Source of the DNA: Lophium mytilinum
Lineage: Eukaryota; Ascomycota; Dothideomycetes; Mytilinidiales; Mytilinidiaceae
Direction: 5' to 3'
NCBI GenBank assembly: GCA_010093605.1
Contig: MU004195.1
Span: 1,507,736 to 1,571,735, forward strand
Length of the DNA stretch: 64,000 bases
A program made the translations under genes and the position numbers. Shown piece by piece: positions 1 through 64,000 of this stretch (within the stretch, counting starts at the first letter, position 1; each line of letters opens with the position of its first letter). The notes under the pieces were generated by a model. The model saw only the letters and a list, made by a program, of their open reading frames with translations. It did no database searches and was not told the origin of the DNA.

Positions 1-2378
1 TTTGTCGAAACTACTATGCTTAAGATGTATGCGCAGTGTCTTAAAAAGCTCAACCGAAAGGACGAATATACGCGGACACTTCTCGATCTTCTAGCTAAGT
101 CAGCAGCTAAGAAGATGTCGATCCGAATATCCAGAAAATCGTTCCAGTCAATAGGAATACCAGATGAGAACGCCCAGAGTACTTTTAGCTGGCTCGACGA
201 TGACAAGGCCGACACCACGGGATTGTTCAATGAGCTCTTAACATATTCCGAACAACTCCCGTATGATATCACGGTCCCTATGTCTAAGTACTTTGGGGAC
301 ATTGCGGTCGAACCTTATGTCCGCCATTACGATGACAGAGATGGCTTCCAGCTCCGCTTACAAGTTCGCCATATTCTTGAGGATGACATCTTGATCGAGA
401 GAGCAAGGATACACCTTATCCATGTAACTCCAGGACAGGGTAAAGAAATGTGGCTAGACCTTGAAGATACAATGCTCATCAGAAAAGGGCTTTTCAAAGT
501 CTGGCTTGATTCAAATGTAAGTCAAAGTCTGCTCAAAGTGTCACACTATACTAATGCGTGACAGATCAATACTACCGGCTCTTTCATTGTAGATAAAATC
601 GTCATTCAAGCAAAGAAGATTGTTTTCTTGCATGAACCCATCGCTAAACCGGATACTACTACTCCACTAGGAATTTCCACGCCTTCAATCACAGCGCTGA
701 AGATACCAAAAAAATCACGTATACTCTGTTTCCCCCGCATGGAGTCGTTCCAGGCTAAGGTCGCTTTGTCTCATTTCATACATATTGACCGAGCTAGATC
801 GATAGAGATTCGATGTTCTAGTGGTTGGAACGAGATCAAAAGCGCTGAGTTCCGACTACGAAGTGCGTCCGCAGGCCTGAGGCTCCGTACTGCAAATGCC
901 GAAGTCGTCTCAGGAAATGTTGTCCTGAGCGATACATCCAAGCCAGGGGTCATCTCTATTGAAGACATGCCGAAGAACTCAAGCGCGACGCTCCGGATTC
1001 CTTACGAGCTTGAGAACATCCTGCCGGAGCTCTCTATCAGACTTGAGATTGATTACGTCACGGAACAGGGCCAGTTCGTGATGGTTGATTCCTCAGTGAT
1101 CCCGATTGAGTTGCCTCTTGACGTCAACGTCCACGACCATTTCAAAGGAGACGCATTGTTTTCACGATTCAATATCAAGACAGCCGGCAGCACGCCGTTG
1201 GAGGTCCTCAATGTGAAGCTGGATGGCTCCGAAGTTTTCGACGTTCAGGCGCCGCGGAAAATTACGACACCTTTGTTCGTATACCCCAAGCAGCCGGTAT
1301 CTGTCACGTACAAAATAACCACGAAAGGCTCCTCCGGGGCAACCTCCGTCCGTAACAACCGGGGGAAGCTGGAAGGCCCAACCCTAGGGTTGACAGTAGA
1401 TTACCGTTGCCTGGATGAGGCTGTCCTCACTCGAGCAGAAGACATATTTGCCGCCGCTGTAGAAGGAGGCCCACTTCGTCGCCTTGGCCGATTACTCGTG
1501 CCCGCATTCGTCGATCGTTTGGAGCACAAAATCCTGCTAGGACAGTTTGAGAAGACAGCACTGCTCGGTGTGATCAGCCTGGGTTCATTCGAGGATCTGG
1601 CATGGTCGGACTATATCGAAAGCTTACCAACAGTTATCCGTGACGACACGAGAAACTGGCTGAAGAATTGGCACGATGTAAGTATACACATACTCTTCGT
1701 TGACACCCTGCTAACTCAACTATTTTCCAGACCTATCCATCCATCACTCTTGGCCCGAGCCCCGACTCGACCCACCAGCCCCTCACCTCGCGAACCATCG
1801 TGATAACCGTCGCCATTCCCCAAACACATGTCGTGCATACTGCCTCCCTCCGGCTTATTCATCAGGATCAAAACCTATCCCACACCACCATCATTTCAGG
1901 AGTTGGCAAGCCGCTCATGGCTGAGCTCCGCATCAAGCACACGCGCCGGTGGGCTGGGAGTCCAGATTCTCTCAAATCTGCTGCCCGTATCTCCGATATA
2001 AATGACCCTATCGACTTTGTTTACGACCTGGAAGCCAACCCGGATGTGTGGCTTGTGGCAGGGCAGCGCCGCGCGCATTTCTCCGCGCGAGAGGGGGAGG
2101 TGAGCACATTTCCGGTGATGCTACTGCCGTTGAGAGCGGGCAATCTGCTACTTCCGGGCGTGGATATTAGGGTGAAGCAAGGAAAAGACGGGAAGGAGGG
2201 AAAGGTAGATGGGGTGGGAGGGGAGGAGAACTTAACTTCTGAGACAGATTTTCTGAGCCACGGGGAGACTGTGCTAGTGATCCCGGACCTGCAGAGCACG
2301 ACGGTGGGATTGCACAGGTTGGGGCCCGGGGCAGGGAGTGTATTGTTGGAGTCAGAGGGTAGAGCAGGGGAGATATAG
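1..2378 (+). CDS. TRS130: TRAPP II complex subunit TRS130/TRAPPC10, C-terminal part (5' partial)
   Basis: The frame is open from base 1, so the gene begins outside the window. Three exons join in phase: 1-516, 565-1677 and 1731-2378; the introns are 48 and 53 bp with GTAAGT-type donors and CTAAT/CTAAC branch sites. The product resembles the C-terminal half of Trs130/TRAPPC10 (HypA in Aspergillus): a run of beta-rich segments ending in the family's conserved tail, with 'VLVIPDLQSTTVGL' near the stop. Family knowledge: Trs130 belongs to TRAPP II, which acts as a GEF for Ypt31/Rab11 at the late Golgi and is needed for secretion and hyphal tip growth. No membrane segment is visible. The family assignment rests on recognised sequence character, not on an alignment. 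The next gene downstream is convergent. Confidence 0.85.
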
Positions 2379-3089
2379 TATTGAGTTGAGGGTAGGTAAG
2401 GTAAGTCCGACATCAAGTAGAGTAATTGTTGTAAAAACAGAACGACATTGACGTAGAGTCGCAAAACGTGGAGGGACTACAGGATCGCCATCGCCTATTT
2501 GACTCTCCTTTTTGTCTTATCTTGGTTTGAGCAGAAACCTATCCCGGCATTCCCTCCCATTCTCTCCTCTACGTTACGCTCCTTTACTATACTAAAACAT
2601 TGATCTAGAATACCGTGGACCCTTGAGAAATAAGTGTCATGTAGATTGTGGGCCATAACATCTCTGCATCGAACACTGATAAACTCCGAGAGTCCTCCAA
2701 AGCCCTGCGAAACCTCGCAGAGGAAACGGGATTTTCAGAAACTCCAAACATATTATGTTGTTACTAGACTTATTCTATTAGCTGATCACGACATTCACTT
2801 GGTACATTCTTTGATACGGTGTCACGATCTGCTCAAGCATGATGGGAGATTTTATCAAATTTTGGGTAAGAGTCACGGAGCTTGTCCGCTGTATTGGTAT
2901 GGAGTGCTAACGCTAGTGTTCTTAGAACTGGCGGTTTATCGCCTTCTAGCGCATTCAAGCGTTCTACTCATGATCATCGTCCATCATCGTACACTTTTCA
3001 CATCGGGCCAATCTTTATCATCGATCTAGTGGGCAACCTTCTCGACCTTGGAAAGAGCTTCGAGCAAGATCAGTCATCTCCCAGTCGAA
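2379..3089. other. Intergenic, between convergent genes
   Basis: This stretch lies between the stop of TRS130 and the stop of the first Gfd2-like nuclease gene, so it should hold both 3' UTRs. Open frames of up to 131 codons on the plus strand have no recognisable family character and partly run into the nuclease gene as shadows. I see no repeat or RNA gene. Confidence 0.6.
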
Positions 3090-4190
3090 TTAGTTGCCGC
3101 GCAGGTGGTTCTTCGCCTCACGTTCTCGGAAGAACTGCGACTTGCATCGATCCGTTTGGTGTCCGAAAGCCTTGTAGTAGTCCCCGGCGGCGATGCATTT
3201 GTCGCATTTGACCTGCTCCTTGCAATTTACCATGAGATGTCCATCTTGACTGCAACGGGTGCAGTAAATGTGGACTCCGACGTCCCAATCAACTTGCGGG
3301 TTGGACAAGGCCGCAGCCTTTACGTCCACCGTCAGCTTCGCCATTGCCATCTCGTTCTCGTACTGAGAGGCCACTTCCCGACCATTGTGCTTGGCCATTA
3401 GCAAAGCGCATATCATCGTAAACGCAATGTCATTTCCGCAATTGTGAAGTTCGGAGGGAGAGATGCCCAACTCATTGCATAGAGTTGCAAGCCCAATCAC
3501 CTGTCGTCGGCGGGGACCGATACCAACGTTCTTGGCCATGATTTGAGTGTCGACCTTCTTCACAATCGTCCCGAACTGGTCCAGATCTAGACCCATCTTC
3601 TCCTTCAACTTGCGGATGTCGTTATGGAGAGCATGGCCAAGAAAGACGATCGGCCGCGGTCGAGGATCCTGGATGTCCTCGGCAGGCCAGTTGAAGCAGT
3701 CCGTCAAGATAGCTTTAGCTTGCTCCATCGTCACCCACACGGTGGTCCCCCACTGGAACTTCTCCGGGTTGCCCTTGGAGAACTGAAGATGCCCTGCCTC
3801 CTTGATTCGCAGGTGGTAGTACCAAACCTGCTTCATCCAATTCTCTCCATTCGTTCCGGGCTCCACGTTCTTGATGTCTCGGGAGTCGAGCACAGCGATA
3901 CCTATCTCCGTCAGCTCCCCGCGCTCCCTGTCATGCCATTCTAGATCTATAGCATTGATCATGATGTCCGCGTCTTCGGTCAATGCATGCCGGAGAGCCT
4001 GCGTGTGGGAGAAGTTCAGCATGAGACGGCCCAGGGATGGGAACTTGCAGTTTGGCATCAACGAAGCTAAACCTGCTGACCACCCAGCTTCGGTACCCCA
4101 AGTGGCGACAGGGGGTGCTGCTTGTGCCCACGATTGGACTTGGCTTTGCTGGGGAAGGCCGCTATTCGCAACCGAGGCCCAGGTGGGCAT
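3090..4190 (-). CDS. Gfd2/YDR514C-like DEDDh nuclease with CCHC zinc knuckle (paralog A)
   Basis: Single exon of 366 residues. I chose the ATG at 4190 (MPTWASVAN...) because the 79 codons upstream in frame are low-complexity and leader-like. The core has the RNase-H-fold DEDDh pattern: motif I 'INAIDLEW' (D-x-E) followed by 'LTEIGIAVLD', motif II 'FLGHALHNDIRKL', a middle 'VDTQIMAK', and motif III 'LHNCGNDIAFT' (H...D). The C-terminus has a CX2CX4HX4C zinc knuckle (CTRCSQDGHLMVNC) and a further CxxC, which suggests nucleic-acid binding. Family knowledge: Gfd2/YDR514C-type proteins are putative 3'-5' exonucleases with poorly known roles; Gfd2 was linked to mRNA export. A tandem paralog follows upstream on the same strand (4928-6046). 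Function beyond nuclease-like is inference. Confidence 0.8.
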   Translation of the reverse strand: MPTWASVANSGLPQQSQVQSWAQAAPPVATWGTEAGWSAGLASLMPNCKFPSLGRLMLNFSHTQALRHALTEDADIMINAIDLEWHDRERGELTEIGIAVLDSRDIKNVEPGTNGENWMKQVWYYHLRIKEAGHLQFSKGNPEKFQWGTTVWVTMEQAKAILTDCFNWPAEDIQDPRPRPIVFLGHALHNDIRKLKEKMGLDLDQFGTIVKKVDTQIMAKNVGIGPRRRQVIGLATLCNELGISPSELHNCGNDIAFTMICALLMAKHNGREVASQYENEMAMAKLTVDVKAAALSNPQVDWDVGVHIYCTRCSQDGHLMVNCKEQVKCDKCIAAGDYYKAFGHQTDRCKSQFFREREAKNHLRGN

Positions 4191-4927
4191 GATCGCAACT
4201 GGGCTGTAAGAATTGTTTAGGGTGTTGGGGTTTGGAATTGAAGAAATTGTAGAGTAAGGGGTGTGGTGGGGCTGGTGGTGGTGAGTCTGTGAGTGTTCTG
4301 GGAAACGATGATCTATAAAAGGAGGGCTGAAGCTGTTTATATGTGCCAGGGAAGCCTCATAGTGAATGTACGATCCGTGGAAGTGCAAGCATTGTAAGTA
4401 TAGAAACACGCAGTCATAGACATTCACATCTTACATGCTATGCGCCCGTATGGTAGGCGGCAACGCTGAATACTGCACAACGCTTATAGTGCGAGCTATG
4501 AGAGGGACAGACCATATTACAGTACATGTCGGAGTCTTATATATTGTGCGAAAAGTGTGATTGCCCAGAATCGGTAGTTATACATACAATGTTGTTTGCG
4601 GTGAGGACAATGGCTAAATCAATGCACAGTAACAAGCAAGATTGTGGATTATGCTAGAAAGGGCAAGATTGCAACACTAATATTTAGTTCCAATTTTCTT
4701 CACACACATCACGGCGAGGTCATCTTTGTATGCAACTTAAGTAGAACAGGTTCGTTTCATTCAAGAATCATCTAATTGATAAAGACAGAAGCGTTGCTTC
4801 AATGCCTTTAGAAGCCCAACGCCCTCGCAAGCCTAACGCCAGGAGTCGTATCCATGCCTCCGACTTTAGGAAATCCAAATCTAACAAGGCCATCATCGGG
4901 TGTGCATTGGAGCCACTGCAAAGTCTC
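4191..4927. other. Intergenic, promoter of nuclease paralog A
   Basis: It lies upstream of paralog A and downstream of paralog B, both on the minus strand, so it should hold the promoter of A and the 3' UTR of B. The A-side half is AT-leaning with no open frame that resembles a gene; plus-strand frames near 4802-5044 are shadows of paralog B. No repeat is visible. Confidence 0.5.
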
Positions 4928-6046
4928 TTAGTCCGCCAGCTTGATCGTGCGATTACGGAAGAATTCCGACTTGCAGCGCTCGGTGTCACGGCTGAAGACC
5001 TTCGATTTCCGCTCGCTAGCAGCCTCGCACTTCTTGCAATGTAGCCGAGCCCGGCAGCTTTTCTTGAGATGGCCATCTCGACCACAACGAGTGCATAACA
5101 TGATTACGCCCCAGCTTGGTGGACCGCGTGCGCGCCCTGCTGCCTTGACTTCCTCGGCGCTCTTCTCAATCTCCTGGCGCCAGGCCGGGGTACGGAGGAT
5201 CTTGTCTTCTTGTACCATCAGCAACGCACAAAACATCGTGCATGCGATGTCATTGCCAGCGTTGTGAAGCCCCGTCGGGCTGATTCCGTGTTCGCGGCAG
5301 AGATCGTGTAGTCCGATGACTCGGCGGCCTCGCGGTCCAATATCCTTTAACTTTGCCATCACCTGGGTGTCAACAGTCTTGACAATAGTTCCTAGGGTGT
5401 CCAAGTCGAGGTCCAATGCCTTCTTGAGCTCAGCAGTATCGTTCCTCAGGGCGTGGCCGAGGAAGAGAATTGGACGAAGCTTCACGTTCTTTCCGTGGTT
5501 TAGATCAGTGCTCTCGGTATCCTCGACCAGCCAGGAGAAGCATTGAGTCAAGGCCTCTTTAGCTTCAGCCTTGCTGAGCCACACCGTGTTGCCCCAATCG
5601 AACCCCTCTGAGTCTGCAAGGGGATTGTCGAGATGTCCATGGTCCTTGATCCTGAAGTGGTAGAAATATACCTTGCGCATCCAATTCTCCGCATTCCGGC
5701 CTGGTTCTACGCCTCGAACGTCACGTGTATCTAGTACAGCAAGTCCGATTTCGATCATGTCATGCGGCTCCTTCGTATACCAATCTACATCGATAGCGTT
5801 GACGATTAGGTCGGCCGATTTAGATCGGATGGCGTGTCCGAAGGCTTCTACCTGGCTGTTCATATTCGCCATTAGGCGGTATAGCGCCGGAAACTTGCAA
5901 TTCGGATCCACCGGTATCACATCGCCCCATGGCGAAGGCGTGAGGTTGTCTATGGCCTCCGTGGCCCAGAACGATTCTGTAGGTTGGTGGGGCTGTGGAC
6001 GAGTGGGAGCACGTCGCTTCTTGGGAACCACTCGCCAATCCGACAT
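4928..6046 (-). CDS. Gfd2/YDR514C-like DEDDh nuclease with CCHC zinc knuckle (paralog B)
   Basis: Single exon of 372 residues from the ATG at 6046. It is collinear with paralog A over nearly its whole length: motif I 'VNAIDVDW', 'MIEIGLAVLD', motif II 'FLGHALRNDTAEL', 'VDTQVMAK', motif III 'LHNAGNDIACT', then a CX2CX4HX4C knuckle (CTRCGRDGHLKKSC), a second CxxC and a shared 'RCKSEFF' tail. The key difference is motif I, where the acidic pair reads D-V-D instead of D-L-E, so the usual metal-binding glutamate is aspartate. This could lower or change activity. The two genes are head-to-tail and about 740 bp apart, so a local duplication followed by divergence is the simple reading. The N-terminus is basic (KKRRAPTR), possibly a nuclear signal. 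Confidence 0.8.
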   Translation of the reverse strand: MSDWRVVPKKRRAPTRPQPHQPTESFWATEAIDNLTPSPWGDVIPVDPNCKFPALYRLMANMNSQVEAFGHAIRSKSADLIVNAIDVDWYTKEPHDMIEIGLAVLDTRDVRGVEPGRNAENWMRKVYFYHFRIKDHGHLDNPLADSEGFDWGNTVWLSKAEAKEALTQCFSWLVEDTESTDLNHGKNVKLRPILFLGHALRNDTAELKKALDLDLDTLGTIVKTVDTQVMAKLKDIGPRGRRVIGLHDLCREHGISPTGLHNAGNDIACTMFCALLMVQEDKILRTPAWRQEIEKSAEEVKAAGRARGPPSWGVIMLCTRCGRDGHLKKSCRARLHCKKCEAASERKSKVFSRDTERCKSEFFRNRTIKLAD

Positions 6047-6856
6047 GTTGTGGATTTTGGTAGTTGATTTTTTGTTCGGAATTTGGGAAGCGGAAATTTT
6101 GAGGTGTTGTGGTGGTGGTCCTAGAGCGTCTCAAAGGTGTGGTGAGTTATATATTGCAGTGTTCGAGCTGATTAATATATCCACAGGATCGACTCTCGAA
6201 GTAAATCTACAATATAGACGGAGTGTGAATGGTATGTAAGGCATTGTAAGCGTTCATTCTGATATCCAACGTTTCCCTGTGAATGTTAGACTAATAGGTC
6301 GCCGAGTAGGTCGTTGTTGGACGCCGTCCGGTTCTCTTATGTACATGTACCTATATCCGCTAGCAAACTAGGTAAGACCAAGATACGTGCTCTAACAAAG
6401 CGAGAAACAAGACAATGCTATAGTATACGAGCTCAAATTCTAGAACAAACTTTCGAGATGCTTTGCCGTTATGTCCATTGATGTCACATTATGAGGACTA
6501 GCTAAATAAGTTTCTCAAAGGCTTCAGATGTAGCTGAAACCATGGTTTATTCATAACATCACTACAGTTCTCGGCGAAAGGATTGCATAGAACCTTTTGA
6601 GGGACATAGCTTCCAGTTTCCCGCTTGTTTGGATTGCGGCTAAAAAGCGCCTTCTTGCTATGTCGATAACTATAAGCAAAGCCATCTCGTTTGTCGTATA
6701 AATGAGATGCTGAAGGAAACCGTGAGTACACGTGAATCCGCAAAAATGACCCAACCCATGCTATGCATCAAAAGCCACGGCGCTCGAAATCAAATCACCC
6801 CATACCATGTTACCACGCCAGTCGTCTAGCACTGTCATGTTCGGTCCCCTTGCGAG
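6047..6856. other. Intergenic, promoter of nuclease paralog B
   Basis: It lies between the start of paralog B and the stop of PCF11, both on the minus strand. Short frames on both strands (for example 6498-6743 minus) look random. I see no RNA gene or clear repeat. Confidence 0.5.
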
Positions 6857-8821
6857 CTATAAGTCTGTGCGAGCTTTCTTGTATAGCCCATTGGAGCTCA
6901 CCTCGGCTTTCCGCTTGCCCAGTATCGAGTCGGGTGTCCCTCGACCGCCGCCAAGCCCGCTGCCTCTACTATACTCCTCCCAGCATGTCGCGTGATAGAC
7001 CTTTTCGTTGACCTTGATAGCGTCCATCCACACAAAGTCGTTAGCCTCAACGAGCCACTGCGGCTCGAACTTTTCTTGACAGATGGGACACGGTGCATGA
7101 ACAAGAGCCGCGTCGGTCGGCACGTGAATGTATTGATCCTTCGCTTCCTTCTTTGCAGCAGCCGGCCCACCAGCTGACGTCCCATTCGAGACCGGAGCTG
7201 GAGCCGCCTCATCCTCCTCTCGAAACTCGATCCAATCCCTCTCGCCAATGTACCAGTCTCGGTGGACTCCTCGCTTAGCGACGTCGGGATCTTTAACCTT
7301 GAAATGCCAGTCCATGTGCCTGGCCTTCATCTCCTTACCCTTTGGCGAGCTCTCGAACCGTCGTCCGCACGTCACACACTGATTAGGTAGCGCCTCGTAA
7401 AGCTTCGATATCAGATGAGGTCGAGACTTTTTAGCGATTGAGGCGGTAGTAAGTTCTACATCGTTACCATTGCTTGGTGTTCCGGGCAGCAGCTTGTGCG
7501 TATTGAGAGCTTGAAGGAGCCAGTCGGCACTGCCTATGGGAGTTGGCTGAGGTGGAGCTACGGGTGTAGGTGGGGGTGCATACTGTTGAAGTAGTTGGGC
7601 GAGACTCGGAGCAGCTGGTGGTGGGAGAGCGGGCGGAGGGAAGCTGGGGGGAGCCGACACAAAAGGAGTAGGCGTACTTGACGTCAGAAGGCTACTCAAC
7701 CAGGCGGGGTCGAAACCTGGTGGTGGAATGGCAGGCTGTGGTGTACGTACCGAAGGAGGAGGGTGAAATCCCATCACCGGCCCTCCTGCTTCCCAGGAGC
7801 TGGTTCCTGGCATGTGAGGGGGAATGGATGTGACATATGGAGGCGGTGCGATGGAGACCGGGGGAGTTGGAGCTGGTGCGGGACTGAGCTGAATAATCTG
7901 CTGCTGGATCATCCTAATTTGATCAGGTGGCAGCTGCTGGGACTTGAGGATCGTTTGTAGATCGATTAGGGCCTTCAATTTTTGCTGTATGTGGGAGTCA
8001 CCGGGGTTGCTGGCCCACTCCATCTTCGTGGTGTTGATAAGCATATCGAGATCGATATTGAGCTTGTTGAGGTCTATAGATGGCTGCATGTCGGGAAGAA
8101 ACGAGCGCTGTTGTTGGGGAGGCGGGAAGTGATTTGGTGGAGGAGTTGGCGCTGGAGGGAACTGATCTCTGAGGGGCAGTTGCTGTCGTCGTGGGTCGTT
8201 CGTCGGTGTGTAGCGTGCAGCTGTCTGGGAAGGCGACGGCGTGTGGCGCCAAGGTGCACCAACCGGTGGTCGCGGAGGGATCGCATGCTGTAGTGCCTGC
8301 TTCTGAGAAAGAGCCTGCTGCTGAATCGCAACTGTTCGGTACTTGATCAAGGCACTCTCGATGTCTCGAGTAACATCAGCGGAGAATACAGGACGAGGGT
8401 CCACGGATTCTGGAACCGGCTGCTTCCATGTCTTCAGTAGACCTTCCATGGCCTTGCGGGTGGACGCATCCACGATCGCATATGCACTCATGAACGTGCT
8501 GTAGAGATTTCGACCAAGAAAAAGGGTGTATGGCGTTCCAACGTTCTTGACGATGGAGTCGAGGACGTAGAGAGCTGGGAGTTTCCACTCCGGTCGAGTC
8601 TAAGTAAGTTAGCTTTTTGTACTGCGTAAAAGTTCGCGAGAACCAATGACCTGTCTTACCGTCTGAATGTGTTTTTCGAGTTCTCGAGATATCCCCTGCG
8701 CATGCTCTGTATTCTCTTTCGCGATGATGGTTAGATTGCTAATTTCAGGTCTGCTGTTGATCTTCAGGTCTTGTAGAGCGTCTTTGAAGTCGGCAGCAAC
8801 TTCAGCGGATGGTAAAGACAT
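6857..8821 (-). CDS. PCF11: mRNA 3'-end cleavage factor IA subunit Pcf11
   Basis: Two exons, 8821-8660 and 8599-6857, are joined in phase across a 60-bp intron, giving 634 residues. The start is the ATG at 8821. The N-terminus is an RNA polymerase II CTD-interacting domain (about residues 1-130; 'PALYVLDSIVKNVGTPYTLFL' is split from the first helices by the intron). A long Pro/Gln-rich linker follows (about 150-400), then a zinc finger 'CVTCGRRF...HMDWHF' and a second near the C-terminus ('CPICQEKF' with a later H...C). Family knowledge: Pcf11 bridges the phosphorylated CTD to the cleavage/polyadenylation machinery and helps termination, in CFIA with Clp1, Rna14 and Rna15. The FxPxW-type region between the fingers ('FEPQWLVEANDFVWMDAIK') is where Clp1 binds in yeast. 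It acts in the nucleus. Confidence 0.93.
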
Positions 8822-9998
8822 GGTGGGCAACTGGTTTGGAGGCTACTTCAAGGCAAAACACAGGAGTTAGTGCTTCGGGGCTTGCTATGAAGGAAGTGGG
8901 CTGAAGTTTGTGAAAGCCGCGACGTCGGATGACTGTGGACCGGATCCAGTGCAGGCTGACCCCAATGTCAGATGAATGAAATTCAACTTTTTCCTCTCGC
9001 ACACAGGAATGAAAAGCTGTATGTATCGTTGCTAGCTATAATCCACCACGCAAGAACAGCAGTGGCTCCTGCGTTGAGTCACCAAGCTGTGATGAACCAC
9101 TCCCTCCGCTCTGCCGCCACCTCAACAGCCCAATATAAGACCCGCCACTTGCGCAGTACCAGGCGCAGAAGGGCTTGCGTTCCGGGCAGTATCGCAGGCC
9201 CGTCAGACCAAGTGCAAGGCACGAGACAAACAAGGAATCCGCGGGGTGTGTGGCTCGTGGATGGCGGTGGTGGTGAGTAAAGTGTCGTTTCTGGGGTGTG
9301 GGGTGTAAGCGAAATGAGGGTCCTCGGTGTCTGTCTTTGTTATAGAGGTGGTGTGTTGGCGGTGGTTGTGTGAGGTTGTCGGTCTTTGAGGTCGGAGCTG
9401 AGGTAAAGTGAAGTTACGGGCCGGGGCGCTAGCCTGGAATAAGTTGGTAGTCTCACGTGATCACAAAGAATCACGCATCTGCCCATGCAGGGCATAAAAA
9501 AGGTGGCACTCTATTCTACATAGGTGGTGTGCGTATGTATGCCACTGCTTGGAGTTCGTCAATGCATTTTCGGATATTCAAACGGGATCGAAGTTCTTCC
9601 TTCTGGGGTCTGAAGAAACTGGCTAAGGCACTTCAAGCAGTGTTAAACAGGTGCATTTGAAATGTGGTAATTGAGCACTAATAGAGAGTGGCAGTCTATA
9701 CTAAAAATCCGTGAGGTATATAGACTTGATTTGTTTTCTGTATACGCTTGTCTAGCACCGCTTGAGGCTCTCCAGTATACTATTGCAATTCACAAAATGC
9801 CAGCTCTGGCAAGCCCTACTAGGAGGCAGCTCTTTGGGCCACCTCAGACAGTGTTAAACTGCTGTAGTGTGCCACTTTTTTTACGCCTAGCGTGCCTGCT
9901 TAGAATGACGCAGCCACATGCCACCTGCATTTCTTCACAAACAACAACCTTCCTAACCTATCGCACACCTCAAACCTACCATCAAGCATACCGCAACC
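8822..9998. other. Intergenic, divergent promoter region of PCF11 and the I9 inhibitor gene
   Basis: PCF11 and the inhibitor gene point away from each other here. The stretch holds GT-rich and pyrimidine-rich tracts and one CACGTG (E-box-like) site at 9454-9459. No open frame resembles a protein family and no RNA gene is visible. Confidence 0.5.
9454..9459. promoter_or_regulatory. CACGTG E-box-like site
   Basis: A palindromic CACGTG sits inside the PCF11/I9-inhibitor divergent promoter, flanked as TCACGTGATCAC. In ascomycetes such sites are bound by bHLH factors (Cbf1 or Pho4-like). Function here is inferred from the motif alone. Confidence 0.3.
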
Positions 9999-10406
9999 AT
10001 GAGATTCGCCATCTTCTCCATCCTCTTTGCGCTCCTTGCCGCTCTTGCCATGGCTAAAGCCCCTCTCAAGTCCGTCATTGTTAGCTATCCGGACAGCACA
10101 CCGAACTCGGTCTTAGACAAGGCAAAGTCCGCTATTGTAGAAGCCGGCGGAATCATCACTCATGAATACAGTAAGTCTACACGCTGCTCTGAAACATCCA
10201 CACGGCTAACAATATCGCAGATATCATCAAGTAAGTCACCAGTTCGCGATCGCATGGCTGGTACAATACTGACGCAGACCGAAAGAGCCTTTGCCTGTAA
10301 CGCGCCTACGGCCGTCCTGGAGAATGTGCAGGCCTGGGGCAACGAGTATAATGCGCTGGTCGAGGAAGACTCCGTTGTCACGACATTCGGAGGAGGAAAG
10401 GAGTAG
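9999..10406 (+). CDS. Small proteinase inhibitor I9-like protein with N-terminal signal-like segment
   Basis: Three exons keep phase: 9999-10170, 10221-10230 (only 10 nt) and 10286-10406, coding for 100 residues. The introns are 50 and 55 bp with GTAAGT donors. The mature part (VIVSYPDSTPNSVL..., then ITHEY / N-I-I-K / AFAC..., ending in VVTTFGGGKE) matches the subtilisin-propeptide-like fold of yeast proteinase B inhibitor 2 (Pbi2) and its fungal relatives. The first about 20 residues (MRFAIFSILFALLAALAMA) form a hydrophobic signal-like segment, so this version may be secreted or vacuolar rather than cytosolic like Pbi2. The central NIIK tetrad can only be read through the micro-exon; continuing past 10170 or using other joins breaks the family pattern. 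Confidence 0.8.
   Translation: MRFAIFSILFALLAALAMAKAPLKSVIVSYPDSTPNSVLDKAKSAIVEAGGIITHEYSKSTRCSETSTRLTISQISSSKSPVRDRMAGTILTQTERAFACNAPTAVLENVQAWGNEYNALVEEDSVVTTFGGGKE
10221..10230 (+). other. 10-nt micro-exon of the I9 inhibitor gene
   Basis: The ten bases lie between a CAG acceptor and a GTAAGT donor. Together with one base from exon 1 and one from exon 3 they encode Asn-Ile-Ile-Lys, which fits the conserved core of the inhibitor family between HEY and AFA. Confidence 0.7.
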
Positions 10407-11099
10407 GCGCTTTAGTCGCAATACTCCGCAAAACTGGGTCTTAAGTCTCTGATGCATATATGAAAACGGTTCGGCACAAACGGTGTTAGGGGCGTCTTAC
10501 GGGAGGACTCTTTGGCTGGGGAACAGTCGGTGTTGGGATAAGGCGGTTGCATGAAAACCAACAAGGAGTACGAAGTCGAATTCACGAATATAATTATAGC
10601 TATAACAATGAAAATCTGATTATCGCCCGATTCGCCAAGGCCGTGAATCTGCATGGCACATGTATGGCTTCAAGTCGGTGATATGCATGAGCAAGCCAGG
10701 TCTGCCCGAGCAAATGGCGGTCTCCCGAAACGCCTCTAGAATAGAATGTTTCAGAGAAGAAGCAGCCCTTATGCGACCGCGACAATACCCATCTGCTGGA
10801 TTCCCCGCTGCAATTTGCACATTACCTACCTTCCACCTGCATTTATCGTCGAGACCCCCGCAAAGCACTACCGGCCGCTGTGTCCCGCCTTCTCGAAGCC
10901 GTGCTGGGATTCGCTAGCGTCTCTAACTCCGCCGAGCCTCGAGCTTCGCGTTGACAATTCCCCCCGAGACGCCGTACCATTTATTTCACTAATGCTGTCT
11001 GCGCCCGCTCAATATGCATAGGAGCCGTCATTCAGGAGCATCGACGCGACCATCAAATCACCACCGTTTCTGCACTAGAAACAACACGCGCCTGAGGCC
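10407..11099. other. Intergenic between I9 inhibitor and Hook genes
   Basis: The genes on both sides are on the plus strand, so this should hold the 3' UTR of the inhibitor and the promoter of Hook. Frames of up to 91 codons on both strands show no family character. No repeats seen. Confidence 0.5.
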
Positions 11100-14000
11100 A
11101 TGGACGACTTCAAGCCTGAGCTGTTAAAAGCTCTCCTGGAATGGGTGAGCTCCGTCCTCTTTCACCCTAAACCCCACGTCTGACTTCCCAGGTGAATACA
11201 TTCGGCCTCCCCCAGAAGGTCACGCAGTGGAGCCAGCTCGAAGATGGCCAAATACTGTGGCAGATCCTCGCCGATGTCGACCCTGAATACTTCCACGGCG
11301 AGCTTCCAGAGACAGACCGCAAGAGCACTGAGAACTGGATACCACGATGGCAGAATGGTATGAGATAATTTCATTCTAAATACGGGGAGGACAAGAGCTG
11401 ATACTGGCGTAGTAAAACACATTGACCGGGCGGTCACAACATATATCAGGGATGAATGCGGCAAGCTGCCAGTGCTGAGCAAGAAGATGACCCCTGACTT
11501 GAAATTGGTTGCACAAGAAGGGTCTCCTAAGCTCACAGCAAAGGTAAGCATGCATCTAGGTCTACCAGTCTCAGAACACTAGCTCACCTTCTGTAGCTGG
11601 CTATGTCTGTGCTGCTTGTCGCCTTTTACTCCTCCAACTCCAATCAGCGCATGATTCAAGTCGTGAGCAGCCTAGGCCAACAAACGGCGGGTACTATCGC
11701 TACTGCGATACAGGATATGGAGAGCTGGGATCAAAGCATGGCGGACCTCGGTGTAGATCAAGAATTGACCTCCGAACCGGATACTTCTGACCCTGGACCA
11801 CCTCCACGGTTATCTTCAGTGGAACGGGATCCTGATCTCGAGCGGGAGGCCGAACTGATTCAGGCCAATCGAGAAATCAAGCAACTCACCTCGAAAATAG
11901 CCATCCTGACTTCCGACTTGGACACGTCGCGAACAAGGATCTCCACCCTCGAAGAAGAGCTGGTAGAATCAAACCTGATGCTCGATCGCGGAGTTCGAGA
12001 ACAGTCCGATAACGATGACCTTGAGCGTTTCCGATCAGAGGCGTTGAGGGATAGACAGCATATTGCTGAATTAGAAGGCGAGCTTGCCGACGAGAAAGCT
12101 TTAGTCGCTAATCAAGAAAGGCAACTTGAACGGTTAAAAACCGATGCGGATACTAAGCAAGACTTGCGAGACGAACTGCAGATGGTCAAATCGGAGCGAG
12201 ATGAGCTCTCTCAAAAGGCCAAAGCAAATGAGAATTTGCACAAGAAGATCCGCGCAATGAACGAAGCAGCGAAGGCAAGCGAGGCCACGAGGCTAGATCT
12301 ACAACAAACTCGCGAAGAACTTGACGAGCTTCGGCCATTCAAAGAGCGGTGCAATGCCCTCGAGAAAGTGAACAAGGAAAACCAAACGACTATTGAAAAT
12401 GGCGAGCAGTCGCTTTTCGAGGAGAAGAGCCGCCGAACTCGTGTGGAGCATGAAAATCAAGTCCTCCTTAAACAGCTCGACCAAGCCAGAGACTTGCAAA
12501 ATAGGGCAGAGGACTTCCGGAAAGAGCTAGAAGACAAAGTCCGAGAGCTAGAATCCAGTAACCACAACGGCCGAGGAGGCAGTCTAGAGGACGAACTAAA
12601 CGTAGACGACAGCACAGAGATCATGGACGAGACGCCTAAAGCAGGGACTGACAGTATCGCCACATCGGAGACCATCATGCTCCACCAGAAGGTGGAACTT
12701 CTTTCCAATCGGTTGAAGTCTATCGAAAAGCAGTATCTGGATATGCTCCAAGAGAATCTTGGCCTGAAGTCAGATCTGAAGCACGGTATCAAGAGCGAAG
12801 AGAGCGAACGGTATGACGCTCAGTTCAAGTCAATATTCGAATCAACCCTTACTGACCCACTTCAGACCTTTCCTCGAGCAGAACGAAAAGCTCACAGCCA
12901 CTGAAACTGAACTTCAAGAGCTGCAGCGACAGTTCCGAGAGAAGGAATTAGAGAACGCCGAGCTTCGGAATGAACTCGCGAAAGGTCATTATAACCCTCG
13001 CTTGATCCAATTGATCTGACTGACCAAATGTCCGATAGGCTCCACGAGTACTGATACTGAAGGCCCTGAATTCCAAGCGCTTCGATTAAACAACGAGCGT
13101 CTCCTAAAGTCATTTAACGATCTACAGAAGCACAACAAAAATATCGAAGGCAGTTTGGACGAGAAGACTGGTCTTCTCCGTACCGCGCTGCTTGAATATG
13201 ATAATCTCCCTGATGAGCTTCGCCAATTGCGATCTGCAGAGCTGCTGAAACAGATTCGTGAACAGATCGAGTCTGTCCTCCACGCGTCGCCCGAAGAAAA
13301 ATCCAAGAGCTTGGAGTCGACAGCGATGGATATCACAGACCGGCTTCAAACTGGGCAAGCTGCTCTCGATGCGGCGAAGAAGGTAAGCAAACATCTCTTA
13401 GAGCCGGACGATTCCAGCTCTTCAGAATCTACTCTCCTGTCAACCTTCCAATCTACCTTTTGCATCCCTCCCTCTCCCATTGAAGAGGACACGGTCCTTC
13501 TTTCTCGGACATCGTCGCCGACGAAACTCAATGTGAATGTCTTGGTCACGCTTTCACCCACAACGCTCTCTCCCGTCGAGCCATCTTATCTTCCTTCGCC
13601 GTATAGGTTGGGGAGGTGGTTCGGTTCGTTCAGGAGGGCGCCCAGGCGATGTTAGTCCCCTTGACTGGGACTCGACCACTTTACTACCCCCTCCTACCAT
13701 TGTCACGAATGACTGCCATGTCTTTTCACCCGTCACCATACCTCCCACCCATTCGCCTAGAGTACTCGAATTAAGAAATATCCACTAACACGACATAGGA
13801 AATCCAAACCCACAAGTCAGCCATGGACGCCATGCGCCTCGAACTCGAAAAAGCTCAGCGAGAAGGAGGCGGCCCAGCTTCAGTATGCCCCCCTAAATTT
13901 CCTAACCCCTACCCTTTAATTTCACACATATCTAACATTCTCCCCCAGGAATCCCTTCAGCAGGAAGTCGACAACCTCCGCCGCGAAAACAAGCTCATCA

Positions 14001-14225
14001 CCACGGCGTGGTACGACATGACGACGCGGCTGCAAAGCAACACGGTGGTGCTGCAGCGGCGCAGCGAGGCGCCCAAGAGCTGGCTTGGCCGGCAGCGCGC
14101 TGTGGTGGGCGGGTTGGGAAGTTCCGTAAGTTGCATGATACTCTTTGATACTCTTTACACACATGTGTTTTCCTCCTCTCACGCAATTTGCTAACGTTTG
14201 TGCCCACCCTCAGGCCAGGAGATAG
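11100..14225 (+). CDS. Hook-family dynein/dynactin cargo adaptor (HookA-like)
   Basis: Nine exons are proposed, all in phase: 11100-11144, 11192-11357, 11413-11543, 11597-12810, 12866-12984, 13039-13382, 13799-13882, 13949-14125 and 14214-14225, giving 763 residues. The first about 150 residues are the Hook domain (calponin-like; 'VNTFGLPQKVTQWSQLEDG', 'DRKSTENWIPRWQN'). From about residue 190 to 700 the protein is heptad-rich coiled coil. Family knowledge: fungal HookA links early endosomes to dynein through an FTS-FHIP complex for long-range hyphal transport. The intron ending at 12865 could use the donor at 12811 (55 bp, GTATGA, preferred) or 12829 (37 bp, unusually short); both keep frame. 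The intron 13383-13798 is 416 bp, far longer than its neighbours. Confidence 0.85.
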
Positions 14226-14571
14226 TCTATTTTCCACGCAACACATTCCCACACCCCACACATTTGTAGAGAAGATGGACAGAGGATTTAGCATCAAGAG
14301 CTATCAAACACGCATTCTTGAACAGACCGCGAAAGGCTGGCTGGACATGGTAGATTTTTGTAAGGTTTTTTGTGTGTTGTCGGTTTTTTGTCATTATACC
14401 CCCCGGTCACATCTGCATTCAGCGCGGCGTTTTCGTTGCGCGTTGTGTGTGTTTTTGCGTTTCACTTTTCATCTATACACATTGTTAGTACGCGGGGGAA
14501 CCTGGGCTCCGTGCGGGTATAGACTCTGTTACAAACGTAGATATATATATATACAGCAGCACATCATCACG

Positions 14572-14596
14572 GCATCGCATCGCATCGCATCGCATC
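14572..14596. repeat. (GCATC)5 microsatellite
   Basis: Five perfect tandem copies of the pentamer GCATC lie about 350 bp past the Hook stop codon, just after an (AT)n run. Confidence 0.95.
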
Positions 14597-14725
14597 GCTC
14601 GGCTTATGGCTCTGTGCTATGAATTATGTGGCATTGGTATGACTGTCCTCCTCCAGCCTTTTAGCCCTACTCGCAATCATTCCCTCCGAACTGGAGTAGA
14701 CCCTACCCCCCCTACCGCTTCTGTC

Positions 14726-14760
14726 NNNNNNNNNNNNNNNNNNNNNNNNNNNNNNNNNNN
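14726..14760. other. Assembly gap (35 N)
   Basis: A run of undetermined bases ends three bases before the TBCB stop codon. The true distance between the two convergent genes is therefore unknown. Confidence 0.99.
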
Positions 14761-14763
14761 AAC

Positions 14764-17202
14764 CTACATCTCCTCATCCTCCCCCTCAACCCCCAACTCC
14801 TCCCACTCCCCCGGCTCGCACCGCTCCGGCCGCACAAACGCACCTTTGTTCTTCCCCGCCTCGAAATACCGCACCCCCTTGACGCTGCCGTCGTTCTTCC
14901 CCGTCGGTTCGTCCAGCGCCACGCCGACCCAGGGCCCGAGGCCTGGCAGCTCGGGGACTGGGCCGATGAAGCGGATTGTGCCGCGGCGGGCGTCGGTGGC
15001 GGGGAGGAGGCGGATGCGGGTTGAGGTTGCGAGGCCTGCGCGAAAAGGAAGGGTTAGTTAGTTAGGTAGGTAAGTAGGTAGCAGGGAAGTGGAATGAAGG
15101 GGGTATTGGGTCAGCAGGAAAGTGGATCAAGAGAATATTAGTTTCGCAGGGTTCGGCAGGGTGTTGTTGAGGCTTAGAGATAATAAACGAGGAGATTTAA
15201 AAGTAGAGATGGCGCAATGTGGGTTTTTGCTTTTGCGGGGAACGGGGGAGCGGGTGCCGGGTGGGTTTTAGGGTGTGGAGGTTGCTCCGAGTGGAGAGCG
15301 TGGCCTCGCGTGGTTGAGGAGAAGGTGAGGCGTATTTTTTGTGGCGGGACGGGAGTATGAGGCCTCGTGTCTCCGGGACCTGGGATTTGGTAATGACGTA
15401 TACGATGTCATCGCGGCTTCTACGCGTATCGGATTGTTGAGAGCGGTAGGTCTGGGTTCTAGAAGAGTGAGGCCGGTGGCGTTGACGACGGCGAGTTGCG
15501 GAGAAGTCGCTATCGTTCACCATCTTGAATGTTGGTGGCGGCTGGAAGAGTGGGCGTGAAGGCTAGGTTTGAGATGACCCTTGTTGTTGAGTTTTGTGAG
15601 GCTGGTGGCTGGATATGAAGGGTATGATCTACGCCGATCGACCAAAGATCAACAATGTGACAGATACTGGGCGGCCGCCCTCGTGGAGCCCAGGCTTCCA
15701 GATTCGCGAGGTGTGCCATTGATCGCAAGCATTACATGCTGATCCTCTATCCAATGTTTCGGCAAGCGTCCAAAAGAGGTCTTGTCCAGAACACTCGCCG
15801 TCGGAGATTTCGTCAGCCGTAAGAACGATACGACGACGTCTGGTCAAGGTGTCTGATTGCGGGGTTCGAGTGGAAAGCCTCAAATGCAGCCGCGTCCCGA
15901 AATGGATAGCTGTGAGGTACGCGAGATGGTGATGCAGCGCCTCGGGAATCTCTCGAGCAAGTGGGGGCCGCAGCAGAAGCTCCCCTGCAGCCGCCACTCA
16001 AATACTTGACGAAACTCGTTGCTTTTGGCGGCCTGCAATCATGCGCTCTGGTCGGTTTGGGCGACCGGGGAATCTCTACTCACGACATAGGGACACGTTG
16101 GGGCAAGGATGCGGAAAAACAAAGATCCATGCTGACGTTACGGTGCTTACCTCGCTCTTCAACCTCCCTTTCCAGGGCTCGGATCTTCTGCTCCTCGATG
16201 CTGGGCGCGTCCGGGTCGAAACGACCGAGCTTCTGCGCCTTTTTCCAGGCCAGGACACTGTCGCTGCGCGTCTCATATTCCGTGCTTGGCATGGTGTACT
16301 TGGCCACAGCAGAGACGTCGGAAAAGTCGGTTCGGGCCGACGGCGGGCGCGTGTCTACGACCTGGGAACATGATCAGAGCGGGTCTAGCTTGCGACGTTT
16401 GGTATTGCGTCAAATATGCTGCCGTCTCAAAGCGATAGGTGGTGAGATCAAAGCGGTGGGGTAGGGCAGGGTACGGGTACATGCGCGCAAAAGGCACTGC
16501 AAGTCTCGAAGCGCCGCAGGCATAAAAGTAAAAACGTTGGGGCCATGAAGTGGGAACAGATCACGGGCTTCTCCCGGATGTGACACGTCGGCGAACTGGT
16601 CGAGCAGGCGCTGACAGTGAGGCAGAGGTGTTTTGGGGCGGCGTCCGGGGTGCATGTTTCGGCATGGTAGCGAGGCTAAAAAGCAGCGCGCTGGCCGACG
16701 ACAAGCGCTCCGTCATCAAGGTAATCCAGGGTCGTGGTGGCTTGTGAAGATGGGATTGCTGGCAGGGAAAAGCAAAAAGCAAAACGTGAATAATGGAGCC
16801 TCGACCGGGGATCCCGCCAGGTCCCAAAACAACAGAAATGTGGCAGACGGCGATACGGCAGCACCGTTGGAATGGCCGCCACGGCTACGGCCACGGCCAC
16901 GGCTACGGCTAAGGCGGCGCAGAGACAACACGAAAGCGCATCCCACTTACATGTATTTCGGCGTAGGCCTGCAGCGGGAACGCCGCCAGCTGCGTGGTGT
17001 CCTCATCGGCGGCCTCGATGGCAATGGCATCCTGCGAGCCAACACGTAGCGAGAGCTTCTGTGCTGAGGCCGGGATGCCCGTGATGGGCTCGAGGCGCGT
17101 CCGGAAGTGCGCGATGCTCCACGATGGCGTTACCCGGCGCTCAGACGATGAGTTTGCAGAGGTGATGAGGATGGGCACGTCGGCCGCAGATTGGAGAGAC
17201 AT
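14764..17202 (-). CDS. ALF1: Tubulin-folding cofactor B (TBCB/Alf1): ubiquitin-like plus CAP-Gly domain
   Basis: Three exons on the minus strand keep phase: 17202-16951, 16361-16151 and 15035-14764, giving 244 residues, the usual length for this family. Exon 1 is the ubiquitin-like domain (residues 1 to about 90). Exon 2 has the linker with 'VVDTRPPSAR', 'VAKYTMPSTEY' and 'DSVLAWKKAQKLGRF'. Exon 3 is the CAP-Gly domain ('RRGTIRFIGPVPELPGLGPW') with the diagnostic GKNDGS at about 200-205 and an acidic C-terminus ending DEEM. Family knowledge: TBCB binds alpha-tubulin after CCT and, with TBCE, helps heterodimer assembly in the cytosol. Oddity: the introns are 589 and 1115 bp, against about 50-60 bp in most genes here. 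Confidence 0.9.
15036..16150 (-). other. 1115-bp intron 2 of TBCB
   Basis: The donor is GTAAGC and the acceptor GCGCAG, preceded (minus sense) by a pyrimidine tract and repeated CTAAC/TAACTAAC branch-like motifs near 15050-15080. Inside are minus frames of 108 codons (15197-15523) and 122 codons (15629-15997) with no family resemblance. It may hold an insertion, a nested transcript or nothing. Confidence 0.6.
16881..16910. repeat. (ACGGCY)5 hexanucleotide repeat inside TBCB intron 1
   Basis: Five tandem hexamers alternate ACGGCT and ACGGCC. The repeat lies in the 589-bp first intron of TBCB, about 40 bp from the donor. Confidence 0.9.
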
Positions 17203-20200
17203 TATTGTGACGGCGGACTTCTGGGGATAGATTGGGAGAGAGAAGGGCTGCCGTTTCGGGAGAAGCACGGAGGCGGGCCAGCCAGAAGCGGACTGGGCTG
17301 GGCGAAAGGGATATATGAGGCACCAATTATTACAGGTGAGCTCTGAGGGCGCTGCAGTATTGGGTTGCAAGTAATCCCCCGCGCAATAATCCTCAGGCTC
17401 GCGCGAGCAGGGGAACTCGGTGCGGGCGCTTGCAGCCGGCGTCGTCACGTCGTCAAATTGCAACGGCGCGCGTGAGAGTCCGTGAGCGTGTGGCGATGAT
17501 TTGTTATTTGTTGGTGGCCTGTGGTGGTGAGGCCTGTCTGGTGTTGACCTCCGGTGTTTCGGAGCATCCGCGGAGATTTCCGAGTTCTGCTGACTACTCT
17601 GTCTTTAATTTGGAGGGCTTGGTTTGATTTGTAGGCGGATACTGTAGGCGGATACCTATTGCTGTCACCGAGGCTCGAGGCGAGGCGAGCCCTTGGCAAT
17701 GTGCACAGGGCCACGTGATTTGCACGGGGTCTGTCTCTCCATCCCGTTTCCAGGCGATCAGCACGGAGCTTTTGTCCGCCTCATCCCACGCCAGCCTGTC
17801 AATTGCAGCCCCCACGACCTATGCCCGCATCGCCCGAACACATCCCCCACCGTGGGGTTGTCACAGGATACATTTTGGGCAGCATTCGGACGTCAGTCAG
17901 GCCCGTTGACGGCCTCGAGCCCGCTACTGCTTTCTTTTGTCCATTCATTCCTGTCCATGCTTCACTCTGCCTCACACTCCACTGTCCGCACCGTCAGCCA
18001 AGCCGGCAATTGCTCGACACAGACCGTCCAGGTTCCTCGGCACGCTCCTGGCCCTGCAATATCGGCCCTGATGCGCATTGGACAGCCAGCAACTCAACAG
18101 CGAGAGTGACAGCTGGTCATGGCCTCGATCAGGGCACCACTAACCTGGGCATGCTCCGGCGGCAGCGATCCTGACCACATCGTTGCGCTGGCATCAGGGA
18201 CTCGCGGACAGCACGACGCAGCCACCTCGTAGTCCATGTTGTCTCCCAACGTGCTGCTTTGGGCAGGGCCTCACCGCCTATCCCAGCATCGAGCCCTAAA
18301 AATACAGCTCCAGCGCTAGAGCGGCCTCTGCAGACGTCTGATGAACTGGTTCACAGGCTGGGCTGGGAGAATCGGCCAGACAGCCAGCTGGCACTCCAGC
18401 CATGTCATCCCCAGATTGCCGCGTCCAACCACAGTGGGCGTCGACCGCCAGACGTTGAGGGCTGCAACGAGGCTGGCGACGGGCCAATGGAGGGTCGCGG
18501 TATTTATGATGAGGCCGTCGTTGACGAGTTCCCGGGACCTCTGACCGGGGCGTTGGAAAAGCGATGGCCGCCCGCCCGTGAGAAACTGTGTATTGGCACC
18601 GACAAGCCAGCAGCAACGTCAACGTGCGCTTCCGCCTCATGATGCGATGAACTCTGGCTCCGTGCGCTGCCAGGAGGCCGGCTCATGCGCCGGCGGCGAT
18701 GTCCTGCCCGCGATCGAGCCCCAAACCTCGTTCAACGCGCCAGCAGTGTGCCCACGATTCGAGCCTTGATTCAGGCTCTTTCACCGCCATACCCACCGTT
18801 CTTTCACTCGGCCGTCCAAGCCCTGCTGCGAGACTCATGCAGCTGCCCGCCGGGTTGCTGCGTCCGCAGAGAAGATTCCAGTGCCGCGCTGCAGCGGCGC
18901 GTCTGCACGTTGATATGTACTCTGTGCCAGACGTGAGAACGCATCCCTCGCGGCACGGCATGGTCCCTGAACGACGTCGGGTTAGCTCACGTGGGAGCCC
19001 GTATGCTAGCGGTGCTCCCAAAATGCCTCCGACGGGTGAGGCCGGCTCTCGCGCACTGGCAGGGCCACAGGGCGTCCAGGAACAGCACGCTGGACGACGA
19101 CAGCGGCCGGCCAGCTGGCCGGCAGTTCACCGCTACTATAACGTCGTTGTTGTTGCAGCATTTCGCCGGGATGGGCGTGGCCGCGAGGAACCTTCACTGA
19201 CGCAACGGGTCAAGCTTTATGCCACCTCACCAACTGCACCGCCCTGTTCGCGAGGCTTGCCTGCCTTGAGATCAGACGCCGTAGGGCAGGGCGCGAGGTG
19301 CAGATCTTGTTCGCCTCAAAGCCGTCGCGCTTGACGTCTCGCGAGATGCGCGCTCCCTAGCATCCTTCACCGCCGTGACTGGCCGCCCTCCCTCGATCGC
19401 TGGCTGCTGGCTGCCGCGAGACAGCCATGGTCTGCTCTCGATCCTGCTGAAGCCAGCAGTCCAGCAGTCTGTTTACTGCGCCGTCCAAGTCCTGTCCAGG
19501 GTGTGCGACACGTCACTGCGCTGCTTTCGCTTTGCGCACGCCAGGCCCGCAACACCACCCACGACGCCTTTCTTTTGCTCCACACGTCGCTAGCTCTCCG
19601 CACGCCCTCCTGGATCAGCTGTGACTATTTTAGTACGTGGGTCATCCCAGCCGGAACCCTACCTCGGACGTGCAGTGTGGCGCCTGGGAGCTGCATGCCA
19701 TTGTCGTTCCAGCAGTTTGCTGCATCCATCAAATCTTCCGCTTTCCAGGTCGCATCCCATCCTCCTGACGTCCAAACGTTTCTTCTTTCTTGTTGTCTTC
19801 AGTGGCTATGCCTCGAGCTTGCCCCCTCTGAACGATTGGCTGGCCATGTTTCACTCCCCTGCCAAACCGGCCCTGAACACTTCCTAAATAGCTTGCGAGG
19901 GCAGCCACTTAGAGCACGGAAGCTACATCAGTACTTGTAGTTGGTCACTTTCGTCCAACACGGCACATCTTAAGAACATCAAACTCACGGGCTCTCCACC
20001 CGCTCTATTCCCCGTACTTTCGCCTGCGTGTTGTTACCAGCAACCAGCGTGACTGTACATCGCTGGACAACACACCCTCCATCCCATCGAGTCGTCATCG
20101 TCACTGCAGCCGAAGAGCCTCGCGCAGCGCACCGCTGTCTGCCTGACGAGTCAAGCCCAACGTCAAGCCTCACCTCGACCCGACAGCAGGCCGCAGCAGC

Positions 20201-20489
20201 CTCTCCGCCCTCCTTTGGGCCTACGAACGCTCGCCAAGTCACAGCATGCGACGTGCTTGACCGGAACTACCATCAACTATCTACTTCCATCGACTTCTCG
20301 GCGGTAGCGAGCTGTAGCGAGCTGCATTTGATATTGGGGTCGCTGTCCGCCACTTCAGGTATCAACCCCAGCACTCATCCATTGACCTTTGCCCCAATTG
20401 TCATCTCGTTGCCATCTCGAACCTCTTGTGTGCAGCTTGGGCAGGAAAGAAAGTCACCGTCGATTACGAATGGGCTGGCTCACTGCTAG
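17203..20489. other. 3.3-kb GC-rich gene-free upstream region shared by TBCB and the Myb gene
   Basis: TBCB points left and the Myb-like gene points right, so this is a divergent control region and probably includes a long 5' leader. Many frames are open on both strands (up to 211 codons at 18699-19334) because the region is GC-rich, but they overlap one another and show no family features. A CACGTG lies at 17712-17717 and an 18-bp perfect palindrome at 19106-19123. Confidence 0.5.
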
Positions 20490-20499
20490 CCCACATCAG

Positions 20500-22135
20500 C
20501 CGTCGTGGATATCAATCTCCTACTCGAGCCTCGAGGCTCCGAGTCTCCCTCGAGTAAGAAGAGCACTAAAAGCACTAAAAGTGCTACATCAGTAGCTTCG
20601 TCTTCTGGTGCGACAAGGGCATACACAACGGCACCATCGGCGTATACGCCCTCGCCAGCATCGTATGCCACCACTTCTCCAGCGTTCGCTGCAGCATCTC
20701 CAGCATATGCAGCATCTCCGTACGCTGCTGCATCATCCTACACGACATCAGGACCGCCTTCCACCATCTCTATAGGCGTACCTTCAATGCAAGGCGGACC
20801 GGTACTGCAGCCGCTATCTGTTCTCCAGCAACAGCACGCGCAATCTGACCCTTTACAGCATCCACAGAACTTCCGCCCGCTCTACTCTGGTCCACAGGGC
20901 GCAGCACCTCCCGCTTTATCCCATGGATCACCACCACTACCGCCCATCAGACGTGCAGCTTCGCAGACTCCGCTACCTGAGGAGAGTCCAGCGAAGAGGC
21001 AGTCGAAATGGGGGCAAGAGGAGGACAATCTAATCATCGAGCTCAGAGGTACAGGAATGAAATGGGAGGATATCGCAAAGCACTTTCCCGGACGATCAGC
21101 CATCGCATGCCGATTACGATACCAAAACTACCTCGAAAAGCGCGCAGTTTGGGACGAAGAGAAGAAAAACAAGCTCGCGAGACTCTATGCTCGGTAGGTC
21201 CCAACCCTCAACCACCGCCCTTCGAAACTAGACGAGGCGCGCAACGCTGCAAACATTTGGTCTACCACTTTCCTATCGCATTCCTTGCTCCCACGAGCAC
21301 ATTTGGATCTTGGTCATCATCTGCCACATTGCGTTCCACATCGTCCTGAGTCTATCCCTTCACTGCCCCTCAGACCTACCTGAGTTTAACTAACACTGCG
21401 AACAGATTCAAGGACCAGATGTGGCAGAAGGTCGCCTCGGAGATGCAAATCCCCTGGAGGTCCGCCGAGAGCATGCACTGGCAGCTGGGCGAGCAAGAAA
21501 TGAGCGCCCGAGCCAACGCGCCCGTCTTCCAGCTGCACCCGTCAGCCACCGGAATTCCTTCGCCCCCTTCCGGTCGCCCAGCAACGCCGCACTTCACGCC
21601 CGCCAACATTCCGCAGAACCAAACCCCCGGGCCAGGCCAACACCACCATCCGCACCCAGCGCACCACCAATCGCACCCGCACGCACCTCATCTCCTCCAT
21701 CAACGCTCGGATAGTGGGCCACCGCCTCGCCTTCGCCGCAACAGCTCCATCAGCCGCCGCCGCTCCGACGGGTCAGGGTCAAGATCGAGATCCAGCCTGC
21801 CTCCGCAGCTGGGCCCACAGCTACCGGCACTGCAGCCAGTCTCTGAAAGCGAAATAGTGAGTGGTGGCGGCCCCAGGACGGCGCCCGTGCTTCAGGAGAC
21901 GGGTCAGAAAAGGGATAGGGAGAGTGTAGGGTTTGTAGAACCGTATCTCAGAAAGAGAAGGGAGATCGAGATGGCGGGAGGTGAGGGCGGTGTTGCCAGC
22001 GCTGGTGGTGTCGAGTCTAGGGAGTCAAAGAGTGGGCCGAGAAGTCAGGGGACGAGAAGCCCGGAGAGTACATCACAGCGCAGTGGGACTGGGAGTGTGA
22101 TGAAAGAGGAAGAGGTGGATGTTAGGAAGGAGTGA
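20500..22135 (+). CDS. Two-repeat Myb/SANT-like DNA-binding protein (5' end uncertain)
   Basis: Two exons are supported, about 20500-21193 and 21406-22135, with a 212-bp intron (GTAGGT donor) splitting the second repeat. Repeat 1 is 'KWGQEEDNLIIELRGTGMKW...GRSAIACRLRYQNYL'; repeat 2 runs 'WDEEKKNKLARLYAR' across the junction to 'MWQKVASEMQIPWRSAESMHW'. Ser/Ala/Pro-rich sequence precedes them and a His/Pro-rich, then acidic-basic tail follows. The frame opens after a TAG at 20487 and the first in-frame ATG is at 20787, so either translation starts there or an upstream exon splices to the CAG at 20497-20499. The latter seems likelier because the Ser/Thr-rich 5' part looks coding. Fungal proteins of this layout include developmental regulators; I do not assign a symbol. 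Confidence 0.75.
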
Positions 22136-23300
22136 TGAAAGAGATAGGGTCGGCTGACTAGGTCGGGGGCGCTTCGACATGACATCGGACTTTATGAACA
22201 AACCGCCTTCAAATCTGCTATGCAGTCTCGAGCTGGATGCCATGGCCGAAGCCCCACGATCAAGACGGCTGTAAAGAATTACGATTGTGCTTTGAAGGGA
22301 GTCTGCGAAGGATCAAGATTAGGAGTCGGGCAGTACACACGCACTCGGGCTGGAACCGATAAGAGCATGGGAATTTCACAGGGCATGGGCGGAACAAGGA
22401 ATCAGTTTTGGTAGATACTTCGGTTCCGGTCGCGAGTTGGATGACATCTGGAGGATCGATTTTTGCTTTTCCTTGAAACCTCTTTCTAAATCTCTTGTCT
22501 TTCTCCACCTTTTTTTCCTATTTCGCGCGGCAAACGATTGTGGCATTTAGCGTTGGGCGGACAGCTGTCCTTTCTGTTTCACTTCTTCATCATCATTATC
22601 ATCGTTGGTATTTTGTCTCATCTCACTCATAGCAAGCGTCGGTCGGCTGGATATTTGTTTGTTTTCATGTTGTTTTCCTTGCCTAAACCACTATATCTAA
22701 TTCACACGAACGCATTGGCGGTCATGATTGTGCATTTACACTAGCAAGCCCTTTTCTCTTTCCTCTTTCTTTCTCCGTTTCTAAGCTGTCTTTCCTAGAT
22801 ATCCTTGGTTCGTTTCCTTTGTTTTCTCCGTTTTTCTTAGTCGCAAGCATGAGCGTAAGGTTTTTTGGCTGCACAGGCGGGTTCTCTTCGTGGCATTTTG
22901 CGGATACACCGATATATAACTACATATATAGCTGGAACTCGGGACACTTGGGCAAGGGAACGGTGGATATACACAACAACAACAAACTACACTATATAGA
23001 AGAGGATTAAGGACAACACCGCCGTCATGGCTATGAACGTATGATTATCCTTTACATCCACCACTAAACTCCCTCTACCACAAAAATTGCTGTGAAATTC
23101 TCAGGATTTGAAAATTATGCACTGTCCAGCTTTCTAGCCAACGACCCACCGCCAACAGGCCAGCGGACAAGTGTTGTGTGGCACAGCATGCCACTACTCA
23201 GCCAGCCCCCAGGGGGTGGGAGGGCATCCTTCTCGATCTTTCCATGCAGGTCAGAGAGAATTTTTTTCCGCGCTTGACAGCTGTTTGCGCAAAAACTGAA

Positions 23301-23312
23301 CCCCCCCCCCCC
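23301..23312. repeat. C12 homopolymer
   Basis: Twelve consecutive C in the gene-poor stretch; indel errors are likely here. Confidence 0.95.
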
Positions 23313-23494
23313 AGTAGCAGATCATTAGTTACCAGCAAGCACGCCTTGTTTTCTCTTGTTTCTTCGCTTCGTGGACGGCACTAGTCGTTGGCGTGCAGGT
23401 GGTTAGCTCCTCCCTTAGTGCCAACACGCAACGATGTAAAATTAGCTAGTTCTACAGTGGTTTTAGAAGACTTTTTTTTCAATCGATCGATCGG

Positions 23495-23559
23495 TGGATG
23501 GATGGATGGATAACGCCCAACGCATACACACATACACACACGCACGCACGCACGCACGC
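23495..23559. repeat. Compound microsatellite (GGAT)n, (ACAC)n, (ACGC)n
   Basis: Four GGAT-type units (about 23495-23512) are followed by CA-rich units and then about five ACGC units (23540-23559). Confidence 0.9.
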
Positions 23560-24367
23560 TTGACGTAGTGTTTAGATGATGGAAGTGTTTTGTGTAGGTT
23601 GGTAGCGTACGTGGCCCATCCAGCGCTGCCAACGCGCGGCGGACAGCGGCTTTGGTTTTCTCCTTCACCGTTTTCTGCTAGGTTTGGGATGGTGGAGCCG
23701 AGTTGGCTTTTGGGGGGGTGGGGTGAGTCAACGGAGGAAACACAGCCAACCCATACATGGACTGTACATTGCCTTTGTGGGGTTCCAACAGCCCTGTGGC
23801 AACCGTTGGGGTTGGCACAGCTGTGCATTGCAGCATTGGGGAGACCCACTCGCGCCGATGTTGTTTTCAAGGGACCCCCATGTGCGTCATACAGGTGACG
23901 GAGGTGGTGTTCTAAGTTGGGCGCGCATGATGGAGTCAGGAGGGAGGAAGGGGGTGGAATGAGGCTGTGGAAGGTGGGTATGGGCGGTGTGGGTTGGGGC
24001 GATTGACGGTGTGTGCAGGTCGCTTTGAGAGGGATGCTGAGATGGAGGTGGAGTGAAGCTGGTTCAATCGATGTAAAAGCGCCTTTGTAGTGTAGGGTAT
24101 GTGGAGGAACTTGAGCAATGGTATCAAACGGGTGCCGAGGATGCTGCGTAGAGTATAGATGAACTGATCGCGATCCCCGAGACGAGCGTCGAGGGCTTTG
24201 AAAAGGTTACTTGGTCAAGGAACTGGTCCAAGGGTGGAGGTCTGTCAGTGTGCTAGAATGTGGGGAATAGGGGGCCGAGTGCCGAAGTGATGCTGAGATG
24301 CAGGTGCGAGGGTTGAGTGGGATAGAAAACGGTGTTGTGCGTCTTGTTGGGGGCCTGAAGGGTGGGA

Positions 24368-24421
24368 CTGAGTGGTGAAGTACTTCTCCCAGCTTCACAA
24401 CAAACCGACTTCACCACTCAG
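24368..24421. repeat. Perfect 14-bp inverted repeat, 26-nt loop
   Basis: Arms CTGAGTGGTGAAGT (24368-24381) and ACTTCACCACTCAG (24408-24421) are exact reverse complements. No gene is adjacent. Confidence 0.85.
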
Positions 24422-25951
24422 CAGCAGTGGGCCTCGAGTCGATTGCGCCCTCCCAACGACGCTTCGCCGCCAGTCAGCATAGAAGCACGCAGTCACGCGG
24501 AGGGAACGACATGGATGGTCATGTCTACAATGAGGCGCCCGTTTGATAGGGAGCTGATCTCCTGGACGCTGGCGTGAATCTGGATCGCGCTGCTCCGGGG
24601 TGCGGCTCCCAAAAAGAGTACCCATTATCACGAATCTAAGCAATTGGAAGTCCAGGAGCTGGCATTCTCGAATGGGAACGCCGTGAGTGGACGCTGTGGG
24701 CCTCGCTTGCTTGCTATCACTCTGTCACATCGTCACTGACGGACATGAACGGCAGGGGAAGTGTGGGCGGCAACTGCATTATCAGCGGCATATTGCTGTC
24801 TCAGCACGATCCTGGCGTGTGGAGAGCTCCGTAGGCGCGTCGCACAGATCTCGAAGCAGGGTCCTGATATCGATGGTTGGCGAGGACACGCTCGAGCAAG
24901 CACGGACGGCAGTTTGAGCTGCGGAATGGTGAGGTTCTGGGGCTCCGAGGACGGGACGGGACGAGCTGACGTGATTTCCGCTTCACCGGAGATGTATTCG
25001 CCGGCTCTTAGTAGCCTATGGTGGTGTTGAAGCTGGGGATGCGGCTTTGCTTGGTCAGTGTTTGGCTTGGGGGTGGAGAAGTGACCTCGGATCGCCTGTT
25101 TGAGTGCTGTTAAGGTTCAATGATCACGAGGACTTGCTGAGTACGCCTGGGACTAGTTGTTCGGGAATATCCTTGCGCTCGGAAGCGGGTGTCCTGTGGA
25201 GAGGGGATGTGGGGGGCGTTTCGAAGATGGCGTCGAGCGGACGTGCCGCGGGAGCCGCCCGGGGCGGTGACCCCAGAGGGATATTAGGTAGGATGGTATG
25301 AGACTTCTGAACCTGGACTTGATACATTCTATGCACTGAAACTATAGTTGGAGAGCAGGAATGTCGTCTGGTTGATGATGATTGGAGCAATGATATTGAA
25401 GTGTCGGATAGAGACGCTCACCACCCCTTTACCGAGCAAAGCAGGTATGACTGAAGGCCCAAGTCTCTTTTCTACGCGAATTTCAATCTACAAATGCTAA
25501 TGTCTTTTTAGAAGTTGTAGGAATGGAATCGAGGGTCCTCTTTCGTCGCTGAACCTCGTGATCTCGAGGCCACCCTTCACTCTTGAGCGAACGCGCATAT
25601 TTTCCTTATCCAACAATGAACGACATGTCGTAGTGTCGGTACTGAGAGCCTAAAGGCATATCTCATAGTCACGTTGAATCACAACATTCGAGAGAGATAG
25701 CTTGAGATAGTGACGTTGCCCTAGTAGCACAGCACATAACTGGGAGAGAGGGTATGCATCGTGCCTTGTACTGCTTAGCATTTGATCTTACGGTCATTAT
25801 AGCATAAAATGAATGAAACAGTAGCTTAACAGGTCATTCATCTCCCTTATCCAACATTCGACCAACAGGACCAGGATCACCACGTTCTTCTGCCACCCCA
25901 GTACCTCCGTCCTCCATCCACCACGCTCCAAACTTCAACAAAAACATCCAC

Positions 25952-26317
25952 ATGGCCACCCTTTGCTTACTCAAGCTCATTCTCTCTTACACTGCCATGG
26001 TAAAGAGAGGATTCGACCGGTTCAATCTCATACTACAACTTGAACCGATTCAAAAGCTCTTCCGTCCAGGTCTCCATCCCCGCTCCCCCCTGGACATCGA
26101 TCACGGCCTGATCAGCTCCCTGCATTCCGGCACCGCAGCAAGTCTCGATAGCAGCATCAATACTTTAATTAGTCTCGACACTAATAAAGTCACTGAAACT
26201 AATCATCGTACTTATCGCAAGGTAGAGCTTTCCAGGATTGAGATGACGTGGGAATCAAAGAAGCGTTTCGTGCCTCAAGATCGTCCACAGTCATTCGTTG
26301 TATTGGGCGAGGACTGA
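25952..26317 (+). CDS. Hypothetical protein, 121 residues (weak)
   Basis: A single open frame starts at an ATG in a favourable context (CACATGG) at 25952. The product begins with a hydrophobic stretch (MATLCLLKLILSYTAMV) and is otherwise Ser/Leu/Arg-rich, without a motif I recognise. It sits in a long gene-poor region, has no intron evidence, and may be chance. Confidence 0.25.
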   Translation: MATLCLLKLILSYTAMVKRGFDRFNLILQLEPIQKLFRPGLHPRSPLDIDHGLISSLHSGTAASLDSSINTLISLDTNKVTETNHRTYRKVELSRIEMTWESKKRFVPQDRPQSFVVLGED

Positions 26318-27510
26318 ATGATTGTAGTCAGTATTGGATAGCTACTGTGGCGTGGTGGTAGATGGAGGCGCGAAAGATCGGACGTTAAGACAGAGGGAGC
26401 ATGATATTGGGGCTGTGAGACCAAGAAAAGATCTACGATTTGTGGGTGTAAGAGTGACAACTTCATGTACCTACGTACAATACTGCATTTCAAGATGACA
26501 TTTTGATAAAACAACGAGATGAACATGTACCTGTTCTTGCAAATGGCGAGCGAGGAGACAGAAGCTCATAGTGAGCTAATGTCCCTTGGGTCCTTTGTTT
26601 TAGCTCAGAAAGATGCATATAACTTCTCAGTCACATTTCGTCGTTTAGCATCCTGGCACCTCCATCTTCTCGGCTTTGATATCCCCCTAGCTCCTGGACT
26701 TCGAGGCTCTCCAATATCTATGGTTGGGTCTTGTGCGCATAGAGGAGGCCTTTGTTGCGAGTAGTTGATCGATCTATCCGCTCCAATAGTCACGTGACAT
26801 TTTCCTTCTCCATTCCATCGTTCTCATATTCCGCTGACCACCACGTCTCCCATGGACCTCCTATCTCCCTACGATGTTCTGTATACTCCTCAATCCCTTC
26901 CAACGCCCACGACCACTGCCCTATCCAGCGTTACACAACATCACGGAAAGCCCGACCCGCAAAGCTTGAGCACCCGCAGCAAGCGCCAACCCCCTGCCCC
27001 CACTCCCGCATGATCACCTTTCCCCTGCCCAACGGTGTGCAACCACCCGTTCGGCTTCCTGACAGTCCGTTACGCCCTCTCATGCCCGTTCCCGCCTTCT
27101 CAAACCCACCGCCATTCTCCCGACGCAGGAGGCACTAGGGTCGAGATACTGCCACTCGCCGTGTGCAACAGTGCACAGGAACACATCACCACATACGCAT
27201 GAGATCAAGGGGTGAACATGATCTAAAGACCAAGAATCGTTGGACAGGTTGACCCAAAACAATGTGACTACGCAAGGCTAGCAAGAACACAGACAGTGGT
27301 ATATCAAAAAGACCCCAAACCAGGTACCAAACGCCCAAGAAACCATGACACCGTGACCTCGTGAGCCCATCCATCCAGACGGTCCTAAACGCGGGAAACA
27401 ACAGGTAGTGGTACACACCCAGCGTCGCACACCGGGCTCTTGTAGCCAATTTTCTCCCATTACAGGAACGCATTACCGCAAATCGCAATAGGCAGGGGGG
27501 CGGTGTTGTG
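26318..27510. other. Intergenic between the weak hypothetical ORF and CENP-C
   Basis: No convincing gene. A CACGTG lies at 26792-26797 just after a CCAAT-like CCAATAG. Frames of up to 140 codons on the minus strand overlap the CENP-C terminal exon in another frame. Confidence 0.5.
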
Positions 27511-30449
27511 TCATGAGTCGTCAGAGGCTGATTTCTCGCTGGCCTGCGCGAAGAAAAGCTGCGTAGGGCGCTCCGACGTGTTCTCGATGCTGTAGGTGTT
27601 TCCTGCATGATGCGAACCGTGGTTCACTCGTTAGCCTTTCGCTCTTCTTGCTGCATGCAGGGTGGATGCATGTACGACGCGGTGAGAGAAACAAGACGCG
27701 ATCAGCGCCCATACGAAATTGAGTGCATGAAAATCAAGAGACCGGTGTAGAGTGCTAATAGAAGAAAGGAACATGAGGACATAGCAACGTCTCTCGTCTC
27801 GTCGGCCGCCTGAACCACAGCAGTCATCTTTGAACGTTGTGATAAGAGCGGGAAGCGAGGTGGCACAGCTCGCACGGCCAGCGCCACATGAGCCCCGTAC
27901 GAAAACACACAGTGGGGGCGGACCGCAATCGCCAGAACACCAGACTGCCGTGCAACGTTGCCCTACGATAGCGCACCGCAAAACCCGGCCACGCGCAGAG
28001 CAATGGCCGAACAGGGGATAAGCATAAAGCGACCGCCGTCGTACAGACCGCGGACCGCCATTGCGCCAAAGCGATCCCGCTGCAAGCGCTTCGCCAGGCT
28101 GCTCATCGACTCGAAGGTCGAAGAAGTACTCAGCACTGAAAATGTGCTGAGGCGGCGGGACGAAAGAAGGAGAGACCGCGATGAAACAAGAGACATGCCG
28201 CAAGTGAGAAAATGAGAGTGAACTGACCTCGTGGAACTTGAAAGTAGCCGCCCTTGTGTACATTGAACCTTTCGTCTGATATCGTCACTTCTGCCGACCC
28301 CTCAAAGACGAAGAAAGCGAATTGCATTTGCCGCGCGTTCCTTGGCCGTTTGAAGCCCCCAGGAGGGAGATTGATTAGACCTGCGCCGAAAAAAGGGTGA
28401 AGATTAACCAGTTTGGCAAACTGGAACTGCCCCCCTGATACGTCTTTGAAGGGGATTCCTTCTTGTGACATCGCGATTTCTGTTCTGGAATAAGCTTTTT
28501 ATGTGAAGACGTCAATTCTCAATGACTGACCTTGCTCTTCTAGCTCATTCTTGGCTACGCCCAGTTCTGAGTTCCACGCAGTTACAGTGCCTGAAAGATG
28601 CCCAGGATCAATCTCCCAATCATCAAGCTCCACATCTTCTTCAATCTTCGCCCTGCGTTTCGATTTCCCGGCCCCTCTCTTTTTCCCGGCGGTTTCGGAT
28701 TCCAACCGGTTATCTGCGCGGACAACCTCTACGTTGTTTTTGTAATGATCGTACTTGATGGTTTCTCCCCGCCAAAAGTCTACAGGTTTGACAGAGGCTC
28801 TTCCGGATCGCGTCGTTCGCATGCCTACGTCCTCAAAGGGCGTGCCTTGTCGAAGCTGCTGAAGACCACGAACGATGGGGGGCCGTCTTGAAATTGTACT
28901 CGCAGTGGATGGCACTTCACTAACTGCTTTTGACACGCCTCTTTCTTGTCGTGAAGCTGCAACTGATCCTGATCTGGCGTTCGGATCGCGCTCGGAAGGT
29001 ACTGCTTTTGGCTTCGGTTTCGGTTGCACCTTCCTTTGCGGAATTGCTGGAACCTTGAAGACCGACTCCTGCTTGCTGGCAGACGTGGAGTCACGGTGTA
29101 CATTGACCTTGTTCTTTGGCGGCCTCCCGCGCTTTTGTGGTGGTGGCATTGGGACTGGCTCCTCTTCCACCGTACTCTCTTCCAAGACTACATCCGGTTC
29201 AGCCACGCTCTCCGTCTCCTCATCCTCGTCAACTTCCTCACCCTCCTCCTCCTCTTCAGGCTCTGGCTCCGGTACTTTCTTTTTGAGTTTGCTGGAATGC
29301 TGCACAGGAACACTTCTCCTTGGCTGAAGCAGCGCTGGGCTTGATTCCTGGGCAATTGAAGATCTCTTTGAAGGCTTGACTCTCGGTGCAGCCTTGGATT
29401 TGACTCCACCTTTTCGCACCTGGGTCGCTTTAGGAGTGGGTTCTCTAATCGAAGGCTCATCTTCCACAGGAAGTGCATTCGCTCTCGCCGTTTTGCCTAT
29501 CCTACTCTTCTTTGCGGGTGGTGGCGTGACCTCCGGTAAAGGTAGAGAATCCTCAGAAGATGCACCAAACGCGTTATCATCGTCCTCGGCTCCTTGCACA
29601 AATTGTAATGATTCGTCCTCAATAGGCGGAAATAGCGATTGCTCTTGCAGCCCATTGAACTGCAATCCCGAATCTCCATTTGTATATTGATCCTCTTGTA
29701 CGATGCTTTCTTCATACGTCCTCTTTTGCCCACGCACTGGCGACTCCTGTAAATCATAGATATCTGGGCGCGCGGGCCCTCGTCCACCCTTCCCATTTGT
29801 GACCACGGGGGTTGATCGCGCAACAGTCAAGCTCGTCGGATCCTCCTCCGTACTGGAAAAGTCGAGACGCCGACTGACTACTGGGTGGGATGTGGAGCGA
29901 TCGGGAGACCCCACAGACCTTCGCGCGGCGGACCTGGGGCCCATGGAAGATTGCCGGCGCGGAGAGGATCCGAGGTTTGTTTTCATCGGGGATCGGGAGA
30001 CAGGCGGAGGGAAGACCGTCTTGCTTTTCCGGAGGAGGTTTTGAGACTTGATCGTCTGGGTTGGTTCGGGAATGGAGCCTGCGTCGCATTAGTTATTGTG
30101 CAACGCGCGCCGTGTCTAGGCAAACGCGCGTAAGGGCTGCTTTTCATACTCTCTTGAACCTCCATGGACTCGGATGTTGTGACCGTCCCGCCTGACCTGC
30201 GACCGGCCGGGCGCTTTGGGGGAGACTTCTCGGGCGACGAGAAGATGCCATCGAGTGGCTCCATGCCATACTCATCGCGAATCCCTTTGTCTTCGAGGGT
30301 GATTCCCGTTTTACTGCCCGAGTAGGTCAGCAAAAGCACCCAACAGCAGTGGGGCTCTTTGTTCCTTACCGTCCTTGCACGCCAACGTCGAAGTACTTGT
30401 TTCCCCCGCGAGTCTTGCGGCCCGGGGTGCCTCCAGGTGCGGGCGCCAT
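27511..30449 (-). CDS. MIF2: Kinetochore protein CENP-C/Mif2
   Basis: Five exons join in phase: 30449-30370, 30313-30150, 30078-28531, 28479-28228 and 27602-27511, giving 711 residues. The N-terminus has the Mif2 region ('GGNKYFDVGVQGR', 'GITLEDKGIRDEYGMEPLDG'). An acidic Glu-rich tract and an AT-hook-like 'KRGRPPKNK' (about 398) precede the CENP-C signature 'RTTRSGRASVKPVDFW' at about 500-520, which binds the CENP-A nucleosome. The C-terminus is the Mif2 cupin dimerisation domain ('QFAFFVFEGSAEVTISDERF', 'GGYFQVPRG', then 'NTYSIENTSERPTQLFFAQA'). Family knowledge: CENP-C links CENP-A chromatin to the Mis12 complex. The last intron (27603-28227) is 625 bp and interrupts the cupin fold coding; the other introns are 51-71 bp. 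Confidence 0.93.
27603..28227 (-). other. 625-bp last intron of CENP-C
   Basis: The donor is GTCAGT and the acceptor ATGCAG. The downstream exon restores the cupin motif exactly (G-N-T-Y-S-I-E-N), so the join is well supported. A 210-codon minus frame covers it (27631-28263) but has no recognisable content. Confidence 0.75.
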
Positions 30450-31771
30450 TGTCGCGGCAGCTGGGAGCCACTGTGAACGAGACGTGAGAAGACGCGTGAG
30501 CGAGGCTTGCGACACGGGCGTAGTTCTGTCGTGTTGGTGAGGATGTTGCGGTGGTGATTCACGATGTGCTGCAGGCGTGTTTGTTTGGGTGTTTTCGGCG
30601 GCGGCGCCGGAAACGAGCTAGTAGGCATGCGGGTCTTCTTCGGCGTCCCCAAGCTTGGTGCTACCGCACCGCAACATTCACTCTTCCATCCCATCAACTG
30701 TCTGATGTAGTTGACGCCAGCAGACAGGCTTCCCGTAATTATCTCGCCGACGCGGAGACTTGTGAATCGATCAGCCACCTCACAAGCACAGAGAGCTTCG
30801 TGAATCACGCAGCCAACCTTGCAAAAGCATCAAAAAGTAACTCAGATCCAGTTGGCTTTAGACTCCAACTCCGTCCCTAGGCCTTGAAATCCGGTGTGAC
30901 TACACTGAGCGGCGGAAATGAGCGTACGCATCTCTCGAGAAGTCATTGCAAGTGGGCAAAAAAAGCCTCGTGGAAAGTCTGTCATGTGGCTTATTGACAG
31001 CTGTGGCTGTTCAATACGCTACCAGATATCAGAATGAGATGGGAGATGATTACCCTAACAAGCTTGCTGACCTTTTGAGCAACTTCTGACAGCCTTGCCT
31101 CAGGATAGCACTTGCAGAACTCTAATCGGCTCCGAAACACCATGAGCAGTGAGAAGAGGCACACATTTACAATACCTTGTTAGAGAATCTAAAGAGATCT
31201 ACAGCCCTTTCACCTACGGAGAAGGATTTGGAGCGACGGCTCGCAACCCCGATCTGTGTGTACCTCTCTACCGCGGGCTGCCAAGTGGAGGTGGCATCGT
31301 GAGTGTAACGGCTCTTCAAGATCACTGGATACTATTTGAATTGATGATCCCCGCCTACTGTCAGGCACCATAGGCGACATGAAAACATTTTGACGCTCCT
31401 GGACAGGTATAGTCACGTGGTGGAAGATGTATACTAGATACTCATCCCCTCCTGCCGTCATACAATACTGGCAGGACGCCTTCTGCTTGTGGAATCGCCG
31501 CCCTAGATTTGTTTCCGGAGGACCTAAGACGCGCCTTCTATACCGTCCAATGGCTAGTGCTCAAACAGTGTAGTTTCCACTCTTCGCGATGTTACCTTGT
31601 CTCCTCTACTGTCTACTTCATCCGTATTCCAGCCTTCAGCTTCATCGATCGTTAAACATTGCTCCGACGATCATCCTTAGCAGAAAACGAAACCGAAGTG
31701 CCGTCATCAATACCTGAACAGTCCACTCAACGCGCAAACTCTTTTACACAGGTTGTAGCACGTTTGCCTCC
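30450..31771. other. Intergenic, divergent promoter of CENP-C and the BTB-like gene
   Basis: No family-like frame is seen. A CACGTG lies at 31414-31419. Short frames such as 30551-30880 plus overlap the CENP-C 5' region. Confidence 0.5.
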
Positions 31772-32981
31772 ATGGAGTATTCCACGCCTAAAGCGGCGGG
31801 AGAACCGAATGCCAAGCCCATCGCAGAGGAAGACGTTCGACCTCAATTCTATGCTGAGCTCGAAGAGACTTTGTTCCACGATGATAAAATGGAGGATTGT
31901 GATGACTCCCACACATCTTCACAGTGAGTCATTTTTCAGGGTCCTTTATCGGAAAGTCACTATAACAACATGATGACATGATATAGAGCTGGGATGAAGG
32001 CTATTCCTACGCCACAAGATGTTTCATCTAGCATCTCACTTTTTGGGGGGGACCCATTCGAGATCGATGCAGTACCTAGTGGCGATAGCATTTGGCGATC
32101 CTCCTCGGATAACCTTGCAACGAGCCCTAAAATTCAGCCTGCTGAACCGGTAAAGTCGTTTTAATCTTCCCTCTTGGCCCTTTTGACTCACCTCGCAATC
32201 ACAGATAGGCCGCCCTATACTAGTACGAGTTGGCCGTAAGCCAATTCGCAAAGACTACGATCGCCCTTCGGAATATCGCACGCTCCACTTCTCGAACCCA
32301 CCCGATCTTATACCGACGCCTGATTCTAGATACGCAGGCATGATACGCTTCCCGGATACATGCATCCCAGTGTTTGAAGCATTTGACAAGTGGATCCAAA
32401 CCGGCGTCCTTGTCAAAATCAACGCCCAGACTAGTCTTCCAAATGGCACGACTGTCCAAGATCTAGATGCATTGCCCGGCATCAAGCCCCATTGGATTGC
32501 TTTCACGCAAGTAAAGATCGCCTTCTTGTACAAGTTTGGCAAGAGGTACGGCAATCTGAAGTTGAGGAGGGACGCCATGATCGCACTCCAACAAATGGAC
32601 ATCCTAGATTGGCGCAATGAGGTCGATCCAGCGGCATTTTTGCTCTTCGTGTACGAAAGGTTACCGCATTGTCATACTGACAACCTGTATAACTACATGT
32701 TGCGGACTACTGCGATTGAATGGGGTTCTCTTTCAGGGTTTGGTCCTCTTTCAATGTCCGACTTGCCCGTAAGGTCACATCAAGTCCATTGGTTTCGAAC
32801 CATGGGCACAGACATAATGCGCGATATCACGGCGGCCTCCACAGACCTCTTGTACCACTCTCCGCATCAAGCCGGTCGTACTGTCGTGCCTGGGTGGTGG
32901 TTGGTCGAGAATGCTTGCAGGTGGCACGAGCATGAGAATGTTCAGGATCTAGCTCAGTGTCCTTTGCGCCCGTGCCCGTGA
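31772..32981 (+). CDS. BTB-related hypothetical protein
   Basis: Three exons keep phase: 31772-31923, 31987-32149 and 32205-32981, giving 363 residues; the introns are 63 and 55 bp with GTGAGT and GTAAAG donors. The second half looks like the C-terminal helical part of fungal BTB/POZ proteins ('CIPVFEAFDKWIQTGVL', 'KIAFLYKFGKRYGNLKLRRD', 'ALQQMD'), with the segment before it in the place of a POZ core. The first 105 residues are acidic and probably disordered. Family knowledge: fungal BTB proteins of this kind are many and mostly uncharacterised; no Kelch or MATH domain is seen, so a Cul3 adaptor role is only a possibility. A similar gene follows on the same strand. Confidence 0.65.
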
Positions 32982-33564
32982 AGAGGAAGGCGAGCGCACT
33001 CACTTCACCCTCCCTCCCCTTTGTCCCGGGGCATTCCATTTCGTTATGAGGAATTACAGCTCGTTGTCAGGCTTTACAGCTCATTGTCAAGCATTGCAGC
33101 TCGTTATGAAAAACCAAAAGGAGGTATGATATCCTGTTCAGGAGGAAATGAATAGATGAATACAGAATTACCATACCATAGCTCCGTTTGCCGTGGTGAA
33201 TGCGCATATGCTGTATAGCATTCTACTACAATGCCTCGCGATAAGCCGAGGCACGCTTGTACACCACTCTCTGACGCGCATCCCCGCTTTGTAGAATCCT
33301 CGACACAACATAAACCCTAAAGAGCCTGAGGTGGAGAGATCTCCATCGCGTCCAAGCGAAGTTTCTCGATGCTATTTGTGGTGGTCTAGCACATTATCGA
33401 CGGCTCAGAGGAGAGGCGAAAGGGAGCGCTGGACAGGTGCGCTCGAATTATGTGTTTCTGTAATTGTACATAGCTTTTGCACATGCGGCTTTCACTGCGT
33501 GGGTTAGTCTGATACACTACCCAGAATCTAAAGCAAGTGAGCTAATGTTCCTCCAGAGTAGCCA
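32982..33564. other. Intergenic with a 20-bp tandem repeat
   Basis: It lies between the two BTB-like genes. A degenerate 20-bp repeat at 33041-33110 starts 60 bp past the stop codon; the rest shows no feature. Confidence 0.6.
33041..33110. repeat. Imperfect 20-bp tandem repeat, 3.5 units
   Basis: Units start at 33041, 33061, 33081 and 33101. Each begins TCGTTATG, TCGTTGTC or TCATTGTC and the full ones end in TTACAGC or TTGCAGC. The period is exactly 20 bp. Confidence 0.8.
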
Positions 33565-34467
33565 ATGATGATAACATCTAAGGTGAACCAGCAACTTCGC
33601 GGGTCATTCAACGTAGTAGCAGGATGCTTCTTCTCAGTTGTTAAACGGCGGAAGAGAACTTCTGAGAAACTGAGTCCTGGTGATGTGGTACCATTTTGTG
33701 CTCTATCTCAAGACGGAGAATTCCCGATCCTTCCTATGCCTAGCAATTGTTTAGACGAGAGTTTCAAGATGGAAACTCAAGCACAACCTGCGCACGTGGC
33801 CGCGGACTACTTAACAGGAGGCCGCCGTTGTTCAGTCACCCCATTCACCCAAACCGAAACCATGGGACGAGAAAGGCTCAACCATTACATCACCGATTCC
33901 GCTATTATCGTCGAATTCGAAAATGAGACTCCAACCAAGACAGTCAGGCTCAATCTCAAAAGATTCCTAGAAGAATCCGACCTCCTTAGAAAAGATCTGT
34001 CTCCGACTCCGACGATAAAAATTATCAAAACGCACGTCCTCAATCTCAAGACAGCGCATAAAAAAGCCGAAGGCGTAGACATCCTCAATGTCCTCAAATT
34101 CTACCTCGAGAACAATGCATTTACTTTGACGAAACCGGACGAAACAATCACGATCACTGAAGTCCTGAATAGATGTTTAAAAGTCTACAAATTCGCCGAA
34201 GACTTTGACATGCCTAATTTTCAAAACGCGATCATCGACTATCTTCAGGACGCTTTCCCGCCGAATCTCCATCGGGGTGTTGGGCTAGACACCCTCGATA
34301 CTAATACACTTGAGAAACGCCCAGCTTGGTTTCGAATGCTTCTAAGATATGTCCTCGCCTGGGTTCACGTCGATCCACTGGACGAGAATTCGCTGCGTGA
34401 AAAGGACAAAGAGTTTCTGCTTCAGTTTCTTCTGGAAGTGGCACGAATCCATGGTGAGAGCAACTAA
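33565..34467 (+). CDS. BTB-like hypothetical protein
   Basis: A single open frame of 300 residues. Alternative starts are the ATGs at 33769 and 33861. The region from about residue 100 ('ITDSAIIVEFENETPTKTV', 'VLNLKTAHKKAEGVDILNVL', 'CLKVYKFAEDFDMPNFQNAI') follows the pattern of a fungal BTB domain plus C-terminal helices: a beta segment, a threshold segment, then the 'YkfAeky..' helix. The first 68 residues are basic and may be non-coding leader. It lies 583 bp after another BTB-related gene on the same strand, but the two are too diverged by eye to call a recent duplication. Confidence 0.6.
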   Translation: MMITSKVNQQLRGSFNVVAGCFFSVVKRRKRTSEKLSPGDVVPFCALSQDGEFPILPMPSNCLDESFKMETQAQPAHVAADYLTGGRRCSVTPFTQTETMGRERLNHYITDSAIIVEFENETPTKTVRLNLKRFLEESDLLRKDLSPTPTIKIIKTHVLNLKTAHKKAEGVDILNVLKFYLENNAFTLTKPDETITITEVLNRCLKVYKFAEDFDMPNFQNAIIDYLQDAFPPNLHRGVGLDTLDTNTLEKRPAWFRMLLRYVLAWVHVDPLDENSLREKDKEFLLQFLLEVARIHGESN

Positions 34468-35045
34468 AGACACTCTGAGGAAGTCTTGGCGAGGAAAATT
34501 GGTTTGGCGATCAAGGCCCTTGCTTACTCCAGGCGCATGCCCGCAAGGAAGAAGAACAGACTTTGCCGTAGGGAATAGGAGGGAGGTTCGTAGATTAGAG
34601 TGTTGGAGAACTCTGCCCTAGAGAACTCGTTTGAGTTGGTCCAATACTAGACTAGATTAGGCCGCTATACTGCCCTCCCAATGGAATCATTACAACAATT
34701 CTTTTCCTGTCCTGATTCTCCGCAATAACTTCATATATATGCGAGATTCCGGACCGCCACATCCAATCACGTGATCTTTAGCCACGTGATCTCCATTTAC
34801 TGTCTGGCATGTTTGACATTCTTCTTCTACATGAACAAAGCGTGAAATGTAATAGATGATACACCATTCAGTATAGCACTGAGTTTGATAGAATCGCCTT
34901 GTCTTGAGTAACCCTTCCTAAAGTGGGTGCGCTTCCTTTAAGCTTGAGTCTACTATTTGATCACGCTGACTCCGAATCAGAGGAATGTTATGGAAGCATT
35001 CCTATAAGCTCCTAGCCAAATGATTTCATTCAGTCTTTGATTCCT
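34468..35045. other. Intergenic with paired CACGTG sites
   Basis: It lies between the BTB-like gene (plus) and the RidA gene (minus), which converge. Two CACGTG sites lie at 34768-34773 and 34783-34788. No gene is seen. Confidence 0.5.
34766..34790. promoter_or_regulatory. Two CACGTGAT sites 15 bp apart
   Basis: ATCACGTGAT (34766-34775, a perfect 10-bp palindrome) is followed by CCACGTGAT (34782-34790). Both read CACGTGATCT. A CCAAT box lies just before the first. They lie at the 3' ends of the flanking genes, so their target is unclear. Confidence 0.35.
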
Positions 35046-35483
35046 CTACGCGCCCTTCGCAGCCGACACGGTAATCTCAATCCTAGCCGGCCCAGAAAGC
35101 CCCACCACCGAAACGCCGCACCAAGCCGGCCTATTATCCTTCAAGTACTTCGCCATAGCCGCCTCCAACCCTTCACCAGCTTCATCTATGCTGCCAACAT
35201 GATATGTGGTCATCTTGTACACGCCCTGCCATCCACCTGGGACACCGGCGGCAAGCAGCGCATTTTCGACGTTCTGGAACGCCTGCAGGACTTCGTCTTC
35301 GAGTGACTCAGGGTATTCAATGTCCAGGTTGCAGCCGGTATGGCCGCAGGTCTCGAACAAGGTGGCGTTGGGAGGGATGACGATGACGCTGGAGATGCCG
35401 TAGAGGGGGCTCAGCTTCTCGCCTAGACCGGGTGCGTTGATGCATTTTAGGCCGAGCTTGGTGAGAGGGCCTTGGTATTCCAT
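35046..35483 (-). CDS. RidA/YjgF-YER057c-UK114 family protein
   Basis: Single exon of 145 residues from the ATG at 35483 (MEYQGPLTKLG...), chosen because it gives the normal family length; the 64 codons upstream in frame are leader-like. It contains the family's core ('VLQAFQNVENALLAAGVPGGWQGVYKMTTYHV', 'RPAWCGVSVVGLSGPARIEITVSA') with the conserved arginine (Arg134) before the last strand. Family knowledge: RidA enzymes hydrolyse reactive enamine/imine intermediates such as 2-aminoacrylate; many fungal relatives have unknown substrates, and some sit in metabolite clusters. It flanks the putative cluster on its left and is divergent from the Zn2Cys6 regulator, so membership is possible but unproven. 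Confidence 0.88.
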   Translation of the reverse strand: MEYQGPLTKLGLKCINAPGLGEKLSPLYGISSVIVIPPNATLFETCGHTGCNLDIEYPESLEDEVLQAFQNVENALLAAGVPGGWQGVYKMTTYHVGSIDEAGEGLEAAMAKYLKDNRPAWCGVSVVGLSGPARIEITVSAAKGA

Positions 35484-35947
35484 GATTCTGGGATAGCACC
35501 GATTTGGACGGAGGAGAGAAGAAAAAAGGAGAGGAAGCGGAAGACGGCGAGTAGAATGTGGATTGAAGGCGGAAGATGGCAGACGAGAGATGAGAAATGA
35601 GTATCTAGTCCTCCTTATGGACGGACTCTGCAAAGAAACGGAGTTCTTGTATCTTAGCTGGTGTGTGCTCCGCATTCAGCATATCAAAGACTAGTCGGCA
35701 GTCAACAGCGAGTTGACAGTCGTTGACGACCCCTGTGAGCACCGACAGTGGGGTTATTCTACCTGGGTCACGATGCACAAAACGGGCCGAGATACATCGA
35801 GTGTATATCATTGCAATGCTCAACCTCGAGTAGGGAGCTGGTTAAGCCAGGTACACTGGGACGGCGTAATTTAGTGCCTGACGTGCTATTGTCAGTGGGC
35901 AAAGATAGGCACAGCGATTAGATGCGCTCAGACACATAAAAGCGTCT
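35484..35947. other. Divergent promoter of RidA and Zn2Cys6 regulator
   Basis: A 464-bp interval with no gene. The first 190 bp belongs to an in-frame extension of the RidA frame that I regard as 5' UTR. Confidence 0.5.
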
Positions 35948-37999
35948 ATGCGCGCCGGAATGAGCAAGCGGTGGCGAGCAGACGATACCAGATACGAAGT
36001 AGCACCGACCAGCTTATCTCAAGAAACCCCATCCACTCGTCCCCTCTACTCTTCCATCGTCCATTTCCGACACGCACTTCGCCCGTTCCGCTGCCGCTGT
36101 CTTAGCCATGAATCCAGGATGATGCCTCCGGTGGAGCAACGACGGGGACCCTCACACAACAAGCCTCGCGTTAAGCGAGCCAAGACGTATTCCGGTTGCT
36201 GGACCTGTCGTTCACGCAAAGTCAAATGCGGTGAAGAGAAGCCATCATGCCGACGGTGCAATATAGCTTCACTGGTTTGTCAGGGCTACCGAGTGGAGCT
36301 CGTATGGAGTCCCGGCGATAGGGAAGATGGCGGTAGGAACTTAGTAACGCGCCGATCGATGCTAGATGGACACGAATCTTTGCGACCTGTGCTCAGTCAT
36401 CGGGTCCTACAGTCGGCGTTGACCAACATCGATACCTCCAAGGGAGAGACCGATTTGCATGTTGGCCCCTTTTCCGTGTTTTCTCTCTCCCAGTCGACTG
36501 GATCCAGGGCTATCGTTTGCGAAGCACCTGTGCAGCATGGAAGCAATGCAAGCGCCGACGATGCCGATGAGAATGAGGCTCTTTCACCGGTCGATCCTAG
36601 CTCGATTGATTCGTTGTGTCAAAATAGCTTCAATGAGGGAGATGAGAATGCTTCACATGATATTGCCACCGTTGGAAATGATCTAGATGAGAGTATTCCC
36701 ATTGAAGACGCCCCAGATGAGGAATCCATCGACGAAATCGTCCCAGATCGGGTCTCGGGCACAATCACAATGACAAGAGTGAAGCAAAGAATCACTCCAC
36801 ACCTCTTTTCGTACCTCTCATCATCCTCGCCCGAAGAACGCCAGCTTCTCCATTATTGGATTACAAACTTAAGCGGAATGATGATCCCAACACCACGTCA
36901 AGACAACCCTTTCCAGACCATATTTATCCCGCTGGCGTTGTCCGCAGCAGATGCCGGAGACTCCGCATCGGGAAATGCTGCCCTACTGCATGCTATCTAC
37001 GCTCTCTCTGCGTTCAATCGAGCCCAAGTATCGGCAACCAAAAACCATTTCCTCTCAGTCGGCACCAAACATCATTTAAAGAGCCTCGAATACTTGCGGT
37101 GTAATTTGGTGAAGACTGACGAGAGTCAGAAAGAAGCCCTTTTAGCTGCAATCATTGCTATGTCTTCGATTGAAGTCATTCGAGGCACTTCCTCATCCTG
37201 GCGGGTCCATCTGACCGGCGGACGAACCTGGCTCGAGGCTATTCACGCCAAGGACTGGACTGATAACTACAGTTCAAACACTCTTCACCAGATTTTCCTC
37301 TGTGTCGAGGCCCTAAATCCGGGAAATAGAAGAAGGGTAAGAGACGTGACCAGTCCGGAGGACGGAACCCCCGAAAGTGTTGCTCTAGTCGAAACGATGT
37401 CTAGCCCAGAATCCATCCGGTCCGGCTATATCTTGGACAAAGTATTCGGCATTACAGAGCCCATATTCTACGCTCTCCAACGCATCAATCAACTATCACG
37501 ACGTGCGTCGCCAGTGCCAACCGAACAGTTAGACGAGCTAGAACGCCACATCCGATTGAGCGACCCGGATGCCCTAATACCAAACGCCCACGAGCAATAC
37601 GACCAACTCACCCAAAACCACGCCTGTGCCTTCTACAACGCCTGCTTAATCCATTTCCACCGTACGCTGAGAAGAACCGCTCCAGCAAGGCTTCAGCGCC
37701 TCGTCCAACGAAGCCTGTACCATCTCGGCGAAATCGAAAAACTTGAAACCGATCTGAATGTCTGCGGTCTCCTCTGGCCCCTTTTCATCACCGCTTGCGA
37801 GGTCGAAGGCTCTAGTAATCTGAGACAGGCGTGCATTCGCCTCTTTGAGAAAGGAGATCTTCTCGGTATCGGCAACATGTGCTCTGCCGCCACCATTGTC
37901 CTCGAAGTCTGGCGTCGAAGGGACGAGGACTTGCTGGGTGCGGATGTTAATTGGCAAGACGTGATGGACGATCTAGGGGTTGATATTCTTCTCACGTAA
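35948..37999 (+). CDS. Zn2Cys6 transcription factor, candidate cluster regulator
   Basis: An intron-free frame of 683 residues from the ATG at 35948; a second start at 36119 (MMPPVEQ) would lose only 57 residues and may be the real one. The binuclear cluster is complete: CX2CX6CX6CX2CX6C with cysteines at 84, 87, 94, 101, 104 and 111, preceded by the basic KRAKTYSG. An acidic, probably disordered stretch follows (about 195-270), then a fungal transcription-factor domain ('LLHYWITNLSGMMIPTPRQDNPF', 'LLHAIYALSAFNRAQ', 'WRVHLTGGRTWLEAI'). Such proteins act in the nucleus and bind CGG half-sites. It sits at the left edge of the putative PKS cluster, which suggests, but does not prove, that it controls it. 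Confidence 0.88.
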   Translation: MRAGMSKRWRADDTRYEVAPTSLSQETPSTRPLYSSIVHFRHALRPFRCRCLSHESRMMPPVEQRRGPSHNKPRVKRAKTYSGCWTCRSRKVKCGEEKPSCRRCNIASLVCQGYRVELVWSPGDREDGGRNLVTRRSMLDGHESLRPVLSHRVLQSALTNIDTSKGETDLHVGPFSVFSLSQSTGSRAIVCEAPVQHGSNASADDADENEALSPVDPSSIDSLCQNSFNEGDENASHDIATVGNDLDESIPIEDAPDEESIDEIVPDRVSGTITMTRVKQRITPHLFSYLSSSSPEERQLLHYWITNLSGMMIPTPRQDNPFQTIFIPLALSAADAGDSASGNAALLHAIYALSAFNRAQVSATKNHFLSVGTKHHLKSLEYLRCNLVKTDESQKEALLAAIIAMSSIEVIRGTSSSWRVHLTGGRTWLEAIHAKDWTDNYSSNTLHQIFLCVEALNPGNRRRVRDVTSPEDGTPESVALVETMSSPESIRSGYILDKVFGITEPIFYALQRINQLSRRASPVPTEQLDELERHIRLSDPDALIPNAHEQYDQLTQNHACAFYNACLIHFHRTLRRTAPARLQRLVQRSLYHLGEIEKLETDLNVCGLLWPLFITACEVEGSSNLRQACIRLFEKGDLLGIGNMCSAATIVLEVWRRRDEDLLGADVNWQDVMDDLGVDILLT

Positions 38000-38113
38000 T
38001 GTGCTATAGTATCGTATTCCACTTGTGAAATGACGACTCAAGATCTCATTCCCCTTCTCCCAGAACTCCGTCTATTCTTTCTACGCATCTCTAAAACCAA
38101 GCCCTCCCAACCG

Positions 38114-39217
38114 TCAACGCCCCTCTGCCACCCACTCCTCGCTAAACGCATAATCCACATACCCGACAGGCGACCCTGCCGCATAAAACGTGCTCCTATC
38201 ATACGCACCAAGCTCCAACCCCCGCCTAATCCTAAACACCAAATCCGGATTCGCAATAAAGCGCCGGCCAAACAACACCAAAATCTCCTTATCCGGGTAC
38301 GTCACATCAACGAGCTCCCTCGCCTCCTCCGACGTATACCCGCCCGCGACCAGCAGCGGGCCGTCCCAGAGCTTATACGCAAACTCAAGCCGCTCGTGGC
38401 CCGCCTCAGCGTCCTCAGCGCCGGAGATCCGCGACTCAACGAGATGGAGATACGCGATGCCAGCGCGGCGCGCTTTCACGATGATATCTGTGAACTGCGG
38501 GATCGGATCCGCCATCCGCATGCCCTGGAACGTGCTCCACGGACTCAAGCGGAATCCCACGCGCGTTGGGCCGATGGCGGCAACGACGGCCGTGAGCACT
38601 TCGTCGAGCAGGCGGGACCGGTTCGCCACGCTCCCCCCATACGCATCGTCGCGGGTGTTGCTGACGTCCTGGAGGAACTGGTCGAGGAGGTAGCCGTTTG
38701 CGCCGTGGATCTCCACGCCGTCGAAGCCGGCGCGGATGGCGTTTTGCGCCGCGGCTACGAAGTCCTGCACGGTTTGCTGGATCTCGGAGAGGGTCATGGC
38801 ATGGGGCACCGCGGCGCCTGGGTCGATTGGGATGGCGCTGGGGGCGATGATGGGGAAGCCGTCTTTTGCGGCGGTTGCGGCGTCGGCGGCGCGGCCCATG
38901 CCGAAGAGCTGGCAGAAGATGAAGCAGCCTTTGCTGTGGACGGCGGAGGTGATGGGTTTCCAGGCTGCGACTTGGTCGTCGCGCCAGAGGCCCGGGGCGT
39001 TGGAGAAGCCGCCGCAGTGGGCGGCTGATATGGTGGTTCCCTCGGTGAGGATTAGTATGCCGGGCTCAGAGGCCCGTTGGGTGTAGTATTCCTTCATTAG
39101 GGGCGTTGGTACTCGATTGTCAGTTGCTCGTAGGCGAGTCATTGGAGCCATTCCGATACGATGCTGAACTTCCACGTTCCCGATCTTTAGCGGCTTAAAA
39201 AGACGTGATTTAGGCAT
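38114..39217 (-). CDS. Old Yellow Enzyme family NAD(P)H:flavin oxidoreductase
   Basis: Single exon of 367 residues, normal length for a fungal OYE. Visible features: N-terminal 'RIGMAPMTRLRA'; the active-site motif 'HGANGYLLDQF' with His171, Asn174 and Tyr176; 'NTRDDAYGGS'; and the FMN-phosphate region 'VAGGYT' and 'LFGRRFIANPDL'. Family knowledge: OYEs are FMN enzymes that reduce activated C=C bonds with NADPH; several act in fungal secondary metabolism (for example in ergot alkaloid pathways). It is convergent with the Zn2Cys6 gene, 114 bp apart. Because the PKS enoylreductase looks degenerate, this enzyme could supply enoyl reduction on a freed or bound intermediate; that is inference from context. 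Confidence 0.93.
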   Translation of the reverse strand: MPKSRLFKPLKIGNVEVQHRIGMAPMTRLRATDNRVPTPLMKEYYTQRASEPGILILTEGTTISAAHCGGFSNAPGLWRDDQVAAWKPITSAVHSKGCFIFCQLFGMGRAADAATAAKDGFPIIAPSAIPIDPGAAVPHAMTLSEIQQTVQDFVAAAQNAIRAGFDGVEIHGANGYLLDQFLQDVSNTRDDAYGGSVANRSRLLDEVLTAVVAAIGPTRVGFRLSPWSTFQGMRMADPIPQFTDIIVKARRAGIAYLHLVESRISGAEDAEAGHERLEFAYKLWDGPLLVAGGYTSEEARELVDVTYPDKEILVLFGRRFIANPDLVFRIRRGLELGAYDRSTFYAAGSPVGYVDYAFSEEWVAEGR

Positions 39218-39879
39218 GGTTGAGGAGTTAATGGGGGCTCGTTCTCGAGTATGGCAAGTGAATGGAGGTATTGATACTTGAACATCGAGAATATAGAAGT
39301 AGTTATACTCGTCGTTTGATAGAAGCGCTACCGCAACTGTCGGATGAGTGCGAAGTGGTTCTAAGAAGAGTTCTAACCAATTCGGGCAGAGAGATAGTTC
39401 CCGAAAGGGAACAGAGATGGCTCCGAAAAGGGCTTAGAGGTAGCCTAAAAGGGAACAGAGATACTTCCATTTAAAGAAAGTGGAGACTGTGCTTAAACTT
39501 TCCAAGTGTGGTCCTGCATGTCTGGCCAATCAATACCCAGATCGCCCGCTAATTATGCGCTAAGATCCTTGCGTCATGAGTGCAGTAAGCGGGCGATTAC
39601 AAATGGGAAGACTAAACAGGTCAATACGCCAAGATTCACAAATAATGGGTTCTACCAACTTACCGCTGTAGACGAAGAAGGCATTTTGGACGTGCTACGT
39701 GTGATACAATGGGGCGAATGTTGAATGATTATACCATTTGCTTTTACAAAGCAAAGGAAGAATTAGTCTCACACCACATGAACTTACCATCACTACCAAG
39801 GTAGACTATGGCTGTGGTTGGCCTACACGAGTATGAAGGGTTCCGAGACAGGAGACTTCCGGCCTGGCTGAGATAAAGT
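39218..39879. other. Intergenic upstream of OYE
   Basis: It holds the OYE promoter and the 3' side of the transcription-factor-like gene. AAGGGAACAGAGAT is present twice (about 39407 and 39452). An inverted repeat ACTTCCGGC / GCCGGAAGT (39855-39863 and 39883-39891) overlaps the neighbouring stop codon. No gene. Confidence 0.5.
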
Positions 39880-41588
39880 CTAGCCGGAAGTTTCTTCCCA
39901 GAACGCCTTAACCTGCGACATGAATGCGCTGTCTGACCAGATGAACTGCTTTAGGATTGCAAGCAATTCCGGCCATGATGTATACAAGCCTTGGAGCCTA
40001 GTGCTGCGGTTCGAATGCAACAGTACCACATAGTCCGATCGTATAGTTCCGGTGGGGGCAAACGCTCCGCCGATGTGCAGGAGCCAAGCGAGCAAATCAG
40101 GTCGGTCGTCCCATAAGAGATCGTAGTTCGCTTGTTGTAATTTACAGAGAAGTTGTAGCGAAAGGTGGGACTATGCCATTCAGAGTCAGCGCTACCGATA
40201 AGGGACTGAGCGGCTTACGGGAATGGTTGAAGCGCGCCAAAGTTTGCAACGCAGCATTGTTGAGCATAAATATGCCGCTAGATGGCAGCATTCTGAGATG
40301 GATGAGCGATTCGGTAAGCTCACTAGCCGCGACTGAATGGATGCTTGGTGGTTGTCAACACGTGCCATCGATATCACATCCTCTGTACCGAAAAAAGTAG
40401 AGTCTCGGATACATTGCAACGCAGAGATGTCTTTGAGCACCTCAACAAACTCGTCACTCAGTAGATAGGACTGGCTTTGGAATCCAGGCGGCAGGATATA
40501 GAAGTTTGGCGAGGATTTGTCTCTGTGCCACAGAAGTGCAGAAAAGGTTGTGTGATCCACAACTCGACTCGACCCTGTCAATACTGAGGCATTTAAGTCT
40601 GACCTGTTGACGAATGTAAGAATGAGCGGCCAACAAAGTCTTCATTGTCTCTCACCAGAAGATGGCACGTTTGATGCCGTCACTCAAATATACACCCTTT
40701 CTTCGGCACACGTCAAGAAGCTGCTGTATTGCTCCCATGTGAAGTTGGACTTGACGCGGCATCCCAAGCCGAGCCTATAACATAAAACAGTCAGCTATTC
40801 GTGCTGCATGCGGGCCAAAATTATGAACATCAAAGGAGGAGGATTGCAAACCTCTACACCAGCGAGTAGCAGAATAGCCCCTAGTGTCGATTCGGAAGTA
40901 GCTCTATCCGGAGAACTCATCCTTTGACGAATGGAACTCAAGGCCTCATTCTGGTACCCGAGATACTGCCTGTCAATGCTACTTGTAGTGACAGCAAAGG
41001 CAAATGTGAGCATGAAGGCACTTAGAAGAGCGTGATCATCTCGCCCCGTCCGAAGAACCGAGCGAAAGTTCTGGAGCACAAGCTCATCCGAAAGGCTGAA
41101 GACAGGTTCCGCAGTCTGCTGGGCCTTGTCTAAAGCATCCCATGTGAGCCTGTGCCGGGTATTTCTGAGTGTTGTGAAGATCTTACGCTGACTGTGCAAT
41201 GCTTGTAGTCGCGGCGATTCTGCAGCAAGCATCTGGAACGGGTCCGGCGCATCTGCGGAAAGGGAGAGTGGTGCTGCAACAAGAGTTTGGCGTCGTTTTC
41301 TTTCGCTCACGGGCCGACTAAGATTGTTTTCAAAAGACACTGCAAAGAAATTATGACCTGACTGTTGCTGAAGCTTTCGTTTCTTCTCGAGGCCCCGCGT
41401 GACAGCATGCGATCGGGCTATGCGCCTCGCTTTACGGTCATTGGTGTCGTTTAGATTTTTGATGGAAATGAAATGATATTGGCCACCTTGGAAAATGGAA
41501 TTAGACACGAAATCATATTGCCTTGAAGTTTTAGCCTACCTATACTAAGTTTGTTAGGCTTCTCGGAAGGATGAGATATTAAGACCAT
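39880..41588 (-). CDS. Fungal transcription-factor-domain protein without a zinc cluster
   Basis: Five exons join in phase: 41588-41540, 41486-40852, 40774-40656, 40603-40219 and 40170-39880, giving 492 residues. The short first exon (MVLISHPSEKPNKLSI) supplies the only good ATG. The N-terminus ('FISIKNLNDTNDRKARRIARSHAVTRGL') and the later helical domain ('LGAILLLAGVE', 'GMPRQVQLHMGAIQQLLDV', 'LLWDDRPDLLAWLLHIGGAFAP') are typical of a large, uncharacterised fungal family related to the C-terminal domain of Zn2Cys6 factors. No Cys6 motif is present; a basic patch (about 25-50) is the only hint of DNA binding. The intron at 40775-40851 has an unusual GTTTGC donor. It is divergent from the MFS gene, so the two may be co-regulated. 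Confidence 0.7.
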
Positions 41589-42078
41589 TTTGTCAGGCCA
41601 TTGCAGAATGTGTATGTAGTTTAGCTTGGAAAGTCGGAGCTGGTTGCAGCAAAACCTCCACAAGCAAGCGATGAGGTCGGAGCATAGGAATGTTTTCGAC
41701 GTCGATGACACGGGTGGCGGATTACAAATCGGAAGCTGGACAGTCACGTGAGGCGCAACGGCAACAACCCCTATTGTTTAAAAGCATAGCATCAATCTTT
41801 AAGGACGGGCAAAAAAGTTCCAACGAAACAACACAAAGGTACCCTCGAGCTTGTTTTCTTCAGGCAATGGCTCATGCCTTGCTCGAAGATGCATGTCGAT
41901 CTCCGGCAGGAAATATGGGTATTCTAGCTCGGATTTCATCTGGCATTTGTCAGCCATCTAATTGGACACCCTATTTCACGACTCTCATTTCTCACTCCCT
42001 CCGCTCGATTTGAACACGGAGCTGATACTATACCAAAGGCCTATAGACCTGCATGATCAATTTGCTAAGTAAACAGCC
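41589..42078. promoter_or_regulatory. Divergent promoter of the TF-domain gene and the MFS gene, with CACGTG
   Basis: A 490-bp interval between two divergent starts. GTCACGTGAG puts a CACGTG at 41745-41750, about 160 bp from the TF-domain ATG and 330 bp from the MFS ATG. A minus-strand frame (41451-41747) is an artefact of the true exon 1 plus intron. Confidence 0.5.
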
Positions 42079-43670
42079 ATGGATACGAATCGCGATCTGA
42101 ATGAAATCGAGCTGGAGAATCCGGCCCAGCCAACATTCGAGGCCGCAGACCATCACATCGACCATCCGTTCCTTATTTCGCCAATTGCTCCTTCTCGTGA
42201 GGCACTCCTCCTCATAACCGTATGCTCGGCCCAGGCGCTTGTCCAAGCCTGTCTTGCCCAGGCCATTCTCCCTGATAGCATCATTGCACGGAGTTTCTCT
42301 GTCAGCGACACAGATGGCACCTGGGGCCCTGCGGCCTATGGCCTCACATCAGGGACATTCATGCTTCCCGCAGGCCGTGTGGGGGACATGTTTGGACACC
42401 GTCGCTGTTTCATTGTCGCTTGGGTCTGGCTTGCTGTCTCGTCGCTGGTCACGGGTCTAAGCGTGTACTCTCGTTCTTTCGTCTTCTACTCCGTGTGCCG
42501 GGGACTCCAGGGCATTGCAGCTGCTCTGCTCGTTCCCAACGCTCTGGCCATTTTGGGAACGGTATACAAGGAAGGGCCGCGGAAGAATCTCGTCTTCTCG
42601 TATGCACTTGCTGAAAACTTCCACCTAACCTACGAGATTGCTGATGTCGTCTCAGATTATACGCTGCTGGCGCGCCCATCGGTTTTACCATCGGTGCTGT
42701 CTTCTCTGGCCTGATCGCACAGCTGTCATGGTGGCCGTGGATGTTCTACTGTACGGCTATTGCATCGCTTCTCTTCGCTTTGGTATCCGCCATTGCGATC
42801 CCCAAGTTACCCGGGGAATTCTACCAAGCTCAACAACAGGACCCTAGTGCTGGCAAACATTGGCGCAAGGACTTCGACTGGCTTGGATGCTTCACAGGTG
42901 TCTCTGGCCTCGTTCTTTTCAACGTCGCCTGGAACCGAGCTCCTGCTGTTGGCTGGCAAGCCGCAGAGGTGATTGCGCTACTCGTTGTTGGTCTCGCTCT
43001 GTTCGTCGCATACCTCTTCGTTGAAGGCAGAGTGAAACAGCCTCTGGTCCCTATACATCGAATTTCCAAGGACGCAAGCTTCGTGCTTGTTATCATGGCT
43101 CTAGGCTGGTCCAGCTTCGGCGTCCTTATCTACTACGCCCTCAACTTCATCACCCGACTCCGTGAGCAGAGCATCCTAAGCGCAGCCGCCCAGTGCCTTC
43201 CGGTCCCTTTCGCAGGCGCCGCCGCTTCATATCTCACCAGCTTGCTCCTCAGCCGAGGGGTTCCGGCAAGTGACGTGCTGGCATTCTCCCTCGTTTGGTT
43301 CCTTGTCGGAAATATTATCTTCGCTACGATGCCTGTGCACCAACTATATTGGAAGCAGGCGTTCTGGATGTTCGCCGTGGCGCCCTTCGGGATGGATATG
43401 AGCTTTCCTTCGGCGACGCTGATCATGAGCAAGCTCGTGCCACCGGATCAGCAGGGCATTGCTGCTTCTCTGATTGCGACGGTGGTGTACTACTCTCAGT
43501 CGATTGGGCTGGGAATTGCTGGAACCGTTGAGACATCTGTTGCCGGTACTAGCCCTCTGAGAGGGTACAGGGGTGCTTTCTACACTGGCATTGGGCTGAG
43601 TGGCATTGGACTGTTAGTAGCACTCTGGCCAGTTTTTGATTTACGGCATAAGCGACGAAGCTCTCTTTAG
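42079..43670 (+). CDS. Major facilitator superfamily transporter (DHA2-like, about 14 TM)
   Basis: Two exons, 42079-42599 and 42656-43670, are joined in phase over a 56-bp intron (GTATGC donor), giving 511 residues. Splicing restores 'VFSLYAAGAPIGFTIGAVFSG', a standard MFS TM5 pattern. The motif-A region 'PAGRVGDMFGHRR' and 'RGLQGIAAALLVPNAL' are clear, and hydrophobic segments run to the C-terminus, consistent with 14 helices. It resembles fungal DHA2-type exporters of the Amf1/YOR378W kind, though the substrate cannot be read from sequence. It would sit in the plasma or vesicle membrane. In this setting it may export the cluster product or give self-protection; that is inference. Confidence 0.9.
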
Positions 43671-44820
43671 CTGTCCTTGATTATGTAAAAACTTTCGAAG
43701 CGAGGGTATGCCGATAATTTCAGAGGTAGAGGCGGCGGTCGCAGTGCTGTACCACAGTAGTATGGAGGGAGATACATTATCGACGCTGCTCTGTCGTCAG
43801 AATAGAAATCGCTAGCACCTCCCTTCGGAACACCTCCGCGATTGACTAAGCCTAGGCTGACTGCTAGCAAGGGCTATTAATCATTTGCACGTGGCTAGCC
43901 GGGGAAGATCGCACGTACAGTATTTTCTAGGGTATCTCCCCTGCTCGCCTTACGCAAATCCTAACTCCTCTCTTCTCGACCTCGCTTAAATCACTCCGGC
44001 GGAACATCTTCACGTCGACTTCCAGATGGGATCTACTTTATCAGCTTCGAAACTGACTCGAGACTTCCTTACCACCGTGAGGATATCCAATGAATCTCGC
44101 GATTGTCACGCCTTCAACTTTCTCTACATCCTCAACGCCCTCTGATGTGTCCTCAAGCATACTGATATGACTCGTGACATCGCAGCTCTCTTGGATTCGG
44201 AGCATTCACAAGGATCTTAAACCTTAATCCGCCACTGCATCACGCTTCTTTGGAGAAAATGAGGTCTGAATTCCTCGAGAGTCCACTCGGTCCTTGACTA
44301 TCGTACCTGGATAGCTGGAGGCGTCGGATTGAAGGTAGGCTCGTCCGTGGTCATCAACTTTTTTACTCAATGCTTCTCCTTGACTTTGGGTGCCGTGTTG
44401 CAGATCTTCTACCCTACAAGGGCTTATTGCCTACCCTAAGCGGCCACAAAGTTTATTTTCTATGCAAGACACGGCGTCCGAGTGGCAATCGGCTCCTTAT
44501 CAGGTCCATACCCTGCAAGAAAGTGGTCTGTGGTACTCTGAAGACATCTTCTCAGACCTTCCCACCCCTGAGATCCCCGCTTACATTCCTCCGACCCCAG
44601 GATTTCCTTCAGTGCTAGTGCGCTTTTGTTGTCACGGTTACAGGGGTACTGCATCTGTTACCGTGATCAGTCGCAAGCAAAGAAGCATATGCCTGATCTT
44701 GCGTACTCGCTGCGGTACCCTTTGTATGTATGCGCTCTTATACTCCGTGGGAGGCCCTATCGCCCATCTTGGCTTCATCACTGTACCAACTCCCGATGAA
44801 CTATCCGAGTATCAGGCAGT
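43671..44820. other. Intergenic between MFS and receptor genes
   Basis: 1.15 kb without a convincing gene. The frame 44390-44887 runs into the receptor's first exon in another phase and shows no family feature. Confidence 0.5.
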
Positions 44821-46457
44821 ATGGAGACTCCTACAGCCGCTTCAAATGATCCTCATACAAAAGTCGCATTCATTCTTGGGTTCTTGATTACGTTGACGAC
44901 CTTGATGCTGATGTTTTTCGTTTTGCGGATCTACGCCAGGCTCTCGATTATTGGGTACTTTGGGATTGAAGACTGGCTTGTAGCTGGTGCCGTGGTAAGT
45001 AACTTTACGTTCATCTGGTGGGAGCTGATACACTGCCGCACTCATGCTGAATGTTTTAGCTCGGTATCTTGGTTGAGACCATCGATGGATGCGTGTCTAC
45101 AAAATACGGTGCGGGTTACCATATTCAAGATTTCAAGCCAGAATGGACAGTGCCCTACGCAAAAGTAAGTGGCATGTCAAGTTTTCCGAACACTTTCGCC
45201 CCTGTTCATCTTAGGCGATGAGAGAATCTGACATGCTATAGACAAGTTTTATATCGGGAGCCGTCTTCCCCATTTGCGTCGCCTTCCCCAAACTATCTCT
45301 TTGCATAACGTACCTCCGAATCTTCCCTTCGAAGGGAAACCGGATCTTCTGCTATACTGCAATGATATACCTTGTTTGCTGGCTAATTAGCATTACTCTA
45401 GTTACGTTATTTGCTTGCAGGTAAGCACCTGCTTTCCGGATTAGGCCTCCGCAACACACACAATATCTAACAGACAGGCAACAGCCCAATAGCAGCATCG
45501 TGGAATCCCACTACCCCCCACGCCTCCTGCATAACCTCCCGCAAATTCTACCTAGCCTCGGGCGCTCTCAACAGCTTAAGTGACTTCCTCGTCTTCCTCT
45601 GGCCAGCTCGGGCACTCTGGAAGATCCAACTCCCCATAAAGCAGCGACTGGGGCTAATCACTGTGTTCGCGAGCGGATGCATGTGAGTTCCCCCTTAACC
45701 CTGAATCTCATTTCATCTTTAGCACTAATTAAATTCACCAGCGTCTGCGTAACAGCCGTGATCCGCCTCATCTACCTCGAGAAAGTCTTCACAGCGCCCG
45801 ACTTTGCCTGTCCGTCTCCTTCTCCCTCTCCTCTTACCTTCCTCTTCCCCTTTCCGTCCCTACCCCCTTCCCCCAAACCCCCTACCCACACCCCTCTTAC
45901 TCATCCAAACCGCAGACAACGGCGCCATAATCTGGGCCACCACCTCCGTCGAACTCAACATCGGCCTCATTTGCAGCTGTCTGCACGCCGTCAAACCGCT
46001 GCTCAGCGCCTGGTTCCCGCGCTCCTTCGGCTCCTCGCGCAATCGCCATAACTCCGACTACCCCAATAACAAGCCGCGGAATTACGGCGTCATTAGTGAT
46101 CGCTCGATTGCGTTTAAGTCGGTGGGCAGCGATGCTGCTATGGGGATTGAGCGCCCGAAAGCGACGGCGAAGAATCCTTTTCACAGTCGGACGAGGTCGA
46201 GCAGCTCGAGGGTGCCGGCGAAGGAGGAGTATGGGGCTTGGGCGGAGGGTGGGGACGGGAGGGGGCTGCGGCCTTTGCATGGGATAACGTATACGCAGAG
46301 CGTGACGGTTGATACTCGGTTAGCAACTGCGACGGACGACATGGATGTTGAAAGGGCAGGGAGGAAAAGCGGCGATGAGGGGATAGGACTGCAGAGGGAA
46401 GTGAAGGACACAGATAGCCAGGAATGGATTATGACCGATCAGGGGAGGCGAGACTGA
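44821..46457 (+). CDS. Rhodopsin-domain (PTH11/SAT4-type) seven-helix membrane protein
   Basis: Six exons keep phase: 44821-44994, 45060-45164, 45242-45420, 45485-45682, 45742-45809 and 45916-46457, giving 421 residues. The acceptor at 45484 is chosen because it gives 'TLFACSPIAASWNP', the usual C-x-P-I-x-x-x-W pattern of this family. TM1 is 'VAFILGFLITLTTLMLMFFVLRIYARL'-like and is followed by 'GIEDWLVAGAV', then five further helices, with 'ATTSVELNIGLICSCLHAVKPLL' near the end. The C-terminal about 130 residues are a Ser/Arg-rich cytoplasmic tail. The intron 45810-45915 has a GTCCGT donor. Family knowledge: such proteins are putative GPCR-like receptors common in filamentous ascomycetes. 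It converges on the PKS gene, with 102 bp between the stops. Confidence 0.82.
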
Positions 46458-46559
46458 AGCCCTAAAGTTTACAACTTATCATGACAATAATACCCACAAC
46501 AAGGAGAAATCTAAACCTCTGAAAATGCTGTTCAAAGCGAAGCCTTCCCCTTATACATC

Positions 46560-49500
46560 TTACTCAAGCCCATCCGGAACCAACTTCGACAATCCCGCAA
46601 TCTTCATCGCCAACGCCGCGATACTCGCACCACTAAGCACATCAAACAAACTGACATCCGCCTTTACCTCCCGCATAATCCACGTCCGCGTCTCCACCGC
46701 CATCAGCGAATCCACCCCATACGAATGCAGCGGCTTCTCCACATCGATATTCTCCGCCGCCGTCTGCAGCCCCTTCGCCAGCCGCGCCGCCAGCGCCGCA
46801 CTGATCGCCCTCCCGGCCTCCTGAACCGAAGTCGCCTGAGCAAGCACCACCTGCAAAGAATCCCCCTCCGGGCCGGCATCCCCATCTCCCTCTCCGCCCA
46901 TAACATCTCGCAGCCCCGTCTTCCTCAGCAGCGCGAACCGCGGATCGTCGTAGTAAAACGGCATCTCCAACCCACCCCGCTTCAGCATCCCACCCGTCGG
47001 CAACCCCGTAACCAACTGCGTCGGCATCCCACTCCTTCCAAACCCCCCCTTCATCGCCGCCGTGACGATCGCATGGAACTCGCCCTCATCCAGCCCCACC
47101 GCCTCCGACCTCCTTAGATTCGTGCCCCCGCCCCGCTCCGCGATCAGCCCAATCCCCAGCATCAGCCCGAGATCGATACTGACGGCCGCGAGGCCGCGCT
47201 GGCGGCGGTAGTGCGCGAGCGCGTCTTGGAACGTGTTGCCGGCGGCGTAGTTGGCTTGGCTGCGGTTGCCGACAACGCCCGAGATGGAGGACAGCATGAT
47301 GAAGAAGTCGAGATCTGGGGGCAGGTGCGTGTGCAGGTTCCAGGAGCCTTGGATTTTGGGTCCTACGGCGCCGCGCCAGAGGGCGTGCGTCATGTTGTCG
47401 TAGATGGAGTCGTTGAGGACGGCGGCGCTTTGGATGGCGCCGCGGATCGGGGGCATGTGCTGGGAGCATTGGGCGATGGCGGCCTGGACGGCGGCTGAGT
47501 CGGAGACGTCGCAGGCGTAGATGCGGGAGGTGGCGCCGAGGGAGGTGAGTTCGGTCGTCATGGATTGGGCGTTGGGGGAGTTGGGGCCAGAGCGGGAGAG
47601 GAAGACGAGGTGGCGGGCGCCGTTGGAGATGAGGAGCCTCGCGAGGCTGCGGCCGAGGCCACCGAGACCGCCGGCTAAGATGTAGGTGGCGTTTGGATCC
47701 AGAGAGAGTGGATTCAGGGTACCGGGGGAGATTGGAATCCGGTCCTGCTGGCTGAAGGAGAGGATTGCGCTGCTTGTGTGTTCCTGGCTAGCTAAAGAGG
47801 CGAAGGCATCAACGACTTGATCAGCAGAGAACACTGACGGGGGCCTAATCGGCTTAATATCATGTTTAGCCAGGAATGTAGATAGCCCTTGAAGTATGTC
47901 GGACATCCGTGACGGGGTTTCTCGGACGATGAGATCCATATCGATGGTCGAGAAAGAAGCACCCCCCCGCGAAGGTAGCGCGGTTACAGAAGAGTCAGTC
48001 GAAGCGGCTGCGTCTTGAATATTAACGAGAATCCCAAATGAGGATATGCTGTCCCAGAAACGTCGCCAAGTCTCTCCAGTTTTCGACGTCGTGTTATTGA
48101 GGATCAAATCGCATCCTCGGCCATGGAACAGTGTGGCGATAGCAGCGGCCAACTCTTGATCCCCGTCATAGAGGATATGGTCTCGTGAGACACCAGATCT
48201 CTCTATAACAGAGCTTTGTTCGTCGGTTTCCACCGTAGCAAATATTATTGCTCCGTATGCCTGTGCCAATTTGACAGCAACCTGGCCGAGCGGACTAGCT
48301 GCAGCTCGGATGAGAACGGATTGACCTGGTTGCAGACGCCCAGTCTGGATGAGACCGAGATAAGCAGCCCCGTATGTAAGCGGCCACGAAGCGGCCTCCT
48401 CGAACGTGACTTTTTTAGGAATATGCTGGCAGAGACACTCGCTGGTTTTGAAGACCGTTCGGTAGGACCCAATGCCTGCGGCACAAACGCGATCGCCCGT
48501 TTTGAGGTTCGAGCAGCCTTTTCCTACCGATTCCACTATACCGCTAAACTCTTTAACAGACATCGCGTCCTTGTCTCTGTAATATTATGTTAGTTATGTT
48601 TGTTCAATAGGAGCGCACCTATCTTACTTTATAGCAACGGCTTTAACTTCAACAGCCACTTCGTTAGCAGCAAGCTCAGATGACGCGTTGGTATCAGTGG
48701 TAAAGAAGAACGTATCCGGTTGGTCCAGGCTCCCATGATTGAGCTCCAAGCCAGTTTTAGTTTCTCCCATGGCCATATACTCAGGCGAACCTGCTGTTTG
48801 GTCACTCAAGATCATCCGACTCATACCCTCATCCGGGACCCATCGATTGATACAGAGGTGGCCATCCATCTCCACGAATTCCCGATCACCATTCGGGACC
48901 GTGGCTATTTTAGCGATGGCCTTTGCAAGAGCATCCGGCGATCGATCGGTCTTGTTCTCGAGGCGCAGGTAGCGAATGTCCAGGTTCAAGTTCTCGTTCT
49001 TCAACACCCTCAGGTACCCTAGGGATGCATCCATAACAGGATCCTCTCCTATGGATACCCACAGCAGCTGGGGGTTCTGAAGAACAACGCTTTTTAGTAT
49101 GTCGTAATCTTCCGCAGATATGTCGGCGCGCAGCGGTTCTTCTAATTGGAGTAAAGATACCAGCCGCTTTCCTTTCATGTCCGCGAGCGATGACGTCCAT
49201 TCGACAAACTGTGCCTCCAATCCCTTGCTGGTAAGGCCGTCGACAACCGCATCACAGATTTGAGCTGCTCTTGCGGTTTTACTTTTTGCCTGGAGAACGT
49301 AGATAGGGTCACCATCGCGTTGTTCAGTAGTTGGATTCGTAGCGAGAAATAGAGCATTCTGCGTTGCCTCCTTGGAGGAATCCTCGGTATATAGGCATAA
49401 GGGGTGGAGCTTGAGCTTAGTTTCTGTAGCGTTCCAAGACCTAAATTGTAATCAGTACGAATCTTGCATTCGCCATAAGCGAGGTTCCACTTACGGGAGT

Positions 49501-52500
49501 ACGCCTGCCGACGTTGCGTTCAAAACCAGAAGATATCCCGTCTCACTTAGCAGTCCCTGCACATTGCGAAATAGTGCTTCCCTATTTGCATCGTCGAGGG
49601 AGACGGCAGACAGGATAATAAAATTAAACGTGGTTTCTTGAGGCTCAAACCCTTGGAGATCGAAATTAGGACTCAGGGTCTTGAAAGTCATCAGAGGTTT
49701 CCAGTCCTGAAGCACTACCTCGGCAGCTTCCAGCTTCGAATTGTCGGCGTCGGCTAGCGTGTAACTTGAGAAACGCGGTGTGGCAGTGGCTGATTTCTGG
49801 AGCATGGACAGGACCGATAGTGGCAAGTCAGTTTCAGGAGCGCCGATTTGAAGAATTGATAAGTCGGGATTCTTATGTGCTGCAAGATTGATAATCTGTT
49901 GTAGTAAGTATAGAGTCATAGTTCCCGCTAATACGAGCCAGATCGGATATTTTACCTCGCAAATCTGATTGTGGCGGTCCGGAATCTTCGTTGGATGTGT
50001 CCTGTCGGAGAACACCTCCGGAATCCGCGACCCTGTCCCTTTCACAGCAGAGTTTGCGGTGCTGCTCGCAGTAATATACTCTTCTAGAGCAGTATGATCT
50101 AGAAGCGTTATGTCCGGCTTCCAAAGAAGCGTGCCGAACGGGGCCTTCGCAGCCCCGTCCGACAAACTCGATAAATTAGTTCTTGGGAGCTCTTTGCATC
50201 GTATGCCCTTGATTTGCACTTTTGGCTCAGCCCAGCTGGCATCCGACATGTACACATCCGCTACCACCTCACGTAGGCCGGCTCGTGTCGTTCGGCAGAA
50301 CCCATTGAACTGAGCCCCCGCGCCAGAAGGCAGATCCATAGAAAGTGTAAGGCTGTCGAAAGAGATCGGAACGGCGGCATCTTGGAACTCCAGCTCTTCG
50401 GCACCCAGCCCAACAAACAGCGAATGGAAGATAATGTCAAGAGTGGTAGGATGAATGAGATGCCCGCTCTCGATGTTTGATGGCATCACACTCTTCGTAT
50501 CCGGAATGGCAATAGTGCAGCAGGCACGACCGTGACCAGAGGAGATGTCCGTCAGGCCTTGGAAACAAGGTCCATACGCCAGGCCTGCCTCTTCAGTTCT
50601 CTTGTAGAAATCTTTCGGGTCGATCTTTCGTGTGCATAGTCGCTTGGAGTCTTCATACTCGCTCTTTATCGCTGCATGAAGCAAACTTTTGCCGGTGGTC
50701 CAGGGGCCGCTCTCATCAAATTTGTATTTGATCTTGATCGATCCGAACGCATTCTCTTCAACATCTTGATCCTCGTGGCAGCTAGACACAGAGAAATCCC
50801 ACCAGGCTCCCGAAGGCCCGCTCGATCCGGTACGTTGGGGCTGCAGCTGTAAGAAGCATTCGACACCCATCTGGTCGTCCGGTACAACCATAGCTTTAGT
50901 GATATGAACATCTCTTAGCTGAATGCTTTCTATCTGCTTCTCTTTGTCGGCAATCTGCTGTATCGCTTCCAGAGGCATCGCAAGAATGCCTGCCGCTGGG
51001 TACAATATGCTCGACTGGACAATGTGGTCCCGAATCCAGGGATTCTCAGTAGATCTGAGAAAATGTCTCCATCTTGGCTCTAGTTTGCTTGATGTAGGAG
51101 TCAGTGCGCCCACTAGGTCATGGCGGCCATGCTCTCTGAAGCGGTAATTTTTGCTTAACCGGGACTCGGACCAGTATTTCAGAGAGTGATTCCACGGGTA
51201 GGATGGCAGGTCGAGGAGTGCTTTAGGTTGAGTTTGCAAGTCGTTGACATCTGAGATGGATATTGGGACACCGCGGATATACAGTGCTCCTGCCGCCATG
51301 ATAGCCGCCTTGGTAGCAGCTTCACCTCGCATGAGCACGGACTCATATGGGATATTCTTGATCTCTTGATGTTGCATAATCTGCCTTAAAGGACCCTTCA
51401 ATGCAGCGTGCGGCCCGACCTCGAGCAAAATGTCGAACGTCACCTCTGTCGTTCGAGCTGCTCGACGTCTGCGTTGCGTGGTATCTTTAGATAAGGCTTG
51501 AACAGCGTCGGAGAAGAGCACTGGAGAAACAAGGTTTCGAACCCAGTAGTCAGGCCCGAGATCGGCATAGGTCGCAAGGGTACCGGTGACGCTGGAGGCC
51601 ATTCTCATGTTCCCTTCCGATGGTAGTGATCTGGTGGATATATCCGATATTCGCTCGCGGTATTTGTCTGCAATTGAAAGCATATGGTGGCTATGATATG
51701 CGTTCTCGACCTTCAGTTTGCGGCAGAAGATGCCATCGAAGTTGAGGTTCTGAAGAAGCTCGTCGATTGCAGCCTCATCTCCAGAGATAGTGACGGAGGT
51801 TGGGGAATTGACGCAAGCCACAACAAGCTTGCCCTTCGTGATTGTTGCGAAATACTTCTCAGCATCGCTGGAAGATAATCCGACGGCCATCATGGCACCT
51901 TTTAATTCAGGTGCTTCTGTAGCCAACTCCGAGCACAGCTTTCCTCGCCAGTACGAGATCTTCCAGGCATCCTCTCGAGATATCGCACCGAAGCTATAAG
52001 CAGCTCCGATCTCACCGCTGGAATGTCCAACGACTCCCACAGGTTTGATATTCCAGGATGTAAGAAGGTCAACAAGGGCAACCTGAAGAATGGTGCAAAC
52101 GGGCTGACTGAATCTTGCAAGTTGAATCTTGGTAGCTCCAGCATCTCGTTCAAGCTCCTCAGTGGCAGACCATTCGCACCCCAATGTGCCCTTCAGATAC
52201 CGGTCGGCAGCTAGAACACTGGCCCTAAACACTGAGTACTGCAAAAGCTCTACGCCCATCCTAGCCCATTGTGCGCCCTGGCCAGTAAAGACAAAGGCGA
52301 TGCGAGGCGTAGTAGATGATCGTGTGGACGCGAATTTCGACACCGAAAGGGATTTCTTTAGGCCCTCGAGAGTTGAAGCAACCACGCATGCTTTCCAATT
52401 GAACTGAGAACGTCGTTTGCTCAATGTAAACGACAAGCTGTCCATATAAGCAGTTTCTTCGGCTGCTTCCTTTAGTGTGGCCTTGGAATTAACTGATTCT

Positions 52501-54143
52501 AGATGTTTCAGGTATTGCGTTCTCATCCGGTCCAAAGCTGCGTCATCCCGAGCACTAAATATGAAGAGGCGCTGTTTGTGGACCGCTTTCCCATGTGTTT
52601 GAATTAATGCGTTGCGAATATGATCAACACGCACGCCCAGCTCAGTAAGATAATGGCCGGCATCATCAAGGATCGCGTGCGCATTCGTACCGCCATAGCC
52701 AAAGGAGTTTACGCTCACACGTCGAAGGCCATTGGAGGGCCATGGAATAGCCGACGTTGGAACGCGGATTTTCCAGTTGTCGAACGGTATTCGTCGGTTC
52801 GGTTTGTCGAAGTGGATATTGGGTAAGATGATGCCAGTTTCCAACATCAAGACACACTTGATGAAACCAGCCAGCCCTGCTGCACCTTCTAGGTGACCGA
52901 TCTAGCGAGAGGACATATTTAGCTTCAGCACTTGTGTTTTACGCACAATATTGGATACTCACGTTCGATTTCACTGAGCCAACCAGAAGTTCACTACCAG
53001 GAGGGCGCCCTTTGGCGAGAGTTTTGGCAACGGCGGAGAGTTCCAACGGATCTCCCACTGCAGTTCCTGTGCCATGGGCCTCAAAATAACTCGTTTGTGA
53101 AAAGTCGAGGCCCGCAGAACGATAGGTCGATTGAATCAAACTAGCCTGCGCATCGCTATTCGGCAGCGTGATACCTGTTGTGTGACCATCCTGATTTATT
53201 CCTTTCAGGCTTGTCAGCTCACCCTGTGCAGCAAAACAGTTGCGATACATACCTGTCCCACGGATAACGGCGCGTATAGAATCACCGTCGCGCAGAGCAT
53301 CAGCTAGAGGCTTCAATATGACGGTTGCGATTCCTTCACCTCGACCATAGCCGCTGACCCCTTCCGCAAAAGATCTGGATAGCCCTTCCTTTGAAAGCAT
53401 ATGAAGATTGGACAGAAACATGGCTAACTCTGGACTGAGGATTAAATTCGCACCGCTCACCACGGCCACCTTGGACTCTCCTGCACGAAGTCCTTGGCAG
53501 GCTAGATGCAGACCGACGAGACTGGAAGAACAAGCTGTGTCTAATGTCATGCTCGGGCCTCGAAAGTCGTAAAACCACGATACTCGATTTGACAGGAGTG
53601 AGAAACCAGTGCCGGTGCCCGCATACATGGGCGAGGTCTCAGCATCTCGCATGAGCATTTCATGATAATCCCGAGTAAAGCAGCCAACGTAGCAGCTGGT
53701 GTCGCTTCCTGTGAGGTTCTCAATGGGCAAGCCGGCGTTTTCGAGTGCCTCGTAAGTGACTTCAAGTAGCATCCTTGCCGTCGGGTCCATGGCCTTTGCC
53801 TCATGGGCTGTGACGTTGAAGAAAGGGGCATCGAAGGAGGAGACATCTTGGTCTAGAAAGTGGCCGCCTGTGCAACTCAGAGTGTTGAGTTTATCGCCGC
53901 CTCGGTGGTGGAAAGCTTTGGCATTGTAGCGGCTTTGAGGCACTTCAGAGTATGCAGCTAACGAAGGGACGCGTTAATTCCTAGCATTGACAGGAGTCTG
54001 TTAGAGGTAGAAGGCGTACATTTCCGCTCATATAACAAGTCCCAGAACTTGGTGGAATTTGAAGCACCGCCGGGGAAGCGGCAAGCGAGGCCCACGACGG
54101 CGATATCAGCTACCTCAACGTCGCCTTTCGAGGATGACGCCAT
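46560..54143 (-). CDS. Highly reducing type I polyketide synthase (KS-AT-DH-MT*-ER*-KR-ACP)
   Basis: Five exons keep phase: 54143-54020, 53957-52963, 52901-49495, 49440-48628 and 48576-46560, giving 2451 residues with introns of 51-62 bp. KS: active-site 'DTACSSS' near residue 184, 'HGTGT' and 'GHLEG' near 376. AT: 'FTGQGAQW' and nucleophile 'GHSSGE' near 667. DH: 'RDHIVQSSILYPAAG' near 1000 and 'HPTTLDIIFHS' near 1196. A short methyltransferase remnant has 'LSILQIGAPETD' where EIGAGTGG is expected (about 1390). ER: 'AAASPLGQVAVKLAQ' near 1875 replaces the GGVG NADPH loop, and the later NSLSGE region reads 'NNTTSK', so both MT and ER are probably inactive. KR: 'GGLGGLGRS' near 2084, with 'QANYAAGN'. 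ACP: 'YGVDSLMAVE' near 2402. No thioesterase or reductase follows, so release must occur in trans. Confidence 0.93.
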
Positions 54144-55178
54144 GGCAGTTTAGATTATGAATGGGCTAAAAACTTGAACGGAGGATACGGAAACAATCAT
54201 GGAGAGAGAGAGAGAGAGGAAATACGACGTGTTACTGCCGATCTAAACTAAAGGGTATCTTTGAAACAATTGGGAGATGGCCGCGCTGTCGGTGGCCTTT
54301 TACTCTTCTAGACATCCTCCACTACCACCGAAAACGACAAAAGACCTATCTGATGCTGAACGGATAGTTGTATGCCCTAAGAGATTTTGGTCCCGCAGCC
54401 GCAGAGCCAGAGCTGAGAAACGCAGCCATGCCGAAAAGCACTGGGCGAAATACGCCTAGGCCGACCTATAAAATAGCCATAGCCTCGTCGTATGCAGATA
54501 GCAGTGCTGAGGCCGTTGATCTTTTGCAGGGCTGAAATTCGGAACACACAGGGGAGTCGTGAGAAAAGACGAATGGTAGAGGGCTCGGGTTGTTTATCAG
54601 CACAGGGTCTAGCGATCAGCCAGCCACGAAAACCCTCGGACGGGGTACCCGCAGGCGGTGAGAGAGAGGGCGTCCTGATGCGGGTTGGGTGCGCTGGAGT
54701 TGATCCCTAGACGCCTAAGCTGCTGTCAAAAACGGTCTTACAGCCAGCCACAAGCCCAGAGCTGCACAGTGCGACGCCGTCTTTTTCGGAAGAGCCGGCT
54801 AGTTCTACCCACGCACCCACGCAAGCCACCAGAAAGCGGGGGTTTGACGACGACGTCCCTCCCCACCACTCCCATCCACTCCCTCACCACGACTCAATCG
54901 TCCAGAAACGATGCAGCAACAGACGGCTATCCCGAGCCTCCAAGCCTCGCCCACGACGTGGCCCTACGTCCGGTCCATGCACAAGGCGCCACGCAGACCC
55001 AACAACCCGTCCCCAGGATGAGTCGACCCGAGATAAGAAAGACAGACCGACTGGCTTCAAAGCCGACTGAAGATCATAGCCACACCCTTCCTCAATCATC
55101 GCCTGTCTGGGACCTCGTTGATACTTCTTCCCCGCCATCACGTGTCGGCACGTGACCCAACAGAAGCACATTTCCACC
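54144..55178. promoter_or_regulatory. Divergent promoter of the PKS and FSH hydrolase genes
   Basis: About 1 kb. A (GA)8-9 run lies about 60 bp upstream of the PKS ATG (54202-54218). A CGG-N5-CCG element, a possible Zn2Cys6 dimer site, lies at 54787-54797. Two CACGTG sites (55139-55144 and 55149-55154) end 25 bp before the hydrolase ATG. Plus-strand frames such as 54685-55155 show no family content. Confidence 0.55.
55139..55154. promoter_or_regulatory. Direct pair of CACGTG sites upstream of the hydrolase
   Basis: CACGTGTCGGCACGTG: two E-box-like palindromes with a 10-bp centre-to-centre spacing, ending 25 bp before the FSH hydrolase start. About one helical turn apart, so two bHLH dimers could bind one DNA face. 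Function is inferred. Confidence 0.45.
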
Positions 55179-56056
55179 ATGCGTTTCCTCTGCTTGCATG
55201 GCCGGGGAACTAACTCTGATATCTTCGAAAGCCAGCTAGGTAAGAGCGTGAAGCTATTAGGATAGATGGACCAGATGCTAATTTCCTCATCCCAGCACCA
55301 CTATTCTCACGCGTCTCCCCTCACCATACTTTTGATTTCGTAGATGCTCCCTTCGACTGCGTGGCCGCTCACGGAATATCCCAACTCTACCAGCCGCCCT
55401 ATCTGACCTGGCATACTCAGTATGAGCCTCAGCACGTCGAGCCAGTGCATGACTTCCTTCGCACCGTAATCGAAGAAGACGGTCCCTACGATGGTGTAAT
55501 TGGCTTCTCGCAAGGAGCAGCACTAGCTGCAAGTTTCTTGCTTTGCCATGAACACTACGCACAGATTCGCGATCCAGGCCGTCGTCACAAGCCTCCGTTC
55601 AAGGTAGCCATATTCATCAACAGCGTCATGACGTTCTCGCCGTCCGAGCACATTGGCAGCAACATCAGCCAGCATATAAAGAGCCAAGAAGAGAAGCACA
55701 TGGCATTCATTGAGGGCGTAGATTCCTTGGGAGCGGAAGACTTTACACCTACGGAGACATATACGACAATAGATGGCGACTCGATTTACGGTTTTCCCAA
55801 GGACACTTTTGCGCCGCGCATTTCAATCCCGACGCTGCATCTTTATGGGACAGAGGATCAGTTCTTGGAACATTCGGAGGAACTAGTCGGCTTGTGTCGA
55901 GGAGACAGAACAGAAGTGCTGCCTGTTAGGGGTGGGCACGAGCTGCCTCGCACCAACCCAGCTTGGGACAAATTCGCCGCACTTTTCGAAATGGTGGCCA
56001 TGACAGCTGCCCTCATGGATCCAAGTAGCAGAAGGGGGTCTGCCACGACATCATAA
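55179..56056 (+). CDS. FSH1/LovG-type serine hydrolase (putative polyketide-releasing thioesterase)
   Basis: Two exons, 55179-55239 and 55296-56056, give 273 residues; the intron is 56 bp with a GTAAGA donor. It starts with the family hallmark 'MRFLCLHGRGTNSDIFESQL'. The alpha/beta-hydrolase triad is visible: Ser in 'GFSQGAALAAS' (about Ser92), Asp in 'LYGTEDQFLEHSEEL', His in 'VRGGHELPR'. Family knowledge: fungal FSH1-domain enzymes next to HR-PKS genes, such as LovG for lovastatin, release the finished chain from the ACP. The PKS here has no release domain and is transcribed divergently from this gene, so the same job is a strong inference. No signal peptide is seen; cytosolic. Confidence 0.9.
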
Positions 56057-56692
56057 CGTGTCATACGAGGATAGAGTTGCGCTTCATAGATTTCATGGTT
56101 ACTCACCCTCTATACCAGTCATAATGTCATGTCTTATTCAGGTTTATATGCCAAAAACACAGACAACACAAGTATGATCTTGACCATGGAAGAGCACCAG
56201 AGGAATGTACCTTTCCGTTCAACCTCAGTACCAAGGTTCTCTCACATCTACCGCCTAGCCCACTTCGGCATCACGCATGGAACTCGTATTATCGACCACT
56301 TTTCAGCTGCACTCGGCGCACTAAACTAGTCAAGAGAAGGCGCGTGGCAGAGGGATCTTTTGGGCAGAAGCGACTTGCCATGTCAGCCAGACAGGGTTCC
56401 GACGTGAAGGACGCATGCGCTAGTAACACCCAATTGCTTCACCCTGTCAGCTGTATGCACGCTCGGCAAGTCCGGGGTGTAATAGTGGGGCGGGATGGAC
56501 CACTGCTCGAAGGGTTACCAACATAGTTCGAGGACCTCTTACTTCGCTGGTAAATAAAACGTCTTACTCTTCTGTTCCATACTTTTAACGGCCTCTCTGA
56601 TTGAAAATCTGCCTTGATTTCGACGTCTACTATTCTTTTATTTTTCTACCGATTTTCTAAGTATCGACGCTTGCACTGAGTACTTGAGCAGG
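56057..56692. other. Intergenic between hydrolase and reductase genes
   Basis: Both neighbours are on the plus strand. The stretch should hold the hydrolase 3' UTR and the A-T-R promoter, with a pyrimidine-rich tract just before 56693. No gene is seen. Confidence 0.5.
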
Positions 56693-59600
56693 ATGGTTTC
56701 TACTGCCACTCCGGTGGATAACAACCGACTTATCCCAAATGTGATTGACCTTCGTGCTCAGAGGAATCCACAAGACATATTCGCAAAAGTGCCGACTTCG
56801 ACTACTAGCTATGGATCTGGATTTCGATCGGTCACCATTGTTGAACTTTCCAATGCCATCAACAGAGTAGCATGGCTTCTCCAAGAGCATTTGGGAAAAG
56901 GCCAGGACCATGAAGCTTTGGCATACATTGGACCTACCGATCTGCGCTATTCCATCGTTGTCATTGCAGCTATAAAAGTTGGCTACAAGGTAAGGGACAC
57001 TGCCTAATGTATCAACTGCACTCTTACTGACTGCTTCGTTCATATACGTTTCTGCCATCTCCCAGAAACAGCAAAGCCGCCCACATCTCCCTTCTATCAA
57101 GACTTGCATGCAAGATTCTAGTTACCACCCATCCGGAACCTCCTTGTGTTCCTATGATTTTAGAAGACTACAGCATGCGAAAGCTTCAAATTCCTTCCCT
57201 CGATGAACTGCTTTCCAATCAGGATACTCCGCATTATCCCTATGAAAAGACATTTGAAGAGGCAAAATATGACCCAGCATTCATTTTGCATACATCAGGA
57301 TCCACAGGTTGTCGAGTCATACCCCATCATGCGTCCTTTGCTAACTGCGTATAGGAATACCCAAGCCCCTGACGTATAACCACTCCTTCATCACACGTAT
57401 TGCAAACGTTACGTCTCTTCCTCCGCCGGAAGGCTTTCAGAGCTTGGATAAATATTTTCGTTCGGGAAGCTTCTTTATGACCCTGCCCGGATTCCATGTA
57501 AGCAATCCAAGGGCGTATCAATTCGCTTCTATATTACATAACAGCCGTAAACTCGTACTCAAAAGCCCTTTAGGTTGCTGGCATAGGCTTCTCGCTCATT
57601 GTGCCTGCCTTCAACAGTTCTGTCCCCGTGTACCCTCTTCCAGGGCCTCCCCCAACAACCGCCGCCTTCATTGACGCCATAAATAACGCAGTGATCGACT
57701 GGGCTTTCTTGCCACCAGTGGTAATCGATGAGCTAGGCAAGGACCCGGAATTGCTAGAAGCAGTAGCCAGCAAGCTGAAGTAACTTTACTACACCGGGGG
57801 TAGTGTCCCAAGATCGTCAGGCGATGCTGTTGCAGCTCGAATGCCACTTTATCAAGTAATGGTATCGAGCGAATGTGCCACATTCCCTCTCGTGAAACGG
57901 GGGCACGACGAAGATGGTCACGACTGGAACTACATTCAGGTTCACCCCTCAGTCCAAGCGGAATTCCGGCACCGCTTCGAGGATTTACACGAGCTTATCG
58001 TAGTGAGGACCTCGGAGAACGAGTCCTACCAACCGGTATTCCTCCACTTTCCCGATCTGAAGGAGTACGAGACGCGAGATCTTTTCACGCCGCATCCAAC
58101 GAAACCAGGGCTTTGGACGCATCGAAGCCGGGTCGACGACGTCATCGTGTTCTTAAATGGAGAGAAGACAAACCCTGTCTCTTTCGAGCACGAGGTCGCC
58201 AAACATCCCGAAGTTGGAGCCGCGTTAGTGGCTGGCCAGCAACGTTTCGAAGCCTCGCTTTTAGTTGAGCTCGTCGATAACAGTGCCGCCACACCCAAAG
58301 ACCGCCTTGAGATCGTTGACCGAATATGGCCTAACGTACAAAAAGCGAACAGTCAATGTCCTGCTCATGCCAAAGTCTCCAAGTCGAAGATTATATTGGT
58401 GGATCCGGAAATGCCAATGCTCCGCGCCGGGAAATGGACTGTTCAGCGGCAAGCCACCTTAGATTTGTACTCAAAGATATTGGATGAGGTCTATGCTGAG
58501 GATGACCTGGACGTTTTATGGATCCCAGCAGAAGACATTGTTAGTGAGTCCTTCGTTGCGGACACAGTGCGGGAAGCGGTTAGGAGCGTGACTGAGTGGG
58601 CGGAATTCAATGACGATGACGAGTTTTTCTCCCTAGGAATGGATTCTCTGCAAGTCTTCAAACTAAGACGCCAGCTCAAGGCTAAGTTGCCGCAAACTAT
58701 CAGCATAGCAACTATATATGGAAACCCTTCAATCACGCTGCTTGCGAAGGAAATCTGGAAATCGGCATCTCACACCCAAGCATCAGAATCTGAAATTCAA
58801 CGAGCCATGCCAGACGAAGCTGCCGCGATTACCGCAACCATCCAAGAATACGTCAACCAAATAGACGCAATCGCAACGCCCCCCCAGACGGACTCACATC
58901 CGATAGCAAAACCGTCACCAGCATCCGAAGTCATACTGCTCACAGGATCAACGGGCACGCTGGGCTCTTTCATACTTCACGACCTCCTTGCCCAGAAAAC
59001 CAGTGCTCACATCTACTGCCTAAACCGAGCCCCAAACTCCTCACAACTCCAAACAACCCGAAACCAGTCCCACCAACTCCCCACCAACTTCCCCCTCAAC
59101 CGCGTCACCTTCCTAACCGCCGACCTCTCCAAACCCTCCTTCGGGCTCTCAGAACCCCTCTACACCACCCTCCTAACAACAACCACCCGCATCATCCACA
59201 ACGCCTGGCCCGTCGACTTCAACCGCACCCTCCCCTCCTTCCACCCCAGCCTCTCCACCGTCGTCGCCCTCATCGCCTTCGCCGCCCGCTCCCCCAAATC
59301 CCCGACTCTGTTCTTCATGTCCTCCATCAGCGCCACCATCAACTACAGCGCGCCCCTGATCCCCGAAGCCGTCATCACAGACCTCGCCTGCACCGCGCCA
59401 ATGGGCTACGGGCAGAGCAAATACGTCGCCGAACGCCTCCTCGACCACGCGGCCCGCACCCTCGGCGTCGACGCCACGGCCGTCCGTATCGGGCAGATCG
59501 CGGGCACGGCGGAGAACCCGCGCGGCTGGAGCCGGAATGAGTGGCTGCCGAGTTTGGTGCTGAGCTTGCGGTTCGTGAGCGCGCTGCCGGATTCGCTGGG

Positions 59601-60072
59601 GGCGATGGACGCTGTGGACTGGGTGCCGGTTGATAAGCTGGCGGGGGTGCTGAGGGAATTGCTTTTCGGGGCTTATGGTGGAAAAGAGGGTAACGGATTG
59701 CGGGTGTTTCATGCCGTCAATCCGGCTGTTGTTTCGTGGGAAACGCTGCTTCCTACCGTTAAAGAGCTCTTGAGTGAGCACGGAGAGGTGGCGGTGCTGT
59801 CGTTCCCTGCTTGGTTGGACCTCCTGAAATCGCGGAGTGGGGAAGTCAGTAATGGGGGCGCTGGGGAGAGCAGTGCGGAGATGCTGCGGCGGAATCCGGG
59901 GATGAAGCTTCTTGGGTTTTATGAAGAGTTGCAGCCGGATGGTAAAGATGGGACACGAGCGAAGATGGATCTAACCCGCACGCTGGAAGCTAGTGAGTCG
60001 ATGAGGAGCTTGGAGCCTATACAGAAGGAGTGGATAGCAGGCTGGGTCCGGAATTGGGTCGCCAGTAGTTAA
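56693..60072 (+). pseudogene. Adenylate-forming reductase (A-T-R, NRPS-like), apparently disrupted
   Basis: Recognisable exons are 56693-56989, about 57049-57307, 57355-57497 and 57574-60072, which together would be about 1065 residues, the usual length. Adenylation features: 'FILHTSGSTG' / 'IPKPLTYNHSF', 'VSSECATFP', 'RVDDVIVFLNGEK'. Carrier domain: 'DDEFFSLGMDSLQVFKLRR'. Reductase: 'VILLTGSTGTLGSFIL', 'MGYGQSKYVAERLL'. Family knowledge: these enzymes activate a carboxylic acid with ATP, load it on the carrier and reduce it to aldehyde with NADPH. Two lesions are seen. First, the intron starting at 56990 (GTAAGG) has no AG at the only in-frame junction near 57048, where the sequence reads ATACG. 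Second, TAA at 57781-57783 is in frame within the adenylation domain. The remaining 763 codons downstream are open, so the damage is recent or reflects sequence errors. Confidence 0.75.
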
Positions 60073-60964
60073 GGCATGCCACGTCCCGCGAGGAGATCTC
60101 TCGAGATTTAGCAGCGAGGTTAAGAGCTACAACAGTATCAACACCATTTAGCGTAAACTCGCTCATTTGCCTCCCGTCCAAAATCCGTAGGCGATGAATG
60201 GGAGAAATGGTACTCTTGCGCCCGAAAACAGCGGGTCAACGATTTGCTTCTCATTAGAACCGGGGCCTCGTAGCTTCAGAAACCTCTGAAACGCCGCCGC
60301 CAGCGTTCCCGTTAAAGTACCCAGGAGTAACAGCACTAAAAGTTACCTAGGTATACTAGGTACGTGGAGACTACTATAATAATATAAAGAAGCCTTTTAT
60401 TACCTATCTAGCTTACACTCTACAGATTAGAAATTAGAAATTACCTACTGTATAAAATTTGAAGAAGGGGGTTATAGTATTCCAGATACTCTGAGCTTGA
60501 AATATCGACCCATATTCTTCTTTTCTACTAGTCAACGCCACGGGCATTGTTAGCGATATCCTGCTTATTCAGTTGACTTTAATGCTAGCTTCGATGCTTG
60601 AGTGTTGAGTTCAGGGGGTTGGGATTGTGAGTATACCATACGATACTAGCTAAGCGATTAGGTTGTACCCCCGCGCAGGCACCTTAGCACAGACCAGGAG
60701 CCCTGCATATGAGAGATTCAGCGCGTGTAAACTAAAGCATAGCTATAGTAATCTATTCGCTAATGCTCACAAGCGAAGTGCGGAGTCAGCCTCAGGACCG
60801 CGACTTCAAGAACGCTGGTGCCTAACAGGATCTGCATTCCCAAAATACATATAATCGCCACCCCTCCCTCTCTCATCCTCCACTAATCCTCTTCTCACAC
60901 CCTCAAACTTCCGTTAAAAGAAAACTCAAATCTCCACCTTCCAAACTCTCTATTATCTATCATC
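60073..60964. other. AT-rich, relic-like right boundary of the cluster
   Basis: From about 60330 to 60500 the sequence becomes markedly AT- and TA-rich (ACCTAGGTATACTAGGTACG, repeated TTAGAAATTAGAAATTACC), unlike the GC-rich genes on either side. This is typical of decayed or RIP-mutated transposon debris in ascomycetes. No gene is seen. Confidence 0.5.
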
Positions 60965-61564
60965 ATGGCCTCACTTGCCACGCAAAAACCCCCCTCCCCC
61001 CTCCTCTCCCTCCCCCTCGAGCTCCAACTCTCCATCTACGAACTCGCCCTCATCTCCCCCACCCCCCTCCTCCTCAACCTCCCCTGCAACAGCTCCTACC
61101 GCTCGCGCAGCGCCCAAGAAACCCTCGACGCCGCCGCCTGGGCCGCCGGCACCCTGCACGCCCCCTCCCAACCCCCGCTCACCCGCGTCTGCCACGCGCT
61201 GCGCCGCCTCACCCTCCCCATCTTCTATGGCGAGAACGTGTTCCGCGCGCGCTACTGCACGCGCACGGAAGACGAGCTGGCGGGGCCGGTGGCGTGGCTG
61301 CGCGCGATGGGGCCGGCCAACCGCGAGATGTTGCGGTGGTTGGTTTTCTATGATCGGAATGAGCGGCATGATAAGTGGACGCGGGATTGGGAGAAGGTGG
61401 AGGAGGGGCCGGTGGTGGGGGAGTTGGGGGGCAGGGTGGAGACGGTTAGTGATGAGACGGGGTGTGCGCATCTGGTGAGGTTTGGGGAGGGTGGGGGGAG
61501 GGGGAGGATGCCGGAGGCTGTGAGGGTGGGACCGGGGAGGTTGAGGCTTGAGGGGGAGGTGTGA
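60965..61564 (+). CDS. 2EXR/F-box-like domain protein
   Basis: A single frame of 199 residues from an ATG at 60965, preceded by a pyrimidine-rich leader. The N-terminal part 'SLPLELQLSIYELALIS' followed by 'PLTRVCHALRRLTLPIFYGENVF' is the common fungal 2EXR (F-box-like) pattern: leucine-rich start, then a 'LlrvcrqiR.e.lpifYgeN.F' segment. The C-terminus is Gly/Arg-rich and GC-rich and may be less conserved. Members of this family are abundant in Pezizomycotina and mostly of unknown function. Strong GC bias opens long frames on the other strand too (60971-61471 minus), but only this frame has family features. Confidence 0.7.
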   Translation: MASLATQKPPSPLLSLPLELQLSIYELALISPTPLLLNLPCNSSYRSRSAQETLDAAAWAAGTLHAPSQPPLTRVCHALRRLTLPIFYGENVFRARYCTRTEDELAGPVAWLRAMGPANREMLRWLVFYDRNERHDKWTRDWEKVEEGPVVGELGGRVETVSDETGCAHLVRFGEGGGRGRMPEAVRVGPGRLRLEGEV

Positions 61565-62818
61565 TGGGGTGGTCGAGGTGAAGGCATGGGAGGTGGTGGA
61601 TTGCGCGAAGGTTTGGGAGGGTGTGTGGAACGTTCATTTTCGTGTTGACGGGAACGCACCGTTCGCCATTGATGCCGTAGCTCCCTAGTTTCGGATTCGG
61701 GGCCAGACTTGTTCGTGGAAGTGTCAGTCGATTTGACTCGCTGGAATAGCTAGAAATCAGACTTCGAGACAGCGGTGTCACATAAGAGGAGAGAAGTAGA
61801 CAATTGAACGTGAATTGCATTCGAGGAAAGATGATGTGGTATGTAGAGGAAGGGGAAAAGGGTTCTGGAAGAGGGTGAGAGGGGCTATATGTACATGTGC
61901 CTGCCATTTCTTAACACCGCGCGCTCTTCTCCCTGAAAAGTAGTTTTGCACGGCGTAGAGTTTAATAGAGTGGACTTATGTGATTGCAGTTCTGAATTTA
62001 AAAAATCAAGCGCGTGTGTACTATTAAGCTTCATGTTAAAGCGAGTTTGCTCGCACTTATTACAGGTGATAAATAAGTTTTTCTACAAGATAGTCGTTCT
62101 AGAACCCTGCAAGCGAGCGTTGTAAGCCTTACTAAATAGGCAGGGTCTATACTTAACTGGGTTTAACTTCTACGCCGCCACTCTAAGTAGTATTTATCTA
62201 CTTGTTTGGGGAGAGGGGATATATATACTGCTATTATCACGTACATTAAAGAGAGGAACTAAGTATTACATCTGTATAAGCTAAGCAGAGAGCAAAAAAA
62301 GTACTTCTGCGGAGCAAAACACCACCCTCGTGAGAGGGTGTAGCCACCTCGGAGAGGTTTCTCTAAATCCATCCTGGAGATCCGGAGCCCGCGATTTTTC
62401 AATCCATCGAATCTTCACCGACCTCAGCCTCACGCACCAACTGCATACAGCCTCTTTTACCGGCTTCCAAGCCTCTCATGCCGCCTCCGAGCTGTTGCCA
62501 GCTTTTAACACCATAAGTCGAGTCGAGAATCGCCGACTGCTGGGGTTGAACGCCAGACCAACTTCTAAACTCAGGTGAGGGTTGTCGGTGGTGGGTAGAA
62601 CCCACCTCGCGAGGTGCGGTGCCTGGTCTCCGGCCGACGGGCTTACACTCGGCGTGGCCGACCAACTGAGCTGCTGGGCAATTAGTAGAATGTGGGGTTC
62701 GAACTTTAATGGAAATATATAGACTTAGCGAGGGACTACTTTAATGGCTGCCTAGCTGCTAATGCTTTGAGGGCAGTTTTCCCAACGCTATTCCCGCACT
62801 CGATCGCTGGAGACGATC
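61565..62818. other. Intergenic, AT-rich block followed by tRNA-like element
   Basis: 61930-62300 is AT-rich and relic-like. 62294-62690 contains the tRNA-like segment listed separately. No protein gene is seen; frames 62330-62578 plus and 62399-62665 minus overlap that segment. Confidence 0.5.
62294..62690 (-). mobile_element. Possible tRNA-derived SINE or decayed tRNA-like segment
   Basis: Read on the minus strand, CAGCTCAGTTGG (62673-62662) matches the pol III A-box consensus at 11 of 12 positions and GGGTTCTACCC (62603-62593) is a weaker B-box match about 60 nt downstream, inside a short hairpin (GGTGGG/CCCACC). Roughly 290 nt later the segment ends in a run of seven T (62300-62294). A 14-bp palindrome (62603-62616) and a 7-bp stem-loop (62323-62340) lie within it. 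The layout, tRNA-like head, unrelated body and T-rich end, is that of a fungal SINE, but no target-site duplication was found. Confidence 0.3.
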
Positions 62819-63371
62819 TCACCAACGCTGCGCGTTCTTTGATGTTTTTGATTCTCCGCGCGCTGGCAACTGGGCCAAGATCACAACAAACGGGTCCTCT
62901 CTCCCACCTAGCTTGAAAAGAATTTCTTTTAATCTTTCCCCTATACTCATCGTATAAAAGAAATGAAACAGTACTGTGATATAATCAAATCGCATGACCG
63001 TCTCACCGTGTATAACACTCCAACAGCGCCGCGCATCACATCTCCAAAGCGGCGAACAATGAAGCAATTCGCCGCCTATCTCGACCCTCAGCCTTCCCGC
63101 ACCCTCCATCACAAACACCTTCACCTCTAACGAAAACGATGTCTTAGAGATATGAACCAGATTAACTCACTCTTGCCTTACCGTCCTGCCCACCGGAACG
63201 CGACCGATTGAACACGACACTCCCCCGCAGCCTCTCCAACGCGATCAACACACAGCCCGGAATCAACCCCGTTGGGAGCACCGGCCAAGCTTCACTCAAT
63301 CTCCAGCTCTCTTCCAAGCCCACAGCTCCCTGAACAAGCCCAGTCTCTAACCTGCTACTTTTCCCATCCAT
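62819..63371 (-). CDS. Hypothetical two-exon protein, 165 residues
   Basis: Two frames join in phase, 63371-63182 and 63126-62819, across a 55-bp intron with a GTAAGG donor, CTAAG-type branch and GTTAG acceptor. Intron length and signals match genuine introns in the window, which is the main support. The product has one moderately hydrophobic stretch ('VLPTGLIPGCVLIAL') followed by basic residues, suggesting a possible single membrane helix. I recognise no family. The exon 2 tail (Lys/Arg/Gly-rich) may be non-coding if the true splice differs. Confidence 0.35.
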
Positions 63372-64000
63372 ACTCAGCGCATCTTCCTGCCCTCCACTAG
63401 CCGATCAAATGGCCGCCGAACCCCACCCGCACACTTCTGTATCATCCCAGCCAACTATGGGCCGTCACACTTCACGTTCCCCCTCCCGCCCATCGTCGCT
63501 TACGATCCCACCGCCCGGCCGGGCTACACCCCTCCCGTATAAGCAGCAGAAGGGGCGGTAAAGCCAGCGACGGGCGGCGAAGCCCGTGGGGGGGATGGCT
63601 GAGTCCCCAAGGGATACCCAAGTCGGGCTAGAGGTGGGAGGGGTAGGAGTAGAGGGTAAGTAGGATTACGGGAAGACGACGAGGCGCCGCGGAAGGGGTA
63701 CCTTTGCGCACGGGGACAGAAAGAGGCGGAGAGATGAACATGCTCACGAGATACGAAGGGGATGTATAGAAAATGAGGCGTACATTATGGGATGGGAAGG
63801 GTAAGATGGAGGAGGCGCGTGAGATTGATTGTGTTTGGAAATAGCGTATGCAAAGGAGGGATACGAAAATAAATTGGCCTTTTGTGCTAAACGACTACAC
63901 GAACTATGTGATCGATACTGCACGAAGAGATGAGCACGAGACAGAAACGTCAAGTACTCATTCCTACCTCCCAAGTCACCACACTGCTACCGTTTCAAGA
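63372..64000. other. Intergenic at right edge
   Basis: GC-rich with G- and C-runs around 63530-63660. The minus frame 63744-63974 shows no family character. Nothing else can be supported. Confidence 0.5.

What the first reader, a model, noticed from the sequence alone, without database searches (positions are those of the whole stretch)
35046..60072. Candidate secondary-metabolite cluster: HR-PKS, FSH hydrolase, A-T-R reductase, OYE, MFS, receptor, two regulators
Eight neighbouring genes fit one pathway: chain building, release, acid reduction, C=C reduction, export and control. I know of no characterised cluster with this exact set (HR-PKS with a separate adenylate-forming reductase, a LovG-like hydrolase, an OYE and a rhodopsin-domain receptor), though I cannot search.
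Basis: partly seen in the sequence, partly recalled or inferred. Interest (0 to 1): 0.75.

Follow-up and report, generated by a model that had tools for sequence, protein, structure and literature searches.

The report
Fungal polyketide cluster with broken reductase
A stretch of a fungal chromosome carries a small gene set for building and releasing a fatty-acid-like chain, arranged much as in a known Fusarium pathway, but the gene meant to turn the released acid into an aldehyde is interrupted, so the set is probably partly out of use.

Summary
The eight genes are there, in a 43 Mb fungal genome. HR-PKS (54143-46560, -), FSH1 hydrolase (55179-56056, +) and A-T-R reductase (56693-60072, +) form a real unit: 3 of 7 PKS loci in the genome lie within 6 kb of one of 5 A/A-T-R matches, 4 of 7 within 6 kb of one of 7 FSH1 matches, far above chance. 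The PKS has a degenerate methyltransferase and enoylreductase. The likely present product is an unmethylated, unsaturated free acid. Membership of OYE, MFS and receptor is unproven; their closest relatives are not at the other PKS loci. The second 'regulator' has no family match. The claim that no characterised cluster resembles it is weak: the fusaric acid cluster has PKS, serine hydrolase, NRPS-like reductase, MFS and two regulators. Known kind, probably decaying; modest interest.

The parts
46560..54143 (-). HR-PKS, 7 exons, 2414 aa: KS-AT-DH-(degenerate MT)-(degenerate ER)-KR-ACP
   Evidence: Spliced model open throughout; Pfam KS, AT, DH, KR, ACP above cut-off, ER matches weak, no MT hit
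55179..56056 (+). FSH1-type serine hydrolase (LovG-like), 273 aa, one intron; divergent from the PKS
   Evidence: Model; PF03959 1.4e-32
56693..60072 (+). A-T-R (NRPS-like carboxylic acid reductase) gene, interrupted
   Evidence: Pieces searched apart: AMP-binding below cut-off in two of three N pieces; AMP-binding_C_3, PP-binding, NAD_binding_4 in the C piece; C piece matches 8aep chain A at 4.9e-68
57781..57783 (+). In-frame TAA inside the adenylation domain of the A-T-R gene
   Evidence: the same frame continues on both sides; the two paralogues read over the place (contigs 17, 13) have no stop there
56990..57048 (+). First intron of the A-T-R gene without an in-frame acceptor
   Evidence: Every AG listed up to 57101 is out of frame; 4 of 4 paralogues have an acceptor at the matching boundary
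38114..39217 (-). Old yellow enzyme, 367 aa, single exon
   Evidence: PF00724 1.3e-88; best solved relative chanoclavine-I aldehyde reductase 4qnw, 4e-104. Cluster membership unproven
42079..43670 (+). MFS transporter, 511 aa, one intron
   Evidence: Model; MFS_1 2.3e-32. Membership unproven
44821..46457 (+). Fung_rhodopsin-family (SAT4/Pth11-like) membrane protein, hand-spliced 421 aa, several introns, one with a weak donor
   Evidence: PF20684 8.6e-57. Membership unproven
36119..37999 (+). Zn2Cys6 regulator with Fungal_trans_2 domain
   Evidence: PF00172 2.8e-09, PF11951 1.5e-54
39880..41590 (-). Putative second regulator; hand-spliced, model incomplete at its C-terminus; ends approximate; family not established
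   Evidence: No Pfam match better than E 0.09; only self-matches in the genome
54641..54934 (.). Three CGG-N5-CCG sites (54641, 54787, 54924) in the PKS/FSH1 divergent promoter; a fourth at 56464 upstream of the A-T-R gene
   Evidence: 4 of the window's 21 sites lie in these two promoters; P about 0.026 allowing any spacing; post hoc

Best explanation
A three-gene aldehyde-forming unit of the FUB1/FUB4/FUB8 kind with neighbours of uncertain membership. Inferred working: the HR-PKS builds a linear chain with KS, AT, DH, KR and ACP that look active; since its methyltransferase and enoylreductase domains are degenerate, the chain stays unmethylated and unsaturated; the FSH1 hydrolase frees it as a carboxylic acid; the A-T-R enzyme would then activate and reduce the acid to an (en)al, and the OYE, whose nearest solved relative is an aldehyde reductase of ergot alkaloid synthesis, could reduce that enal. 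In this genome the A-T-R step is disabled by two separate lesions, so the unit should stop at the free acid unless another A-T-R gene (contig 10, open frame of 828 aa) acts in trans. Shown: gene content, lesions, degenerate domains, recurrence of the core. Inferred: product, order of steps, OYE role.
For: Gene models and domains. Recurrence: an A/A-T-R match within 6 kb of 3 of 7 PKS loci, FSH1 within 6 kb of 4 of 7. Lesions. ER: about 10 residues missing near the N-terminal substrate loop and a changed cofactor motif against paralogous PKSs; MT: missing the glycine-rich motif and a further stretch, no Pfam MT hit, while the contig 17 PKS has strong MT and ER hits. OYE and R-domain relatives. 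FUB precedent: Fub8 reduces trans-2-hexenoic acid (PMC9605436). Left flank TRS130, Pcf11 and Mif2 families, read as housekeeping; right flank, about 5 kb beyond the A-T-R gene, a protein that I read by eye as alpha-tubulin.
Against: No expression data and no relative's genome: the lesions could be strain-specific or assembly errors (two in one gene, one a substitution-type stop, make an error less likely). ER inactivity is inferred from alignment only. The OYE is separated from the PKS by three genes. The window PKS is nearest to the contig 5 PKS (42% over 854 aa), which has an FSH1 but no A gene, and the A pieces are nearer to the A-only genes (42-46% with contig 17) than to the contig 10 A-T-R (31-33%), so the unit was not simply copied as a block. 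FSH1 is only 25-35% identical to its paralogues. One paper read gives Fub8 a different role, release of an NRPS-bound precursor (PMC10967133).
Confidence: 0.7

Rival explanations
1. One reading: one intact eight-gene pathway, with export by the MFS and sensing by the receptor, and all genes co-regulated.
For: Tight spacing from 36119 to 60072 with no housekeeping gene recognised in between; a Fung_rhodopsin match lies within 10 kb of all 3 PKS loci with an A gene and within 15 kb of none of the other 4; FUB also has an MFS and two regulators.
Against: A-T-R gene broken. Receptors at contigs 17 and 13 only 30% and 27% identical to this one, whereas contig 2 has one at 37-55% in pieces, away from PKS loci. 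MFS nearest kin on contigs 18 and 3. OYE near no other PKS. CGG-N5-CCG sites in the PKS/FSH1 and A-T-R promoters but in none of the 4 other promoters examined.
Confidence: 0.15
2. The whole locus is a dying remnant: PKS and hydrolase are also silent or inactive and only look intact.
For: Degenerate MT and ER, broken A-T-R, patches with TpA excess just beyond the A-T-R gene.
Against: PKS open over 2414 codons with recognisable KS, AT, DH, KR and ACP; TpA/ApT within the cluster genes 0.54-0.79, around the window value of 0.71. Degenerate MT or ER is common in working HR-PKSs (recalled).
Confidence: 0.12
3. The stop and the missing acceptor are assembly errors and the A-T-R gene works.
For: No reads seen; no second strain available.
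Against: Two separate lesions in one gene while PKS, FSH1, MFS and OYE models read cleanly; the frame continues on both sides of the stop, unlike the indels typical of long-read errors (recalled).
Confidence: 0.1

Closest known systems
Fusaric acid (FUB) cluster core FUB1/FUB4/FUB8 of Fusarium
   Same: PKS, serine hydrolase, separate NRPS-like enzyme, MFS, C6 regulator(s) in one cluster (passages of PMC10967133 and PMC6738028)
   Different: No aspartate kinase, homoserine acetyltransferase or O-acetylhomoserine lyase among the ORFs scanned; A-T-R broken; an OYE and a Fung_rhodopsin gene are not named in the FUB list (FUB9 is an FMN-dependent dehydrogenase, not compared); orthology of the proteins not testable here
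Fungal CAR-type A-T-R enzymes (8aep; that it is the reductase domain of a Neurospora CAR is recalled, the listing names it 'Acetyl-CoA synthetase-like protein')
   Same: C piece matches 8aep chain A at 4.9e-68
   Different: Adenylation domain interrupted
LovB/LovG pair
   Same: HR-PKS without a release domain plus FSH1-type hydrolase; LovB 7cpx among the best solved relatives
   Different: No trans-enoylreductase of the LovC kind among the window ORFs scanned; product unknown
Chanoclavine-I aldehyde reductase (EasA/FgaOx3-type OYE; the family name is recalled)
   Same: Best solved relative of the OYE, 4e-104
   Different: No ergot-alkaloid genes recognised among the genes annotated here
SAT4 of a satratoxin cluster
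   Same: A putative integral membrane protein inside a fungal cluster (PMC4117958, one passage); that it bears the same Pfam domain is recalled
   Different: No sequence comparison made

Membership tests
FUB-type PKS/hydrolase/A-T-R unit | HR-PKS gene | tested here: met
FUB-type PKS/hydrolase/A-T-R unit | Serine hydrolase (FSH1) gene next to it | tested here: met
   1036 bp away
FUB-type PKS/hydrolase/A-T-R unit | Intact A-T-R gene | tested here: not met
   Stop at 57781-57783 and lost acceptor
FUB-type PKS/hydrolase/A-T-R unit | Amino-acid branch genes (aspartate kinase, homoserine acetyltransferase, O-acetylhomoserine lyase) | tested here: inconclusive
   None among the ORFs scanned; not every ORF of the window was scanned, and the 10 kb to the right was read by eye only
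FUB-type PKS/hydrolase/A-T-R unit | MFS and two C6 regulators | tested here: inconclusive
   MFS and one Zn2Cys6 regulator found; the second regulator's family is not established
FUB-type PKS/hydrolase/A-T-R unit | Sequence orthology with FUB1/FUB4/FUB8 | not testable with these tools
   No fungal protein collection at hand beyond PDB
Highly reducing PKS | KS-AT-DH-KR-ACP | tested here: met
Highly reducing PKS | Functional enoylreductase | tested here: inconclusive
   Weak Pfam hits, short deletion and altered cofactor motif; activity not testable
FSH1/LovG-like hydrolase | FSH1 domain with Ser-Asp-His residues | tested here: met
   PF03959; GFSQG, GTEDQF and GGHELP read in the translation, their roles recalled
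Carboxylic acid reductase (A-T-R) | A, T and R domains in one open frame | tested here: not met
   Domains present in order, frame interrupted
Old yellow enzyme | Oxidored_FMN fold with conserved His/Asn/Tyr | tested here: met
   residues read in the alignment, roles recalled
Fung_rhodopsin (PF20684) | Domain match over the curated cut-off | tested here: met
   192.8 bits against a cut-off of 27 on a hand-spliced model

The most novel reading that the evidence does not exclude
In this genome, HR-PKS units that carry a CAR-type adenylation gene recur with a Fung_rhodopsin 7TM gene (contigs 15, 17 and 13: 3 of 3, against no such match within 15 kb at the 4 other PKS loci), and with an MFS gene by weaker matches; two of the three have an adenylation enzyme without T and R domains. 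This would be a recurrent 'chain - activate - export - sense' module in which the 7TM protein senses the product or a precursor.
Probability: 0.1. Interest if true: 0.6.

Novelty: new member of a known kind. Interest (0 to 1): 0.3.

Why it matters
It turns an apparently intact candidate cluster into a concrete case of partial decay: the core recurs within one genome, but its reductive step is lost, which predicts an acid instead of an aldehyde and warns against listing the cluster as complete. The stand-alone adenylation genes at two sister loci (A without T and R) are a testable oddity.

Tried and rejected
Non-canonical splicing of the A-T-R stop: the only short GT..AG stretch over it that I saw is 24 nt and would remove a conserved stretch; rejected (read from the output). 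Segmental copy of the cluster: no; the DNA-level matches to the 11 fetched loci L021-L031 are 5 short stretches of 65-250 nt at 70-83%, all within the PKS. A receptor paralogue on contig 6 (80% over 35 residues) has no match to another window protein in its 10 kb, PKS matches left out of that listing. Co-duplication of receptor or MFS with the PKS loci: not supported. RIP inside the cluster: no sign. tRNA: none in the window by ARAGORN with the bacterial code. Shared 10-mers in at least three of six promoters: none. Literature: the listings (one search showed 20 of 26 papers, 8 of 9) held no paper that I recognised as describing this exact set; most subscription papers are not in the library, and the primary Fub8 paper (PMC8093010) is not held. 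No structure was predicted. Co-expression, MIBiG and antiSMASH comparison, and synteny in relatives could not be run.
Full report
Setting. The window is C15:1507736-1571735 of a 43.18 Mb, 24-contig genome; its intron-bearing genes and fungal families mark it as fungal; the species is not known to me. The flanks look like housekeeping: TRS130, Pcf11 and Mif2 families on the left and, about 5 kb right of the A-T-R gene, a protein that I read by eye as alpha-tubulin.

Check of the observation. The HR-PKS reads open through 7 exons (54143-46560, 2414 aa) with KS, AT, DH, KR and ACP matches above cut-off. FSH1 (55179-56056), MFS (42079-43670), a Fung_rhodopsin protein (44821-46457) and an OYE (39217-38114) are supported by models and Pfam, and a Zn2Cys6/Fungal_trans_2 regulator starts at about 36119. 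The second regulator is not supported: no Pfam match better than E 0.09 and only self-matches in the genome; my model of it is incomplete. The ORF at 35046 is a RidA-family protein.

The A-T-R gene is broken. Its pieces carry AMP-binding (below cut-off in 2 of 3 N pieces, none in the third), AMP-binding_C_3, PP-binding and NAD_binding_4, and the C piece matches 8aep at 4.9e-68. But a TAA stands in frame at 57781-57783, between two stretches of the same frame, inside the adenylation domain, and the first intron (donor 56990) has no in-frame acceptor: every AG listed up to 57101 shifts the frame. Four of four paralogues in the genome (contigs 17, 13, 2 and 10) keep an acceptor at the matching border, and the two paralogues that I read across the stop region (contigs 17 and 13) have no stop there. 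Intact relatives thus exist elsewhere in the genome; this copy should not give a working enzyme.

The PKS is reduced in another sense. Its methyltransferase region lacks the glycine-rich motif and a further stretch that the contig 17 PKS has, and its enoylreductase lacks about ten residues near the N-terminal substrate loop and has a changed cofactor motif. Pfam finds no methyltransferase and only weak enoylreductase matches, whereas the contig 17 PKS scores 3.3e-19 and 3.8e-20 for these. Predicted product (inference): an unmethylated, partly unsaturated acid.

Is the grouping more than chance? KS and AT matches lie within a few kb of each other at 7 loci; these I count as PKS loci and leave out KS or AT matches without a close partner (contigs 6, 12 and 16, and two pairs 10-20 kb apart on contig 3). 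Five matches are AMP-binding_C_3 and seven are FSH1. Three of the 7 PKS loci have an A gene within 6 kb and 4 of 7 have FSH1 within 6 kb (binomial P about 1e-6 and 1e-8 for a 10 kb reach under uniform placement, limits chosen after seeing the data). The contig 17 locus repeats PKS(-)/FSH1(+)/A(+) and also has Fung_rhodopsin, a weak MFS match below the Pfam cut-off and, further on, a P450; the contig 13 locus has PKS, an A gene, Fung_rhodopsin, an aminotransferase and again a weak MFS match, but no FSH1 match on its contig. The A genes on contigs 17 and 13 appear to lack T and R domains: the NAD_binding_4 scan matches the contig 15 and contig 10 genes but nothing near these two. So the PKS + adenylation + FSH1 core is real, though not copied as a block: the window PKS is nearest to the contig 5 PKS (42% over 854 aa), which has FSH1 but no A gene, and its A pieces are nearer to the A-only genes (contig 17: 42-46% in the two first pieces) than to the contig 10 A-T-R (31-33%).

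Accessory genes. There are 92 distinct Fung_rhodopsin loci by my merging of 138 matches (150 of 158 candidates were scored). One lies within 10 kb of each of the 3 A-linked PKS loci and within 15 kb of none of the other 4 (nearest 19 kb), P about 0.013 for 3 of 7, a weak post hoc result. The window receptor is nearest to genes such as that on contig 2 (37-55% in pieces), not to those at the sister loci (30% and 27%). The nearest MFS paralogues are on contigs 18 and 3. The 10 OYE matches, about 7 genes, lie near no other PKS. CGG-N5-CCG, a Zn2Cys6-type site (recalled), occurs three times in the PKS/FSH1 promoter and once upstream of the A-T-R gene, 4 of the 21 sites in the window, and in none of the four other promoters examined; P about 0.026 allowing any spacing; the window total, 21, is near the 17 expected. 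Of six sister-locus promoters examined, one (the contig 13 A gene) has such a site. I read this as a hint that the core trio is regulated together, no more.

Comparison with the known. Passages of PMC10967133 and PMC6738028 list the FUB cluster as PKS, serine hydrolase, NRPS-like enzyme, MFS, two C6 regulators, an NAD(P)-dependent dehydrogenase, an FMN-dependent dehydrogenase and amino-acid genes. A passage of PMC9605436 states that Fub8 reduces trans-2-hexenoic acid, and that paper sorts 84 fungal CARs into seven clades; PMC10967133 instead describes Fub8 as releasing an NRPS-bound precursor. Passages of PMC8403587 say that A-T-R enzymes lie in some PKS clusters of the Hypoxylaceae and likely act as carboxylic acid reductases, and passages of PMC12616698 describe a PKS-NRPS cluster with an NRPS-like CAR. 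The core is thus of a known kind. The OYE's best solved relative, chanoclavine-I aldehyde reductase, makes enal reduction after the CAR step a reasonable guess, no more.

Verdict. A real but ordinary three-gene core with uncertain neighbours, its reductase gene interrupted.

Noticed in passing
   Followed up: partly
L021-L023 (C17:746000-772000): Sister locus: PKS with strong MT and ER matches, FSH1, Fung_rhodopsin, weak MFS match, adenylation gene apparently without T-R, P450.
   Followed up: partly
L024-L025 (C13:430000-449999): Sister locus: PKS apparently without an ER domain, adenylation gene apparently without T-R, class I/II aminotransferase, Fung_rhodopsin, weak MFS match.
   Followed up: partly
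window 56693-60072: Third-position GC differs along the A-T-R gene: 0.42 and 0.38 in the first two exon pieces against 0.65 in the C piece; unexplained.
   Followed up: no
window 60100-60800 and 62000-62800: Patches with high TpA/ApT (1.44, 1.49) and lower GC (0.45, 0.48) than the window mean, RIP-like, right after the A-T-R gene.
   Followed up: no
G000:C3 (245-257 kb and 417-439 kb): Two places where KS and AT matches lie 10-20 kb apart, read as two fatty acid synthase loci; not examined further.
   Followed up: no
L031 (C6:2232600-2234470): Receptor paralogue with one 35-residue stretch at 80% identity but 27-43% elsewhere.
   Followed up: partly
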